Source: Diploptera punctata (Eukaryota > Arthropoda > Insecta > Blattodea > Blaberidae). From it: 64,000 nt of DNA. Location: NCBI GenBank assembly GCA_030220185.1, contig JASPKZ010010227.1, positions 42,635-106,634 of the forward strand. The letters are read 5' to 3'. The notes under the pieces are model-generated. The model had not been told where the DNA came from, did no database searches, and saw nothing but the letters and a program-made list of their open reading frames with translations. This document shows positions 1 through 64,000 of the stretch, piece by piece; the stretch's first letter is position 1; each line of letters opens with the position of its first letter. The position numbers and the translations under genes were made by a program.

Positions 1-445
1 TCTCCGTCATCACTTTTTTAGGTATGCATTCTTTGTCCATTCTTTGAACATATCAGGCCCATTGCATTTTTTAAAATTTCACGAGAGTTGGTATATCAGG
101 TTCCTTAAAAAAGGTCATAGATTTCCTTATTATACCTAATTTTCCATCTTCCATTCTCTTACAGGTCCATATATCCTTCTCAAATTCTTTCTTTCGAAAG
201 TGTTAATTAAATTCTTAGAGCTCTTTGTCAAAGTCCAGGTTTCACTTCCATATAGGCCTACTAATATTGGATGTAGGCAGGTTTTATGTAGTCTTATTTT
301 ACCTTTCCTAAAGATAATTTTGGACTTTAGGATTGGAAGTAGTCCATATATACCTTTTTGCTCTATATATTCTATTTCGTATCAGTTACAATTCATCATT
401 GTCATTAGTAATCATTTTGCCTAAATATGAAAAACTCTTTACTAC
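1..445 (-). mobile_element. LINE fragment (RT C-terminal region)
   Basis: On the minus strand this reads as a broken non-LTR retrotransposon C-terminal region. It includes L-Y-G-S-E-T-W-T-L-T around 230-260, followed by a basic segment, and an R-M-D-K-E-like stretch near 20-40. Frames are interrupted. The family differs from the dominant LINE at 61.3 kb. Confidence 0.6.
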
Positions 446-454
446 TTCACTACT

Positions 455-1155
455 GAGATGAGATTTTTAAGAAATATAACAGGATACACTCTGCTGGATA
501 AGAAAAGAAATGAAGATATAAGAAAGGAACAAAATATGTTCAAACTTTAGACCAAATAATTAAATATAGGAACGCCTGGAAAGAACATATTGATAGATGC
601 CAGAGGAAGGATTTCCAAAATTATTGCTAAATTGTCCACCATAACAAATTTACTTATTGTCTTTTCAAGATAGATTGCAAATTAGCAATAAAGTTATTAA
701 AAAAAATTGTCCACCGCTGTGGTCTCGAGGTAGCGTGCTGCCTTGTCACGCAGCAGTCCCGGGTGCGATTCCCGGTCGGGACGGGCTCCTGGATGCGGGT
801 TTTTCCTCATCTGTAAGACAAATGTCAGGAAGTTTAGGGCCCAACGGTCCCCGAAAATCATCCGGCCATCATCATCATCCTTCGTCGGTGTGGAAAGCAA
901 TGGGAAGCTACCGCACCTATAATTCCCTAGTAAAACTGCAAAGCATAGCATGTAAACGCTATGATTGCAGTGAAATACCTGCCCTCGGGCAGAATTACTA
1001 TGGATGGATTGCTATATTATAAACCGCACGGAAGGAGAAATGTTGGACGCCCACACAGAAGATGGTCTGAACAATTTTAACAATTCTAGCTTTCATGAAA
1101 CCGGAACGAGCCAACAGGCTTAATCCCTGGATGATGATGATGATGATTTACTACT
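455..1155 (+). mobile_element. LINE 3' end with (GAT)n tail, split by a SINE
   Basis: The plus strand carries a decayed LINE C-terminus: N-I-T-G-Y-T-L-L-D type sequence at 465-505, then R-R-N-V-G-R-P-H-R-R-W at about 1036-1066. It ends in a GATGAT repeat near 1130-1150, the usual 3' tail of this family. A SINE (703-1015) separates the two parts. Confidence 0.6.
703..1015 (+). mobile_element. tRNA-derived SINE, family 1
   Basis: The 5' head has an A box (TGGTCTCGAGGTAGCGTGC) and a B box (GGTGCGATTCCC), i.e. a Pol III promoter derived from a tRNA. The body contains the family-typical AAATGTCAGGAA and TGGAAAGCAATGGGAAGC, and the element ends near GAATTACTATGGATGG. Related copies are at 3463, 9437, 16035, 20417, 43198 and 48955. 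Confidence 0.75.
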
Positions 1156-1477
1156 TCAAAAGTGTTTGTACCTATTACTAATTGTTGATCTCTATTTAAA
1201 TTTGTCCGTGATTTCGGGTAAACCAAATTGCTAATTCAACATTTGTAACCAGCTTCTTAACAATACCACATTGTTGCACGTTATTCACGTCCCATTTAAT
1301 GCGTCACTCTTTTGTTTTATTCGACGTGACTCGCACAATTGATTGCGATAACGAGTTTCAGGTATCGATATGTCAAGAGACGGTATAATATGCATTTCAC
1401 AATACAGGATTCATAAGATAGTGTCATAATGGGATGAGGATGTGCGACTTTCTCTTATATTGTTGTTTTGTTGGCAG

Positions 1478-1532
1478 ACTGCGATGAGGCTGTGGTGCGT
1501 GCTCGTGTTGGTGACAGCGGTGATCGCCGCGG
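1478..1532 (+). CDS. WAP-domain gene, signal-peptide exon
   Basis: First coding exon of a secreted protein. The ATG is at 1484-1486, followed by 16 codons that read as a classic signal peptide: MRLW, then a Val/Leu/Thr/Ala hydrophobic core ending in Ala-Ala. The exon ends after one base of the next codon (phase 1) at a consensus donor, GTGAGT at 1533-1538. Upstream, a pyrimidine/T-rich run ending in CAG at 1475-1477 looks like a splice acceptor, so a non-coding 5' exon may lie outside the window. The alternative is transcription starting just upstream. The partner exon is at 60090-60248, where the leftover G joins TT to make Val with the frame kept. Signal peptide on its own exon, phase-1 junction and downstream WAP exon are typical of WAP genes. 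The coding portion is 1484-1532; the left edge at 1478 depends on the acceptor call. Confidence 0.75.
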
Positions 1533-1627
1533 GTGAGTAACGCTCTATTTTATTATTATTTTCATTATGTAAAACAAAAAGTGTCATCCATCTCTGCTCA
1601 GGAACAATGGCTTCCCTCAATTAACAA

Positions 1628-3010
1628 TCTTTATATATAAACATGAGCGTGATTCTGTTTGTTTATCCTTTATGGACTCAAAAACTACTTGACCTATTTT
1701 TATGGGATTTTTACCATAATTTAGAGATTTTTTCTGGGACAATTAACGTATATAATACATTGTCGTACGTACTATATGACCAGAGCTAAAAAAAATCGCT
1801 TTTTGGACGCTTTAATGGCTTACGCTGTCTAAACCATAAAAATGCATCAAATTAACCATTCGCCTCAGGGGACGAGTTAAATGACCTTCAACTCAGAAGA
1901 CTAGTTACACTCGATTAACTCTGCTGTTATATATTTTGCAATAATTTGTATATCTATCGGCAGCGCAATCTTTTAACATTCATGAATAGTAGAGAATGTT
2001 TTTTTTTTACCTTTACCCTTTTTGTGATCTCAAGTGCCGTTATATTTTGTTTGTTTTGAATGTATGAAAATAAAACAATATAATTTACGGTAACTAAAAT
2101 ACTGTTTCTGGGGAAATGCATTGAGCATTTAAACTTAAAGCGAATGGGTTAATGTACACAGAATTGATTATCTCGAAAAATCTACAAAAAATTCCAGGGT
2201 AGCATATGTCTATCTTTTACGGTTATCTCACAATAATCATTTTTGTCTTTCAGCTCATTGATGCCAATAAGATCGAGATAATTAGATTCCCGGGCAACGC
2301 TTGATTACACTGAGCAACAAAAAATATATGTTTTTTTTTGTCTCAGAAAGAAAAATACGTGATTCTGGTAGTATTTTTTTCTCCTGAATTAATATGATAT
2401 CGGTTTTTCTCCATCACGCAAGGTTCCCGAGAGACAGGCATTTATAATTTCAAACACTTCAATATTTTCTACATTCGTAACTACACACTATTCCAACATT
2501 CGGACTCACCTAGAAAGCAAGAAATGACGATTTTCTGCTATATTTCGCCTGTGGAGCATCTCTTGATGGTCCAACAATAATCGGCCAGAATATTAGGATT
2601 CCATTTGCCTTGATATCTCTTTTCCATAGCTGAAATCTCTTGATGAAAATGTTCCCTGTGCTCATCGCTCACTGCGCCAAGATTTTCCGGGAAGAAATCT
2701 AGGTTTATTAAAAAAAATATTTAAATCCACTAATTGAAATTGAAAAAAAAAACTGTGGGTGATGGGGATTTTCCGAATACATATTTGAAAACACGATAAA
2801 AAAACTGCATTAAGTACAATTATTGGTACTCATGAGACAAAAATCATGTTGACCAGTGTTATCTATCATAAAAGGCAGCGGGACATCGCTCGCAATGCCA
2901 TAGTCAGTAACGCTCTAGCGACCCAAATTTTAGTCTCATCAAAATTAAACTTGGCATATAACAATTAATTAAAAACGTCGGGATCTGTAGATTATCGGGT
3001 AATCAGCTAG
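1628..3010 (+). mobile_element. putative non-autonomous Helitron
   Basis: The element begins with TC at 1628-1629 after an A, in a TCTTTATATATAAACATGAG context. It ends with CTAG at 3007-3010 before a T, within GGGTAATCAGCTAG. Insertion between A and T with TC...CTAG ends is the Helitron pattern. The interior shares blocks with 17763-18150 (GGACGCTT...TGGCTTACGCTG and TTACGGTTATCTCAC). The 3' hairpin is poor and no Rep/helicase is visible, so this is non-autonomous or misassigned. Confidence 0.5.
2512..2712 (-). pseudogene. conserved uncharacterised protein fragment (inside Helitron-like element)
   Basis: The minus strand reads N-L-D-F-F-P-E-N-L-G-A-V-S-D-E-H near 2710-2655, then M-E-K-R-Y-Q-G-K-W and A-D-Y-C-W-T, and breaks at a stop near 2540. 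I recognise this as an arthropod repeat-associated protein family, sometimes annotated as 'Cc8L18.2-like' after a wasp polydnavirus-associated homologue. Its function is unknown. No full gene is present; it looks like a captured or mobile remnant. The name is from memory and unchecked. Confidence 0.5.
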
Positions 3011-3450
3011 TTATATATAAAAATTCACCTTGCATATGTTTGTGCTCGCACGACTCGAAAATAGTCGGACGATTGTTATAAAATTTGTAGATACAGGTTT
3101 TCAGGCGCGGAGAGTGTTCAGTCGCTATCTACCATTAGGTGTAGATCACTGAAACGAAAATTTAAAAATCCCTCTAGCGGTCACAATTTTTTATGTTTCA
3201 CAACGAAACTCAATATATGCTATTAAAATAAAGCGAGGTAGATATTGCCCAAAAAATCAGCAAAATGCGGTAATTAGAACTGGAGGTTTACCTGAAATCC
3301 GAAATTAAGAATTGACTATAGTCCAGTTCTGATAACTGTAGCCGTCTGGCAGGAGGGAACATTGCCGATTGGGGGAGGGAACTAGAAGTCATGAAAAAAA
3401 AAACTTTTTAATAATAATAATAATAACAATAACAATAACAATAACAATAA
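3011..3450. other. unassigned AT-rich intron sequence
   Basis: I see no coding frame or recognisable repeat. From 3413 it runs into a TAA/CAA microsatellite next to the SINE. Confidence 0.5.
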
Positions 3451-3462
3451 TAATAATAAAAT

Positions 3463-3730
3463 CCATCCATAGGGAATTGTAGGTGTGGTAGCTTCCCGTT
3501 GCTTTCCACACCGGTGAAGGATGATGATGATAATGATAAGGATGATGCTGTTGATAATGCCATATATTATTTTGGGGAGCGTTTGGGCCTTAAAGTTTTC
3601 CTGACATTTGTCATACAGGCAAGGAAAAACCCCGATAAAAATCTCACCCAGAAAACGCCCCGGCCGGGGATCGAAGTCGGGCCCGCTGCGTGACAAGGCA
3701 GCACGCTACCTCGAGACCACAGCGGTGGAC
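3463..3730 (-). mobile_element. tRNA-derived SINE, family 1
   Basis: Minus-strand copy of the family at 703. The tRNA-like head is at 3660-3730 (antisense of CCACCGCTGTGGTCTCGAGG) and the body at 3463-3660. It is flanked by TAATAATAAAAT at 3451-3462 and 3731-3742, a plausible 12-bp target duplication. The site is a TAA microsatellite, so part of that match could be chance. Confidence 0.75.
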
Positions 3731-4174
3731 TAATAATAAAATAAATTGTTATAAAAACAACACTATTCTGTAATGAACACTTCAAACATATGAGAAAACT
3801 TAAGTATTCACTAACACAGAACTAGTATATATACAAAAATTCAAGGTGTAGTAACCATTATGTTTCCAAAACTGAGTGTAGCTGCTGACAGTACCTACAA
3901 CTCGCCCTCCCCTCTTACCGCACCATATTACAGTGACCCCTCAAAAGCGGCTACAGAAGTCTGAACTGAACTATATCAACCGTCATGTTTGTATCGTCGC
4001 AATGTATACTATATAATCAATTGAGTTGGTGTTTACTTGATGAAAATCCATATTTATTAATTAAATAAAAATAAAACGTAGTTTTATTTGATTTTCATAT
4101 TTATTATATAATTCAGTGACAGCTGTTTCGGTACCACTATCCATAGTTCTTCTCTTCACCCATATACTCATAAG

Positions 4175-4414
4175 ATGGCAGCCTTTAATAGTTACATTCA
4201 TAGACTTTTAAATATCCCTCTTTCACCCTTGGAATATAATAATGAATTGAATATTATTAAACAATTGGCTGTTAATAATGGATACGATCCTGAAATTATA
4301 GAATGTTTAATTAAGAAGATTAATTACAAAAAAGCAATTAACAAAGTTTTTCCTGTACCCAAGAAAACAATAAGAATATGTCGTAATGTCATACATAGGC
4401 CCACTTTCAAATAA
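4175..4414 (+). pseudogene. PLE reverse transcriptase C-terminal/linker remnant
   Basis: An open stretch of 79 codons, starting M-A-A-F-N-S-Y-I-H-R-L-L and containing N-N-G-Y-D-P-E-I-I and V-F-P-V-P-K. This fits the linker after the PLE RT domain. It ends at a stop, but the region up to 4538 reads on in other frames (an S-K-H-F-K-K-L-N-I-N-V-A-F-K-like stretch) toward the endonuclease. The catalytic RT motifs are absent. Confidence 0.65.
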
Positions 4415-4538
4415 AATATCTAAACACTTCAAAAAGTTGAACATTAATGTGGCATTTAAAACTAATAAAACTCTACAAAATATAATAAAAAAACAATAAA
4501 ACCAAAACAAAAAAGAAAAATTATCAGGTGTATATAAA

Positions 4539-4856
4539 TTGAAGTGTGGCACATGTGACAATGTCTATATAGGACAAACTGGTAGACCTTTTATATCTCG
4601 GATAAAGGAACACATGAGAGCATATAACAGAAATTTAGAAAATTCAAACTATGCTAACCACCTATTCCAATTTAATCATTGTTTCGATCCAAATTTTGAA
4701 ATTTTACATATTTGTGATAAGGGTAAGAAGTTAGATCTTTTGGAGGCTGTAGAAATTAATAAGTTTAAAAGTAGTAAAAAACTGTTAAATTCTCAACTTG
4801 ATTTGAATGAATCCCCTTTGTTAAATTTAAAAAAATATTGTTGTATTGTTGCTTAG
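4539..4856 (+). pseudogene. PLE GIY-YIG endonuclease remnant
   Basis: GIY-YIG nucleases nick target DNA for PLE retrotransposition. The signature is visible: G-V-Y-K-L just upstream (about 4525), K-C-G-T-C, then V-Y-I-G-Q-T-G-R, followed by R-I-K-E-H and the N-Y-A-N-H-L-F...N-H segment. The open stretch is 105 codons, ending with L-L-N-L-K-K-Y. The same reading frame, broken, recurs at 15083-15224. Coding is severed from the RT by frame breaks, so I call it a remnant. Confidence 0.8.
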
Positions 4857-4892
4857 ATCAGTTGGAACACAATTCATAATTTGTTAACATGT

Positions 4893-4925
4893 CTGAAGAA
4901 GGTACAGTGTACCGAAACAGCTGTC
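4893..4925 (+). ncRNA. hammerhead ribozyme core (PLE 3' arm)
   Basis: CTGAAGA (4893-4899), stem II GGTAC/GTACC with loop AGT (4901-4913), GAAA (4914-4917), then the self-complementary stem III ACAGCTGT (4917-4924) and C4925 as the cleavage-site base. This matches CUGANGA...GAAA...UH. Stem III has no loop, so activity would need dimeric RNA. PLE termini are known to carry such motifs. Confidence 0.8.
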
Positions 4926-5079
4926 ACTGAATTATATAATAAATATGAAAATCAAATAAAACTACGTTTTATTTTTATTTAATTAATAGTATACTATATA
5001 TTTTAATTAACCTGTAATTTTCTTTCAACTTATTCAACTAAAAATAAAAACGCTTATTTCACTTATTTATGTGTAGCAG

Positions 5080-5310
5080 CGCACGCTGGGTATTTGGCGG
5101 ATCTTCGTTTTCGCATAATGGTTCTTAAGTCAATACGTCATTTTAGCCTTATACGGGCAATCAACATTCTTGACAGATATTCTCTTGCGCCAGCAGTGAC
5201 ATTTATTTTACCCCTAAAAAAATACTTCAGTCAGAAAACTTGTCCCAACTGGGAATCGAATCAGGTCCTGTTGAGTCTGACTCGGCACGTTGCCACTATA
5301 TCATAGGTGT
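5080..5310 (-). mobile_element. tRNA-derived SINE, family 4
   Basis: The minus strand starts near 5310 with a tRNA-like head: an A-box-like ATAGTGGCAACGTGCC and a B-box-like GATTCGATTCCC. It then extends into an AT-rich body. Only one copy was noticed, so boundaries are loose. Confidence 0.5.
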
Positions 5311-5840
5311 GGACCTCATTGGTCCATGGTTTACACACTATATAACATAATATTCGATATTATCCAGGGACATGCAGAGATCCAGAAAAATGACCAAAAC
5401 AGCCGCGTAGTCTAGTTTTTTCTTACTATCTATGAATACATTGATGTATGTACAATATTAGTAATTATACGTGGAATGTACAGGGAAAGGAGACATTTAT
5501 TTTTGCAAAATATGTGGAGTGAAAGTGACTGCATAGAAAACAAAAGTTTACAGTTGTCCAAGTTTACAACATGCTGGTAAAAAAAAAGACGTATTCACAA
5601 CACCAATAAAAAGGAAACTTCCTTTTATTGACACATATTCTATGTTATGTGACTGTTTGAACTTTACACAAAGCATAATTAATGTTTAAAACAAGTGTTT
5701 TAATTATCTAAAAAAGTATTAAAATGAATCTACGTCCCCCCCCTCAAACCGCCTCTGCCCTAGGGGCCCATATGGCTCGAAGTGGGATTGCTTTACTGTT
5801 TCATCAAAATTTGTCTAGGAATGTGTCTTACAGGCAAATT
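5310..5840. other. unassigned AT-rich sequence
   Basis: No supported gene. Short A/T-rich stretches with no recognised repeat except the approach to the SINE at 5841. Confidence 0.5.
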
Positions 5841-6178
5841 GAGAACCGTAGCCGAGGGGTTAAGGCAAGAAGCCTTGGCGCAGAGCTACGGGACTTGTGC
5901 TGGTTCGAGTCTCCATGGGGGAAGAAAATTTTCTCATGGAATTTCGGCCAGTATGGGATCGGTGCCCACCCAGCATCGTGAGGAATTTGGGTAGCTACAA
6001 TAAGTAGCGACTCCAGGTTGAGAATACAAGCTATAACGGCTGGGGGATCCGACATGCTGACCACATGTCACCCCTACACTGGCTAGATGATCGTCTACCT
6101 CTGTGATTAACACATGCGGATGTGAGGCCAGCAGCCGGATGGTCAGCCAAGAGCCTTCTAGGTCTGTCGCGCTTGGAG
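5841..6178 (+). mobile_element. tRNA-derived SINE, family 5
   Basis: The head resembles a tRNA-Ser/Leu A box (GTAGCCGAGGGGTTAAGGC), with a B box (GGTTCGAGTCTCC) at about 5903. The body includes TTTCGGCCAGTATGGGATCGG and GACATGCTGACCACATGTC. A reverse-strand relative covers 42140-42435. Confidence 0.7.
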
Positions 6179-6184
6179 AAAAAA

Positions 6185-6290
6185 AAACGTGAGCTACATG
6201 ATTTATATAGTAAGCCAGATATAATAAGAAAAGTTAAGTCTCGTAGACTGCAATGGACAGGAAATTTGGCACGAATGGGAAACAGTTAGT
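6185..6290 (+). mobile_element. LINE fragment, dominant family
   Basis: Matches the dominant LINE (intact at 61.3 kb) over the AGTTAAGTCTCGTAGACTGC stretch and neighbouring sequence. Truncated on both sides. Confidence 0.7.
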
Positions 6291-6299
6291 CTCACCTTT

Positions 6300-6815
6300 A
6301 TTTGGAGTTATTAGAGCAATTTAATTTAGTTAACTCTTATTTCCCTAAAGATGTCATTAATGGAATGCGGTCAACCTACCGACCCAAAGTCGCAAATAAA
6401 GGAGCATATAATAGCAAGATGAAAAACGGGTAGCTCAATGGTACCACAGGTACATTAACACTACAACTGTTCTTTTCCAAGTATTTATGACAGAATAAAA
6501 TGCAAACATATTGTTCCAAATTTTATACTTACACAGTTCCTCACTGGGCGCGGTAAATTTGGCCAATACCTCCAGAGATTCAACATCAGAGAAAACGCAA
6601 GTTGTAATAATTGTGGAATTAGCAATTAAAGCGTTGAACATATTATATTTGATTGTCCTTTATTCGGGAGCTAAAGATTCGAAATCACTAAATAACATCG
6701 CCGGTTTAAGTATACCACCCATTACAGAAGTGCTTTTGACAGAAAAGAACTACAGACTTTTTAATGTTTTTATAAATAAAGTTCATAAAAACTTTAATTT
6801 TAGATAAAATTATAA
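6300..6815 (+). mobile_element. LINE C-terminus with Cys-rich motif
   Basis: A broken frame encodes F-L-T-G-R-G-K-F-G-Q-Y and then C-N-N-C-G, the start of a C2HC zinc-knuckle, followed by an F-D-C-P-L-Y-like segment shifted in frame. This fits the ORF2 C-terminus of R1/Jockey/I-type LINEs. It ends near the stop at about 6805. Confidence 0.6.
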
Positions 6816-7515
6816 AATAGGAGATTCTTTACGACATGTGACGCGAACATTTTTTTTAGTTCCAATCACACACCATGCGCATGCGTCAACAAACGCGAAG
6901 CGATTTACACTATGAAATGACGGATGCAGCCAACATATACACGATATTTAGCTAACCTAACGCAATTTAAGTGCTCTAACCTGTGAAAGACCAACCTAAA
7001 AGCTAACCTAACGCAATTTAAAGCACTCTAACTTGTGAAAGAATGTACCGTCCAAAAATAAATAGTAAGTTCTGAAATTTTTAAGCATGTGTGTACAGTT
7101 AATTAATAAGTTATATTATAATCTATGTTAACCGCATGGAACATGACTTTGTTTTTGCTTAGAATATTCGTTAAAATCAATATGGCTAAGACGTCTTCAT
7201 CATACGTATGTAGTTAAATATCATAGAAAAATGTATTGAAATAATCGTTAGAGAAAAAATTAAAAACCATTGTAAATGGTGGGAAATAACTTTAAAAATA
7301 GAATCCTAAGAATAAAATTGGACAGGAGTTTATGACGGAATTTTAAAAAAAAAGTCGTGTTACATGTTGATAAGGAATAGCCATAAAATGAATCACAACT
7401 TTGACACAAACTATAACCCTTATGTACCTTAGGTGAAATAGGGTTTATACATTTCGGATATTAAATAATAACCAACCGAGCCAATGAGACATTTAATAGG
7501 CAACTAATGTATTAC
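6816..7515. other. unassigned sequence with a local duplication
   Basis: Contains a short duplicated block: AGCTAACCTAACGCAATTTAA-type sequence at about 6950 and again at about 7001. No coding frame recognised. Confidence 0.5.
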
Positions 7516-7519
7516 TAGA

Positions 7520-7835
7520 ATGATGAAGGTCGATATTTTTTTTCTTCGAGGCATCTCTATTCAAAACACACTCTATCGATGGTTCACGGAGAAAGACTTT
7601 CCAACTAAAATTAATCTACTAGAAGACATTGATATCATGAAAGAAATCAACAACACCTTGCTACTAAATGAGAACACACCCCAAACGTACAATCCCTTAT
7701 ACGAGATAGTTAAAAACCAACCAGTTCTTACTGGCGACGCATCAAGACCATCAACGTCTACAGCGTCTTAAATACAACAACTAGTAGCGCATACTCATCC
7801 TGCTGATGATGGAAGTTAACTTCCGAAAGGCCTCC
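7520..7835 (+). mobile_element. Penelope-like element 3' end
   Basis: An open stretch at 7520-7771 contains L-L-N-E-N-T-P-Q-T-Y-N-P-L-Y, fitting the extreme C-terminus of a PLE protein. It is followed by H-P-A-D-D-G-S around 7794-7814, which overlaps a hammerhead core. It is 5' truncated. The family differs from the 4-kb PLE. Confidence 0.6.
7803..7835 (+). ncRNA. hammerhead ribozyme core (PLE end)
   Basis: CTGATGA (7803-7809), stem II GGAAG/CTTCC with loop TTAA (7811-7824), GAAA (7825-7828), stem III palindrome AGGCCT (7828-7833), and C7834 as the cleavage base. Stem I could start with G7802-C7835 and T7801-A7836. All core nucleotides are present. Confidence 0.8.
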
Positions 7836-8019
7836 AATTGATAATATTTTTAATAAATTACGGTATTTTAACAAAGTTGAGGTCGATGTCACTGCCAACA
7901 GGTACATTATAATTTTTAATTTTTATCTTATGACTATTCACCTCAACGAAATTTGATATGAATTTCATTAGTAATAACTAACTCTTTATTCAGGCTTAAA
8001 GATTTTTTACTAACCTGAA

Positions 8020-8695
8020 AATATTTACAGAAAAAGAATATATATGTTTGGGAAAGGATGTAGATGACTTCATGCTCGAAACAAGGAAAAATAAAAAAAA
8101 GTGATTTTTTTTAAATATCTTGGGTCAATGATTACAAGTTCAGGTACCATGTGAAAGAGTTGCACAAAACTAAAATTGTAATGGCAAAAAATGCAACTAA
8201 GACATTACATGGAATAATTTGGAACAAAAATATTACAAAAGAAACTAAAATGAATATTTATAAGAGCATAATATAGAATATTTTGACATATGGAAGTGAA
8301 ACTTGGTCTTTGACGGAATTACAAAAGAATAAAATTAGAATAGTTGAATTTGATTATGTTAGAAGAAGCATCCAAAAAACAAGACAGGATAAAATAATAA
8401 ATGAATACCTTTGGAGAGAAATGAATGTCACTACATCTGTCGTGAAGAGAACTGAAAATCAAACACTCAAATGGCATGGCCATGTACAAACAATGGGAAA
8501 TGAAAGATGACCAAAAAATATATACCAATGGTCACCCCTGGAAGAAATAAACGTGTCAGACCAAGATGAAAATAGAAAACCTACGTCTGAACTATAATGG
8601 AAGATAGGAATTTGGAAGAAGGAGATTGAAATGATAGAAATAAATGGAAACTGAAGACGGCAAACCTATAAGTGGGGGAAAGAAGAAGAAGAAAA
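8020..8695 (+). mobile_element. LINE fragment, (GAA)n-tailed family
   Basis: The plus strand encodes M-T-Y-G-S-E-T-W-S-L-T then W-R-E-M-N-V-T-T-S-V-V-K-R and K-W-H-G-H-V (8283-8510), with frame breaks after. It ends in an AAGAAGAAGAAG tail at about 8682-8692. A close relative is at 16500-16985. Confidence 0.75.
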
Positions 8696-9165
8696 TCTTT
8701 AAACTCTGGACCTACCCTTCTTTAGGACTTGTTCCTTGGATTTTCTTAAATCACATTACAATATATGCAAGAACTTAGCGAGCCATTTGAAATGGATTGC
8801 AGGGCCGCATGCGGCCCGTAATTTGGACAGGCTTAATATAGACAGATATTAAGCTTGTGTGTTATCATTATAGATCTCAGAATTCTTTAGCGTGTCAGAG
8901 TTAGAAACAAAGATCTTCCAAATTGTGAGATCTTGAGAAGTGGTCCACTTATTTTTACACCATTACAATATTTGAAACTACTCTCGTCACATCTCTAGCA
9001 TGCATCTTTCAACCATAATGGAGCACAACCAAGATAGAAAATAAAAGCAAGTTCATTATATTTGAAATATTTGTCGGTTGTGTTAAAAAATTCCGTCACA
9101 CAGGAATTGCGTAAACTAAGCGTATTCCTCAGTAAGTCGTATTTATACTCTCGCTTTCATCTGCT
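8696..9165. other. unassigned sequence
   Basis: No supported gene. The GGAATTGCGTAAACTAAGCG block at about 9102 also occurs at about 34977. Confidence 0.45.
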
Positions 9166-9440
9166 ATTTTGGACCAAAGAGAGATGAACAGACAGGTGAA
9201 TGGAGAAAACTACGTAACAGAGCTGGATTACATGGTCTTTATAGGAAGACGGATATAACAGGAACAGTAAAGACTCGTAGACTGCAATGGGCAGGACATG
9301 TGGCACGGATGGGAATCAAAGAGGAACATGGGAACTCTTTGTATGAAAACCAGAGGGAAAGTGCCCGGTAGGCAGGTAAAAAATGAGGAGGGAGAATAAC
9401 ATCAACCTTGATTTGAGTGAAGTAGATTATACAGGGGAGC
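9165..9440 (+). mobile_element. LINE fragment, dominant family
   Basis: Similar to the C-terminal 270 bp of the 61.3-kb LINE (GGACCAAAGAGAGATGAACAG onward), with indels. It breaks at a family-1 SINE head at 9437. Confidence 0.75.
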
Positions 9441-9590
9441 CCACCGCTGCGGTCTCGAGAGCCCAGCTTCGATCTCCGGTCGGGACAAATTTCCTGGGTG
9501 AGGTTTTTTCAGGGTTTTTTTTCTCACCGTAAGATAAACGTCAGGAAACTTTAAGACGCAAACGAGTTCCCCCCGAACATCATCTGCCCA
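9437..9590 (+). mobile_element. SINE family 1, partial
   Basis: CCACCGCTGCGGTCTCGAG starts a head with an internal deletion (A-box region fused to GATCTCCGGTCGGGAC). The body continues to CATCTGCCCATCATT. The 3' part is lost. Confidence 0.65.
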
Positions 9591-9990
9591 TCATTAGCGT
9601 ATTCGCCTCATTAGATTAACTTAGTTTAAGGCCTCTCCTGGCGCATCTTTACCATCATTATCAACTATCACATCATCGGGGCAGCGTAACACATCCTTCG
9701 AGGCGCCCCAACCTCAGAAGCGGGCTATAAGTACACCATTCCAGGAGAGAACACCAGCAATGTCGAAATGACAACCTGGGACATTGAATAAAATGCATCT
9801 TTATATGGAGCTGTGCGATCTCTTTTTGTTTGTTGCCAATAATCATATATAGAATGCGGCATAAGCCAGTTAATCGCTGCACATGTCAGAAATTCGATAT
9901 AATTGTGGCCATTTTCAGGAACCGACCGAAATTCAATCTAATAACTTATACTAGAGAAAAAGAACAAATATAAGGTTAGAATGAGTAAAT
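9591..9990. other. unassigned; short repeat scraps
   Basis: The block around 9675-9770 (GGGCTATAAG...CCAGGAGAGAAC) shares a phrase with 15985-16015. I cannot name the family. Confidence 0.4.
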
Positions 9991-10120
9991 TTTGTTAGCA
10001 TTTTCGTTTAGTCAACATTAATAAGATTCATGATGAAGTTCCGTTGAGGTATTATTCAAAATGAATACATAAAATTATGAAATATTTACCTAAAAGCTCC
10101 GTCTCCTCAACTTAATAAAG

Positions 10121-11130
10121 TTGAGAAGACTGACCTTTTAGGTAAATATTTCATAACTTAATAATAAAGTTGAGGAGACTGACCTTTTAGGTAAATATTT
10201 CATAACTTAATAATAAAGTTGAGGAGACTGACCTTTTGGGTAAATATTTCATAACTTAATAATAAAGTTGAGGAGACTGACCTTTTAGGTAAATATTTCA
10301 TAACTTAATAATAAAGTTGAGGAGACTGACCTTTTAGGTAAATATTTCATAACTTAATAATAAAGTTGAGGAGACTGACCTTTTAGGTAAATATTTCATA
10401 ACTTAATAATAAAGTTGAGGAGACTGACCTTTTAGGTAAATATTTCATAACTTAATAATAAAGTTGAGGAGACTGACCTTTCAGGTAAATATTTCATAAC
10501 TTAATAATAAAGTTGAGGAGACTGACCTTTTGGGTAAATATTTCATAACTTAATAATAAAGTTGAGGAGACTGACCTTTTAGGTAAATATTTCATAACTT
10601 AATAATAAAGTTGAGGAGACTGACCTTTTGGGTAAATATTTCATAACTTAATAATAAAGTTGAGGAGACTGACCTTTTAGGTAAATATTTCATAACTTAA
10701 TAATAAAGTTGAGGAGACTGACCTTTAGGTAAATATTTCATAACTTAATAATAAAGTTGAGGAGACTGACCTTTTAGGTAAATATTTCATAACTTAATAA
10801 TAAGGTTGAGGAGACTGACCTTTTAGGTAAATATTTCATAACTTAATAATAAAGTTGAGGAGACTGACCTTTTGGGTAAATATTTCATAACTTAATAATA
10901 AAGTTGAGGAGACTGACCTTTTAGGTAAATATTTCATAACTTAATAATAAAGTTGAGGAGACTGACGTTTTAGGTAAATATTTCATAACTTAATAATAAA
11001 GTTGAGGAGACTGACCTTTTAGGTAAATATTTCATAACTTAATAATAAAGTTGAGGAGACTGACCTTTTGGGTAAATATTTCATAACTTAATAATAAAGT
11101 TGAGGAGACTGACCTTTTAGGTAAATATTT
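10121..11130 (+). repeat. 49-bp tandem array, about 21 copies
   Basis: The unit is TTGAGGAGACTGACC...AGGTAAATATTTCATAACTTAATAATAAAG, spaced 49 bp (starts at 10121, 10170, 10219, 10268...11100). One unit is a base shorter near 10725. Units differ by a few substitutions (TTTT[A/G]GG). The unit equals the inverted arm plus core of the enclosing foldback element. Confidence 0.95.
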
Positions 11131-11840
11131 CATAATTTTATATATTAACTTTATTAAGTTGAGGAGACGGACCTTTTAGGTAAATATTTCATAATTTTAT
11201 ATATCAACTTTATTAAGTTGAGGAGACGGACCTTTTAGGTAAATATTTCATAATTTTATATATCAACTTTATTAAGTTGAGGAAATTATATATTAACTTT
11301 ATTAAGTTGAGGAGACGGACCTTTCAGGTAAATATTTCATAATTTTATATATCAACTTTATTAAGTTGAGGATATTATATATTAACTTTAGGCCTATTAA
11401 GTTGAGGAGACGGACCTTTTAGGTAAATATTTCATAATTTTATATATTAACTTTATTAAGTTGAGGAGATTATATATTAACTTTATTAAGTTGAGGAGAC
11501 GGACCTTTCAGGTAAATATTTCATAATTTTATATATCAACTTTATTAAGTTGAGGTGATTATATATTAACTTTATTAAGTTGAGGAGACGGACCTTTCAG
11601 GTAAATATTTCATAATTTTATATATCAACTTTATTAAGTTGAGGAGATTATATATTAACTTTAGGCCTATTAAGTTGAGGAGACGGACCTTTTAGGTAAA
11701 TATTTCATAATTTTATATATTAACTTTATTAAGTTGAGGAGACGGACCTTAAAGGTAAATATTTCATAATTTCATATATTAACTTTATTAACTTGAGGAG
11801 ACGGACCTTTCAGGTAAATATTTCATAATTGTATATAGGC
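11131..11840 (+). repeat. second-order array of about 59-bp units
   Basis: Units read GACGGACC instead of GACTGACC and add TTTTATATATTAACTTTATTAAG, giving a 59-bp period (starts 11159, 11218, 11277). Shorter half-units of about 30 bp are interspersed (e.g. 11277-11306). This looks like an older or separately homogenised block. Confidence 0.85.
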
Positions 11841-12049
11841 TATTAATTTTCGTTTAACTGACTAAGCTGCACCTTGTATTTAGATTTTTTATTCATATAT
11901 TTTCAACCCCAGTTTGTTAGCCGCTAATTCTAGTGACATAAAGGTTGTCTGATCTACCAATTATGTCAGTGTCTTCGGGAAAAATTAAATCAGAGGTTCT
12001 AATTTAGGCTTGAAGTTCTTTTACAAGCCAAAAAAAAAAAATCAGATTC

Positions 12050-12170
12050 GGAACACACGGAGTGGAGTCCATTCTAGAGGAATCGACATCGGCGGGGTTT
12101 GAGTCAGCGATCTCTGGGACCAAAAAACAAGGAACATAATCCTTAGACCACCGATGCCGATGTGAGAGAA
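12050..12170 (-). mobile_element. tRNA-derived SINE, family 3 (partial)
   Basis: Minus-strand head with CGGTGGTCTAAGGATTATGTTCC-type A-box context and a degenerate B box. Relatives at 31808 (+) and 58740 (-). Confidence 0.55.
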
Positions 12171-12342
12171 TGTAATAAGTTAATATATAAATATAGTTTG
12201 GGAAGAGTCTGAACTGTGCCAGCTTTCACAGGTGTGTGCACACGCACGAGGGGAGATGTTAGGGGTAGCGGATGTTGACCAGACGAGGGAGGAAAAGGAA
12301 TTCTATCACGTTTCATCACAAACACTGATAGAATGCCCCTTT

Positions 12343-12343
12343 C

Positions 12344-12401
<58 letters not shown>

Positions 12402-12410
12402 TAATAAAGG
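12343..12410 (+). repeat. (TAA)n microsatellite
   Basis: About 20 TAA/AAT units with one CAA interruption near the end. Confidence 0.95.
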
Positions 12411-12533
12411 TTTTTGTTTTAGGTGGTAGAATTAAGACCTTAAGATCTTATCTACCACTCAACCAGGTTAAAAAAAATACAAAATAGTCTTATATGGATC
12501 CTTCACTATTAAAATTCCAATAGAAAAACGCAG

Positions 12534-12687
12534 AGAGTTTAATATTGAAACACACATGGCGTTTATTGACTTGAAAAAGGCATTTGACAAAGTAAATAGA
12601 AACAAATTATAGAGTTTAATATTGAAACACACATGGCGTTTATTGACTTGAAAAAGGCATTTGACAAAGTAAATAGAAACAAATTAT
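12534..12687 (+). repeat. 77-bp tandem duplication within the LINE
   Basis: AGAGTTTAATATTGAAACAC... occurs at 12534 and again at 12611, two near-identical copies. A recent local duplication, or possibly an assembly artefact. Confidence 0.85.
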
Positions 12688-12752
12688 TAGAAATCCTCAA
12701 ATATGATGGAATCCCAGACCAACTGATAAAAGCTATATATGATATTTATAAG

Positions 12753-13423
12753 GACTATTTAACTCATGCCCCAAATAGCAGTCAATGACCAATCACATTT
12801 CAATGAATTTTGATTTACAACCAATCACAGTTGTTTTTCACCTCGATTTTATCACTTTCATTCTACCAAGTGGCTCCCAGATTGTATATATAGTGCACGA
12901 ATATAACCAGATTCTACTTGCGAGATATAATAGAAAAACATTCTAAGCAATTGATTATACCATAAAAAAAAAGAAACCACTGTTTGCACTTTCTTAAATG
13001 TATTATTTCCCAGGAATTAACGTTGCAGAAAAATATAATTGACATATTTACATCATAGGACATCAGAAATGAATTAATAACCTGTAATTATGTGTTTCAT
13101 TTTTTGTCCATTAGGGTGCACTCTAAACAATATTGCGATTCTATTTGGCAATAAATATGATCTGGTTGCAGTGATGAACAAATAAAACATACCGCTTCTC
13201 ATTTGTTTTCAAACATCGCTGTTTACATTAAATATATACATTTTTAAAGTAACTATAGGCCTATTTAAATAATGATTTGTGAGTAAACAGCTTAATTTGA
13301 TTCGTTAAATAGTCCTAACAAATGCCACTCTTGATTTTCAAATTCTCTAGATAAATTCACTCCTCACTTCGTGAGTCGTGAATTTATCGATAATTTGGAA
13401 ATATCTCGTGGCATTACTTATGA
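12753..13423 (+). mobile_element. unclassified 'GA-target' element, copy 1
   Basis: Starts GACTATTTAACTCATGCCCC and ends GTGGCATTACTTATGA. Near the 3' end is a long hairpin (about 13320-13420) built from GATTTTCAAATTCTCTAGATAAATTC and its complement across TTCGTGAGTC. Non-coding, 671 bp. Inserted in a LINE frame, which lets the empty site be read. Confidence 0.8.
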
Positions 13424-13769
13424 TAATTATGTCCAAGTTAAGAATGAAAATAAAATCTCTGAATGCAGACCAATTAATTAAGGAATTGCTTGCTACCCTA
13501 GGAGGAAAATTAGTGACGGTCATAAGAACCTGTCCTATTTACGGTAGCCAAGTTCAGCTAACTGCGGCACATATGGATGGGAATTTCTAGAAGACTCAAT
13601 GCCAATGACATGGAAGAACCCGGACAAGAGTTTAAAATAAATTTGACAACATTTTAGGGGTGATATCTAAGAATATTCGAGAATAATTCCACTGAAGATA
13701 CACCCACTGTGGTCAGTTAAGTCCAAATGTATCCAATCAGATATATTGTAAGAAAAATCGTTGTAAGCG

Positions 13770-14590
13770 TTCCCGAGGAATGAATTATCATTCAATTGCC
13801 ATGGCTTCGTCTTCAAGATCGTAGAACCATCCATTCCCTATGCCTTCTCTATAACATATTACACACATCATTACCTTATTTATCACACCGCTTCACTAAA
13901 CTCTCTGATACACATAACTTAAATACCCGATCCCTTGAGCACATTGTCATTTATATCCCTCCTCATCATACTACCTATTATTCGAAATCTTTTACAGTTT
14001 CTCTTGTTAGAACATGGAATTAACCTCCACCCTATGTCAGAGACTGCCAAACTTTACCATCTTTCAGAAACAAATTGAAAATAAAATTACTAACAGAAAC
14101 AACTCACTAATATTACTTTTTAAGAATTAATAATGTGTTTTTGCATTATTTAATAAAAATAGACTTAGGATTTGATAATATATTTACCTAATGCCTTGTA
14201 TAAAAAGCATAGATTAATTCATTGTAGTTTATTACTTTCTTTGTATTTTTTTTTTCTTTTCTTTTTATGTATAGTAGATTCGAGCTGTTATTCCTTTTTG
14301 TATTCATTGTATCATTAATTTAATTTTAATTTTATTTAGTTTCATTGTATTATTAGACATTATTTTCATTATTATTCAATTTGACAGATAATTAATTGTT
14401 CAATATGACTATTATTGTATTTTTTTTGTATTCATATGTAACATATGTTTGTCCTGTTCAATATGACTATTATTGTAATTTTTTTTTGTATTCATATGTA
14501 ACATATGTTTGTCCTGGTGAGTGGAAGAGAAAGCCACATGGCCTTAACTCCACCAGGCTAAATAAATCTATTCTAATTATCCGGAAGGTG
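13770..14590 (+). mobile_element. CR1/Jockey-like LINE ORF2 C-terminus and 3' UTR
   Basis: Encodes L-Q-D-R-R-T-I-H-S-L-C-L-L-Y-N-I-L, S-L-P-Y-L-S-H-R-F and Y-Y-S-K-S-F-T-V-S (13796-14023), then R-N-K-L-K-I-K-L-L after a frame break. This is a familiar C-terminus of CR1/Jockey-type LINEs. The 3' end is around GGCTAAATAAATC. The UTR holds a 58-bp duplication (14398/14456). Confidence 0.7.
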
Positions 14591-15082
14591 AAACTTATTT
14601 TATTTAACGATATGTTGGAATAGGCAGATACTCTCGACCATACAGTAAACAGACAAGACACTTTTCGGAACACAGAATGACCAAAATACTTATCCGATAG
14701 GTACTTACATTTTAATCCGACATAACATTTTATAATGAGATAACGAAATAAATGTATCGTTATTCGGAAGTGATAAAGTTGCGAGTGCCGAATAATTCAT
14801 TCCTGCCGAGCACCAAACAGTGGAATCTTGTGAAAGTTAGATAAATAAGTAATTAACCCCACTAAATAAGTTTCTTATTTGTTGATGTCGCTCTCCTCTT
14901 AAATCCTCTGTTACACCTGTGATAATTGTCGTTGCTCATCGAATCCCAAAAGAATCTGAGAACACTAGTCCGGAGCCAATATACTCATTTTAGAGCCGAA
15001 CAATAAGGATTCCACATCCGTTCAAAACCCAAATGAACCAAAACCCCTGTTCACATGGTATATCTACAATAAATTATACAAG

Positions 15083-15472
15083 AGCATATAACAGAAATTT
15101 AGAAAATTCAAACTATGCTAACCACCTATTCCAATTTAATCATTGTTTCGATCCAAATTTTGAAATTTTACATATTTGTGATAAGGGTAAGAAGTTAGAT
15201 CTTTTGGAGCTGTGTAGAAATTAATAAGTTTAAAAGTAGTAAAAAACTTAAATTCTCAACTTGATTTGAATGAATCCCCTTTGTTAAATTTAAAAATTTA
15301 AATAAATATTGTTGTATTGTTGCTTAGATCAGTTGGAACACAATTCATAATTTGTTAACATGTCTGAAGAAGGTACAGTGTACCGAAACAGCTGTCATTG
15401 AATTATATAATAAATATGAAAATCAAATAAAACTAAGTTTTATTTTTATTTAATTAATAAAATTATTATTTA
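15083..15472 (+). mobile_element. PLE 3' end, second copy of the 4-kb family
   Basis: Near-identical to 4618-4990: a GIY-YIG C-terminal remnant (R-A-Y-N-R-N-L-E-N-S-N-Y-A-N-H), hammerhead and AT-rich arm. 5' truncated at 15083. A GAGGC/GAGC indel shifts the frame near 15207. Confidence 0.85.
15364..15396 (+). ncRNA. hammerhead ribozyme core (PLE end)
   Basis: Same core as at 4893: CTGAAGA (15364-15370), GGTAC/GTACC stem II, GAAA (15385-15388), palindromic ACAGCTGT, C15396. Every core base is preserved although the neighbouring coding frame is broken. Confidence 0.8.
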
Positions 15473-15639
15473 CAATGTATATTGATTTACTCCAGATTTA
15501 TATTTAAAATATAAAATGTAGAAGATAGAATATAGAAAAATGAAAATAAAACTTCTAATGACATAGATTACATTATTTTAATTCAATGCCCAAGGTTGTC
15601 ATTTATGATGTTCTCTCAATCCAGGAGAGAATTGTAATT

Positions 15640-15760
15640 GTAACTCCTTTTTTTTAATTATATGCAACTTTCCTCATTAGATGATTGCCTCAAGGACAAA
15701 GTGATACCAGACAATTAATTTTTTTTTAAATTGACGAAATACATTTGTAAATACATTGAA
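15640..15760 (-). repeat. unclassified repeat shared with 59340-59445
   Basis: The CTTTCCTCATTAGATGATTGCCTCAAGGAC block is the reverse complement of sequence at 59400-59440. Family unknown. Confidence 0.6.
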
Positions 15761-16034
15761 AAATTTCAAATTGTAATTGAAGTATACATACTATGAAGTA
15801 GAAATTTTGTAAATATGGTTTCTTAAAATTGAAATTGATCCTCTAATGGCAGCGATGGCAATTTTAGAAAGATACACCCTGTCCAAATCTAAAGAATTCC
15901 CAAATTTAGCTAAGAATCCTGGTATAGTACCTCTTGAGCCTGGAAGACGGTGTTACACTGCTCCGATGATATGATGGGTAATGATGACAGTGGTGCTCCA
16001 GGAGAGAACTTAATCCTACGCTTAATCTATGGCG

Positions 16035-16235
16035 AATATGAATGATGATGATTATGATCGCCATATAATGTTCAGCGACCGTTTACGCCTTAAAGTTTTC
16101 TGATATGTGTCTTACAGATGAGGAAAAATCCCGAAAAAAAGCCTTACCCAGGAAACCTGTCCCGACCGCGGATCGAACCAGAGCTCGCTGCATGACAAGG
16201 CAACACGCTATCTCGAGACCATACTGGTGCACTAA
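16035..16235 (-). mobile_element. SINE family 1, minus copy
   Basis: The antisense head (GGCAACACGCTATCTCGAGACC) is at 16198-16225, with body toward 16040. Diverged. Confidence 0.7.
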
Positions 16236-16499
16236 TACTGGAGAAAAATAATTATTTAACAATAAGTAATTGTATAAGTGTTTCACGCTCCTTTTACGTA
16301 GTCTAGCCTTAGACATGAAAAAACTACGTTTTAGGCACCTAAAACAGATTACAAAATCGTATAATTTGGTAGGCCTACTTTTCTATAATATTAGGCAAGA
16401 AAGAATATGTTTTGTTATCTAAAATGGGCCACAAAACGTTTTGTTATGCAGGGAAGTGAACGTTTTTACACTTTTATGTAACTGTGTCCCTAAGATATT

Positions 16500-16985
16500 T
16501 TCATAATTAAAATAAAAACAAATGAAAATTTATAAGAGCACAATACAGAATATTTTGTCATATGGAAGTGAAACTTGATCTTTGACGGAATTACAAAAGA
16601 ATAAAATTAGAACAGTTGAATTTGATTATTTTAGAAGAAGCCTCCAAAAAACAAGACAGGATAAAATAAGAAATGAATTCCTGTGGAGAGAAATGAATGT
16701 CACCACATCTGTTGTTAAGAGGATTGAAAATCAAACGATTAAATGGTATGGCCATGTACAAAGAATGGAAAATGAAAGATGGCCAAAAAATATATACCAA
16801 TGGTCACCCCCTGGAAGAAATAAAACGTGGCAGACCAAGATGGAAATGGAAAACCTACGTCAGAACTATAATGGATGATAGGAATTCGGAAGAGGGAGAT
16901 TGGAATGATAGAGATAAATGGAAACTGAAGACGGCAAACCTATAAGTGGGGGGAAAGCCGAAGAAGAAGAAGAAGAAGAAGAAAA
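16500..16985 (+). mobile_element. LINE fragment, (GAA)n-tailed family
   Basis: Relative of 8020-8695. Open reading at 16582-16878 shows W-R-E-M-N-V-T-T-S-V-V-K-R and K-W-Y-G-H-V-Q-R-M. It ends in an AAGAAGAAGAAG tail to 16982. Confidence 0.8.
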
Positions 16986-17099
16986 TAAAAACATAATTCA
17001 GACAAGTCGTGCCACTGTAAGGACGGGTGATGTGTGGCAAGCAAAAATACCTATGAAGTGAGAGGTTAAACTGCATTAATGAAATATAATGGAATTGTT

Positions 17100-17235
17100 A
17101 TTGTTATTATTAAATAACTCACTGGAACTATCATGACCGCTCGATCATATGATATCCATATCATGCGTCCCTATCCTGAGCTAATATTTTACAATAATCC
17201 CCTGTATAATCTACTTCCCTCAAATCACGGTTAAT
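17100..17235 (-). mobile_element. LINE 3' fragment, dominant family
   Basis: Antisense of the 3' terminus (TAACTCACTGG...CTATCCTGAGC...CTACTTCCCTCAAATCA). It holds a short duplication, ATCATATGATATCCATATCAT. Confidence 0.75.
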
Positions 17236-17305
17236 GCTATTCTACCGTCTGTAGCAAGAATTAATAGGCCCACATAATATACATAGGCCCAAACTATAAT
17301 GTATT

Positions 17306-17749
17306 GACTATTTAACTCATGCCCCAAATGGGAGTCAATGACCAATCACGTTTCAATGATTTCTGTTTTACAACCAATCAGAGTCGTGTTTCACCAAATA
17401 TTTATCAGTGTTATGATTACCATATTAAAGAAAGCTCCTCCTTACAATATTGCGTTCCTTTGGCAATAAATAGTATGATCTGGTTGCAGTGATAAACAAA
17501 AGAAGCAGTAGAAGCGTACCTATCGTTTCTCATTTGTTTTCAAACATCGCCGTTTACATTAAATATATAAATATTTTAAAATAACTATAGTTAAATAATG
17601 ATTTGTGAGTAAACAGCTTAATTTTATTCGTTAAATAGTCCTAACAAATGCCACTCTTGATTTCCAAATTCTCTAGATAAATTCACTCCTCACTTCGTGA
17701 GTCGTGAATTTATCGATAATTTGGAAATCACTCGTGGCATTACTTATGA
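17306..17749 (+). mobile_element. GA-target element, copy 2 (internally deleted)
   Basis: Same ends as copy 1 (GACTATTTAACTCATGCC...GCATTACTTATGA) and the same terminal hairpin, but 444 bp because of an internal deletion. Confidence 0.8.
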
Positions 17750-17762
17750 AAATTTAATCTGA

Positions 17763-18150
17763 TCTAATATATAAAAATGAATGTTTGTTTGTTTGTACTT
17801 TATGCGCGGCCATACCGTTGATCCGATTGTGATAGGACGTCTTGCAAAATCTTCAGGAGATTCCCGGGATGAACATAGGCTATAAGAGAGTTGTGATACT
17901 CAACTCCTACACCCTTAAAAATCGCCCTTTGTAGTGGAAAACGTGAAAAAAGTAGCTCTTTGGACGCTTAAAATGGCTTACGCTGCCTAATACATAACAA
18001 ATACACAAAATTAATGTAGGCCTACACAGAATTGAATATTTCAAAAAGCTCTACAAAAAAGTCTGCGAGAGCATATGTTTATCTCTTACGGATAACTCAC
18101 AATAACCATTTTTGTCTTTCATTGATACTAAGACTCCCTGGCTCGATTAT
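17763..18150 (+). mobile_element. Helitron-like 5' part
   Basis: Starts TCTAATATATAAAAATGAAT after an A and shares several blocks with 1628-2280. The 3' end is not recognised, so probably truncated. Confidence 0.5.
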
Positions 18151-18179
18151 ACAGGTAACAAAAATTAAAATTAAATTTA

Positions 18180-18865
18180 CAAATTTGAAAGAAACTGAAA
18201 ACTTAGTTACCTATTAACAATATCAAAAAGCAATTATAACTCAGTCCCCTAAAAAAGTTAATTAACGCCCCTGACTAGTATAATATTAGGAAATAAGAAT
18301 GACATTTACACGTAAAAGAATCACACGTGTAAAATTACCAAAATATTCATAGATGTGTTGAAAGAACTTACATAATTTCAGGAATTCCCAAGGGCGTAAA
18401 CCCCCCTCTCAAGGAACATATGATGAACGAATAGCATTTAATGTAACATGTGTACTTAAACTGTGTAAAGTGGAGTGGATGAATTTCTAGGCGGGGCCAA
18501 AGCCTTTTTAAACGAGAACGCGTAACAAAATTTCCTACTCTACTCTGCATTAAAATATACACTGCTCTGCGATCGCCGATACAGCCTAATTCGGAATCTT
18601 CAGCGATGTCGCGAAACTTAAGATACATTTTATTAACTTAAAACAAATTTAGTCTACTAAAATTTGGACTTTGATATTTCGAATAACGCGCACGTGGATT
18701 TAGAGTAAATTCGTCTACTTCACTCCTGGATATTAATTGTAATAGAAAGGATTGTGTTTTCTGTAAACAAATAGCGTAAAACTCATTCAAAAACTGAAAT
18801 GATAAGTTTAAATTATTTCGAATTATAAAAATTAATATTACATCCTGAGATCTCATTAGCTCACC
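18180..18865. other. unassigned; weak minus-strand coding-like stretch
   Basis: The minus strand of 18368-18628 is open and includes D-I-A-E-D-S-E-L-G-C-I-G-D-R-R-A-V. It resembles something repetitive I cannot name. I do not call a gene. Confidence 0.35.
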
Positions 18866-19260
18866 GACTAGCGAACCGCCACACATCTCATTCTTGGTCC
18901 CCTCCCAATTGGGCGTTTTCCCTCTGGTTTTCCTACAAGAAGATTCCATGTCCCTATTTTATTCTCCATTCGTGTCATATGTCCTGCCTCTTGCAGTCTA
19001 CGAGGCTTAACTCTTCGTATCACATCTGGTTTTTTTTTTATAGAGATCATGTAGCTTACTGTTATGAAGTCTTCTCGATTCACCTGTCTGTTCATCTGTT
19101 TTTGGTCCAAACCTTCTCCAAAGAACTTTATTCTCAAATACTCTTAATATTTTCACCTCCCTTGAAGTAAAATTCCGTGTTTCGCATCAATAAATGTAAC
19201 TGGGAGAATAACAGTTTTATGTATTTTCAGTTTAATGTTTTTTTAGAGAAGCTGGGACAA
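18866..19260 (-). mobile_element. LINE fragment, dominant family
   Basis: Antisense copy of the C-terminal region (TTGGGCGTTTTCCCTCTGGTT; TTCACCTGTCTGTTCATC), with frameshifts. Confidence 0.8.
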
Positions 19261-19299
19261 GAGTTCTTATAATGCATGATAACAGCATTTCCAGAATTG

Positions 19300-19303
19300 A
19301 GCC

Positions 19304-19355
<52 letters not shown>

Positions 19356-19376
19356 TATTATTATTATTATTATTAT
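19300..19376 (+). repeat. (TTA)n microsatellite
   Basis: About 25 ATT units; abuts the 3' tail of a minus-strand LINE. Confidence 0.95.
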
Positions 19377-19535
19377 CTATCTATCTTCGGGTTTTTACAG
19401 CTGCTGCCGTCTTCCCGTGCCAAACCTCCAAAGCCTACGGTCTTGGGCATCTTCGATGCTTAGCCCTCTAGCTTGCATTACTGTCTTCATGTTTTCCTTC
19501 CATGTTAACCTTGGTCTTCCTCTTTTTATTATTAT
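19376..19535 (-). mobile_element. LINE 3' end, 42.9-kb family
   Basis: Antisense of the end found at 42800-42960: R-R-L-W-R-F-G-T-G-R-R-Q-Q-L then a GATAGATAGAT-type tail. Confidence 0.75.
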
Positions 19536-19859
19536 TATTATTTTATTACATATTTTTATAGCAAGGAATATTGTGAAGTGCGTTGCATTTAGACTTAACT
19601 TTCTCTTACTAGAAACTTGACCATTTGGCTGCGTTCCTTTGCCTCATGAACATAACACTAAAACGATATCTATGTATAAACATTTTAGCCAACTCTGGAA
19701 TGTTTCTCTTAATGTAGTTTTTAAAGCATTTGTATGTAACTGATGGTATGAAGTTATTTTACATAATGTAGCAATGTCCTGTTTTCAAGGTTATCTGCCA
19801 AATTAGTTTTATACAAATTATGTTAAAGGAATTTTCAACAGAAAATAATAATTACAAAT

Positions 19860-20025
19860 AGGAATGAGTTGCACAAAGGAATTAAACATAGGCTCAATTC
19901 TGTAAATGCATGCTATTATGTATTACAGGAACTCTTGTCGTCCCAACTTCTCTAAAAAAAGCCATTAAACTGAAAATATATAAAACTCTTATTCCACCCA
20001 ATTTAATTTATATTATATGAATGTA
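19860..20025 (+). mobile_element. LINE scrap, dominant family
   Basis: Matches the N-R-N-E-M-H-K-E-I-K-H-R-L-N-S region and the K-L-K-I-Y-K-T segment, with frameshifts. Confidence 0.7.
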
Positions 20026-20416
20026 AAAAAACGGACATTTGACAAATCAAAGGGTTAACAAGTGAAACAGGCCTATAGTGTTTCCGTAAACCAGCAAAAT
20101 TTAACCATAAATTTGACTTGATGAGGAATTTGTTAATTTATGCAGTTTTTGCGTTACGGAATTTTTAAATGTGCTTTTAATCAAGGTGAATATGTTATAG
20201 ACGCCCGATAGATGGCGTCACGTATCTATTTGCATCTATACGTTTCAAGACGTTTTTCTTACAAGTGAAAAACTCCGAAAAAACATCACTTAGCACACTT
20301 GTCCAGACTGGGGACCGAACCGATGCCCAACATATTATATATACATTTTGGTTCCTTGTAGGCCAGAAGGACCTAAATGTGTGTGTGTATATATATATAT
20401 GCATGCATGCATAGTA

Positions 20417-20742
20417 ATTCTGCCCGAAGGCAGGTCCTTCACTGCAAGCATAGCATGAAAATGCTATGCTTGCAGCTTTACTAGGGAATTGCAGGTGTAG
20501 TAGCTTCCCGTTGCTTTCCACACCGGTGAAGGATGATGATAATGATAAGGGTGATGATTATGATGATGGCCATATGATTTCGGGGACCGTTTGGGCCTTA
20601 ACGTTTTCCTGACATTTGTCTTACAGGTGAGGAAAAACCCCGATAAAAAACTCACTCAGAAAAACTGCCCCGACCGGGGATCGAACCCGGGCCCGCTGCG
20701 AGACAAGGCAGCACGCTACCTCGAGACCACAGCGGTGGACGT
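20417..20742 (-). mobile_element. SINE family 1, long minus copy
   Basis: Antisense head at 20670-20742 (B box antisense GGGATCGAACCCGG). The body runs to GTAATTCTGCCCGAAGG at 20417. The head is better preserved than in most copies. Flanked by (TA)n at 20740-20765. Confidence 0.8.
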
Positions 20743-20765
20743 ATATATATATATATATATATATA

Positions 20766-21179
20766 GCATTTTTTGTCTTTTTTTTCTTCTTTATTGGTTC
20801 TATTTAGCTTTATAACCTTATTTTTTTAGGTCTTAACGAATTTTTTGGCAACTTTACCTTCTTTTGACTACATTCATACCATTTCTATAATCCAAGAACC
20901 CGCATACAGCTCCAATTCCAACTTCTTTTAAAAACGCAATCTAGTTTTACTTTCTAAAGACTCTTCATATTCCAAAGATTTTTGTTCCGCCTTTAAACTA
21001 TTCAACCCTCACAAAATATTTTGTTATTTTTAATCACCAGCCTACTGACGGCGTAAACTATTGTATTTCGACTTTAAATTTTCTAAGAAGTTGCCACTTT
21101 TTGAAAATTACCTCGAGCAGAGGATGAAAGCAGCAAGGTTATCTTCATCCACTCCTTAGCAACTGCAACGCTGTTTACG

Positions 21180-21185
<6 letters not shown>
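20766..21185. other. unassigned sequence
   Basis: No gene seen; T-rich. Confidence 0.45.
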
Positions 21186-21228
<43 letters not shown>

Positions 21229-21253
21229 CTCTCTCTCGTCTCTTCTCTCCTCT

Positions 21254-21309
<56 letters not shown>
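21186..21309 (+). repeat. (CT)n microsatellite
   Basis: Imperfect CT tract of about 120 bp with CCT/GTC interruptions at about 21226-21256. Confidence 0.95.
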
Positions 21310-21311
<2 letters not shown>

Positions 21312-21739
21312 GTTTTTAGGTATTTTGTAGGATATCTTTAGATCTTTTTAAAGTATTTTATAGGTCCTCAACTACCGAACCCTACTGATAATACCTAGTA
21401 ATTGGCTGCCAAGGAGCCTCAATTCGTTCCAGTATACAGCACAGTAGGCGATGTATAGTCTTCGCCGCCTCTTAGTAGACTGCATCCGCGCACTCGTGCG
21501 TAAACAATGACAACAGTTCTTCCATCCTAATTGCACTAAGCTAAGAGCGTATGCAAAGAAAAACAAAAAAAAAGTAGTGTTTTCATGGAAAAGGATAGTG
21601 ACTTTAGAGACACCTGTATTATTATAGGTCTGTCATTATATCGCACCTTGGGAAGAACAGAGCTACAAGTGTAAAAATAGGGTTAAGACTATTATCTGTT
21701 AGAAAAAAATTGCTACAGATTTCTTTCTTTCACAAGTCA

Positions 21740-22760
21740 TCATCATCATCATCACTCCAGGGATTAGGCAATTGCCCGTTCCGACTTCATAATACATCAG
21801 CCCATCGTCTTCTAGGTTTTCCAACATCACGCCTTCCTCTTGCTTGATAATTTCTTGCTAACAATGGATATCTCTCCTTACTCATTCCATCCATGTGATC
21901 AATCCATTTCTGTCTGTAATTCGTGACTTTATCATAAGTAATGCCACGAGTGATTTCCAAATTATCGATAAATTCACGACTCACGAAGTGAGGAGTGAAT
22001 TTATCTAGAGAATTTGGAAATCAAGAGTGGCATTTGTTAGGACTATTTAACGAATAAAATTAAGCTGTTTACTACCACAAATCATTATTTAACTATAGTT
22101 ATTTTAAAAATTTTATATATATTTAATGTAAACGGCGATGTTTGAAAACAAATGAGAAACGATAGGTACGCTTCTACTGCTTCTTTTGTTTATCACTGCA
22201 ACCAGATCATACTATTATTGCCAAAGGAACGCAATATTGTAAGAATGCTCTCTAGTGGAGAAAAAATGAAACACATCAATCTGTATATTAATTCATTTTT
22301 GATGTCGTATGATGTAAATATGACAATTATATTTTTTTCTCGATTATTACCTGGGAAAAAATACATTTAAGAAAGTGCAAACAGTGGTTTCTTTTTTGGT
22401 GGTATAATCAATTGCTACAAATGTTGACATGTAAGCACTATTATATACAATCTGGTAGCCGTATTTGTTATAGGCTCAGTCACTGCAAAATAACGGTCAG
22501 ACCTGTTCAGAATATTAAAAAGGAGGAGCTTTGTTTAATATATGATAATCCTAACACTGATAAATATTTCGTGAAACACGACTCTGATTGGTTGTAAAAC
22601 AGAAATCATTGAAACGTGATTGGTCATTGACTCCCATTTGGGGCATGAGTTAAATAGTCCAATAAAGGCTGTACTTTCAATTCTTCTCTTATATCCTCAT
22701 TTCTTATTCTATCAAGTCTTGTACATCCTTTAACTTGTCTTAGGAACCGCACAAGTCATG
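21740..22760 (-). mobile_element. LINE fragment split by GA-target copy 3
   Basis: Minus strand. Right part (22660-22760) reads K-G-C-T-R-L-D-R-I-R-N-E-D-I-R-E-E-L-K-V-Q-P-L-L. Left part (21931-21740) resumes D-K-V-T-N-Y-R-Q-K-W-I-D-H-M-D-G-M and ends in an antisense (GAT)n tail at 21740. The frame is continuous once the insertion is removed. Confidence 0.8.
21932..22659 (-). mobile_element. GA-target element, copy 3
   Basis: Longest copy, 728 bp, minus orientation: TCATAAGTAATGCCACGAG...GGGCATGAGTTAAATAGTC. The hairpin is at 21940-22035. Confidence 0.8.
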
Positions 22761-23560
22761 TGCAAGAAAATGGAGACAGGACTAAATTGTGTCCATATTA
22801 AAAATTGAATTTACTATACATTTTTTAAAAATTTAATTGCGAATTACTCGGAACTAAACTTTTTACACTTGTGGTCGTCTTCTTCCCAAGGTCTTCTTCC
22901 CAAGGTGCGATATCTTAACGTATTAGTATACTACAGGGCCGGAGAGAAAGTGATGGAGGGCTGTCCCTGCACTAGAGGGTCGCTTGATAATAAAATATCT
23001 AATTTAACACATTGCTTATCTGATGAATAAAGTGTGTGAAGTGGTTATATTTAAGAAGTTTTAGTGAAAGTGGTCATCAACTTTTACTTATCACGATCAG
23101 TAGACAGTAAATGTAAATATCTGCTCATACATTTTGTATTATGCGATTTCTCTAGTTTCCCTACACACATGACTGTATTAACAATCACATATGTTTAACA
23201 CCTGTTGCTCTTTTGCAAGAAAACCTGCATTCATAATGCGGGCACCAACACAGTATAGTTTGGAACAAGTCTTAAGGTATTTTCTTCCAAGCTGTCATAA
23301 ATCTAACTGCCCAGGCCGCCTCTAATGGAGAGATCATTCAAAAAGGGCGAAATGCCGGAAAACCCTCATTACTGCCAATCACTGAAAATTGGCGAGATTT
23401 TCAGCATTTCTCTTTTAAGCATATTTCCTAATTTTCTGTCAGAATATGTTTGTATACTTGGAATGACGGCAAATCTGTCAGTATTTCGCTACGTGCTTAG
23501 GAGGGTGCGAGTTGGGTTTAGCTAGTGGGAAAGGAGCGCTTGGAGAAAAAATAAGACTTG
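22761..23560. other. unassigned sequence
   Basis: No gene or repeat recognised. The GTCTTCTTCCCAAGG phrase is duplicated at about 22875-22905. Confidence 0.45.
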
Positions 23561-23564
23561 TCTT

Positions 23565-23960
23565 TCACTATATCTGTATATTGACATCTCCATTAGCCTG
23601 TCTGTTCATCTCTCTTTCTTCCAAACATTTTCGTAAGAATTTTATTCTCAAACACTCGTAATCTTTTATTCCCCCTTAAATAAGATTCAATATTTCTCAT
23701 CCATATAAATAACAGGGAGAATAACAGTTTTATATTTTTTTCAGTTTAATGTTTTTTTGAGAGAAGTTAGGACAACAGTCGCTGTAATTCATAATATCAT
23801 CAATTGAACCTATGTTTAATTTATTTGTGCAGCTCATTCCTGTTTGTAATTATTATTCCTGGTTATTTGAATTCAGCCATTTCTTCAAAATTTCCCTCAT
23901 TTGTCATTATCTGTCCATTTTCGTTATATAATGTATTTCTATGTGTAACCATATATTGTG
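23565..23960 (-). mobile_element. LINE fragment, dominant family
   Basis: Antisense of the RT C-terminal part (CTGTCTGTTCATCTCTCTTT...TTTGTCATTATCTGTCCATTTTC). Confidence 0.8.
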
Positions 23961-24229
23961 ACAGATCTATATGACCCCATGTACAAGACAGAGTTAATAA
24001 ATAAAACACAGTGTTAATTAAAAGTAATGTTAAATCAGATTTATCAGAATCAATGTGAAAACAAAATAAATAAATAAATAATCTTACTTGGGGAGAATTT
24101 TAGCAACAGAACCCTTTATGTGAAGGGATCATAAATAATGTAGCATTCAATTAGAGTAGAAATTTCTTAACCTGGGTTTATTTCAAAACCTCGAGTATAG
24201 AGTGATTTGGGGAACTTCAAACTTCCAAA

Positions 24230-24345
24230 TTTATCTTCTTCTTCTTCCTTCCAAGTATTAGGCCAAGGCCTGTTACGATCCTATAGAAAATGTCCCCTCC
24301 AGCGTATCATAAGACGGCCCAGGGATCTTCGTCCTCTTGGTATAT
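24230..24345 (-). mobile_element. LINE 3' end with (GAA)n tail, minus
   Basis: Begins CTTCTTCTTCTTCC and reads like the antisense 3' end of another LINE family. Short. Confidence 0.45.
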
Positions 24346-25270
24346 AATTATAAACAGCTTTGGGGATCCGATTTGAACTCATTTCGTATAAGACTTGAAA
24401 GCATAATAATAGTCCCTTCGATTGGTTGCTGGCCAAAGGAAGGCAAGACCAGTGATGGAGCTGCCATCTTATAGCCTCTGGTCAGGCTTTTCTGGAGAAG
24501 AAAATAAAATAAAGGAAAGAAGAAATTGAAGAAAGGAAAGACTCCCTAGCCCTCGGATGCCCTAATAGCGTCGGGGTCGAAAAAACAAGAGTTAACCAAG
24601 AAAAGTTAGATAGTAAAGTTAAAAAAGTCTGATATAAGTAAGTGGAAGAAAGATCGGTTAAAGATAAAAGTAAGGAGCAAAACACAAGTGGAAGCAATGT
24701 TTTGCTCAGCTTGGGCACCTTGTGGTCGCCATTCACATATCCCCTAGATGGGGACCCCTGAGGGATCCAAATTTATAGCTCTGGAAAATCCAAACCTAAA
24801 ATGAATGAAATAAAACTTCTAGCGAATAAAAATTAGAGTTAAGACATATTACTATCATCATCATCAACAATCATGTATTAAGCCCATGTGGCTTGTTCCG
24901 GTCTCATATATTCTCATTCAAAAAGTTAAATCTATGAGACTTTTAGTAATAATAATATTTCCTCTGGGTACGTTACTGGCGTTCCGCAGAGTGAGATATA
25001 CGATGGGTATGCCATCTTAAGACTAGACATCATAGCTCCCAGTTGTATGAACCCCAGATGGAGGGCTGCCTCTTCCGCTCCTATGGAGCGACATATTACC
25101 ATTTATTTAAGGAAATAAAAAGTCAAGACTTCGATACCACACTCACGAGGATAGACCAACGACACTTACACTTAATATTTCGTGGAGAGAAGATCTAGAT
25201 CGCATTTTGGAATAATATCTTGAATTTAATAATTACGGGACTTTGTAAAATGTATTTATTAGTATTAATA
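24346..25270. other. unassigned; possible repeat scraps
   Basis: 24475-24760 contains a purine-rich minus-strand open stretch without recognisable domains. 24860-24900 resembles a LINE (GAT)n tail antisense. No gene is supported. Confidence 0.4.
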
Positions 25271-26080
25271 AGCTGTTAGTTTATGCTGATGATGTAGTAC
25301 TATTGGCCGATAGCGAGGAGATATTAAAGGACAACACGCACACACTATTGAGTAACACTAAGAAATTAGGACTGGAAGTAAATATCAATAAAACTAAATA
25401 TATGATCGCACGTAGAAATACATTACATAATGGAAATGGACAGCTAATGACAAATGAGGGAAATTTTGAGAAGTGGCTGAATTCAAATACCTAGGAACAA
25501 TAATCACAAATAGGAATGAGATTCACAAAGAAATTTAAACATAGACTCAATTCTGGAAATGCGTGTTGTTATGCATTGCAGAGACTCTTGATGTCCCAAC
25601 TCCTTTCAAAAAACGTTAAACTGAAAATATATAAAACTATTATTCTACCAGTTATATTATATGGGTGCGAAACATGGACTCTTACTTTAAGGGAGGAAAG
25701 GAGATTACAAGTATTTGAGAATAAAGTACTTAGGAAAATTTTTGGACCAAACAGGTGAATGGAGAATACTACTTAACAATGAACTACATGGTCTTTATAG
25801 GAAGCCAGATATAATAAGAACAGTTAAGTCTCGTAGACATGTTGCACGTATGGGGAATGAAAGACATGCATGGACGCTTCTTGTAGGAAAGCCAGAGGGA
25901 AAACGCCCAGTTGGTAGACCAAGAATGAGGTGGGAGAATAACATTAACTATGATTTGAGCTCAGTAGATTATACAGGGAATGATTGGAAAGCATTAGCTC
26001 AGAATAGGGATGTATGGAGAGCTTATGTCTGCGCGGCCATGAACCTACGGGTTCGATAGTGCCAGCGAGTAAGTAAGTAA
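25270..26080 (+). mobile_element. LINE 3' part, dominant family
   Basis: Starts within V-Y-A-D-D-V-V-L-L-A-D-S-E-E and runs to A-M-N-L-R-V-R and a GTAAGTAAGTAA tail at 26067-26082. Broken by indels near 25475, 25530 and 25760. The 3' end matches 61253-61280. Confidence 0.85.
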
Positions 26081-26394
26081 GTAAAATTTCTTACAAAACA
26101 TGATTATTAATATAACGTAAATTCTCGTAAGTTTAGATCTCAAACGTTCCACAATATCTCAATTTTATCAAGCTAATTGTGGTACTTTTAGTGTTTTTTA
26201 ATTAAATAAAATTAATTAATCCATTAACTGTTGTGTGCTTTCACGCAACTTTCCTTTCGAACCCGTGAATAGATAAGAATCTCAGTGCTTCATCCTAAAG
26301 GAACCATCGGACTTCCGAGCTAGGGCAATCTAAATTACTATTGCGACAACTAGCGACGCAACGACACCTGCCCCAAAATGTTTTCCCTGCCCAA

Positions 26395-27000
26395 TATTTA
26401 GCTTTATTGACATTTACTTCTTCACTTCACGGGCTAGGCAAATTGTCTGTTCCGCCTCACAGTTGTTCTGTCTATCTTTTCACTGGCCTTCCTACATTCC
26501 TTGAACCTCTTGGCTTGTAGTTAAATGCTGCTTTTGATAATCTTGTTACGTTCATTCTTTCTACATGTCTAAACCATTTATATCTATATTCTTTGATTTT
26601 ATCATTCAGTGGATATATATTGAACTCTGTTCTTATATCTTCATTCTTCATCCAATCCAATCTTGTGCAGCCTTTTGTTCTTCTAAGGGAGTTCATTTTT
26701 ACGCTTTGTATTCTACTTTGTATTTTTATCATTACCCAAGTTTTACTTCCATAAAGTAATGCAGGATCTACCAATGTTTTTATAAAACTTCAATCTAGTA
26801 TCTCTTCTTGTATAGTTCCGCATATCATTTGAAATTTCGACAGTTTCATATTTATGTCTCTTTCAGTTTTTATGTTTATAGTAAAATTAAAACCTAAGTA
26901 ATTACAATTTTTTACATGTTTCTATTATGATTTTTTATCTTATATCTTCATTTCCCCAAAATGCCATTATTTGATTTTCTTCTTTTGATATTTTAAAATT
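26395..27000 (-). mobile_element. LINE fragment, third family
   Basis: Minus-strand open region 26774-26472: L-L-Y-G-S-K-T-W-V-M, G-C-T-R-L-D-W-M-K-N-E-D-I-R-T-E, R-G-S-R-N-V-G-R-P-V-K-R. The same family recurs at 54395-54590. Confidence 0.75.
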
Positions 27001-27479
27001 ATATTCTTGGAATATAACTGATTTAAATGATGTAAAGAGTATTGTCAATTATTATTTACATTTTCTTGAATAATAACCGACGTTTACTTCCAGTCCCAAT
27101 TTCTTTTAGTGTTACTAAATAGAGTGTGAGTGTTGGCATTTAGTATCTCCTCACTATAATATTAATGTATCGGTATTAGATTGTTGTCAAATTACGGTAT
27201 TATCTGGAAGGTGGTGAATGTGATGAAGAACAGGAAATGTAAAACATGAAATTATATTTTGGAAATCACGTATATCGTATATTTAGGAGTTTAAGTGAAA
27301 ACTGGAATTATGAACAGCTCTGGGGGAACTTTCCAATTTTATTTGCTCACTCTCTTATCCTAACATAGATGTAAAGGAGAAAATATACTTGAATAAGCAA
27401 AGACCGGATATTCAAACATTAAATTGAGACAATCAAATCTTCAGAGGATAAAGAGGGTGTACAACTCAATGGTATTAAT

Positions 27480-28740
27480 AAGCTGCTAGTTTTATGTTAT
27501 GATGTAGTATTATTAGGCGATCCTGACTTACTCCCTACATTGACGATTGATCATCAATGTGGATTTAGAAGAAACAGATCTACAACAGATCAATTTTTAG
27601 TAACTTATAAGACATATTTTAGAAAACAAATAGGACAAAGTGGCACTGTACATCAACTGCATGTAGACTTCAAAATGCACACAATTCAATTATGAGGGAG
27701 AAGTGTATAGTTTCTTGCCGGAGTTCGGAATTCCTAAAAAGTTAGACTTATTCGAATGTGTCTAAATGGCACAAAGGGTAGGGCGCGTGTAGGCATTTTT
27801 CAGATGCTTTTGAAATTCACAATAGATTAAAGCAAGGATGTGCACTATCTTCTCTAATATTCAATTTGGACTAGAGGATACAATCAAATATTTAGAGGAT
27901 GAAGAAGGCCTACAACACAATGGTATTAATGAACTGTTAGTTTATCATGAAGTATTATTATTAGAAGATAGCGAGGAGATACTAAGGGCCAACACGCACA
28001 CTCTATTGTGTAACACTAAGAAATTGGGGCTGAAAGTAAACGTAAAAAATATATGTTCACACATAAAAATACAATACCTAATGGAAATGGACAGTTAATG
28101 ACAAATGAGCGAAATGTTGAAGTGGCTGAATTCAAATACCTAGGAACAATAATTACAAATAGGAATGAGATACTCGAATAAATTAAACATATGCTGAATT
28201 CTGATAATGGATGCTATTATGCATTACAGGGACTCTTGTCCCAACTTCTCTCAAAAAACATTAAACTGAAAATATATAAAACTGTTATTCTACCTATTAT
28301 AGTAATATGTGGTTGTGAAACATGGACTCTATCTTTAAGGGAGGAGAAAATATTACGAGTATTTAAGAATAAAGTTCTTAAGAACATTTTTGGACCAAAG
28401 ACAAATTAACAAATAGGCAAATGGAGAAGACTACTTAACAGTGAGCTACACGATCTTTAGGGGAAATCAGGCACAATAAGAACAGCTAAGTCTCGTAGAC
28501 TGCGATGGGTAGGACATGTGTCACAAATGGAGAATGAAAGAAGGGCATGGAGGGCTTCTTTTAGGGAAACTAGAAGGATAACGCCCAGTTAATAGATCAA
28601 AAATTTAGGTGGGAAAATTACATTAACCATGATTTGATATTATACATGAGATGATTGGAAAACATTTTAGCTCAGGATAGGGATATTACTGGCGGAGGAT
28701 TGTGAGGGAAGCCAAAAGGCTCAATAACACGATGGTTTGA
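27480..28740 (+). mobile_element. LINE RT fragment, dominant family, degraded
   Basis: Covers C-G-F-R-R-N-R-S-T-T-D-Q (27550) through the end of the RT and C-terminus, with many frameshifts. Two deletions distort the middle. Confidence 0.8.
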
Positions 28741-29230
28741 CGAGGAAGTCTAGTTTATATTTTCGCTTTCAATTCGTCAATGCATGAAATGTTATTGTCA
28801 GATTGATGCCCACTTCCTCAATTTGCAAGGACGGCACAACAATGGGTCGCTCTGCTTCACTGAACGAAAGTCAAGAATACAATGAGAGAAAGTAATACGG
28901 AAATAGTCCATAACTGACCCGCTACGGGCCACGAGGTTCCTTGGAGTAGGCCCTATGTAAACATAAAAACACTAACTTTGTAATCGGACACAGCATTTTT
29001 TCTTCACAAAACAATCTTCTGTTCTTAAAGCATCGAACCAACTTATTTAAAACACTTAACATTATATGTATATATAGTCCTCTGTGTTGCCTGCTTCCTG
29101 ACGGTTTGATAACCTGCGGGGTTGAAAATTGTAATTGTTAAATTAACTTAATTGCAAAATTTTCAATCTAATCTCTACCTTGGGATTTGGTGTGTGTTGT
29201 GACCATTGTACACATTGGTTTAATTCCTAA
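28741..29230. other. unassigned sequence
   Basis: No gene or repeat recognised. Confidence 0.45.
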
Positions 29231-29234
29231 AAAA

Positions 29235-29470
29235 AAAAATCAATCTCGGTGCCAGGAGAGGTGGTGGTATACAATTTTTAATCGTCTAAATTGTGCACCA
29301 GATTCCTGAATTAAATCACAAATCTCTCCGCAGTGCATATGTTGAGAAGGCATGTTGTACTGTGATAGCGATTCGTCCGTCGGAGGGAGACGTTAAGCCT
29401 GGGAGTTCTCTTGGTGCTTTTCGGCAGGAGTAGGCTATGTCCCAGCACTGAGTTTCACTTCTCCATTTTC
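29235..29470 (+). repeat. conserved insect repeat block
   Basis: Contains ATTCGTCCGTCGGAGGGAGA, GTTAAGCCTGGGAG and AGGAGTAGGCTATGTCCCAG. I associate this phrase with a widespread insect LINE 3' UTR, from memory. More GC-rich than its surroundings. Confidence 0.5.
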
Positions 29471-29679
29471 TTCATCGTCATGTCTCATACAACATACTTT
29501 ACACTACACAGACACACAAAAATACACTCATTTTACACTCCTCTTTGCACAATACAATAATACATCCACGTAAAGTGATCTACTGAAGTGGTGCGTAAAT
29601 TGAAAATAGAACATATTAACGACATCTATCCGCCCATGGTGGAACTCGAAGGACGTAAAGTGCAGTGGGTGGCAATAGA

Positions 29680-29715
<36 letters not shown>

Positions 29716-29778
29716 GTTATAATTAAATGTTTAACATTAAGCGATGCAAGCTTAATATGGAATGATAAGAAAAATAAA

Positions 29779-29848
29779 TGCCTGGACGGGATTCGAACCC
29801 GGATCTCTGAGTCTGTACCTCAGCGTGATATCCATTACACTACCAGGC
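29779..29848 (-). pseudogene. tRNA-like sequence, left arm
   Basis: GCCTGGT start, CCAGGC end, 5-bp anticodon-type stem CTGAG/CTCAG with 7-nt loop GTACAGA, and B box GGTTCGAATCCC. The T stem has a mismatch and the D arm is weak. About 70 nt. More likely a tRNA relic used as a Pol III promoter than a functional tRNA. Confidence 0.6.
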
Positions 29849-29944
29849 GAATCCAATTCAAACACTTATTTTTCTTATATATGTATTATATTTATGTATT
29901 ATATTTATGTATATATAAGAAAAATAAGTGTTTGAATTGGATTC

Positions 29945-30014
29945 GCCTGGTAGTGTAATGGATATCACGCTGAGGTACAGACTCAGAGATCCGGGTTCGA
30001 ATCCCGTCCAGGCA
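29945..30014 (+). pseudogene. tRNA-like sequence, right arm
   Basis: Reverse-complement twin of 29779-29848, with no base differences that I could find. Confidence 0.6.
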
Positions 30015-30032
30015 TTTATTTTTCTTATCATT

Positions 30033-30038
<6 letters not shown>

Positions 30039-30063
<25 letters not shown>

Positions 30064-30540
30064 CGAGAGGTTAACAGCAAAAGTGGACCAAGTTAAACAA
30101 ATTGAAATCCTAGTTTAATGTGAATTTTGGTTCAAAATATCAACAATTATACAGAGCAATGGTGTGCCAAGTATTTCATTTGTTCTACTTCATTGCAAAA
30201 AAAATGTTTAATTCATCTGCAATAAATGCATTACTTTAATTTTATATCAGTTTTTCTCAAAATATGAACTTGGTCCCCTTTTGCTCTGAATCATTCGTAT
30301 GTGTATATTTCTTCAATACTTTTTTCAAAAATTTCCTTTAATTTTCAATTCGTTCTTTGTCCAAACAACATTCCAATATTGTAATATTTTAATGACAGAT
30401 TTTAAATTTCTTGCTTTGAAAATCCTTCTTTATTTCTTCTATGTTTTTTAACTTCTTGAAATTGGTTAGAAGCAAGGGGTCTTACGGAAGAAGATGCATT
30501 AGACACACATTTCTGATGAGAAATCACTTTTCATTAATTG
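30039..30540. other. unassigned AT-rich sequence
   Basis: (TA)n to 30062, then AT-rich sequence without recognised features. Confidence 0.45.
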
Positions 30541-30564
30541 AGAACAATAAAAAAACAATTCAAT

Positions 30565-30985
30565 ATATTTTTTTGCGATAGTAAGCAAATTATAAGAGAC
30601 AACAAACAGATTCTATTAAATAACACAAAGAAATTAGGGCTGGAAGTAAACATCAATAAAACTAAATACTTGTTCACATATAAATATACATTAAATAATG
30701 GAAATGGACAATTAATGACAAATGTGGGCAATTTTCAAGAAATGGCTGAATTAAAATACCTAGGAACAATAACTATAAATGGAATGAGATGCACAAAGAA
30801 ATTAAACATAGACTCAATTCTGCAAATGCATGCTATTATGCATTATATGGACTCTTGTCTTAACAACTTAAAAAAAAAAACATTACACTGAAAATATATA
30901 AAACTGTTATTCTCCCAGTTATATTATAAGGATGTCAAACATGGACTCTTACTTTAAGATAGAAGATTTTAGAATAACGTTCTTG
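30565..30985 (+). mobile_element. LINE fragment, dominant family
   Basis: Matches N-T-K-K-L-G-L-E-V-N-I-N-K-T-K-Y through the C-E-T-W-T-L region, with frameshifts. Confidence 0.8.
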
Positions 30986-31009
30986 GGAAAATGTTTGTAC
31001 CATTTTTAC

Positions 31010-31800
31010 TCGCGATAGTGAGCAAATTTTAAGATACAAGAAACATTCTACTAAATAAACACAAAGAAAGTGGACCTGGGAGTAAACATCAATAAAACTA
31101 AATATATGCTCACACATAGAAATATATTATATGATGGAAATGGACAGTTAATGACAAATGAGGGAAATTTTGAAGTGGCTGCTTTCAAATACTTAGGAAC
31201 AATAATTACAAATAGGAATGAGATGCTCAGAGAAATTAAACATATGCTCAATTCTAGAAAGCATGCTATTATGCATTACAGGGATTTTTGTTGTCCCAAT
31301 TTCTCTAAAAAAAAGTTAAATAGAAAATATATATAACTTATATTCTTCCAGTTATATTATAGGCCTATGGGTGCGAAACATGGACTCTTAATTTATTTTA
31401 GATTCCAGAATAAAGTTCTTAGGAAAACATTTTGACCAAAGAGAGACGAACAACAAGCGAATGGAGAAGACTGTATAGCAGTGAGACTGCTACATGATAT
31501 TTGTGGAAAAGCAGATATAATAAAGGTAAAGTTATCCCACTATAGGCCTCAGGAGGCCCTTGGGGTAGTCGGAGGTTAAGGCTTCCACTTTTCTGGACAA
31601 TCGGCACTTGATGTCAGCTGAATTGTCAACCCTGCGTGACGGCTGCCTTCACCCCCAGAACAAGCGTCTAGTTCTCATTTCCATTAGAGGCTGAGTCAAC
31701 ATCAGGGCCAGGGCCATAGTGCCACTATGTTACAGCGTGCCCCCAACCAGATATAATAAGAACGGTTAAGTCTCGTAGACTAAATTATGGCAACTTATGG
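31010..31800 (+). mobile_element. LINE fragment, dominant family, with SINE inside
   Basis: A second, separate copy of the same region. It is split at 31524 by a minus-strand SINE and resumes at 31748 (CAGATATAATAAGAACGG). Confidence 0.8.
31524..31747 (-). mobile_element. tRNA-derived SINE, family 2 (5' truncated)
   Basis: Antisense of the body of the 43951/44475 SINEs. Flanked by CAGATATAATAA at 31512-31523 and 31748-31759, a clean 12-bp target duplication. The tRNA head is missing. Confidence 0.85.
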
Positions 31801-31807
31801 TAACATA

Positions 31808-32002
31808 GTCGGACACGGTGGTCTAGCGGTTATGTTCCTTACATCTACTCCCGAAGGTCGCGAGTTGAAACTCATTTTGTAGGGGTGGAAAATCCAAGAA
31901 TAAATCCTGTGGGAGTTTGAAGATTTTTAGTCTCGTAAAAGAACCGCAAGCATGAATAAAAAGGGCTATGTTAAAAATTTAACCGACCTTCATCCATCCA
32001 TC
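31808..32002 (+). mobile_element. tRNA-derived SINE, family 3
   Basis: A box GGTGGTCTAGCGGTTATGTTCC and a degenerate B box GGTCGCGAGTTGAAACTC. The tail is CATCCATCCATCC. Relatives at 12050 and 58740, both minus. Confidence 0.7.
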
Positions 32003-32169
32003 CAAGTAACACTTTAGTTGCCTACTAGTTGTCTCATTGAGGCGATGTGGTAACCACATGGCACACATTGGCATATTTAGTTAAATAAGCTTAACTAAAT
32101 TAGCTTGGTTAAGAAACTCCAACTAGGGAGCAACAGTCTCCCCACGTTGGTCGTATGGGATACACATTA

Positions 32170-32175
32170 CACACT

Positions 32176-32220
<45 letters not shown>

Positions 32221-32232
32221 GTATATATGTAC

Positions 32233-32264
<32 letters not shown>
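32170..32264 (+). repeat. (CA)n-(TA)n compound microsatellite
   Basis: About 24 CA units, a short ATGTATATATGTACG bridge, then about 18 TA units. Confidence 0.95.
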
Positions 32265-32269
<5 letters not shown>

Positions 32270-32324
32270 AGGCTACACAGCCATATAAACAATACAGAAC
32301 TGTGAATGATAATTAATTGAAAAA

Positions 32325-33030
32325 ATAACTCACTGTCACTAACGAACCCGGAAGTTAATGACCGCGCAAACATAAGCTCTACATACATAAATATTCTGAG
32401 GTAATATTACCCAATCATTCCCTATGAAATTCACCCTGTTAAATCATGGATAATGTTCTTCTCCAACCTCATTCTTGACCAACCTACTGGATGATATCCC
32501 TCTGGTTTTCCTACTAGAGTTTCCATGCATGTTTCATTCCCCATTCGTACCTCATGTCCTGCCCTTCGCAGACCAGAAGATTTAATTGTTCTTATTATAT
32601 ATGGTTTCCCATACAGATCATGTAGTTCACAGTTATGAAGTCTTTTCCATTCACCTGTCCGTTCATCTTTCTTTGATCCAAAAAAACTTTCCTAAGAACT
32701 TTATTCTCAAATACTCGTAAATTTTTCTCCTCTCTTATAGTAAGAGTCCAGGTTTCAAATCCATATAATGTAACTGCAGAATAACAGTGTTATATATTTT
32801 TAGTTTAATGTTTTTTTTATAGAAGTTGGGACAACAGTCACTATAATGCATAATAGCACGCATTTCCAGAATTGAGTCTATGTTTAATTTATTTGTGCAC
32901 CTCATTTCTGTTTGTAACTATTGTTCCTAGGTATTTGAATTCAGCCACTTCTTCACAATTCCTCTCATTTGTCATTAACTGTCCATTTCCATTATATAAT
33001 TGATTTCTATGTGTGAACATATCGCTTATT
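32325..33030 (-). mobile_element. LINE 3' part, dominant family
   Basis: Antisense from the C-terminus (about 32330) to the TTGTCATTAACTGTCCATTTCC region; degraded. Confidence 0.8.
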
Positions 33031-33229
33031 TGCGAGAAGAATTACATAAATCAATTTTTTTTCAGGAGATGCATTCAAAGGTTTGAAATTAAGAGAACTA
33101 TGCCACTATTTGTCATAAATATCAAATTACTGTACCAACTCATTGTATGCAACCGCTTATGCCGTTCTTCCGGAATACAGAACTGAGTTTTGTCTTCCAT
33201 GTAGTGCCAATAACTAAAAATCGGCAATT

Positions 33230-33545
33230 TTTTAGTCATCACTCTTCTCGCAAATGAACGATATGTTTAGTTTTATTGATGTTTTCTTCTTCTTTAGTAG
33301 GCGACTGCAACCTCATTAAAGTTTTGGCCTCCTCAACAATTTTTCTCCACCTAGATCTATCCTGGATACAGACTGGCCAATTTCCAATTTTTATCTCCAA
33401 TATATCCTTTATAACATCATCCTGCCATCTGTTTTTTGGGCGTCCAGATGTTCTGGTGCATATTGGTTTCCATTTGTATATTCTTCTTACAAGCTTATCT
33501 TCCTGCATTCTATTTATATGTCCACACCAGCGCAGTCTTTGAGCT
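33230..33545 (-). mobile_element. LINE C-terminus, fourth family
   Basis: Minus-strand open region: R-R-I-Y-K-W-K-P, R-T-S-G-R-P-K-N-R-W, N-W-P-V-C-I-Q-D-R-S-R-W-R-K-I-V-E-E-A-K-T. This is a typical LINE C-terminal end. Confidence 0.7.
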
Positions 33546-33589
33546 TTAATGTGGTTTATTTATATTTTTATTTCGTATTAGATTATTTA

Positions 33590-34320
33590 ATATCAGTAAA
33601 ACTAAATATATGGCCACACGTAGAAATTCAGTATATAATGGAAATGGACAGCTAATGACAAATGAGCGAAATTTTGAGGAAGTGGCTGAATTCAAATAGC
33701 TAGGAACAATAATCACAAATAGGAATGAGATGCACAAAGAAATTAAACATAGGCTCAATTCTGGAAATACATGCTATTATGCATTGCAGAGACTTTTGAG
33801 CCCCAACTCCTTTAAAAAAGCGTTAAGCTGAAAATATATAAAACTATTATTCTACCAGTTATACTATATGGGTGCGAAACATGGACTCTTACTTTAAGGG
33901 AGGAAAGGAGATTACGAGTATTTGAGAATAAAGTTCTTAGGAAAATTTTTTGGACCAAAGAGAGATGAACAGACTAGTGAATGGAGAAGACTACATACCA
34001 ATGAACTACATGGTCTTTATAGGAAGCCAGATATAATAAGAACAGTTAAGTCTCGTAGACTGCGATGGGCAGGACATTTTGCGCGTATGGGGAATGAAAG
34101 ACGTGCATGGAAACTTCTTGTAGGAAAGCCAGAAGGAAAACGCCCAGTTGGTAGACCAAGAATGAGGTGGGAGAACAACATTAACTATGATTTGAGGGAA
34201 GTAGATTATACAGGGAATGATTGGAAAGCATTAGCTCAGGATAGGGATGTATGGAGAGCTTATGTCCGCGCGGCCATGAACCTACGGGTTCGATAGTGCC
34301 AGTGAGTAAGTGAGTAAGTA
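33590..34320 (+). mobile_element. LINE 3' part, dominant family
   Basis: Closest in the window to the 61.3-kb copy. The C-terminal 124 codons are open (33922-34296) through A-M-N-L-R-V-R, with a GTGAGTAAGTGAGTAAGTA tail. Upstream frames are broken by small indels. Confidence 0.85.
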
Positions 34321-34970
34321 TTAGATTATTTAATTCAGAGTTCATTCATATACGCCATGTGCCATCGCTTTCTCTAATTGGTCCAAAAATTCTCCGTAAG
34401 ATATTCCTTTCAAAGATTAATAGTTTTTGTTTATCAGACTCCTTCAGTACCCATGTTTCACAGTTACAATCGGTCTTATTACTGTATTATACAGTTTAAC
34501 TTGTTAATCTGGAGACGAGTTTACTTTTGAATAGTATTCTATTTGCATAGTAAGCTTTATTGATGTTTACTTCCACCCGAATTTCTTAATGTTACTCAAC
34601 AGTGTGTGTATGTTGGCTTTTTAGTGCTTCCTTGCTATCGCTCTAATAATTGCCAATTGATGTAATATTGCAGTTTCTCCCTGCGAAAGATTGGTGTTAC
34701 GTAAGCGAGATGATGAGACACAGGGATGTTGAAGTAGAACATCCTTCTCGGAGTGAGTGGGTCAAACTCCGTTACAATGTCAGTCGGTCACCCGGAACCG
34801 CACTACTACCAACTTTAACTTAATTTTCCCCTCACGTGGGGAATTGTTGCGGATATGCAATGAGAACCTTCCATAAATGGATGGATATTCAGTACACCAC
34901 TTGCACTTCACACAACCCTAACGTATTTTCCAATTTAATTGGAACTTGAATAAAATTTTGAAATTCCATC
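34321..34970. other. LINE-like scraps and unassigned sequence
   Basis: 34380-34640 resembles minus-strand LINE sequence (TGATGTTTACTTCCACCCGAATTTCTTAATGTTACTCAACAG). The remainder is unassigned. Confidence 0.45.
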
Positions 34971-36115
34971 ACGCAGGAATTGCGTAAACTAAGCGAATTC
35001 TTCAGCATCTCATTACCTTTAACTTCGTACAAATTTCTAACAAATATATTAGTATCCAGACTTACTCCCTATATTGATGACGTAATGGGCGATAATCAAT
35101 GTGGATTTAGAAGAAACAGGTCTACAATAGATCAGATTTTTAGTATAAGACAGATTATAAAAAATAAATGGGACTATAATGGCACTGTGCATCAATTATA
35201 TGTAAAATTAAAAAAGGCATAAGATTCAATTAAGAGGGAGGAGTTATATAGTATTCTATTGGAGTTAGGAATTCTAAAAAAGTTAGACTTATTCGAACGT
35301 GTCTAAACGGCACAAAGAGTAGTGTGCGCGTGGACGAAATTTTCAGATACTGGTACCTTTGAAATTCATAACGGGTTAAATCAGGAAGTTACACTATCTC
35401 CTCTACTATTAAATTTTGTACAGAGCATGAAATATTTAGAGGATAAACTTTATGATGATGGAGTAGTATTACTGGGCGATACGGAGGAGATACTAAGGGG
35501 CAACGCACTCTGCTGAGTAACACTAAGAAATTGGGACTGGAATTAACATCAATAAAACTAAATATATGTTTACACATAGAAATACATTATATAATGGAAA
35601 TGGACAGTTAATGACAAAGTAGGGAAATTTCGAAGAAGTGGCTGAATTCAAATACGTAGGAACGATGGATACAAACAGGAATGAGGTGTACAAAGAAATT
35701 AAATATAGGCTCAATAAATTATGGAAATACAAGCTACTATGTGTTAGACTATATGGATTCTTGTCGTTCCAACTTCTCTCTCGAAAAAAAAAACACATTT
35801 GAAGTATTTGAGAATAAAATTCTTAGGTAAAATTGTGGACCAAAGGGAGACGAACAGATATATGAATGGAAGAGACTATATAACAGTGAGCTACATGATC
35901 TTAATGGGAAACCGGATATAATAAGAACAATTAAGTCTCGTAGACTGCGAAGGGCAGAATATGGATACGAATGGGGAATAAAAGAGGAGTATGGACACTC
36001 TAGTAGGAAAATTAGAGGCTAAGAATGAGGTGAGAGAATAACATTATCCATGTTTTTATTATTGATTTCGTACATCTCAATGATGGATAAATCATATTTG
36101 AAGAGAAAAATTATA

Positions 36116-36189
36116 CGCTCAGACCGGGACTTGAACCCGGGACCCTTGGTTCTCTAGACCAAGTGCTCTACCAACTGAGCTACCTGAGC
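36116..36189 (-). pseudogene. tRNA-like, anticodon-like AGA
   Basis: Acceptor GCTCAGG/TCTGAGC, D arm GCTC/GAGC, T arm CCGGG/CCCGG with loop TTCAAGT, 74 nt. The anticodon helix is 6 bp (or 5 bp with a 9-nt loop). It lacks the long variable arm a tRNA-Ser should have, so I doubt it decodes. Confidence 0.6.
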
Positions 36190-36408
36190 AAGTACCGATC
36201 TAAACGCAAATCTTTCTCTATATACATTGTAATTCCCATCCACCAAATGCTGTGAAGCCATGCTTCTATCTTGCAAATGGCGGCTCCTTTATTAAGAAGA
36301 CATATTTGGGAATTATACATTACAGCCAGTACGGCTTTTTCCAGGTTTTTATTATTGATTTCGTACATCTCAATGATGGATAAATCATATTTGAAGAGAA
36401 AAATTATA

Positions 36409-36482
36409 CGCTCAGACCGGGACTTGAACCCGGGACCCTTGGTTCTCTAGACCAAGTGCTCTACCAACTGAGCTACCTGAGC
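36409..36482 (-). pseudogene. tRNA-like, second copy
   Basis: Identical in the compared positions to 36116-36189; lies in the left arm of the palindrome. Confidence 0.6.
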
Positions 36483-36518
36483 AAGTACCGATCTAAACGC
36501 AAATTTAGATCGGTACTT

Positions 36519-36592
36519 GCTCAGGTAGCTCAGTTGATAGAGCACTTGGTCTAGAGAACCAAGGGTCCCGGGTTCAAGTCCCGGTCTGAGCG
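36519..36592 (+). pseudogene. tRNA-like, third copy
   Basis: Opposite-strand twin with one noticed change in the D loop (GTTGATAG for GTTGGTAG). Anticodon-like AGA at 36553-36555. Confidence 0.6.
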
Positions 36593-36689
36593 TATAATTT
36601 TTCTCTTCAAACATTATCCATGATTTAAAAGGGTGAAATACATAGTGAATGACCGATAACATTAGCTCGAAATATAGATGTATGCTTAT

Positions 36690-37650
36690 ATATGCGCGGC
36701 CATATTCCTAAGAACTTTATTTTCAAATGTTAGTAATCTTTTCTCCTCCCTTGCAGTAATAGACCGTGTTTCGCTTTCATATAACTGGAAGAATAAAAGT
36801 TTTATGGATTTTCAATCACTTCTTCAAAATTGCCCTCGTTTATCATTAGTTATCTATTTCCATTATAATTGAATTTCTATGTGTGAATATATATTCAGTT
36901 TTTTAATTATTTTTCACTGAGAGTAATTAATATTATAATTACAAAGAAATAAACGTTATCTCAGTCAAAACATAATTTTATTGTGTCGACGTTTCAATCT
37001 CACATATGGAGATTGAAACGCCGACACAATAAATGTATGTTTTGACTGAGATAACGTTTATTTCTTTGTAATTATAATATATTTAGTTTTATTGCTGTTT
37101 ACGTCCAGTCCAACTTCTTAATGTTACTCAATAGAGTGTGTGTTTTGGACCTTAGTATCTCCTCGCTATCAGCTAATAATACATCAGCATAAACTAACAG
37201 CTTATTAATACCTTTGAGTTGTAGGCCTTCTTTATCCCGTAAGGATATGATGGCATGTTCTAGTACAAAATTAAATTGTAGAGGAGATAGTGCAACTCCT
37301 TGCTTTCACACAATGTGCATTTCAAAAGTATCCGCAAACTATTTGCCTACACGCACCCTACTCTTTGTACCATTTAGACACATTCGAGTAACTCTTCTTT
37401 GGAATTACGAAGTTCAGGATGAAACTATATAACTTGTCCCTCTTAATTGAATCTTATGCCTTTTCAAAATCTACATATAGTTGATATACAGTGCCATTAT
37501 ATTCCCATTTCTTCTCTAAAATCTATTAGGGGCCTATATACTAAAAATATGATCAATTATAGATCTGTTTCTTCTAAATCCACATTGACGATCTCCTATT
37601 ACGTCATCAATATAGGGATTAAGTCTGAATCCTAAAATATTTGTTCAATT
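36690..37650 (-). mobile_element. LINE fragment, dominant family, with foldback inside
   Basis: Antisense C-terminal and RT regions: TTCCTAAGAACTTTATTTTC at 36707, RT at 37090-37650. Interrupted by the insertion at 36903-37078. Confidence 0.8.
36903..37078. mobile_element. short PLE-type foldback (36.9 kb)
   Basis: Flanks ATATTCAGTTTT (36891-36902) and ATATTTAGTTTT (37079-37090) form an 11/12 duplication. A 29-nt tail, then an arm from 36932 and its reverse complement ending at 37078, with a few mismatches. The centre has GAAACG(T/C)CGAC on both strands, the 3' half of a hammerhead, but no CUGANGA box. Confidence 0.8.
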
Positions 37651-38145
37651 TTGTACGAAGTTGAAGGTAATTAATTCCTCTGTAGTTGAGATGAATTTTA
37701 TCTCCATTTGCATACGATAATCGATTCTTTCTATTTATTTGTAGCAGCTCTACCCAAATATACGTTTTAAGCAATCGATTTTTCTTGTCCAACTATTCTC
37801 CCCCCACTGGAAATGGTTTCATTAAGATATTTAAATATTTTTGGTTTCTTTTTATTGTACTGCAAACAGGAAATACGAGATGTTGCCAAACTGTGGAACG
37901 TCCCGCGTAAAATCCAAGGTCTTTCAAGACAATAGAGAATGGAGTATAATCATTGAATAAGTGATAAACTTCATTGGACACGACTTCACACTTTTATTGC
38001 TTATTAGTTCCAGATATATTTACTTGTCCTTTTAATTTATAAGGCGAAGAGGTCACTGCTATTTATATTGCAAATTATATGCAACACATAGTGTGTATTG
38101 AATGAGACATATCTATGATTGTTTCCTGCCTTATAACGTTATAAC
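37651..38145. other. unassigned sequence
   Basis: 37650-37760 still resembles diverged LINE antisense sequence. The rest is unassigned. Confidence 0.45.
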
Positions 38146-38810
38146 TAGAGCCTGGATTTGTATGCAAAATAAAGTACTAAATATGCATGCAAATATGCAT
38201 GAAATACGTAGAAAATATGCAAAAACAGATTGTAATAAAATCAAATAACTTCTTGGCTTTGTGGGTAATCTTAGCTTATTCCTGGCCGTTACAGACGATA
38301 AGGAAGGTTTTCATGAGGTTTTCTTTCGTGAAGCTCCTTCTTGCCAGTGAAGAAGGGTTTAAACAATGAAAATGTCCTCTTTACATCACATGATGTCACA
38401 GGTGCATTGAAAAAGTCACAATTCTTCTTCAGCGAATTCCTCTTCGGTTACAGTTTTTCACCATCACCAGAGAGCATTTTGCTAATTTGACCAATTCTAT
38501 TGTACCAGGATTTTTATGTAATACTGCACTAGGCTTATCAAATGCAATTTTAGCAATACTGTAATATTATTTCTCAAGGCGCACGGGTATTCCCCTCTTA
38601 CACAGATGTAAATATACACGTTATCCAATGGATAGCTGAGAGTTTATTAATTTAAAAAATGTTAATTAATAATTAATTGCTGTAATTGGCTGAAGGGAAA
38701 ATTATAATTTCATACCACATTTAGGAGGTAAAATATGCATTTATGCATTCAAAATCTAAAATAAGCATTTTTCTCCGGAATATGCATTTCTATGCATTAT
38801 CAAATACTAC
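38146..38810 (+). repeat. possible hAT-like non-autonomous element
   Basis: Starts TAGAGCCTGGATTTGTATGC. TATGCAT motifs are concentrated at both ends (38175-38220 and 38725-38790). No matching terminal inverted repeat was proved. Confidence 0.35.
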
Positions 38811-40955
38811 TCAAATTGTCTGTGAATGGACCACTTAACATGTAAATCATTTCCGCATAATTTTTAATGCGTAAAACGAAACATGTATTTCGCATACAGT
38901 TGCGGGTTCTAGTTATAACTATATTATTATAAACGACGCAGCGGAACTTTGCTTCAGTCACAGCAGCACTGTTGTACGTAGATAAGTAAAACTTGTTTAA
39001 TCTGGAACGTGAATAATGCGGAAATCTGTCCAATGTGAACAAATGTATTGGTCCCGGCGAAATAATAGTAATTTTATGTGTATTTTTTGTATAAAACGCA
39101 ATCTGTACAACACGGAAACGGAAGGCTATTTCTACACAATTCACAAAAAATGTTTATAAGGCGGAAAAACAGAGAGAAATAAATTAGTTTTCACTTCATT
39201 GAATTCCCGTTAGGCGAAATAACAATGAGGGATGATTCCTGTCTCTGGGCGAAGTAGATTTTCTTTCTGAAAATTTCTGTCGGCCTCACTGCACACCCGT
39301 TATGCGAAATACAGGTTCGTTTAACAAATATTTGGCGTGTGACATATGTCCTTACAAATAGCCAGTGCACTGTAAAAAATCTTAAATTAGTTTAAGATCT
39401 GAGACTGATTGTGTACGTATCTTTCACAGGTAGCGTTCTGAATTCCCGGTATAAAGATAGCTAAATCATATGTATTATTGTCTTTAAACGAAAATATGAA
39501 AGTGATTGAAGATAAAGAAAAACAAACTCTCAGTACGTGAAATAATGACTAAATTTAAATGTGGAAAAATCCAAGATTATGAGATTTTAAAACACAAAGA
39601 AAAAAATGAATGGATGGCAATGAAATGATCAAACGAAGAGAAAAGCAATAAATAAATAAATACATAAATAAAATAAATGAAGAAATCAACGAAGAAGTGT
39701 GTGAGTGTTTTACAAGTGCACGATCAAAAAATGTATTAATTTCCTGACCGATGCTTCAAAGTCAAGCTCTAGCTGTTGCTATGTATCTAGAGAATAACGA
39801 TTTCAAGGCATCTTCAGATTGACTGTACAGTTTTTGTTGCGACAAGAGTCGCTCTCTCTGTCGGTAATAGCAGACACCTGCCGTCGGTTATTACGCTAAT
39901 GATGTAGTTCATCTGACTTCCGCTAGTAGGCACCTGAATACAGTAACGCTGAATTGTGTTGGTAGCATTTTGTTGTATACTGTTGCCAACTTCTGCGTAT
40001 TGCTCAGGTCTGTAGATGATTACAACACTCTCTCTCAGTGTGTGTTAGGCTATCGCCGTGTGCGTTGGGCACTCTCATCAGGGACGATAGTCCTTACGAA
40101 GTAATTGTATATAGAGATTCGTGGGAGATGTATCTTCCCCAGCTTACAACTGGCTATTGACGAATCCTTCATCTTCACCTTTGGTTTATCGCCATCGAAG
40201 GTGATAATTGAACGTTGTGAGTTTTGGAATTCTTCAAACTTCTGTGGTTATTGAGGGCCACGTGCTGCCTGTTCCGAAGTTAATACACTTCGAGACCCCT
40301 CTAGTCCTAGGAACGGACTTGATTCAAACATTTGGTCCTGCTTTAATTGTATCTACGTAGTAAGTTAGCGCAAAATAAACTTGATTTTCACCGATTACAT
40401 GTGTTGTAAAAACTAAATTTACCTTTATAAAAATCCAGCACCCCAGAGTAATATTAGGAAAGGGATTCAAAATTGGACCGTGTTGGCATGCAACTGTTTT
40501 AAAAGACGACACAATGTAGAGTGGAATGAAATTTGCGGGGAATCAAAGGATATGGACGAAAGTATAGTTAGTGAGTGGAAACCGAAACTGCACATTTTAA
40601 TTTCAGGATACGCGCGTAAGAGACATTTTTAACTCTGACGAAACGGACTGTTTTTTCGCGCGTTACCGTCGAAGTCACTCGAACATACTATAGTTCACTT
40701 TTCAACGGCAGCGGAACTACAATTAATCCGAGGTGCGTAAAAAAGACATATACGGTACTCTATAATCTAAAATTGGTTAATAGATTATTTTTGTTTTTTT
40801 ATAATGCGGAATTTTGTCTAATGTGAAAAAAAAAGCGTCCTTTCAAAAAACGTTAAACTGAAGATATATAAAACTACTTATTTTAGGAATTCTCACTATG
40901 AGGTATATTCATTAAGGTAGAACATTTTTTATCACTCACCTCATATTGTTCTTCT
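38811..40955. other. unassigned stretch with a repeated phrase
   Basis: An ATAATGCGGAA(A/T)T(C/T)TGTC phrase occurs at 39013 and 40801 in the same orientation. The interior has no coding frame or known repeat that I recognise. Confidence 0.4.
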
Positions 40956-40966
40956 TATTTGATTAT

Positions 40967-41004
40967 AAACTAGTTTCGGAACATAGTTTCTGTTCCATCC
41001 TCAG
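40967..41004 (-). ncRNA. hammerhead ribozyme core (PLE end)
   Basis: Minus strand: CTGAGGA (41004-40998), stem II GGAACA/TGTTCC, six perfect pairs with a 7-nt loop, GAAA (40977-40974), palindromic ACTAGT stem III, then T as cleavage base. A 3-bp stem I (ATA/TAT) is possible. Confidence 0.75.
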
Positions 41005-41386
41005 TATCGTAACGACCGTTGTTCTGTCGTCTTGAAGAGATGTCCTTCTCTCCTTCCATTGGCTGACTGAAAAACCTAGAAACCAGGTCATTCTCACCGG
41101 GAATTTCAAAGTTCATTAATTTCTTCTTTTCGCTCTTTTGAATGTAGATCTTTTCCCAAACAGTAAGTTCTTTTGGTTTTTCTATTTGTTTTAATAATTT
41201 AGCTTCTTTCTCAATAAGATGTTTTTCAGACCATGCATGGGCAGCCACTGCAGATTTTTCTACTTCCCCTTTCTTGACATTCCTGAGATGTTCTTTCACT
41301 CTAGTTTTCAAATTTCTCTTAGTTTTTCCTATGTAGAATTTCTCACATTCTTCACATTTAATTTGATAAATCCCTGATTTGTTTTC
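40970..41386 (-). pseudogene. PLE GIY-YIG endonuclease remnant
   Basis: 139 open codons. G-I-Y-Q-I-K-C (GIY), E-K-F-Y-I-G-K-T-K-R (YIG) and R-V-K-E-H-L-R are visible, followed by the H-A-W-S-E-K-H region and E-K-I-Y-I, ending G-T-E-T-M-F-R-N. A frame break just upstream separates it from the RT linker. Its C-terminal codons overlap the hammerhead core. Confidence 0.8.
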
Positions 41387-41575
41387 TCTTCTTTAATTTT
41401 CTCATTCTTATTAGGTCTAATCAGTCTACTGATGCTGTAGTCATTTTTGGGTGCTAACCTTATGTTGAAATCTTTAAAATTTTTTTGAAACTTGTGGTGT
41501 TTTAATGGATGATATGTGAATATTCTAAATTTTACATTATCTTCTTTAACTTTTAGAAGAGTGCTTTGATTAATA

Positions 41576-42045
41576 TATAAAACTATTATTCTACCAGTTA
41601 TATTATATGGATGCGAAACTTGGACTCTTACTTTAAGGGAGAAAAGGAGATTACGAGTATTTGAGAATAAAGTTCTTAGGAAAATTTTTGGACCAATGAG
41701 AGATTAATAGACAGGTGAATGGAGAAGATTTGCATAACAGTGAACTACGTGGTCTTTATAGGAAGCCAGATATATTGAGAAGTCTCGTAGACTGTGATGG
41801 GCAGGACATGTGGTACGAATGGGGAATGAAAGACGCGCATGAAAGCTTCTTGTAGGAAATCCAGAGTGAAAACGCCCAGTTGGTAGACAAAAAATGAGAT
41901 GGGAGAATAACATTAACTATGATTTAAGGGAAGTAGATTATACAGGGGATGATTGGAAAACATTAGCTCAGGATAGGGATAATGGAGAGTTTATGTCCCC
42001 ACGACCATGAACCTACGGGTTCGATAGTGCCAGTGAGTTAGTTGC
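41576..42045 (+). mobile_element. LINE 3' end, dominant family
   Basis: From I-I-L-P-V-I-L-Y-G-C-E-T-W-T-L-T to ACGGGTTCGATAGTGCCAGT; frames broken. Confidence 0.85.
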
Positions 42046-42139
42046 AATGGCATACTACCTGAGAATAAAGGAACAGTCATGACGTATGAAATGTTGCCGG
42101 AACAGGCAGTTAGGCTAATGCGTGAAGTGGAGAAGAAGA

Positions 42140-42435
42140 TTATTAAAAAAACTTCATGGCGCAACAGGCCTAGAAGGCCCTTGGTCTTCTATCCGGACGC
42201 TGGCCTCACCTCTACACGTGTTAATCACAGAGGTGGGCGAACATCCTGCCAGTGTAGGGGAGACATGTGGTCAGCATGTCGGGCCCATCAGTCGTTATAA
42301 CTGGTTTTCTCAACCTTGAGCCGCTACTTATTGTAGCTGTCGAAGTTCCTCACGATACTGGGTGGGCACCGGTCCCATACTGGCGAAATTCAATGAGAAA
42401 ATTTCGTCCCCATGGAGACCCACTCGGCTTCGGCG
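42140..42435 (-). mobile_element. tRNA-derived SINE, family 5 (minus)
   Basis: Antisense of the body of the 5841 SINE (GACATGTGGTCAGCATGTC; CCATACTGGCGAAATTC). The tRNA head end (about 42420) is truncated at a (TTA)n tract. Confidence 0.7.
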
Positions 42436-42439
42436 CGGG

Positions 42440-42461
42440 ATTATTATTATTATTATTATTA

Positions 42462-42515
<54 letters not shown>
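42440..42515 (+). repeat. (TTA)n microsatellite
   Basis: About 25 ATT units with one GTT. Confidence 0.95.
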
Positions 42516-42516
<1 letters not shown>

Positions 42517-42975
42517 ATATATTGGTAAAACATTGGTGGAATCTGTTGCAATGTATGGAAGTGAGGTATGGACAATCAATAAGTACTACAAGAATAGACT
42601 AATAGCTCTAGAAATGGATTATTTACGAAGAAGTGCCAGAAAGTATAGATTAGAACATGTCACAAATAAGGAAATTAGAAACATAATGGAAGCAGAAGAA
42701 ATCATAATTGAAAGAATTGAGGAGAAGGAATTAAAGTGGTTAGGACATGTCTTAAGAATGGAAGATGAGCGATGGCCGAAGCAACTATATGAATGGCATC
42801 CGAACAGAAAGAAGAAAAGAGGGAGACCAAGGTTAACATGGAAGGAAAGCATGAAGACAGTAATGCAAGCTAGAGGGCTAAGCATCGAAGATGCCCAAGA
42901 CCGTAGGCTTTGGAGGTTTGGCACGGGAAGACGGCAGCAGCTGTAAAAACCCGAAGATAGAAGATAGATAGATTA
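42516..42975 (+). mobile_element. LINE C-terminus, GATA-tailed family
   Basis: One open frame covers the C-terminal 130-odd residues: M-Y-G-S-E-V-W-T-I, W-L-G-H-V-L-R-M, G-R-P-R-L-T-W and ending R-R-Q-Q-L. Tail AGATAGAAGATAGATAG. The RT is missing. The same 3' end is at 19376 (minus). Confidence 0.8.
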
Positions 42976-43197
42976 ATATTATTATATTTTAGCAATGGAA
43001 ATTGATATGTTCTAACGAGATAATAACAGGGTACGTTGCCCCGATGATATGATGGGTGATCATCGTAGTGCGCCAGCAAAATTCTTAATTCTAACTACTT
43101 TAATATTTTAGTTTGGTGATTTGAGTTTTATTGATAATTTTTAATATATTTTTTGTATGAATTGATACCTGGCATAAAATATTCAATTATGGAAATA

Positions 43198-43490
43198 GAG
43201 TCCATCGCTGTGGTCTCGAAGTAGGGTGCTGCCTTGTCAAGTAGCGATTCCCGCTCGGGACAAGATTCCTGGGTGAGGTTTTTCTCCCGGGATTTTTCTC
43301 ACTTGTAAGACAAATGTCAGGTACTTTAAGGCCCAAAAGGTCCCCGAACACCATCTGGTCATCATCATTATCATCCTTCACCGGTGTGGAAAGCAACGGG
43401 AAGCTACCACACCTATAATTTCCTAGTAAAGCTGCAAAGCATAGCATGAAAATTGTATGATTGCAATGAAAGATCTGCTTTAGGGCAGAA
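43198..43490 (+). mobile_element. SINE family 1
   Basis: Head with a small deletion between A and B boxes (CTTGTCAAGTAGCGATTCCC), well-preserved body, and end near GGCAGAACACTAT. Confidence 0.75.
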
Positions 43491-43929
43491 CACTATAAAA
43501 AATGGAAATTGACTTAAAAAATCTATCCTAAATGTTTTTGGCGGCTCCTGTGTTCTCTCCCCTCCCAAATTAATTCACGGACTGTTCTACTTCCAACACA
43601 CACACCATCATTTAGGGCTATTATTCTCGCATCATTGGTTACGTGCACTGTTTATGAATACAAACCACAAGACAGTGTTGGTTGTTTTCAAATTCCGGAA
43701 AGATACAATTGGAATGCCGTCTAATGCATCAGAGATTACGAGCTAGAAGTCAACAACTAGAGTGGAAAGATGCTCTGTCCGAATTATAGTTTCCTATACA
43801 TTTTTATTCGTTATGCTTACTTATTTGTGACAACGCTCTAATGACCTCTCAAGGTCATAGGTAGATAGAACTCACTAACTAGTACTATCGAATCCAGGGG
43901 TCCTTGGTTGCGTGGACATAATATCTTGG
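43491..43929. other. unassigned sequence
   Basis: No gene or repeat recognised. Confidence 0.45.
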
Positions 43930-43950
43930 TACATCTCTAGGGGGGGGGGG

Positions 43951-44255
43951 ACGCGCCGTAGTGTAGTGGGTTAAGGCACTGCGCTACAAGTCGGAAGGTC
44001 GAGGGTTCGAGCCCCATGGGGTCAGGATTCTTAAACTGACCCAAACCCTCTGGCGGCACTATGGTCCTGGGGTCGACTCAGCTTCTAACGGAAATGAGTA
44101 CCAGAAGCTTGTTCTGGGGGTAAAGGCGGCCGTCACGCAGGGCTGACAACCCGGCTGACATAAAGTGCCGATTGTCTGGAAAAAGTAGGAGTCTTAACCT
44201 CCTACTACCTCAAGGGTCTCCTGAGGCCTGTCGTGGGATCACGTTACTTTACTTT
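43951..44255 (+). mobile_element. tRNA-derived SINE, family 2
   Basis: A box TAGTGTAGTGGGTTAAGGC and B box GGGTTCGAGCCCC. The body has TCTGGCGGCACTATGG and GCTGACAACCCGGCTGACAT. Flanked by TACATCTCTAGGGG (43930-43943) and TACATTTCTAGGGG (44256-44269), 13 of 14 matching. An extra G-run precedes the element. Confidence 0.88.
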
Positions 44256-44350
44256 TACATTTCTAGGGGATTCTATGCCACCGCACAACCTACATAAATT
44301 CAAATAAATAAACGGAGAAACACACAATTTGTTGTTGCAGTATATGAACA

Positions 44351-44783
44351 ACTTTTATAATATTCATGATGTGTTCCGTTGAGGTATTATTCAAAATTAA
44401 TATATAATTATGGAATATTCACCTGAGGAGACGGACCTTTCAGGTGAATATTCCATAATTATATATTAATTTAGGGGCACGCCGTAGCGTAGTGGTTAAG
44501 GCACTGCGCTACAAGTCGGAAGGTCGAGGGTTCAAGTCCCGGTGGGGTCAGGATTTTTAAACTGACCGAAACCTTCTGGCGGCACTATGGCCCTGGGGTC
44601 GACTCAGCCTCTAACGGAAATGAGTACCAGCCACTTGTTCTGGGGAAAGGCGGCCGTCACGCAGGGCTGACAACCCGGCTGACATCAAGTGCCGAATGTC
44701 TAGAAAAAGTGGGAGCCTTAACCTCCTTCTACCCCAAGGGCCTCCTGAGGCCTGTAGTGGGACTACTTTATATATTAATTTAG
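44351..44783. mobile_element. PLE-type foldback (44.4 kb) with nested SINE
   Basis: 12-bp duplication AGTATATGAACA at 44339-44350 and 44784-44795. A 43-nt tail (44351-44393) with TTCCGTTGAGGTATTATTC, then an arm, a GGAGACGGACC core and the reverse-complement arm. The right arm is interrupted by a SINE at 44475-44769. Without the SINE the element is about 120-130 bp. Confidence 0.88.
44475..44769 (+). mobile_element. tRNA-derived SINE, family 2 (nested)
   Basis: Full-length copy: A box TAGCGTAGTGGTTAAGGC and B box GGGTTCAAGTCCC. 16-bp duplication TTATATATTAATTTAG at 44459-44474 and 44770-44785. Younger than the foldback it splits. Confidence 0.9.
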
Positions 44784-44799
44784 TATATGAACAGTTAAC

Positions 44800-45870
44800 T
44801 AACTAACTCACTGGCTCTATCGAACCTGTAGATTCATGGCCGCGCGGACATAAACTCTCCATACATCCCTATCCTGAGCTAATGTTTCTCAATCATCCCC
44901 TTTATAATCTACTTCCCTCAAATCATGGTTAATGTTATTCTCCCACCTCATTCTTGGTCTACCAACTGATCGTTTTCCCTCTTTTTTTTCCTACAAGAAG
45001 CTTCCATGCATCTCTTTCATCCCTTATTCGTACCACATACCCAACCCATCGCAGTCTACTAGACTTAACTGTTTTTATATCTTGCTTCCTATAGGCCTAC
45101 ATATCATGTAGCTAGTATGTAGTTTTCTCCATTCACCTGTCCATCTCTTTTTGGCCCAAAAATTTTCCTAAGAACTTTATTCTCAAATACTCGTAAATCT
45201 TCTTTCCTCCCTTAAAGTAAGAGTCCATGTTTCGCATCCATATAATATAACTGGGAGAATAACTGTTTTATGTGAAAGAATAAAATATTATCAAAATGCT
45301 TATCTTCAGCACGTATTACGAATGAATGAAAAACGCATACCAAGAAGAATGTATAATTATAAACCAAAAGGGAGAAGTATGTTGGGAAGACCATTGAAGA
45401 GATGGAAGGACAAATTCGACCTACAATGAGATCGGAACAAGCCATTGGGCTTAATCCTCCTTGATGTTGTTGTTGATGATGATTGATGATGATGATGATG
45501 ATGAATAACGGTTTTATATACTGTATTTTCAGTTTAACGTTTTTTGAAAGGAGTTGGGATGACAAGAGTTCCTGTAACGCATAATAGCATGCATTTTCAG
45601 AATTGAGCCTATGTTTAATTTCTTTGTGCACTCATTCCTATTTGTAATTATTGTTCCTAGATACTTGAAATCAACCACTTCTTCAAAATTCCCTTCATTT
45701 GTCACTAGTTAGTTGTCCTTTTCCATTATATAACGCATTTCTATGTGTGAATGTATTTTTAGTTTTATTGATGTTTATTTCCAGTTCCAATTTCTTAGTG
45801 TCCCCTAGTATCTCCTCGTTATCGCTCATCAGCATAAACTAACAGCCTATTAATACCATTGATTTGTAGG
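44800..45870 (-). mobile_element. LINE 3' part, dominant family, with another LINE inside
   Basis: Antisense from the 3' terminus (AACTAACTCACTGGCTCTATCG) to the A-D-S-E-E region near 45830. Interrupted at 45272-45503. Confidence 0.8.
45272..45503 (+). mobile_element. short LINE 3' end, (GAT)n-tailed, nested
   Basis: Reads H-V-L-R-M-N-E-K-R-I-P-R-R and G-R-P-L-K-R-W, tail GATGATGATGATGATG. AATAACTGTTTTAT (45258-45271) and AATAACGGTTTTAT (45504-45517) form a 13/14 target duplication. Confidence 0.8.
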
Positions 45871-45949
45871 CCTTCTTGAGATAAATAGCCTGTATATGCT
45901 CTGAAACATGTCATTCGAGAAACAGTATGAGGTAATATGAAAAAAAAAA

Positions 45950-46225
45950 AAGATTCAACTAATTTATTAAGTAAAACCTCAAATTGTTATTTCCTATTGT
46001 ATTTACATAAAAAATATGTTTATATTTTCCCCCAAAAATGTGAGAAATGCCTTAAAATAAAGTGAGAAGTTGAGCTCAAAGTAACCAAAAATCAACATGT
46101 TTATAATGAAAAAGGTTTGTCAATGCTAAGACAGTGTAACCAATTATCACAAAACACGCTAACAAACAAGTGATCGCTAAACTAATCTGATATACTAACT
46201 CGCCCATTTTCTCACCCTAACTTAG
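45950..46225 (+). repeat. unclassified repeat, copy 1
   Basis: Shares AAAATGTGAGAAAT, AAGTGAGAAGTT and CGCTAAACTAATCTGATATA with 48050-48300. Non-coding, family unknown. Confidence 0.7.
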
Positions 46226-46329
46226 AAATGGATTTTTGGAGGCGTTCAGCTGGAATTTGAAGAAAAGATAAAATAAAGAAACAGTGTAATTAAACAAAAG
46301 AAAAATGTTTAAACTTCAATTGTGGATTT

Positions 46330-46570
46330 CATAAAAAAAACAAACAACTAAAATGAGATGGTCATGTAAAAAGAATGACAGAAGACAGATTCCCAAGAAA
46401 AATACTAGAATGGCTGCCACTTGATAGAAGAAGAGGACGGCCAAAAATAACGTGCATTTAGTGTTTTGAGCAGCATAATAGAAAAAGGATTGGACGATGG
46501 AGATTGGAATGAGAGAGATGTGGAGGAAAAATACAGTAGATTAGTCGGGCGTAAGAAGATGTGAAACATT
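46330..46570 (+). mobile_element. LINE C-terminal scrap
   Basis: Reads H-V-K-R-M-T-E-D-R-F-P-R-K-I-L-E-W-L-P and R-R-R-G-R-P-K-I, then frameshifts. Confidence 0.6.
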
Positions 46571-46893
46571 GTCAAACCTGCTAACTAACTCACTGACACT
46601 ATCGAACCGTAGATTCATGACCGTGCGGATATAAGCTCTCCATATGTCCCTATCCTGAGCTAATGGTTTCCAATCATCTCCCGTATAATCTACTTCCCTC
46701 AAATCGTGGTTAATATTATTCTCGCACCTCATTCTTGTTCTACCAACTGGGTGTTTTCCGTCCGGTTTTCCTACAAGAAGCTTCCATGCTAGTCTTTCAT
46801 TCCCCATTAGTGCAACGTGTCCTGCCTATCGCAGTCTATGAGACGTAACTGTTCTTATTATATCTGATTTCCTATAAACATCAGTCCTCTGTA

Positions 46894-46895
<2 letters not shown>
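46570..46895 (-). mobile_element. LINE 3' end, dominant family
   Basis: Antisense 3' terminus (CTAACTAACTCACTGACACTATCG) to CTGATTTCCTATAAACATC. Confidence 0.8.

Positions 46896-46896
<1 letters not shown>

Positions 46897-46957
<61 letters not shown>
46897..46957 (+). repeat. (TAA)n microsatellite
   Basis: About 20 TAA units; joins a LINE scrap at 46958-47090 (R-G-R-P-K-P-T-W). Confidence 0.95.
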
Positions 46958-46961
<4 letters not shown>

Positions 46962-47149
46962 CCTCCTAGAAAAGGGAAGCGTGGTAGACCAAAGCCAACG
47001 TGGATAAAGGGAATTCAAGACAACATGAAGAAGAGAAATATGACAGAAGCAGACACGCATGACCGGGAAGAAAAAAAAATGTATATTTTGGTTGAGGATA
47101 CCTGTGTAAATAACAGAAACAACCTGAAATAAAATAATTTAAAAAAATG

Positions 47150-47490
47150 ATAATCAAATCCTCAACTCGTGTCCAACTCAGGGTTGGATCGAGTGATGAG
47201 ATGAGATGAAACCCAGTATATAGAAATCTGTGCATGAAAAAGCTGCTGGCCGACCAAGCCTGACGGACCATCACGGGGGCAGATGAATGAAATGAAACGA
47301 AATGGATGGGATGTGTATGGAGAAATGGTGGAATGAAATTGTGGCAGGGGAAAACGGGAGAAAACCCCGAGAAAAACCTGCCCAAGCTCCGTTTCGTCCA
47401 CCACGAAACCCACTTTGATTGACCGAGACTCGATCTCGGGACCCCAACGGTGAGAGGCGAGCATCTAACCGCTTGCAGCAGGGAGCCGCC

Positions 47491-47492
<2 letters not shown>
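47150..47492 (-). mobile_element. tRNA-derived SINE, family 6
   Basis: The minus-strand head, GGCGGCTCCCTGCTGCAAGC..GGTTAGATGCTCGCC, is followed by a B-box-like GATCGAGTCTCGG. The body extends to ACGAGTTGAGGATTTG. Head abuts a (TAA)n run. Single copy here. Confidence 0.6.

Positions 47493-47564
<72 letters not shown>
47493..47564 (+). repeat. (TAA)n microsatellite
   Basis: About 24 TAA units next to the SINE head. Confidence 0.95.
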
Positions 47565-47565
<1 letters not shown>

Positions 47566-48049
47566 CACAATAAAAGGAATAATTGCTGTTAAAATGCTTT
47601 TGAAAAAATATTTCATGGAAACATAACATTGATTCGCGTTACAACAAGCGAGAAATGGTGAGTCATTTGAAATGACTTGAAGGGACACCTTTTGGACAGC
47701 CTTGTTATATCGGTAGCGGACAGTGAGGGACGAGGACAGTCAGAAAATGTAAACAGAGAAGAGGTTGCTTCGAACACTCCACTACATGGATTTGAGTTGG
47801 AAACAGGTTCATGTTTGTGTTTGCTGATGTTCAGTGACGGACTGGTTATTTATTTAAGAACTGATCAGCGCTTCGGAAATATTCCATAATTAAAAGTCAC
47901 GAAATGCATCCAGTTAGCTGTATACACACATAATTACATAATTTGGGGATTTTATGCAACCATGCTACCTACATAAATTGAAAAAAATAAATAAAAAAGA
48001 AAAGAAAAGAAACGGAAAAAAAGAAATATTGTTTTAGTATGCGGATAAT
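47565..48049. other. unassigned sequence
   Basis: 47677-47889 is open on the plus strand without recognisable domains. The ACCTACATAAATT phrase at 47970 is shared with 44290. Confidence 0.4.
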
Positions 48050-48300
48050 TACCCGAGAGATATATATGTCCACTTCCTCCCCCCCAAAAATGTGAGAAAT
48101 ATCTTAAAATGAAGTGAGAAGTTAAGCTCAAAGTAACCTAAAATCACCATATTTACATGTAAAATATGTATTAGTCGTTGCTCATGAGTCATGGCAGTAT
48201 AGCCAACTTATCACAATAAATCCGCTAACAAACAAGTGAACGCTAAACTAATCTGATATATACTAATTCGTCCATTTTCTCACTAACGTGCTCACTGATG
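48050..48300 (+). repeat. unclassified repeat, copy 2
   Basis: See 45950-46225; the two copies differ by indels in the middle. Confidence 0.7.
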
Positions 48301-48954
48301 TAGGTGGACTCCTGGGATAGAATCCCTTATATGTGAGTAAACATGTTGCCAATTGGCTCTAGCAGGAACGTGTGTCATCACATTGGCCAACATGATGCTA
48401 GCAGTCACTTTTTCTCCTATCGAATATTAACGATGTCACGGTGGCATAGAACATGCTCATAATGTAAACTGCTACTTGTAATATTTCTTGCAGTTTATTG
48501 AAAATTAATTTTTGCACAATAGTAAGTTCTGTCGTACTTACAGGAATGACGACCATGATCGAAAGTTCATTTTCCTAAATTTCGGGGTTGCCAACCTGTA
48601 TATAACTAAATAACTATACTGTAATATTACAAATTACCTACCCAGGGCGGGAAGTAAAACCATTGCCCTTTATGTATACTACGTACAATGTATATACAAA
48701 AATATATCCAAAAGGTAGTATCAATATACATTATAAGAAACAAATCACTGTATTTTAAATGAACTGAACTTTATTTGAAACAATATAAAACAATAAATTC
48801 GTACTTGCCGTCATTTTATACCTGCTTGGTGTCGCGGCCTGCTGTAGTCTCAACTAAATTATTTTCAGCATTTACCGTATATACATTGGCCAGACTGCTA
48901 ACGTCAGTCAGTTGTTTATAATGATCGCAAATATTTCCAAAAAATATATTATTT
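48301..48954. other. unassigned sequence
   Basis: Nothing recognised. Confidence 0.45.
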
Positions 48955-49090
48955 TACTTGTGGAAAGCAACGGGAAGCTACCACACATATAATTCCTAGG
49001 TATAGCTGCAAAGCATAGCATGGAAATTTTACGATTACAGTGAAAGATCTGTCCTCGGGCAGAATTACTACAGATGGATGGATATTATTT
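48955..49090 (+). mobile_element. SINE family 1, 3' part only
   Basis: GTGGAAAGCAACGGGAAGC through GGCAGAATTACTACAGATGGATGG. The tRNA head is missing. Confidence 0.7.
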
Positions 49091-49440
49091 TACTAATATG
49101 TATTATTTTAATAACACCATCGTGCAAAAAATAATGTACAATACAGTTTGTGAAGTGTTTTTATTTACAGAATCTCGGAAATTAAAAATCACATCCCAAC
49201 CTTGCACAGTAATAGCCTATACGTAAATTGTATAAAAATAAAGTATCTGTTTAAACTACAGTATTAAAATAAAACTATTGTATTTGTCTATTAGCACAAC
49301 GAAGTTAATTTCAAGCATAACAAAGGAAATTCTTAACTTCAAATTACATTAAATCAGACATAGGCTAATCATCTTGTTGCTCTAGGGAGCCACCTGAGTT
49401 GTTCTGCTCTCTTTGGTGAGAGGCATTAGGTAGGGAGAGT
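49091..49440. other. unassigned AT-rich sequence
   Basis: Nothing recognised. Confidence 0.45.
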
Positions 49441-49443
49441 ACA

Positions 49444-49991
49444 CAGGGTGTAACAAAAAGGTATATAAAAAAATTTGGATATTTAGGATAAAGGATAAAA
49501 AAAATGTTATATGAACATAGGTCCGGAAATTGTTTATTTCTTGGGTAGAGCTCTTTTTCTACAACTCTGCTTACACGGTGAGATGTGTAATACGTACATA
49601 GCTGTCACGTGGCCATAACCCCACAACAGAACAGTTGTTCAATTGTGCAGTAGTAAACATGCGCTTTTACATCTGCAACTCCAGTTCAAGATGTAGAGAT
49701 TCTTCGTGCTCGTATTCTGGAAGGGTCTACATCAGCGTATTAGGGAGTCCATGCGATGGCGAGATATCGGATGCATTGGAGCTAATGGAGGCCTTTTTGA
49801 ACATTTTCTGTGATTTTCTGTTATTCCACGGTTCTGTTATTGAATGTTCTTGTATGGGGTTCAGCTGTACAAAAAGTGCTCTAAAAAGGAAATAAAGCAT
49901 TTCCGGACCTATGTCAATATAAGACTTTTTTATGACCTACATGCAAGAAATATTTTCCCAAATAATTTGACATATCTTTTCGTTACACCTG
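49444..49991. mobile_element. TIR element (CAGGGTGTAAC ends)
   Basis: CAGGGTGTAACAAAAAGGTA at the left and, inverted, CAGGTGTAACGAAAAGATA at the right. Inner inverted blocks (ATAGGTCCGGAAAT at 49518 and its complement near 49900) extend the match. About 548 bp with no transposase frame, so MITE-like. Target duplication unclear. Confidence 0.65.
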
Positions 49992-50284
49992 TATGTCTTC
50001 GCGGTTCATTAGTGCCATTCATTGCGTTAGTTACTTAATCACTTACCTCTTCGGATGTCTCGTTGATCCGACTTCCATTTACATATTTCACTCTACACAC
50101 ACGTGGAAATTTCTGGGCTGTTCTATGCCAGGTATCGGTTTATAAATTTTACAACAGACCACTATACTAATTCCAAGCTAAGATCCAGTGGTACTGTAAA
50201 CAAACTTGCATAAGATATTACTCCGCCGACTCCTTCTATTGGAGGAATCGAGGTGCTACTTTTACTTGTCATATGATTAAATTT

Positions 50285-50910
50285 CAACAATGGAGAAGAA
50301 CAAACCTTGTGTTGAATGCACTTATTTAAGTACAAAATTATACCATTCAGGCGATAACACAGTGGAAATTAAAAATATATTCGCACAAACAAAACAAGCA
50401 ATAAATTCTTTAAAAACTGCGTTTGGTGGAACAAAAATATTACAAACAAAAATAGAATTACAAATAGGTTTATATCAAACCGTAGTTCAGAGCATTTTAA
50501 CATATGGTGCTGAAGTTTGGCAAATTCCTACCAGGGAAATGAAAATAATTTTAAGTGCAGAAATGGGTGTTTTAAGATCAACTGGAAAATCTAGAATTGA
50601 TAGAATACGAATTACAGAAATAAGGGAAATTATGGGTGTACAAGAGGAGCCGGACATCATTAACATTATAGAAGATATAAGATTAGTGGTATGACCATGT
50701 CAGAAGAATGCCAGAGCAAAGATTGCCGGAACTTATTATGGAATGGATCGCAATGGAAAGCAGGAAGAAAGAAGACCAAAGAAAACTTGGATAGAAGGTG
50801 TGTAAGCGGCTATGTTTATCAGAGGATTGGAGAATATCAATGGATGGACAGAGAGGAATGGCGTTTGGTTTCCGGAAAATGGAGACAGCTGTCATGATAC
50901 TGGATGATGA
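50285..50910 (+). mobile_element. LINE C-terminus, fifth family
   Basis: Open at 50290-50694: T-Y-G-A-E-V-W-Q-I, V-L-R-S-T-G-K-S-R-I-D-R-I-R and N-I-I-E-D-I-R. It continues broken to a GATGATGATGATG tail at about 50905. Confidence 0.75.
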
Positions 50911-51061
50911 TGATGATTGTATTGTATACGGTAGAAACATTGTTCTCAGGCAACATCGTATTTTACGGGAAATAAGACTGAATACAGCATCAGATAGTAC
51001 CAATAGTTAGGAACTTCCTCCATTCCTTATTTATTTATTTATGACAAAAGAAATATATATG

Positions 51062-51357
51062 TTCACAGTAATATAATGTACGGTTAAAAACTATAATATA
51101 GTTACCTTGTAGGTCCGTCTCCTCAACTTAAGTTCTTTTAAACTATGTAGGCTTTCGGGACTAGTCCCATCATCAGCAGAATGCATTAGGTCCGTTCTTG
51201 TTGACCCTTGTTGAAGCACTGACTTGGTTGTGAAAATTCTCACAACTTAAGTTGAGGAGACGGACCTACAAGGTAACTATATTATAGTTTTAACCGTACA
51301 TTATATTACTGTGAACTAATACCTCAACGGAAAACCACCATGAATTTTACTAGTATC
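51062..51357. mobile_element. PLE-type foldback (51.1 kb)
   Basis: 12-bp duplication GAAATATATATG at 51050-51061 and 51358-51369. Arms 51062-51132 and 51246-51315 are reverse complements and contain GGTCCGTCTCCTCAACTTAA. The 42-nt tail (51316-51357) lies on the right. The 113-bp centre has a hammerhead core on the minus strand. Confidence 0.88.
51147..51176 (-). ncRNA. hammerhead ribozyme core (foldback centre)
   Basis: Minus strand: CTGATGA (51176-51170), stem II GGGA/TCCC with CTAG loop, GAAA (51156-51153), then GCCTAC. Stem III is imperfect compared with the palindromes elsewhere, so activity is less likely. Confidence 0.6.
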
Positions 51358-51522
51358 GAAATATATATGTGCCTACCTAATTTGATGTTTACGCTTTTTC
51401 CATGGTGTCTATAGATACCTTTATTTACCGGTACAATTTCATTGTGAGCAGAATTTAAGCTCCACCCTGCTGTTATTTTCACGTTAATGTGGGATATTTT
51501 TCATTAAACTGTTTGAAAATAC

Positions 51523-52200
51523 TCATAAGTAATGCCACGAGTGATTTCCAAATTATCGATAAATTCACGACTCACGAAGTGAGGAGTGAATTTATCTAGA
51601 GAATTTGGAAATCAAGAGTGGCATTTGTTAGGACTATTTAACGAATAAAATAAAGCTGTTTACTCACAAATCATTATTTAACTACAGTTATTTAAAAATA
51701 TTTTTATATTTAAAGTAAACGGTGATGTTTGAAAACTAATGAGAAACGATAGGTAGCCTACGCTTCTACTGCTTCTTTTGTTTATCACTGCAACCAGATC
51801 ATACTATTTATTGCCAAAGGAACGCAATATTGTAAGAATGCTCTCTAGTGGAGAAAAATGAAACACATCAATCTGTATATTAATTCATTTTTGATGTCGT
51901 ATACATTTAAGAAAGTGCAAACAGTGGTTTCTTTTTTTGGTGGTATAATCAATTGCTACAAATGTTGACATGTAAGCACTATTATATACAATCTGGTAGC
52001 CGTATTTGTTATAGGCTCAGTCACTGCAAAATAACGGTCAGACCTGTTCAGAATATTAAAAAGGAGGAGCTTTGCTTAATATATGATAATCCTAACGTTG
52101 ATAATTATTTCGTGAAACACGTCTCTGATTGGTTGTAATACAGAAATCATTGAAACGTGATTGGTCATTGACTCCCATTTGGGGCATGAGTTAAATAGTC
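51523..52200 (-). mobile_element. GA-target element, copy 4
   Basis: Minus orientation, TCATAAGTAATGCCACGAG...GGGCATGAGTTAAATAGTC, 678 bp. Highly similar to copy 3 but lacks a short block near 51905. Confidence 0.8.
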
Positions 52201-52224
52201 AAAATAATTTGTTTCTCTCCGCAT

Positions 52225-52400
52225 TTCAAAGGCTTTGCTTTCCAATGTTTAAGAAATTCTACAGAAAATTTGCCATTTCCAAAACAAACAAAAAATTACA
52301 ATTCCAACGCATTCTTCATTGCGCATGCGTAAAAATAAAACAATGCATATTAAATCTATTAAAATTCTAATTACATATTTTAAGATTCTCCCATATAACT
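52225..52400 (+). repeat. unclassified repeat shared with 58915-59100
   Basis: Common phrases: AATTCCAACG(C/T)ATTCT(T/C)CATTG and GCATGC(G/A)TAA(A/G)AATAAAA. Confidence 0.6.
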
Positions 52401-52743
52401 TACGTAGACATGTGTGCTACATAATATATACCTATTTTAGGTAGGTTAGCTTAGATTACGATGGTTAAATTAGATTAGACAGGTGCTATCATTTTTTTTG
52501 TAAGTGCTAATGGTGCAATTTTTTTAATCGTTATAAGAACAAAACAATTATTTCACCTTAATTATTTTATAACTCTAAGGAATCATCAATGGAGGAATTT
52601 TTCATAAGCTGGGTATTCTGTTTTAAAAAGGAAATTTGCGTGTTCCAACGTTAATATGATGTATTTTAGGTTAGTTTTATTTCAACTTCTCCTTCAAATT
52701 TAAGGCGTTTAGGGTATTTATTTTAAACACACACGCACATCAT

Positions 52744-52782
<39 letters not shown>
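52744..52782 (+). repeat. (TA)n microsatellite
   Basis: About 19 TA units. Confidence 0.95.
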
Positions 52783-52785
<3 letters not shown>

Positions 52786-53209
52786 GGTAATTATTATTCA
52801 CATTATTTTACAATCATTTTTTGCGTTTTTTAATTTTATTTTTATAGATCCATACCTGGCATAGAATCCCTGAAATTTACCTTAATTTTCACAAATCACT
52901 TCACTTTCAATGTTGAATTCCATCACTCAACTCTTTACATTGCCTATTTTTATGTCCTTTCGCAACTATAAATTATTATTTTCATTAAGTTCCACGCGAT
53001 CTATCACCGGCGGATACATACGTTACACTGTCATTCCCTCCAAATCCATCATTATTAAGTCATGGCTAGCTCACAGTAGCGCCTTCTATAAGTTTGATAG
53101 TCATATGACCAGTCCTTGCTAATACTAAAGCGAAACATATTTTTGGTATTACGAGATAGGCCTATATTAAACTTTTTTTAAAAAAGTTATAAACCTGTTA
53201 AAATATTAT
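52783..53209. other. unassigned sequence
   Basis: Nothing recognised. Confidence 0.45.
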
Positions 53210-53249
53210 GGGAATTCTATGCTAGGTAACAGTATACACAAATTCAATT

Positions 53250-53520
53250 AAATAAATATGAAATTATTGCATTGGCACGGGTTCGTTACAAGTATACAAA
53301 GTTTCAAGTCGATCCAATGTCTCTAAGTGGGTGAAAATCGTATTCAAAGATTCCATTACATAAATACAAAGACACTTTTTTTGATTTTGTGATGATTGTG
53401 GCCAGGATTTTAGAAAAGAATATGAAATTATTGTATTGTCACGGGTCCTTTACAAGTATACAACATTTCAAGACGATCCAATTACTTTAAGTGGGTGAAA
53501 AACGCGTTGAAAGATTCAGT
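53250..53520 (+). repeat. direct repeat of about 145-bp spacing
   Basis: AAATATGAAATTATTGCATTGGCACGGG... (about 53265) recurs as GAATATGAAATTATTGTATTGTCACGGG (about 53418), including TTTCAAG(T/A)CGATCCAAT and AAGTGGGTGAAAA. Confidence 0.75.
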
Positions 53521-53523
53521 TAC

Positions 53524-53527
53524 ATAC

Positions 53528-53589
<62 letters not shown>

Positions 53590-53674
53590 GGATGGATGGA
53601 TGGATGGATGGATGGATGGATGGATGGATGGATGGATGGATGGATGGATGGATGGATGGATGGATGGATGGATG

Positions 53675-53754
<80 letters not shown>

Positions 53755-53755
53755 T
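53524..53755 (+). repeat. (GATA)n-(GATG)n-(GATA)n compound satellite
   Basis: GATA units to about 53588, then about 22 GATG units to about 53676, then GATA again to 53755. Confidence 0.95.
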
Positions 53756-53824
53756 AGATACAGGTCAAGCTAATATAAAGCGTGTAAAAAGAGGCAAAAT
53801 TAATGTAGAAGTATGTGAACAATA

Positions 53825-54660
53825 TTAACTCACTGGTACTCTCGAACCCGAAGGTTCATGGCCGAGCAGACTTAAGCTCTTCATACATCCCTATTCTGAG
53901 CTAATGTTTTTTTCAATTACCCCTGTATAATTTACTTCCTTCAAATAACAGTTAATGTACGCTCTAATTCTCCCAACTCATTATTGATCTACCTACCGGC
54001 CGCTTATTCCTCTGGGTATGAGAATAAGTAGACATGAGGAAAATACGTGGACTATTACTTTAAGGGAAGAGGAAAGGTTACGACTATTTGAGAATGAAGT
54101 TCTTAGGATTTTTTTTTTGACATAAGAGAGAAGAATAGACAATTGAATGGAGAAATCTACATAACAGTATGGGAAACCTGATATAATAAGAGCAATTAAG
54201 TTTCGTAGACTGCGATGGGCAAGACACGTGCCACGAATTAGATATGAAAGAAGAGCATGAAACATGTTGCAGGAAAACCAAAGGGAATGCGCCCAGTAGG
54301 TAAGCCAAAAATGAGGGTGAGAATAACATTAACAATGCTTTGAGAGAAGTAGATTACAAAGGGGATCATTAGAAAACATTAACTCAGGTTTAAGAACAGA
54401 GTTAAATATATATCCATTGAATGAGAAAATCAGAGTGGAAAGAATGAATGTAGCAAAATTACCAAGAGCAGCATTCAACTACAAGCCAAGAGGTTCAAGG
54501 AACGTAGGAAGGCCAGTGAAAAGATGGACAGAACAACTGTGAGGCGGAACAGGCAATTTATGCCTAGCCCGTGAAGTGAAGAATAAGAAGGGATTATGGA
54601 GAGCTTATGTCAGCGCGGCCATGAACCTATAGGTTCGATAATGCCAGTGAGTTAGTTAAA
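53825..54660. mobile_element. LINE mosaic, dominant and third families
   Basis: 53825-54010 is the antisense 3' end of the dominant family. 54040-54385 is the sense C-terminal region of another copy. 54395-54590 is a sense piece of the third family (S-R-N-V-G-R-P-V-K-R-W). 54595-54655 returns to the dominant 3' end. The third-family piece looks inserted in the dominant copy. Confidence 0.75.
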
Positions 54661-54769
54661 TATATAATTATGTGTTTTTCTTCCAAAAGAAATGCGATAA
54701 AAGTTTGACGTAAAAATAATGAAAAATATACCATATTCTAGTTGGAATGATATACCTATGTCTATAATC

Positions 54770-55205
54770 TAACAAGGGAACTATCAACCATTGCATACGA
54801 AAACCTATGTTGAAATTTCTCCCAGATCTGCGTTGTGATGTACCAAAGGCTTTGTCTAAAAAATCTGCCGTTTTTAATTGCAAGGCACTTAAATCCAGCG
54901 CCAAATATCTCATTTAAACTATAGAGAAATAATACACCTGCTGAATTGGTAGATTGGATAACCCTCACTACCTGTCCCCTGCGCTGCATCCCGCCTCACT
55001 AGACCTCGCTAATAGTCCAGCAGGGAGTTCATCTGATCCATACAGTGGGTTGCCATTGCTGGATTTATGTTTACGATTTCTGTGCCTCGCGGTTAAAAAC
55101 GCCAGATGCTTTTTGGACACGGTCTTGGTATATCATAACGCTTTTCTGGGAGAAATTAAAAGATAGTTTCAGCATGCAAGGGTTGACGGTTCTCTTGTTA
55201 GATAG
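54770..55205. repeat. diverged inverted-repeat pair
   Basis: 54770-54905 on the minus strand resembles 55056-55203 on the plus strand: CTGGGAGAAATT, TGGTA(C/T)ATCA(C/T)AACGC and GTTGA(T/C)(A/G)GTTC(C/T)CTTGTTAGA. Probably the arms of an old foldback or two opposed repeat copies. Confidence 0.6.
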
Positions 55206-55856
55206 AGCAGAATAGTCAAAGTATGAATTACAGGATAACAAAAAATAAATATTTAAAAATAAAAAGATCACCGAGTACCTACCTAATCTAACGGAACTTA
55301 CCTAACCTGAATGATAATGTTGACTATTGGTTATAGTGGAAACGTGAATAAACAAGTTGGTAACCATGTCACTAGCACGATTGTTATGTGATAAGTATAT
55401 AATATTTATTAGATTGACAGACTGATAACTGACATAGAATAGCCGAATGCTTTACAGAGGTCTGATAGTAATGGGAAGAAGATGCGTATCTGACCAGGAC
55501 CACAGTTTGGACATCCCTGCCCATGACCAATGTAAAGTTTCCTGTCCATTAAGTTTAGAGGGAGATGTTGACTGTTCAGGTAAACACCGAAAGAGTTGCG
55601 ATGAGAACTGTGACCTTCGTTCAATAAAAAGTGAAAACAAATGCTACCAGCAACAATATCGTTACCATGTATAACACAATTAAAACACAAATAAAGAACG
55701 TAATGAGTAAGTTTGGGTTCTATAAATCTCAATATTTATATTAACAAGAGGAACATGTCTTTCCCTCGTACACCTTTACAGGGTCGTCCAGAGTTTTTGA
55801 ATCGTGGGCCACAGAATAAACAAAATGTGTGCTGCAGGTCCTCCTATAGTTGCTAT

Positions 55857-55858
<2 letters not shown>
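55206..55858. other. unassigned sequence
   Basis: A plus-strand open stretch at 55447-55674 is Cys-rich but lacks a signal peptide or recognisable spacing. I do not call a gene. Confidence 0.4.
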
Positions 55859-55927
<69 letters not shown>

Positions 55928-55928
55928 T
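55859..55928 (+). repeat. (TTA)n microsatellite
   Basis: About 23 ATT units. Confidence 0.95.
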
Positions 55929-55934
55929 TATTTT

Positions 55935-56430
55935 ATTTTTTTTAATTGCGGATGAGCCCATGTAGGACTACGCAAAGTACTTAGAGGCGTTTCCTTTGAG
56001 CCCAAATTTCTTTCATTCTTTTGCTATGAGCTTGTTTTCTCTCATCTGTCCAAGTTGTTCCAGTTCTTTTTTCTTCGGTTTGTCCTCTTGGTCAACTTGC
56101 TACTTATTCACCTTAATTCTAAATATATCTCTGTTTTGGGATATCTTCTTTAGTAATTCCTGCCAATTTTAAGTCCTTTTTGACTTCATCAATCTACTTC
56201 GTAGTATCCACTGGAGCTTTACTTCTGTTTTCGTAGAATTCCATGATCTGTTTTGTAAGCCTATTTGAGTTCATTCGTTTAATATGACCATAAAATTTTA
56301 ACCTTCGTTTTCTAATATCACTATGAATGTCTGTATATATTATAAGTAGGAATTCATGTTTCACATCCATTTAATATAACTGGAAGAATAACAATTTTAT
56401 ATATTTTCAGTTTAACGTTTTTTGAGATAA
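55935..56430 (-). mobile_element. LINE C-terminal scraps, minus
   Basis: 55960-56330 reads as a diverged antisense LINE C-terminus. 56340-56430 is the dominant-family segment (V-K-L-K-I-Y-K then G-C-E-T antisense). Confidence 0.55.
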
Positions 56431-56799
56431 GTTTTGCGCTTTTTATACATAAACCTAAAAGTGTATGTTCGTATAGAGAGAAAAAAAATGTTATAGTGAA
56501 ATTTGTGATGGGAAAGTTGGTGCCTACACTATCTGCAATGCAAGATTTCTCAACGCGTGTTGTCATACACAGCACGTAGGCCTACATATTGCAGACTGTG
56601 TTGTGACTATTAACATCGTGATTTGTATTATTGCTGCCGTTTTTCAATAGAGTTTAGTCCTTCAGTTTTTCCAATGACAATGCATATAGAGAAATTACGA
56701 CACAAGGATTTCCCCAATTGTTATTACTTATTATTCTCGCAAGAAAACATTAAACTCAAAATAAAAAAAAAAAACTATTATTCTCTCAGTTATATTATA

Positions 56800-57655
56800 A
56801 TGAACAGGAACAAATTGTTGGAAAGTTTAGCTGACAACAATTTACCACAACAGCATATTTTAAATATATATAACATCAATAAAACAAATTTGGTGTAAGT
56901 TCGAATGTATAACACACAAATAGAATGGACCAAAATTAATAAGGTTGTAAAGCAAGGATGTGGCCTCTCGCCCTCCTCTTTATCATATACATGGATAGAA
57001 TACTTTAAGAATGGCGACAGATGAGACATTGTTCTATTCAGATTAATAAAAACCTAAACATAGACTCCCTGTTTTTTTTTGTGCAGATGATTTGGTATTA
57101 ATAGCTCCAACAAAAACATATTTACAGTATTTAATACACAATTTTAATATAAGCCTATGCCTAATTGCAAAAAGGTACAATATGGAAATCAATACAAAGA
57201 AAACTAAAGCGATGGCCTTTTGCGGGAATATCATATACCTAGCAAAATTGTTTTGGACGATGAAATTTTAGAATGAGTAAACGAATTTAATTATTTGGGT
57301 TATAACTTAACATTTCAAGATGAAGTTGATGTATCAAAGGAAATAAAAAAAATCACAAAAACGGGGATAATTAATAGTATTATGAAACCATAACAATAAC
57401 AGATCGAAAACGAAATGAAAATATACGAAGTGAACTAAATATATTCAAACTATTAGACAAAATTGCACAATACAGAGATGAATGGGTGGACCACATCAAT
57501 AGAATGGATAACAATATAATTCCGAAACAGATTATTCATTACAAACCACTAGGACGAAGAAATGTTGAAAGACCCAGTAAAAGATGGACAAACCAATTCC
57601 AGCATGAGATCGGAAGAGAACTTAAGGTCTAATCCTTCATGCTGCTGCTGATGAT
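56800..57655 (+). mobile_element. LINE RT fragment, (GAT)n-type family
   Basis: K-Q-G-C-G-L-S-P (about 56953), C-A-D-D-L-V-L-I-A at 57080-57110 (the RT Y/C-A-D-D motif), N-E-F-N-Y-L-G-Y, and R-R-N-V-E-R-P-S-K-R-W near 57555. It ends with a GCTGCTGATGAT tail. Confidence 0.75.
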
Positions 57656-58080
57656 ACCGAAACCATCTTTACTACAAAAGAACACAAGATCGCGACTTTA
57701 TAAGATTCTTGCAAGACCAGTATTAAGATATCATAGTGAAGCATGGACAATACGAAGAAGAGATGAATGCCGAATAACAGCAAATGAGTTGTGATTTATG
57801 CGCCGTACAGCAGGCTATACAAAGCGGGACCATGATAGAAATGAGGAAATTATGGAAGAGTTGAGTGTAGAACCCATTCTCCAACATGTACAAAACTGCC
57901 AGAACAACTGGAAACCCACCTTCAACTAATGCCATGTCATACAATTTCAAAATCTATGCTTTGTTACTATCCTTAAGGCAAAAGATCGCAGGGACGTCCA
58001 AAAAAGCGCCGGATGAAAAATTACTCTTTGAGACCTTAACAGACCTCATGGCCTAATACTTGCATGAATGCTGATGATGA
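57656..58080 (+). mobile_element. LINE C-terminal fragment, other family
   Basis: S-E-A-W-T-I-R-R-R-D-E-C-R-I-T and N-E-L-x-F-M-R-R-T-A-G-Y-T type sequence, then R-R-P-K-K-R-R-M; tail GCTGATGATGAT. Confidence 0.65.
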
Positions 58081-58545
58081 TTATATTATATGGATGCAAA
58101 ACATGGACTCTTACTATAAGGGAAGAGAAACGATTATGAGTATTTGAGAATAAAGTTCTTAGAAACAGTTTTGGATCAAAGAGAGATGAACAGACAAAAA
58201 GAGATGAATGGAGAAGACTGTATAACAGTGAGCTACATTATCTTCATAGGAAACCAGACGTAATAAGAACAGTTAGGTCTCGTAGACTATGATGAGCAGG
58301 ACATGTGACACGAATGGAAAATTAAAAAGGGACATGGAAACTTCTTGTAGAAAAACCAGAGGGAAAAAACGCCAGTTGATAGACCAAGAATGAGGTGGGA
58401 GAATAACATTAATTATTATTTGAGGGAAGTAGATTATACAAGGGATGACTAGAAAACATCAGCTCAGGATAAGGAATGTATGGGGAGCTTATGTCGCCGC
58501 GGCCATGAACCTACGGGTTCGATAGTACCAGTGAGTTAGTTTGTC
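58080..58545 (+). mobile_element. LINE 3' end, dominant family
   Basis: From L-Y-G-C-K-T-W-T-L to ACGGGTTCGATAGTACCAGTG; several frame breaks. Confidence 0.8.
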
Positions 58546-58739
58546 TCTTTCTCTCTAAACCCCCGTACTTCCCCGATAGATATTAGGGTGCTCCCTAGTG
58601 GGAGTGTTTTAACTAAGCTAATTTAGTTACTCTTATTTATTCGTAGATGTCAACGAGTGATATGGGGTCGGCATATCACCTCAGCAAGACGTGTAGTGGC
58701 AAATGTATTACTTGGATGGATGAGGGTAGGTAAATTTTG

Positions 58740-58920
58740 CCCAGAGGCCTCTTTATTCAGACTTGTGGTTCTTTTACGAGCCTAAAATCTTCAGATTCGG
58801 GACCCACCGCTTAAAGTCCCTCACGAAAGACTTGTCCTTTCCACCCCGACCAAGTTCGAACTCGCGTCCCTCGAAACTTGAAACAAGGAACATAACCACT
58901 AGATCGCCGATAACCGCTTT
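58740..58920 (-). mobile_element. tRNA-derived SINE, family 3 (minus)
   Basis: Antisense head with CGGCGATCTAGTGGTTATGTTCC and a degenerate B box. Body runs toward CAAGTCTGAATAAAGAGG. Confidence 0.65.
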
Positions 58921-59100
58921 TCAAATGCTTTCCTTTCCATTATAGTAAATGGAAATCTACAGAAGTGGGCATTTTGAAACAACTGAAATTCCAACGTATT
59001 CTCCATTGTGCATGCATAAGAATAAAATATTGCGTACTTAATACATTAAAATTGTAATTATATATAAATTATATAAACATGTGCTAGTTAATATATTTTT
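58915..59100 (+). repeat. unclassified repeat shared with 52225-52400
   Basis: See 52225; the same order of phrases with substitutions. Confidence 0.6.
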
Positions 59101-59339
59101 TTATTTTCTTTATTTGGAGTGTTAGAGAGTGAACTACATTTTCTTAAAAAGGTAAAACCATTATTCGACCAATGAAAATACAGTCATAAATCTGTTTTTT
59201 TACATTACAATTATTAATTGTCCATTCATATTAGGTTATATATTTATATTTAGTTTTAGTGATATTTGCACTTTTATTTCTTCTTGCAAAATTACTACTT
59301 TATAGTTAGTATACTTCAATCAGGCCTATAAGTTGAATT

Positions 59340-59435
59340 TTTTAAAATGTATTTTAAAAATGTATTTCATCTATTTAAAACATTAATTGTCTGTATCACT
59401 TTGTCCTTGAGGCAATCCTCTAATGAGGAAAGTTT

Positions 59436-59445
<10 letters not shown>
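59340..59445 (+). repeat. unclassified repeat shared with 15640-15760
   Basis: GTCCTTGAGGCAATCCTCTAATGAGGAAAG is the reverse complement of 15670-15700. Confidence 0.6.

Positions 59446-59509
<64 letters not shown>
59442..59509 (+). repeat. (TAA)n microsatellite
   Basis: About 22 AAT units, at the end of the repeat above. Confidence 0.95.
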
Positions 59510-59510
<1 letters not shown>

Positions 59511-60089
59511 GTTTTAATCCATCACATTATATGGTTTATATTATTTTATGTATATCATTCTCCATTGCATTAATTTTTTTGTTAGAAGAAGTCTTACTCC
59601 CAATACATTATAATTTTTTATTTGTATGTGTCATAAATTATGTAAAAATGAAACTTGCCCCTAACTTTAAATGTAGGCTTATATATTCTATTTGTATTAT
59701 TCGTGTAACTGAACTGCACCCGAGCACGAGTACTTGCTCATTCGTGTGTCAATACTGTATATAACATTTATTTGTAAATAAAATGGATTCTTATTCATAG
59801 TAGAAAAAAAAAAGTATTTTAAAAGTTGTTAAATTCCATTTATGTAAAAGTGGTCTAAGTCCAACTAATAGATCTATTAATTTACCATTATTTACAATTT
59901 ATTTTTGTATACAGAGTTACATAAGTTTCACAAGAACTTGGGGAAACCCGAGTAATTACGAGAGATTTAAAAACAAAGTTTACGCATCACACAAGAGGGC
60001 GGGTAGAGATGGATGACCTCATTGTCTGGTAGAGAAAGCTTGTGGAATGTGTTCAACTTTCACGACATTCTTTCTTTCTTCCGACACAG

Positions 60090-60248
60090 TTTCCTCTGAA
60101 CGCGATGGACGATGCCCGGCCCTCAAGGAGTGGGGTGTCTGCCCTATCCCAGCCCACAAATGTACGAGAGACGAGGACTGCCCAGGAAATTTGGATAAAT
60201 GTTGCATCACTGCATGCGGACGAGCCTGCGTGAATCCACTCTATACGG
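60090..60248 (+). CDS. WAP (four-disulfide core) domain exon
   Basis: This 159-nt exon encodes a complete WAP domain. It starts after an acceptor with a T/C-rich tract and CAG at 60087-60089, and ends at donor GTAAGC at 60249. Phase is 1 in and 1 out, the symmetric phase usual for shuffled extracellular modules. The encoded segment has eight cysteines in WAP spacing: one in GRCP, then GVC, HKC, the D-E-D-C motif, the KCC pair, TAC and RAC, closing with V-N-P. WAP domains form four disulfides in secreted proteins; known members act as protease inhibitors, antimicrobials or cuticle/immune factors. Which applies here cannot be told. The reading frame is clean and all cysteines are present, so I read it as functional. 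Later exons would lie to the right of the window. The 5' partner is the signal-peptide exon at 1478-1532. Confidence 0.85.
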
Positions 60249-60268
60249 GTAAGCTTCAAATATCCGTC

Positions 60269-60288
60269 GCCTCCGTGGCGCAATCGGC

Positions 60289-60325
<37 letters not shown>

Positions 60326-60342
60326 GAGCCCACCCGGGGGCG
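60269..60342 (+). tRNA. tRNA-Asn (GTT)
   Basis: A 74-nt cloverleaf folds fully. The 7-bp acceptor pairs GCCTCCG with CGGGGGC (one G-T pair), the D stem is GCGC/GCGC, the anticodon stem is TTCGG/CCGAA with loop CTGTTAA, and the T stem is GGTGG/CCACC with loop TTCGAGC. The discriminator is G. The anticodon GTT at 60303-60305 reads Asn codons. A T-run at 60345 onward is a normal Pol III terminator. A and B boxes are intact. It lies 20 bp downstream of the WAP exon donor, in the same orientation, inside the next intron. It looks like a genuine gene rather than a SINE head because all stems are intact and no SINE body follows. Confidence 0.93.
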
Positions 60343-60702
60343 AATTTTTTTTAAACTTACTAATTACCTATATGGTCATTGGCTGCAATATTACCTATTA
60401 TTAATTACCTTAATTGAATTTAATATTATATTTTTTTACAAAATTATATTTTTTTTCTACATAAAATACTTTATTAATGTATTACAGTTATGAAATTTCC
60501 ATGTTGTATTCAAAACATTTCTTCAGTTATTTAAAATTTGACGAGTAATAAAAATGTAAATATCTATTTATTTATTGAACTATTGTTAGGTCATGTGTTA
60601 AAGTAACTTAATAATTTAAGTGAAGTCACAAGACAATAAACGACTATGAAAGAAAAAAAAAATACGCTGAAAAATACAATAATACGTAGCCTAATAATTA
60701 AC
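60343..60702. other. unassigned AT-rich intron sequence
   Basis: Starts with the Pol III terminator T-run of the tRNA; no other feature. Confidence 0.5.
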
Positions 60703-60800
60703 AAAAATATGTAGTAAAATTGTAGATTTTCACGGCAGATATTTTGATTCATGTATTTTATGTATTTCGGGCTAAATGGCCGTGGTCTGGTTTTATTAAC

Positions 60801-60839
60801 ACTCAACGTTTCGTCTACTACTGCGGTAGACATCCTCAG
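60801..60839 (-). ncRNA. hammerhead ribozyme core, left arm
   Basis: Minus strand: CTGAGGA (60839-60833), stem II GTCTAC/GTAGAC, six pairs with a 7-nt loop, GAAA (60812-60809), ACGT stem III, then T as cleavage base. Confidence 0.82.
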
Positions 60840-60929
60840 GAGATTCTGCGTGCTCTTTGACCTCTTAATTCTTCAAATCTCTGCAGCCGACATCTGAAGA
60901 ATTAAGAGGTCAAAGAGCACTAGAATCTC

Positions 60930-60967
60930 CTGAGGATGTCTACCGCAGTAGTAGACGAAACGTTGAG
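60930..60967 (+). ncRNA. hammerhead ribozyme core, right arm
   Basis: CTGAGGA (60930-60936), stem II GTCTAC/GTAGAC (60938-60956), GAAA (60957-60960), ACGT stem III (60960-60963), T60964 as cleavage base, and stem I CTC (60927-60929) with GAG (60965-60967). All three stems can form; stem III would be intermolecular. Confidence 0.85.
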
Positions 60968-61275
60968 TGTTAATAAAACCAGATCACGGCCATTTAGCCC
61001 GAAAGGCATAAAATACATGAATAAAAATACATAGGTTAAAAAAATTAACAATAGTACGGAGTCTAAAATTGATCAAATAAATGAGCTAAAATTTAACAGA
61101 AATACAGTACAAGGTGGGATTCAGATATATTTTGTTTAATTTGCTTCCAAGAGAGGAGAAAGCCATTGAAGGTTTCTGCAGGCAAATAATTATGCTTCAT
61201 CCATAGTCCTGTTTACAAAAGAAAATTGTCCATATCCGGTTTTAGTTTCCTTACTTACTTACTTACTCACTGGCA

Positions 61276-62208
61276 CTATCGAACCCGTAGGTTCATGGCC
61301 GCACGGACATAAGCTCTCCATACATCCCTATCCTGAGCTAATGTTTTCCAATCATTCCCTGTATAATCTACTTCCCTCAAATCATAGTTAATGTTGTTCT
61401 CCCACCTCATTCTTGGTCTACCAACTGGGCGTTTTCCTTCTGGCTTTCCTACAAGAAGTTTCCATGCACGTCTTTCATTCCCCATACGTGCAACATGTCC
61501 TGCCCATCGCAGTCTACGGGACTTAACTGTTCTTATTATATCTGGCTTCCTATAAAGACCATGTAGTTCATTGTTATGTAGTCTTCTCCATTCACCTGTC
61601 TGTTCATCTCTCTTTGGTCCAAAAATTTTCCTAAGAACTTTATTCTCAAATACTCGTAATCTCCTTTCCTCCCTTAAAGTAAGAGTCCATGTTTCGCACC
61701 CATGTAGTATAACTGGTAGAACAATAGTTTTATATATTTTCAGCTTAACGTTTTTTGAAAGGAGTTGGGACATCAAAAGTCTCTGCAATGCATAATAGCA
61801 TGCATTTCCAGAATTGAGCCTTTGTTTAATTTCTTTGTGCATCTCATTCCTATTTGTGATTATTGTTCCTAGGTATTTGAATTCAGCCAATTCCTCAAAA
61901 TTTCCCTCATTTGTCATTAGCTGTCCATTTCCATTATATAATGTATTTCTACGTGTGACCATATATTTAGTTTTACTGATATTTACTTCCAGTCCTAATT
62001 TCTTAGTGTTACTCAATAGTGTGTGCGTGTTGGCCTTCAGTATCTCCTCGCTATCGGCCAGTAGTACTACATCATCAGCATAAACTAACAGCTTATTAAT
62101 ACCATTGAGTTGTAAGCCTTCCTCATTCTCTAAAGATTTAATGGCATGCTCTAATACAAAATTAAATAGTAGAGGAGATAGTGCATCTCCTTGCTTTAAC
62201 CCATTCTG
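61276..62208 (-). pseudogene. LINE RT palm and C-terminal region
   Basis: From N-G-L-K-Q-G-D-A-L-S-P through V-Y-A-D-D-V-V-L-L (catalytic Y-A-D-D codons at 62071-62082) to the C-terminus with G-C-E-T-W-T-L-T, W-A-G-H-V-A-R-M and G-R-P-R-M-R-W, stop at 61276. No internal stop over about 310 codons, so this is a young copy. Confidence 0.88.
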
Positions 62209-63062
62209 GATTCAAAAGTGTCTGAAAACTGTTTGCCTACACGCACCCTACTCGTTGAGCCATTTAGACACATTCGAATAAGTCTAACTAACTTTTTAGG
62301 AATTCCAAACTCCAGCAGGATACTATATAACTTCTCCCTCTTAATTGAATCATATGCTTTTTTGAAGTCTACATATAGTTGATGTACAGTACCATTATAT
62401 TCCCATTTCTTTTCTAAAATCTGTCTTATACTAAAAATCTGATCTGTTGTAGACCTGTTTCTTCTAAATGCACATTGATGATCTCCTAGAATGTCATCAA
62501 TATAGGGAGTAAGTCTGCTTACTAATATATTTGTTAGAATTTTGTACGAAGTTGAAAGTAATGAGATGCCCCTATAGTTGTTGCAATCAGTTTTATCTCC
62601 TTTCTTATAAATTGGTACGATAATTGATTCCTTCCATTCGTCTGGAAGAGCTTCTTTTTCCCAAATCATACTAAGCAACCAGCGTATCTTGTCCATCATT
62701 TTTTCTCCCCCTGATTTTATCAGTTCTGCTGGGATCTCATCTGAACCTGATGCTTTATACATCTTCAATTTTTCAATTGCCATTTCAACCTCTAATGCAC
62801 TTGGCTCTGCGACTAGCATTTCTGCTGTCTGTAACTTATCCTCCTCAATGTCCTGTTCTGTATGTACATTTAATAGCTGATTAAAATAACTTTTCCATCT
62901 ATTTAATATACTCTTGGAATCTGCAATCATATCCCCATTTTCATTCCGAATTATGTTTGTTCTAGCCTGAAACCCCTTCTTCTCTATACTAATTCCCTGA
63001 TATAATTCTCTAATGTTCCTATTTTTTGCATTCATTTCAAGATCGTTAATCTTCTCTCTCAA
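62196..63062 (-). pseudogene. LINE reverse transcriptase, N-terminal and fingers part
   Basis: Open 288 codons. Motifs: P-A-E-L-I-K-S-G-G-E, W-K-E-S-I-I-V-P-I-Y-K-K-G-D, N-Y-R-G-I-S-L-L, H-Q-C-A-F-R-R-N-R-S-T, and V-D-F-K-K-A-Y-D-S-I, which carries the first catalytic Asp. It stops at 62196 because a base is missing near 62210; the +1 frame continues as N-G-L-K-Q-G-D. Confidence 0.88.
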
Positions 63063-63082
63063 ATATTCCCTCTTTTTACTCT

Positions 63083-64000
63083 TTAGTAACTTGGTGTTTC
63101 CCGCCTAACACTACCCAATTGCTCTAAATTTACCTCATTTGGCTCGTGTAACCATTTAATTTTTGCTAGCTTTCTTTTCTTTACAATGTCGGCACATTCC
63201 TCATCAAACCATTTCTTGTTTTGCCTCTTTTTTAAACAACCAATGCTTTCTGATGCTGACAATTTAATAGTATCTCTTATAGCCTCCCACTCTTTATTTA
63301 TATCAGTTTCTTCTTCGTTTGCCACATTGTCATCAGAAGATCCCAGTACTTCAAATCTGTTAGCAATTTTGATTTGGTATTCTTGCCGCATTTCATCATT
63401 TTTCAAGTTTTTTAATTCATATTTTACAGAATCATCTTTAGCGTTTGTTCCTCTCATAAGCGATAGCCGTTGTCTGATTTTCACCCTGACCAGATGATGA
63501 TCTGAATTGCAGTCTGTCCCTCTAACTGATCTAACATCAATGATGCTACTGTGCCAGCGTTTATCCACTAATACATGATCTATCTGGTTCCGAGTTTCTC
63601 CATCTGGGGACGTCCAGGTGTATTTATGAATATCCTTATGCTGAAATGTTGTGCTCTTAACAATGAGATTCTTTGATGTGGCAAATGTGACTAATCTAAC
63701 CCCGTTGTCGTTACTATCTTCATGAAGACTGAATTTGCCTATTGTTGGTTTGAATATATCTTCCCGCCCCACTTTTGCATTAAAATCTCCTAAGACAATT
63801 TTCATATGATATCGTGAAAGGCTATCAAATAAGCATTCTAATTCTTCATAGAACTCATCCTTGATCTTGTCATCTTTATCTTCTGTGGGGGCATGTACAT
63901 TTACAATTATAAAATCATGTCGTTTACCCTTTAGAATTATGTATGATATCCTATCACTAACAAACTTAATATCTCGGATAGCGGATAGGATCCTCCTTCT
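63083..64000 (-). pseudogene. LINE AP-endonuclease region (partial)
   Basis: Open from the window edge: V-N-V-H-A-P-T-E-D then G-D-F-N-A-K-V-G (catalytic N/D region), W-T-S-P-D-G, Q-I-D-H-V-L-V-D and S-D-H-H-L-V, the final S-D-H motif of AP-like endonucleases that nick target DNA. It ends early at 63083, where a missing base turns R-R-E-T-T-K-L-L into a stop. The start is outside the window. Confidence 0.85.

Follow-up and report, generated by a model that had tools for sequence, protein, structure and literature searches.

Eight foldback insertions (E1 to E8) in a 64,000-nt stretch of the Diploptera punctata genome (GCA_030220185.1, contig JASPKZ010010227.1, forward strand, 42,635-106,634; hereafter, the window) are quite probably the products of Penelope-like elements (PLEs) that carry a GIY-YIG endonuclease, with two of them, E3 and E8, being candidates for non-autonomous RNAs inserted through the PLE enzyme. 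We regard such an origin as very likely for E1, E2, E5 and E6, and as likely for E4 and E7. The combination of inverted arms, a one-sided tail and short duplications is already known as a PLE signature (PMC3846280, PMC11167929), described in the former source as an inverted pseudo-LTR, a 31-bp tail and duplications of 8-10 bp. To the layout, the duplications and the GIY-YIG remnants that can be read directly from the DNA, our data add new support in the form of hammerhead motifs, recurrent tail end points in one family, and a family-specific arm-tail helix. The initial annotation had attributed the insertions to a PLE-mobilised family of foldback parasites. Its PLE part stands, PLE machinery being well supported as the cause of E1, E2, E5 and E6 and likely for E4 and E7, but its parasite family does not: truncated PLE copies or by-products suffice for E2 and E4-E7, and parasites are not needed there.

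Table 1. Positions (window coordinates) of the foldback insertions, their parts and their uninverted relatives.
Feature	Position	Strand	Description
E1	4004..5000	+	PLE family A 3' fragment; duplications GTATACTATATA at 4004-4015, 4989-5000; tail 4016-4054; inverted arm 4055-4134; coding remnant; arm 4909-4988
GIY-YIG endonuclease remnant of E1	4500..4856	+	Pfam PF01541
Minimal type I hammerhead motif of E1	4893..4917	+	core; followed by stem III ACAGCTGT
Decayed uninverted PLE-like remnant (7.8 kb)	7508..7975	+	family B-related; ORF end, hammerhead motif 7803-7828
E2	10000..11856	-	family B foldback; duplications ATTTTCGTTTA; tail 10011-10064
Uninverted E1 sibling	15081..15459	+	96% identity; without tail
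Hammerhead motif of E1 sibling	15364..15388	+	motif search
E8	29717..30038	+	palindrome in (TA)n; tail about 29717-29754
tRNA-like folds of E8, one per arm			29778-29849 (-), 29944-30015 (+)
E3	36040..36622	-	tRNA-bearing foldback; duplications AACATTATCCATG
tRNA-like fold, E3 unit 2	36116..36189	-	others 36409-36482 (-), 36519-36592 (+)
E4	36889..37090	-	PLE-like foldback; duplications ATATATTCAGTTTT / ATATATTTAGTTTT (13/14)
Uninverted PLE remnant (41 kb)	40970..41392	-	GIY-YIG ORF 41392-40970; hammerhead motif 41004-40974
E5	44339..44793	-	family B foldback; duplications AGTATATGAACA at 44339-44350, 44782-44793; tail 44351-44393; arms 44394-44426 and 44440-44472
tRNA-derived SINE nested in E5	44460..44782	+	SINE 44474-44768
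E6	51050..51370	+	family B foldback; duplications GAAATATATATGT; right-side tail 51317-51357
E7	60705..61029	.	PLE-like foldback; arms 60740-60847 and 60922-61029
Hammerhead motifs of E7, one per arm	60809..60960	.	60839-60809 minus, 60930-60960 plus

An inverted-repeat scan found inverted arms at all eight insertions, and inverted pseudo-LTRs, a one-sided tail and an exact duplication occurred together in E1, E2, E3, E5 and E6; the shared layout is genuine, although its strength is uneven and the annotation is confirmed only in part. Duplications of the annotated 11-12 bp were exact in E1 (12/12), E2 (11/11) and E5 (12/12), whereas those of E3 and E6 measured 13/13 and overlapped the arm end by 1-2 bases, that of E4 was inexact, that of E7 was unsupported, and that of E8 fell within (TA)n. 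The tails, annotated as 29-46 nt, spanned a wider range, from 27 nt (E4) to 54 nt (E2). As a control we used 21 other inverted pairs, hand-picked from up to 70 of the 391 scan rows, in which the longest flanking duplication did not exceed 8 bp, such that duplications of at least 11 bp flanked 5/8 listed insertions versus 0/21 controls (Fisher 0.0005). Compared with random positions of the same spacing, the duplications had P values of 0.012 (E1), 0.011 (E2), 0.023 (E3), 0.032 (E5) and 0.025 (E6), with 0.20 for E4 (exact match only), 0.080 for E7, and 0.81 for E8 after filtering of the simple repeats, in which this insertion indeed sits. The 10/12 duplication annotated for E7 does exist (60703-60714/61023-61034), but it is no better than chance matches nearby, where three other 12-mer pairs also reach 10/12 and an 11/12 pair (60693-60704/61040-61051) lies 10 bp off the right arm. 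A strict blind scan of 2336 direct-repeat pairs for a flush arm (at least 20/24) and a 20-60 nt tail recovered E1, E3 and E6 together with two 9-mers; displacing the right copy still left 1-5 hits, and the scan alone is thus not decisive.

Coding sequence also speaks for PLEs. In a Pfam scan of six ORFs outside the interiors of E2-E8, the endonuclease remnant of E1 matched PF01541 (E 0.00035; 21.3 bits, just under the cut-off of 22.6); it had 10 relatives at 48-62% identity. The similarity between E1 and its sibling stops at the very base where the arm ends, and no flanking duplication of at least 8 bp was found in the boxes searched around the 15-kb sibling. The GIY-YIG ORF at 41 kb matched PF01541 at 5.5e-8, and its product matched a protein of Diploptera punctata at 97% identity over 81%; the 41-kb protein gave no match in viral contigs, nor did the GIY-YIG alignment in viral and prokaryotic genome contigs. 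No Pfam match to a telomerase-like RT domain was seen in the upstream ORF of E1 or in the ORF before the 41-kb endonuclease. Because the E1 and 41-kb copies are truncated, we speak of PLE fragments rather than full elements. E4, which has half a hammerhead motif at its arm centre (read by eye), and E7 resemble fragments of pseudo-LTRs from two additional PLE families.

The insertions had been annotated as unrelated-looking, with different arms, yet E2, E5 and E6 belong to one family (family B): they look like truncated copies of a single PLE family, a relative of which, decayed and uninverted, lies at 7.8 kb. Although their duplications differ, their tails stop 17, 18 and 21 nt away from one shared ATG, all within 4 nt. 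The 7.8-kb remnant also carries the GTTGAGGT...ACCTCAAC helix and ATGAATTTCATTAGT; its ORF resembled E1 weakly at the protein level (E 0.004), a database search returned no homologue of it, and no flanking duplication of at least 9 bp was found in the boxes searched. A family B pattern search of viral and prokaryotic collections gave no match. The interior of E2 consists of arm sequence expanded as 49/59-bp tandem repeats. That of E5, annotated as the body of the foldback, turned out to be a SINE that inserted later and is flanked by a 14-bp duplication of its own (TATATATTAATTTA at 44460-44473, 44769-44782); the right duplication of E5 starts at 44782.

Searching for a core, stem II, a self-complementary stem III, a cleavage triplet and stem I, we found six minimal hammerhead motifs in the window, compared to none in 150 first-order Markov random windows. 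They lie in E1, its sibling, E7 (twice) and the 7.8-kb and 41-kb remnants, and represent four distinct families: E1 with its sibling, the E7 palindrome arms, 7.8 kb, and 41 kb. E6 has a degenerate motif in its interior (51176-51153, minus) that lacks the self-complementary stem III. A looser motif search, which found no core in E3 or E8, also matched two unrelated sites, with 0.75 expected by chance. Rfam reported no hammerhead in the entire window (E <= 1) or in four short stretches over E1, E6, E7 and 7.8 kb (E <= 10). Many Rfam microRNA matches, all below gathering scores, fell on palindromes or simple repeats.

Next to the recurrent tail ends, a family-specific RNA helix between arm and tail is predicted. 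This pairing was first spotted by eye and then tested against 400 shuffled tails, where the best helix gave p values of 0.015 (E1), 0.042 (E2), 0.035 (E4), 0.030 (E6) and 0.042 (E7), and of 0.035 and 0.017 for the uninverted 7.8-kb and 41-kb pieces, whose limits were drawn by hand; for five families combined, p was 6.6e-5. E5 failed (p 0.135), its arm being truncated and the cut having taken in some loop, and the helix was absent from E3 and E8 (p 0.99 each). Folding of the tail alone was rejected as a common trait, as only E3, E7 and E8 of the eight folded clearly better than shuffles.

These features can be accommodated by the enzymology of the Anolis PLE, PAc. Its purified protein is described as cleaving and extending each of the two DNA strands and as starting reverse transcription at two internal positions; the sequence separating these corresponds to the tail, and the choice of start did not differ between strands (PMC11167929). 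By analogy, a PLE protein would make two cuts in AT-rich DNA, one per strand and 11-13 bp from each other. Each free end would prime reverse transcription within a PLE RNA, using either of two adjacent start sites near the junction of pseudo-LTR and ORF. An end using the outer site would carry the tail and the other would be tailless; the two DNA copies would run inwards in opposite senses and be joined, yielding, in order, duplication, tail, inverted arm, remainder, arm and duplication. Different arms would then reflect different PLE families, and short interiors would arise where both copies stopped early. We infer that this type of enzymology made the copies in the window and that E3 and E8, as non-autonomous RNAs reverse-transcribed alike, would use it too. 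A free choice of start at each end also predicts tailless or two-tailed foldbacks; none occurred among the pairs checked, although the annotated list had been chosen for one tail. The commonest Anolis start is given as 111-118 nt into the ORF (PMC11167929), whereas the E1 tail begins 3 nt upstream of an ATG, the presumed ORF start. The same source describes how PLEs move as little known; independent insertions of one family that record two reverse-transcription starts and an adjoining arm-tail helix would make the in vitro model testable by sequence alone.

Penelope/Poseidon PLEs such as Pen2a_Av of Adineta vaga and PAc are described with the same inverted pseudo-LTR, GIY-YIG endonuclease and hammerhead, with short duplications, which measure 8-10 bp in A. 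vaga, and an optional one-sided tail of 30-40 bp (PMC3846280, PMC11167929). The copies here differ in being mostly short pseudo-LTR foldbacks without coding sequence and in their duplications of 11-13 bp, and E3 and E8 differ further in carrying a tRNA-like fold and no hammerhead. Short nonautonomous Penelope elements are mentioned in butterflies (PMC6685494).

E3 and E8 are the only candidate non-autonomous parasites among the eight. In E3, a unit of tail plus arm occurs as two tandem copies at a spacing of 293 bp, accompanied by a single inverted arm. Two E3 units and the right E8 arm have perfect A and B boxes; in the tRNA-Asn control, the box pattern picked up no A/B pair. The tRNA folds scored 57-60 bits in E3, which we take to be tRNA-Lys-like, and 46 bits in E8; a tRNA-Ser would be expected to have a long variable arm. 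A flanking stem encloses the fold in E3 unit 2 (11 bp, p 0.009) and in E8 (13 bp, p 0.002 and 0.003 for the two arms of one palindrome), versus p 0.16 for tRNA-Asn; unit 1 of E3 has none (p 0.52) because the inverted arm adjoins it. The tails form hairpins with z of -1.85 and -2.87. Patterns of the E3 and E8 tRNAs gave no match in viral and prokaryotic collections.

It is possible, if short of probable, that E3, E8 and perhaps others are genuine parasites: short, non-autonomous RNAs that bring their own transcription signals and depend on a borrowed PLE enzyme, in the manner of retrozymes. The boxes, the kept tRNA folds with flanking stems, the tail hairpins and the missing hammerhead core speak for this, and the 293-bp unit is near the ~300-bp tandem monomer given for animal non-LTR retrozymes, which likewise are non-coding and have a presumed PLE partner (PMC7229834); however, retrozymes carry a hammerhead in that unit and are plain tandems, whereas E3 and E8 are foldbacks without a core. 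Against it stand the two loci only (within the window), the lack of a known PLE with a matching tail, the absent arm-tail helix of the PLE families, the stemless unit 1, and the fold of E3 from energy alone, which is not a cloverleaf. We saw no sequence link of E3 or E8 to any PLE, and found no precedent in the literature for a tRNA-bearing PLE. Only tentatively, then, would we suggest that PLE reverse transcriptases have their own tRNA-type class of parasites, namely short, tandemly transcribed RNAs with foldback insertion and PLE-type tails, and, jointly, that a conserved, non-decoding tRNA fold in a flanking stem plus a tail hairpin replaces the hammerhead. A tRNA-like piece where relatives carry self-cutting RNA could be a novel variation. 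If E3 and E8 belong here, PLEs too would support tRNA-based parasites, standing to PLEs as SINEs do to LINEs and Helenus to LTR elements, and the tRNA fold may do the job that the hammerhead does in coding elements. In Helenus and TRIMp3, which are likewise short non-autonomous retroelements, the terminal repeat contains a tRNA-like sequence with Pol III boxes, but Helenus, as LTR elements, have PBS/PPT and duplications of 4-5 bp (PMC10886601), while E3 has a 13-bp duplication, a PLE-type tail and a foldback layout.

That E3 and E8 are instead ordinary tRNA-derived SINEs or captured tRNA genes, later rearranged into palindromes, we find unlikely. Their tRNA heads have perfect Pol III boxes, and a normal SINE does exist in the window, within E5. 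Cockroach SINEs are reported to start 11 bp before the A box (Blattella Sbg1-Sbg9; PMC9191728), a rule that the nested SINE, with Pol III boxes in its tRNA head, obeys; E3 and E8 are palindromic, and their arms continue 11 and 29 nt, respectively, upstream of such a SINE-type start. E3 moreover has its duplications at the one-sided tail on one end and at the inverted arm on the other. A T5 run after the tRNA was dropped as an argument against Pol III read-through, as the E5 SINE has T5 too.

Returning to the PLE reading for all eight, two general alternatives appear very improbable. Foldback-type or Mutator-type DNA transposons, with their long terminal inverted repeats, would account for the long arms, and Mutator-type elements make 9-11 bp duplications, near the length seen here, but symmetric ends flush with the duplication are replaced by a one-sided tail in E1, E3 and E6, the ends are asymmetric alike in three copies of family B, and hammerhead motifs and GIY-YIG ORFs occur in like units. 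Chance hairpins beside AT-rich direct repeats in a repeat-rich window would fit single-element P values of only 0.01-0.03 and the hits of the displaced scan, but are opposed by the difference from the control pairs, the shared family ends, and the hammerhead motifs.

Arms were recovered by an inverted-repeat scan of the window for all eight foldback insertions (E1 to E8), which were analyzed using the window itself, protein and family libraries, and published papers. The common layout that the initial annotation had described (a duplication of 11 to 12 bp, a one-sided tail, an inverted arm, a body, the second arm, and the duplication again) was confirmed for E1, E2, E3, E5, and E6, which carry exact flanking duplications of 12, 11, 13, 12, and 13 bp, and is probable for E4 (13/14 matching). 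For E7 and E8, the arms stood, while the flanks were ambiguous: the 10/12 pair claimed for E7 is present, but three further nearby pairs reach 10/12 too, and at 10 bp from the right arm there is one of 11/12; E8 sits inside (TA)n. Since the window is repeat-rich, single-insertion P values against random positions were modest (0.011 to 0.032 for the five; E4, 0.20; E7, 0.080; E8, 0.81). Among 21 other inverted pairs, chosen from up to 70 listed of 391, the longest duplication was at most 8 bp, i.e., 5/8 insertions versus 0/21 of these listed controls had a duplication of at least 11 bp (Fisher, 0.0005). A strict blind layout scan of 2336 direct-repeat pairs recovered E1, E3, and E6 plus two 9-mers, and its displaced controls gave 1 to 5 hits.

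Insertions and other features, in window positions
Feature	Position	Strand	Remarks
E1	4004-5000		endonuclease remnant
E2	10000-11856		
Family B arm grown into tandem repeats (E2)	10113-11742		49-bp and 59-bp units
E3	36040-36622		
E4	36889-37090		
E5	44339-44793		
E6	51050-51370		
E7	60705-61029		
E8	29717-30038		
7.8-kb PLE-like remnant	7508-7975		uninverted
15-kb sibling of E1	15081-15459		uninverted
41-kb PLE remnant	40970-41392	-	uninverted
SINE nested in E5	44474-44768		own duplication TATATATTAATTTA
SINE copies, whole or part	43948-44246; 31527-31710		90%; 86%
tRNA-Asn (GTT), canonical	60269-60342	+	66 bits; then run of eight T
Cysteine-rich frame	60017-60307		overlaps tRNA-Asn; presumably WAP-like
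Reverse transcriptase ORFs of another retroelement	61276-63104	-	RVT_1
Older inverted pair	49498-49931		arms 66 bp, 54 matches; no flanking duplication >6 bp

This layout is the one expected from a known process. In PMC11167929, a purified Anolis Penelope-like element (PLE) protein cuts the two DNA strands, extends each of them, and uses two internal RNA start sites, with the tail being the stretch between them; the authors conclude that unprocessed RNA is the main template in vitro. Two-strand extension from two such starts predicts a duplication followed by the tail and an inverted arm, then the remainder, the second arm, and the duplication again, where each cut end would start copying at one of the two sites and the tail would be the span between. 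For inverted pseudo-LTRs, a tail of 31 bp has been described, as has the mobilization of unrelated sequence between pseudo-LTRs (PMC3846280). The initial observation was mostly right, and what unites the insertions is the known insertion signature of PLEs. The PLE-mobilized family of foldback parasites proposed to explain it is unnecessary for E2, E4, E5, E6, and E7, which are explained as truncated PLE copies; the idea survives for E3 and E8 only. Because PMC11167929 reports no strand difference in start site, tailless and two-tailed foldbacks would be expected too; none was seen among the window inverted pairs checked.

Judged by common tail and arm cores, E2, E5, and E6 can be assigned to one family (family B): the tail core CCTCAACGGAA...ATGAAT is common to all three, while the arm core GTTGAGGAGACGG is present in E2 and E6 and survives in the E5 centre as GAGGAGACGGACCT. 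The two-start model predicts constant end points per family, as seen here, where three insertions with different duplications all stop near one shared ATG, at distances of 17, 18, and 21 nt. Inside E2, arm sequence has expanded into a 49/59-bp repeat, apparently a minisatellite born from a pseudo-LTR. The 7.8-kb remnant has the family B helix, an identical ATGAAT, and a hammerhead motif; its protein resembles E1 weakly (E 0.004) and found no match in a database search. The 15-kb sibling of E1 (96% identity) stops at E1's arm end and lacks a tail. The window has a eukaryotic, insect-like character: its 41-kb GIY-YIG protein is 97% identical over 81% to a protein of the cockroach Diploptera punctata.

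Arm and tail can pair in E1 (ATGAAAATC/GATTTTCAT), E2 and E6 (GTTGAGG/CCTCAAC), E4 (ACTGAGA/TCTCAGT), E7 (CACGGC/GCCGTG), the 7.8-kb piece (GTTGAGGT/ACCTCAAC), and the 41-kb piece (TATGAGGT/ACCTCATA), each at p 0.015 to 0.042 versus shuffled tails (E5, 0.135); in E3 and E8, no helix was better than shuffled tails (both p 0.99). The combined value for five families is 6.6e-5 for a helix noticed before testing, with the limits of the 7.8-kb and 41-kb pieces set by us, and the helix therefore needs fresh families.

A loose hammerhead search (core and stem II) of the window gave nine sites versus 0.75 expected by chance. Six of them, representing four distinct cases (E1, its sibling, both E7 arms, and the 7.8-kb and 41-kb pieces), pass the full criterion, which demands CTGANGA, a stem II with 4 or more pairs, GAAA, a self-complementary stem III, a cleavage triplet, and a stem I with 2 or more pairs; in 150 random windows, it found 0. 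The remaining three comprise a degenerate motif in E6 and two probable chance hits, and in E4 half of a motif is present. An Rfam search of the whole window and four short stretches called no hammerhead. The self-complementary stem III fits the description of PLE hammerheads in a review (PMC7761336) as minimal variants without helix III nucleotides, for which cleavage as dimers is considered possible. In both E1 and E7, the arms extend beyond the predicted cleavage site.

E3 and E8, where the loose search found no hammerhead core, have a tRNA-like fold in each arm (57 to 60 bits, anticodon AGA, and 46 bits, anticodon ACA, respectively), with perfect A and B boxes in two E3 units and the right E8 arm. 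The AGA fold lacks a long variable arm, which tRNA-Ser has. Energy-only folding gave cloverleaf-like stems and a tail hairpin for E8, and a fold other than the cloverleaf for E3. Flanks pair around the fold in E3 unit 2 (11 bp, p 0.009) and E8 (13 bp, p 0.002 and 0.003 for two arms of one palindrome), compared to p 0.16 for the control tRNA-Asn and p 0.52 for E3 unit 1, which adjoins the inverted arm. A hairpin occurs at the arm/tail junction (z -1.85 in E3, -2.87 in E8); the E7 tail likewise folds (z -2.30). E3 contains tail and arm twice, 293 bp apart, with only two differences in 168 aligned bases, both inside the flanking duplication. CCTGG comes directly after the first tail (36346-36389), and CATGG, belonging to the duplication, after the terminal tail (36053-36096), which places the outer start site within a base or two. 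As far as the accessible texts describe them, retrozymes and Helenus are the closest published elements, each failing on a defining feature: retrozymes carry a hammerhead in a ~300-bp tandem (PMC7229834), whereas the E3 tandem has no such core, and Helenus, with tRNA sequence in its LTRs (PMC10886601), likewise fails as a match for E3 and E8. No tRNA-bearing PLE was found in the literature searched, outside which most subscription papers lay.

The E5 "body", initially taken as part of the foldback, is instead a nested SINE with its own duplication and an 11-nt spacing ahead of the A box, as in Blattella SINEs (PMC9191728). Several inverted pairs of the window resemble relatives of the RVT_1 element, and our general impression is that many of the up to 70 listed resemble inverted reverse-transcriptase copies.
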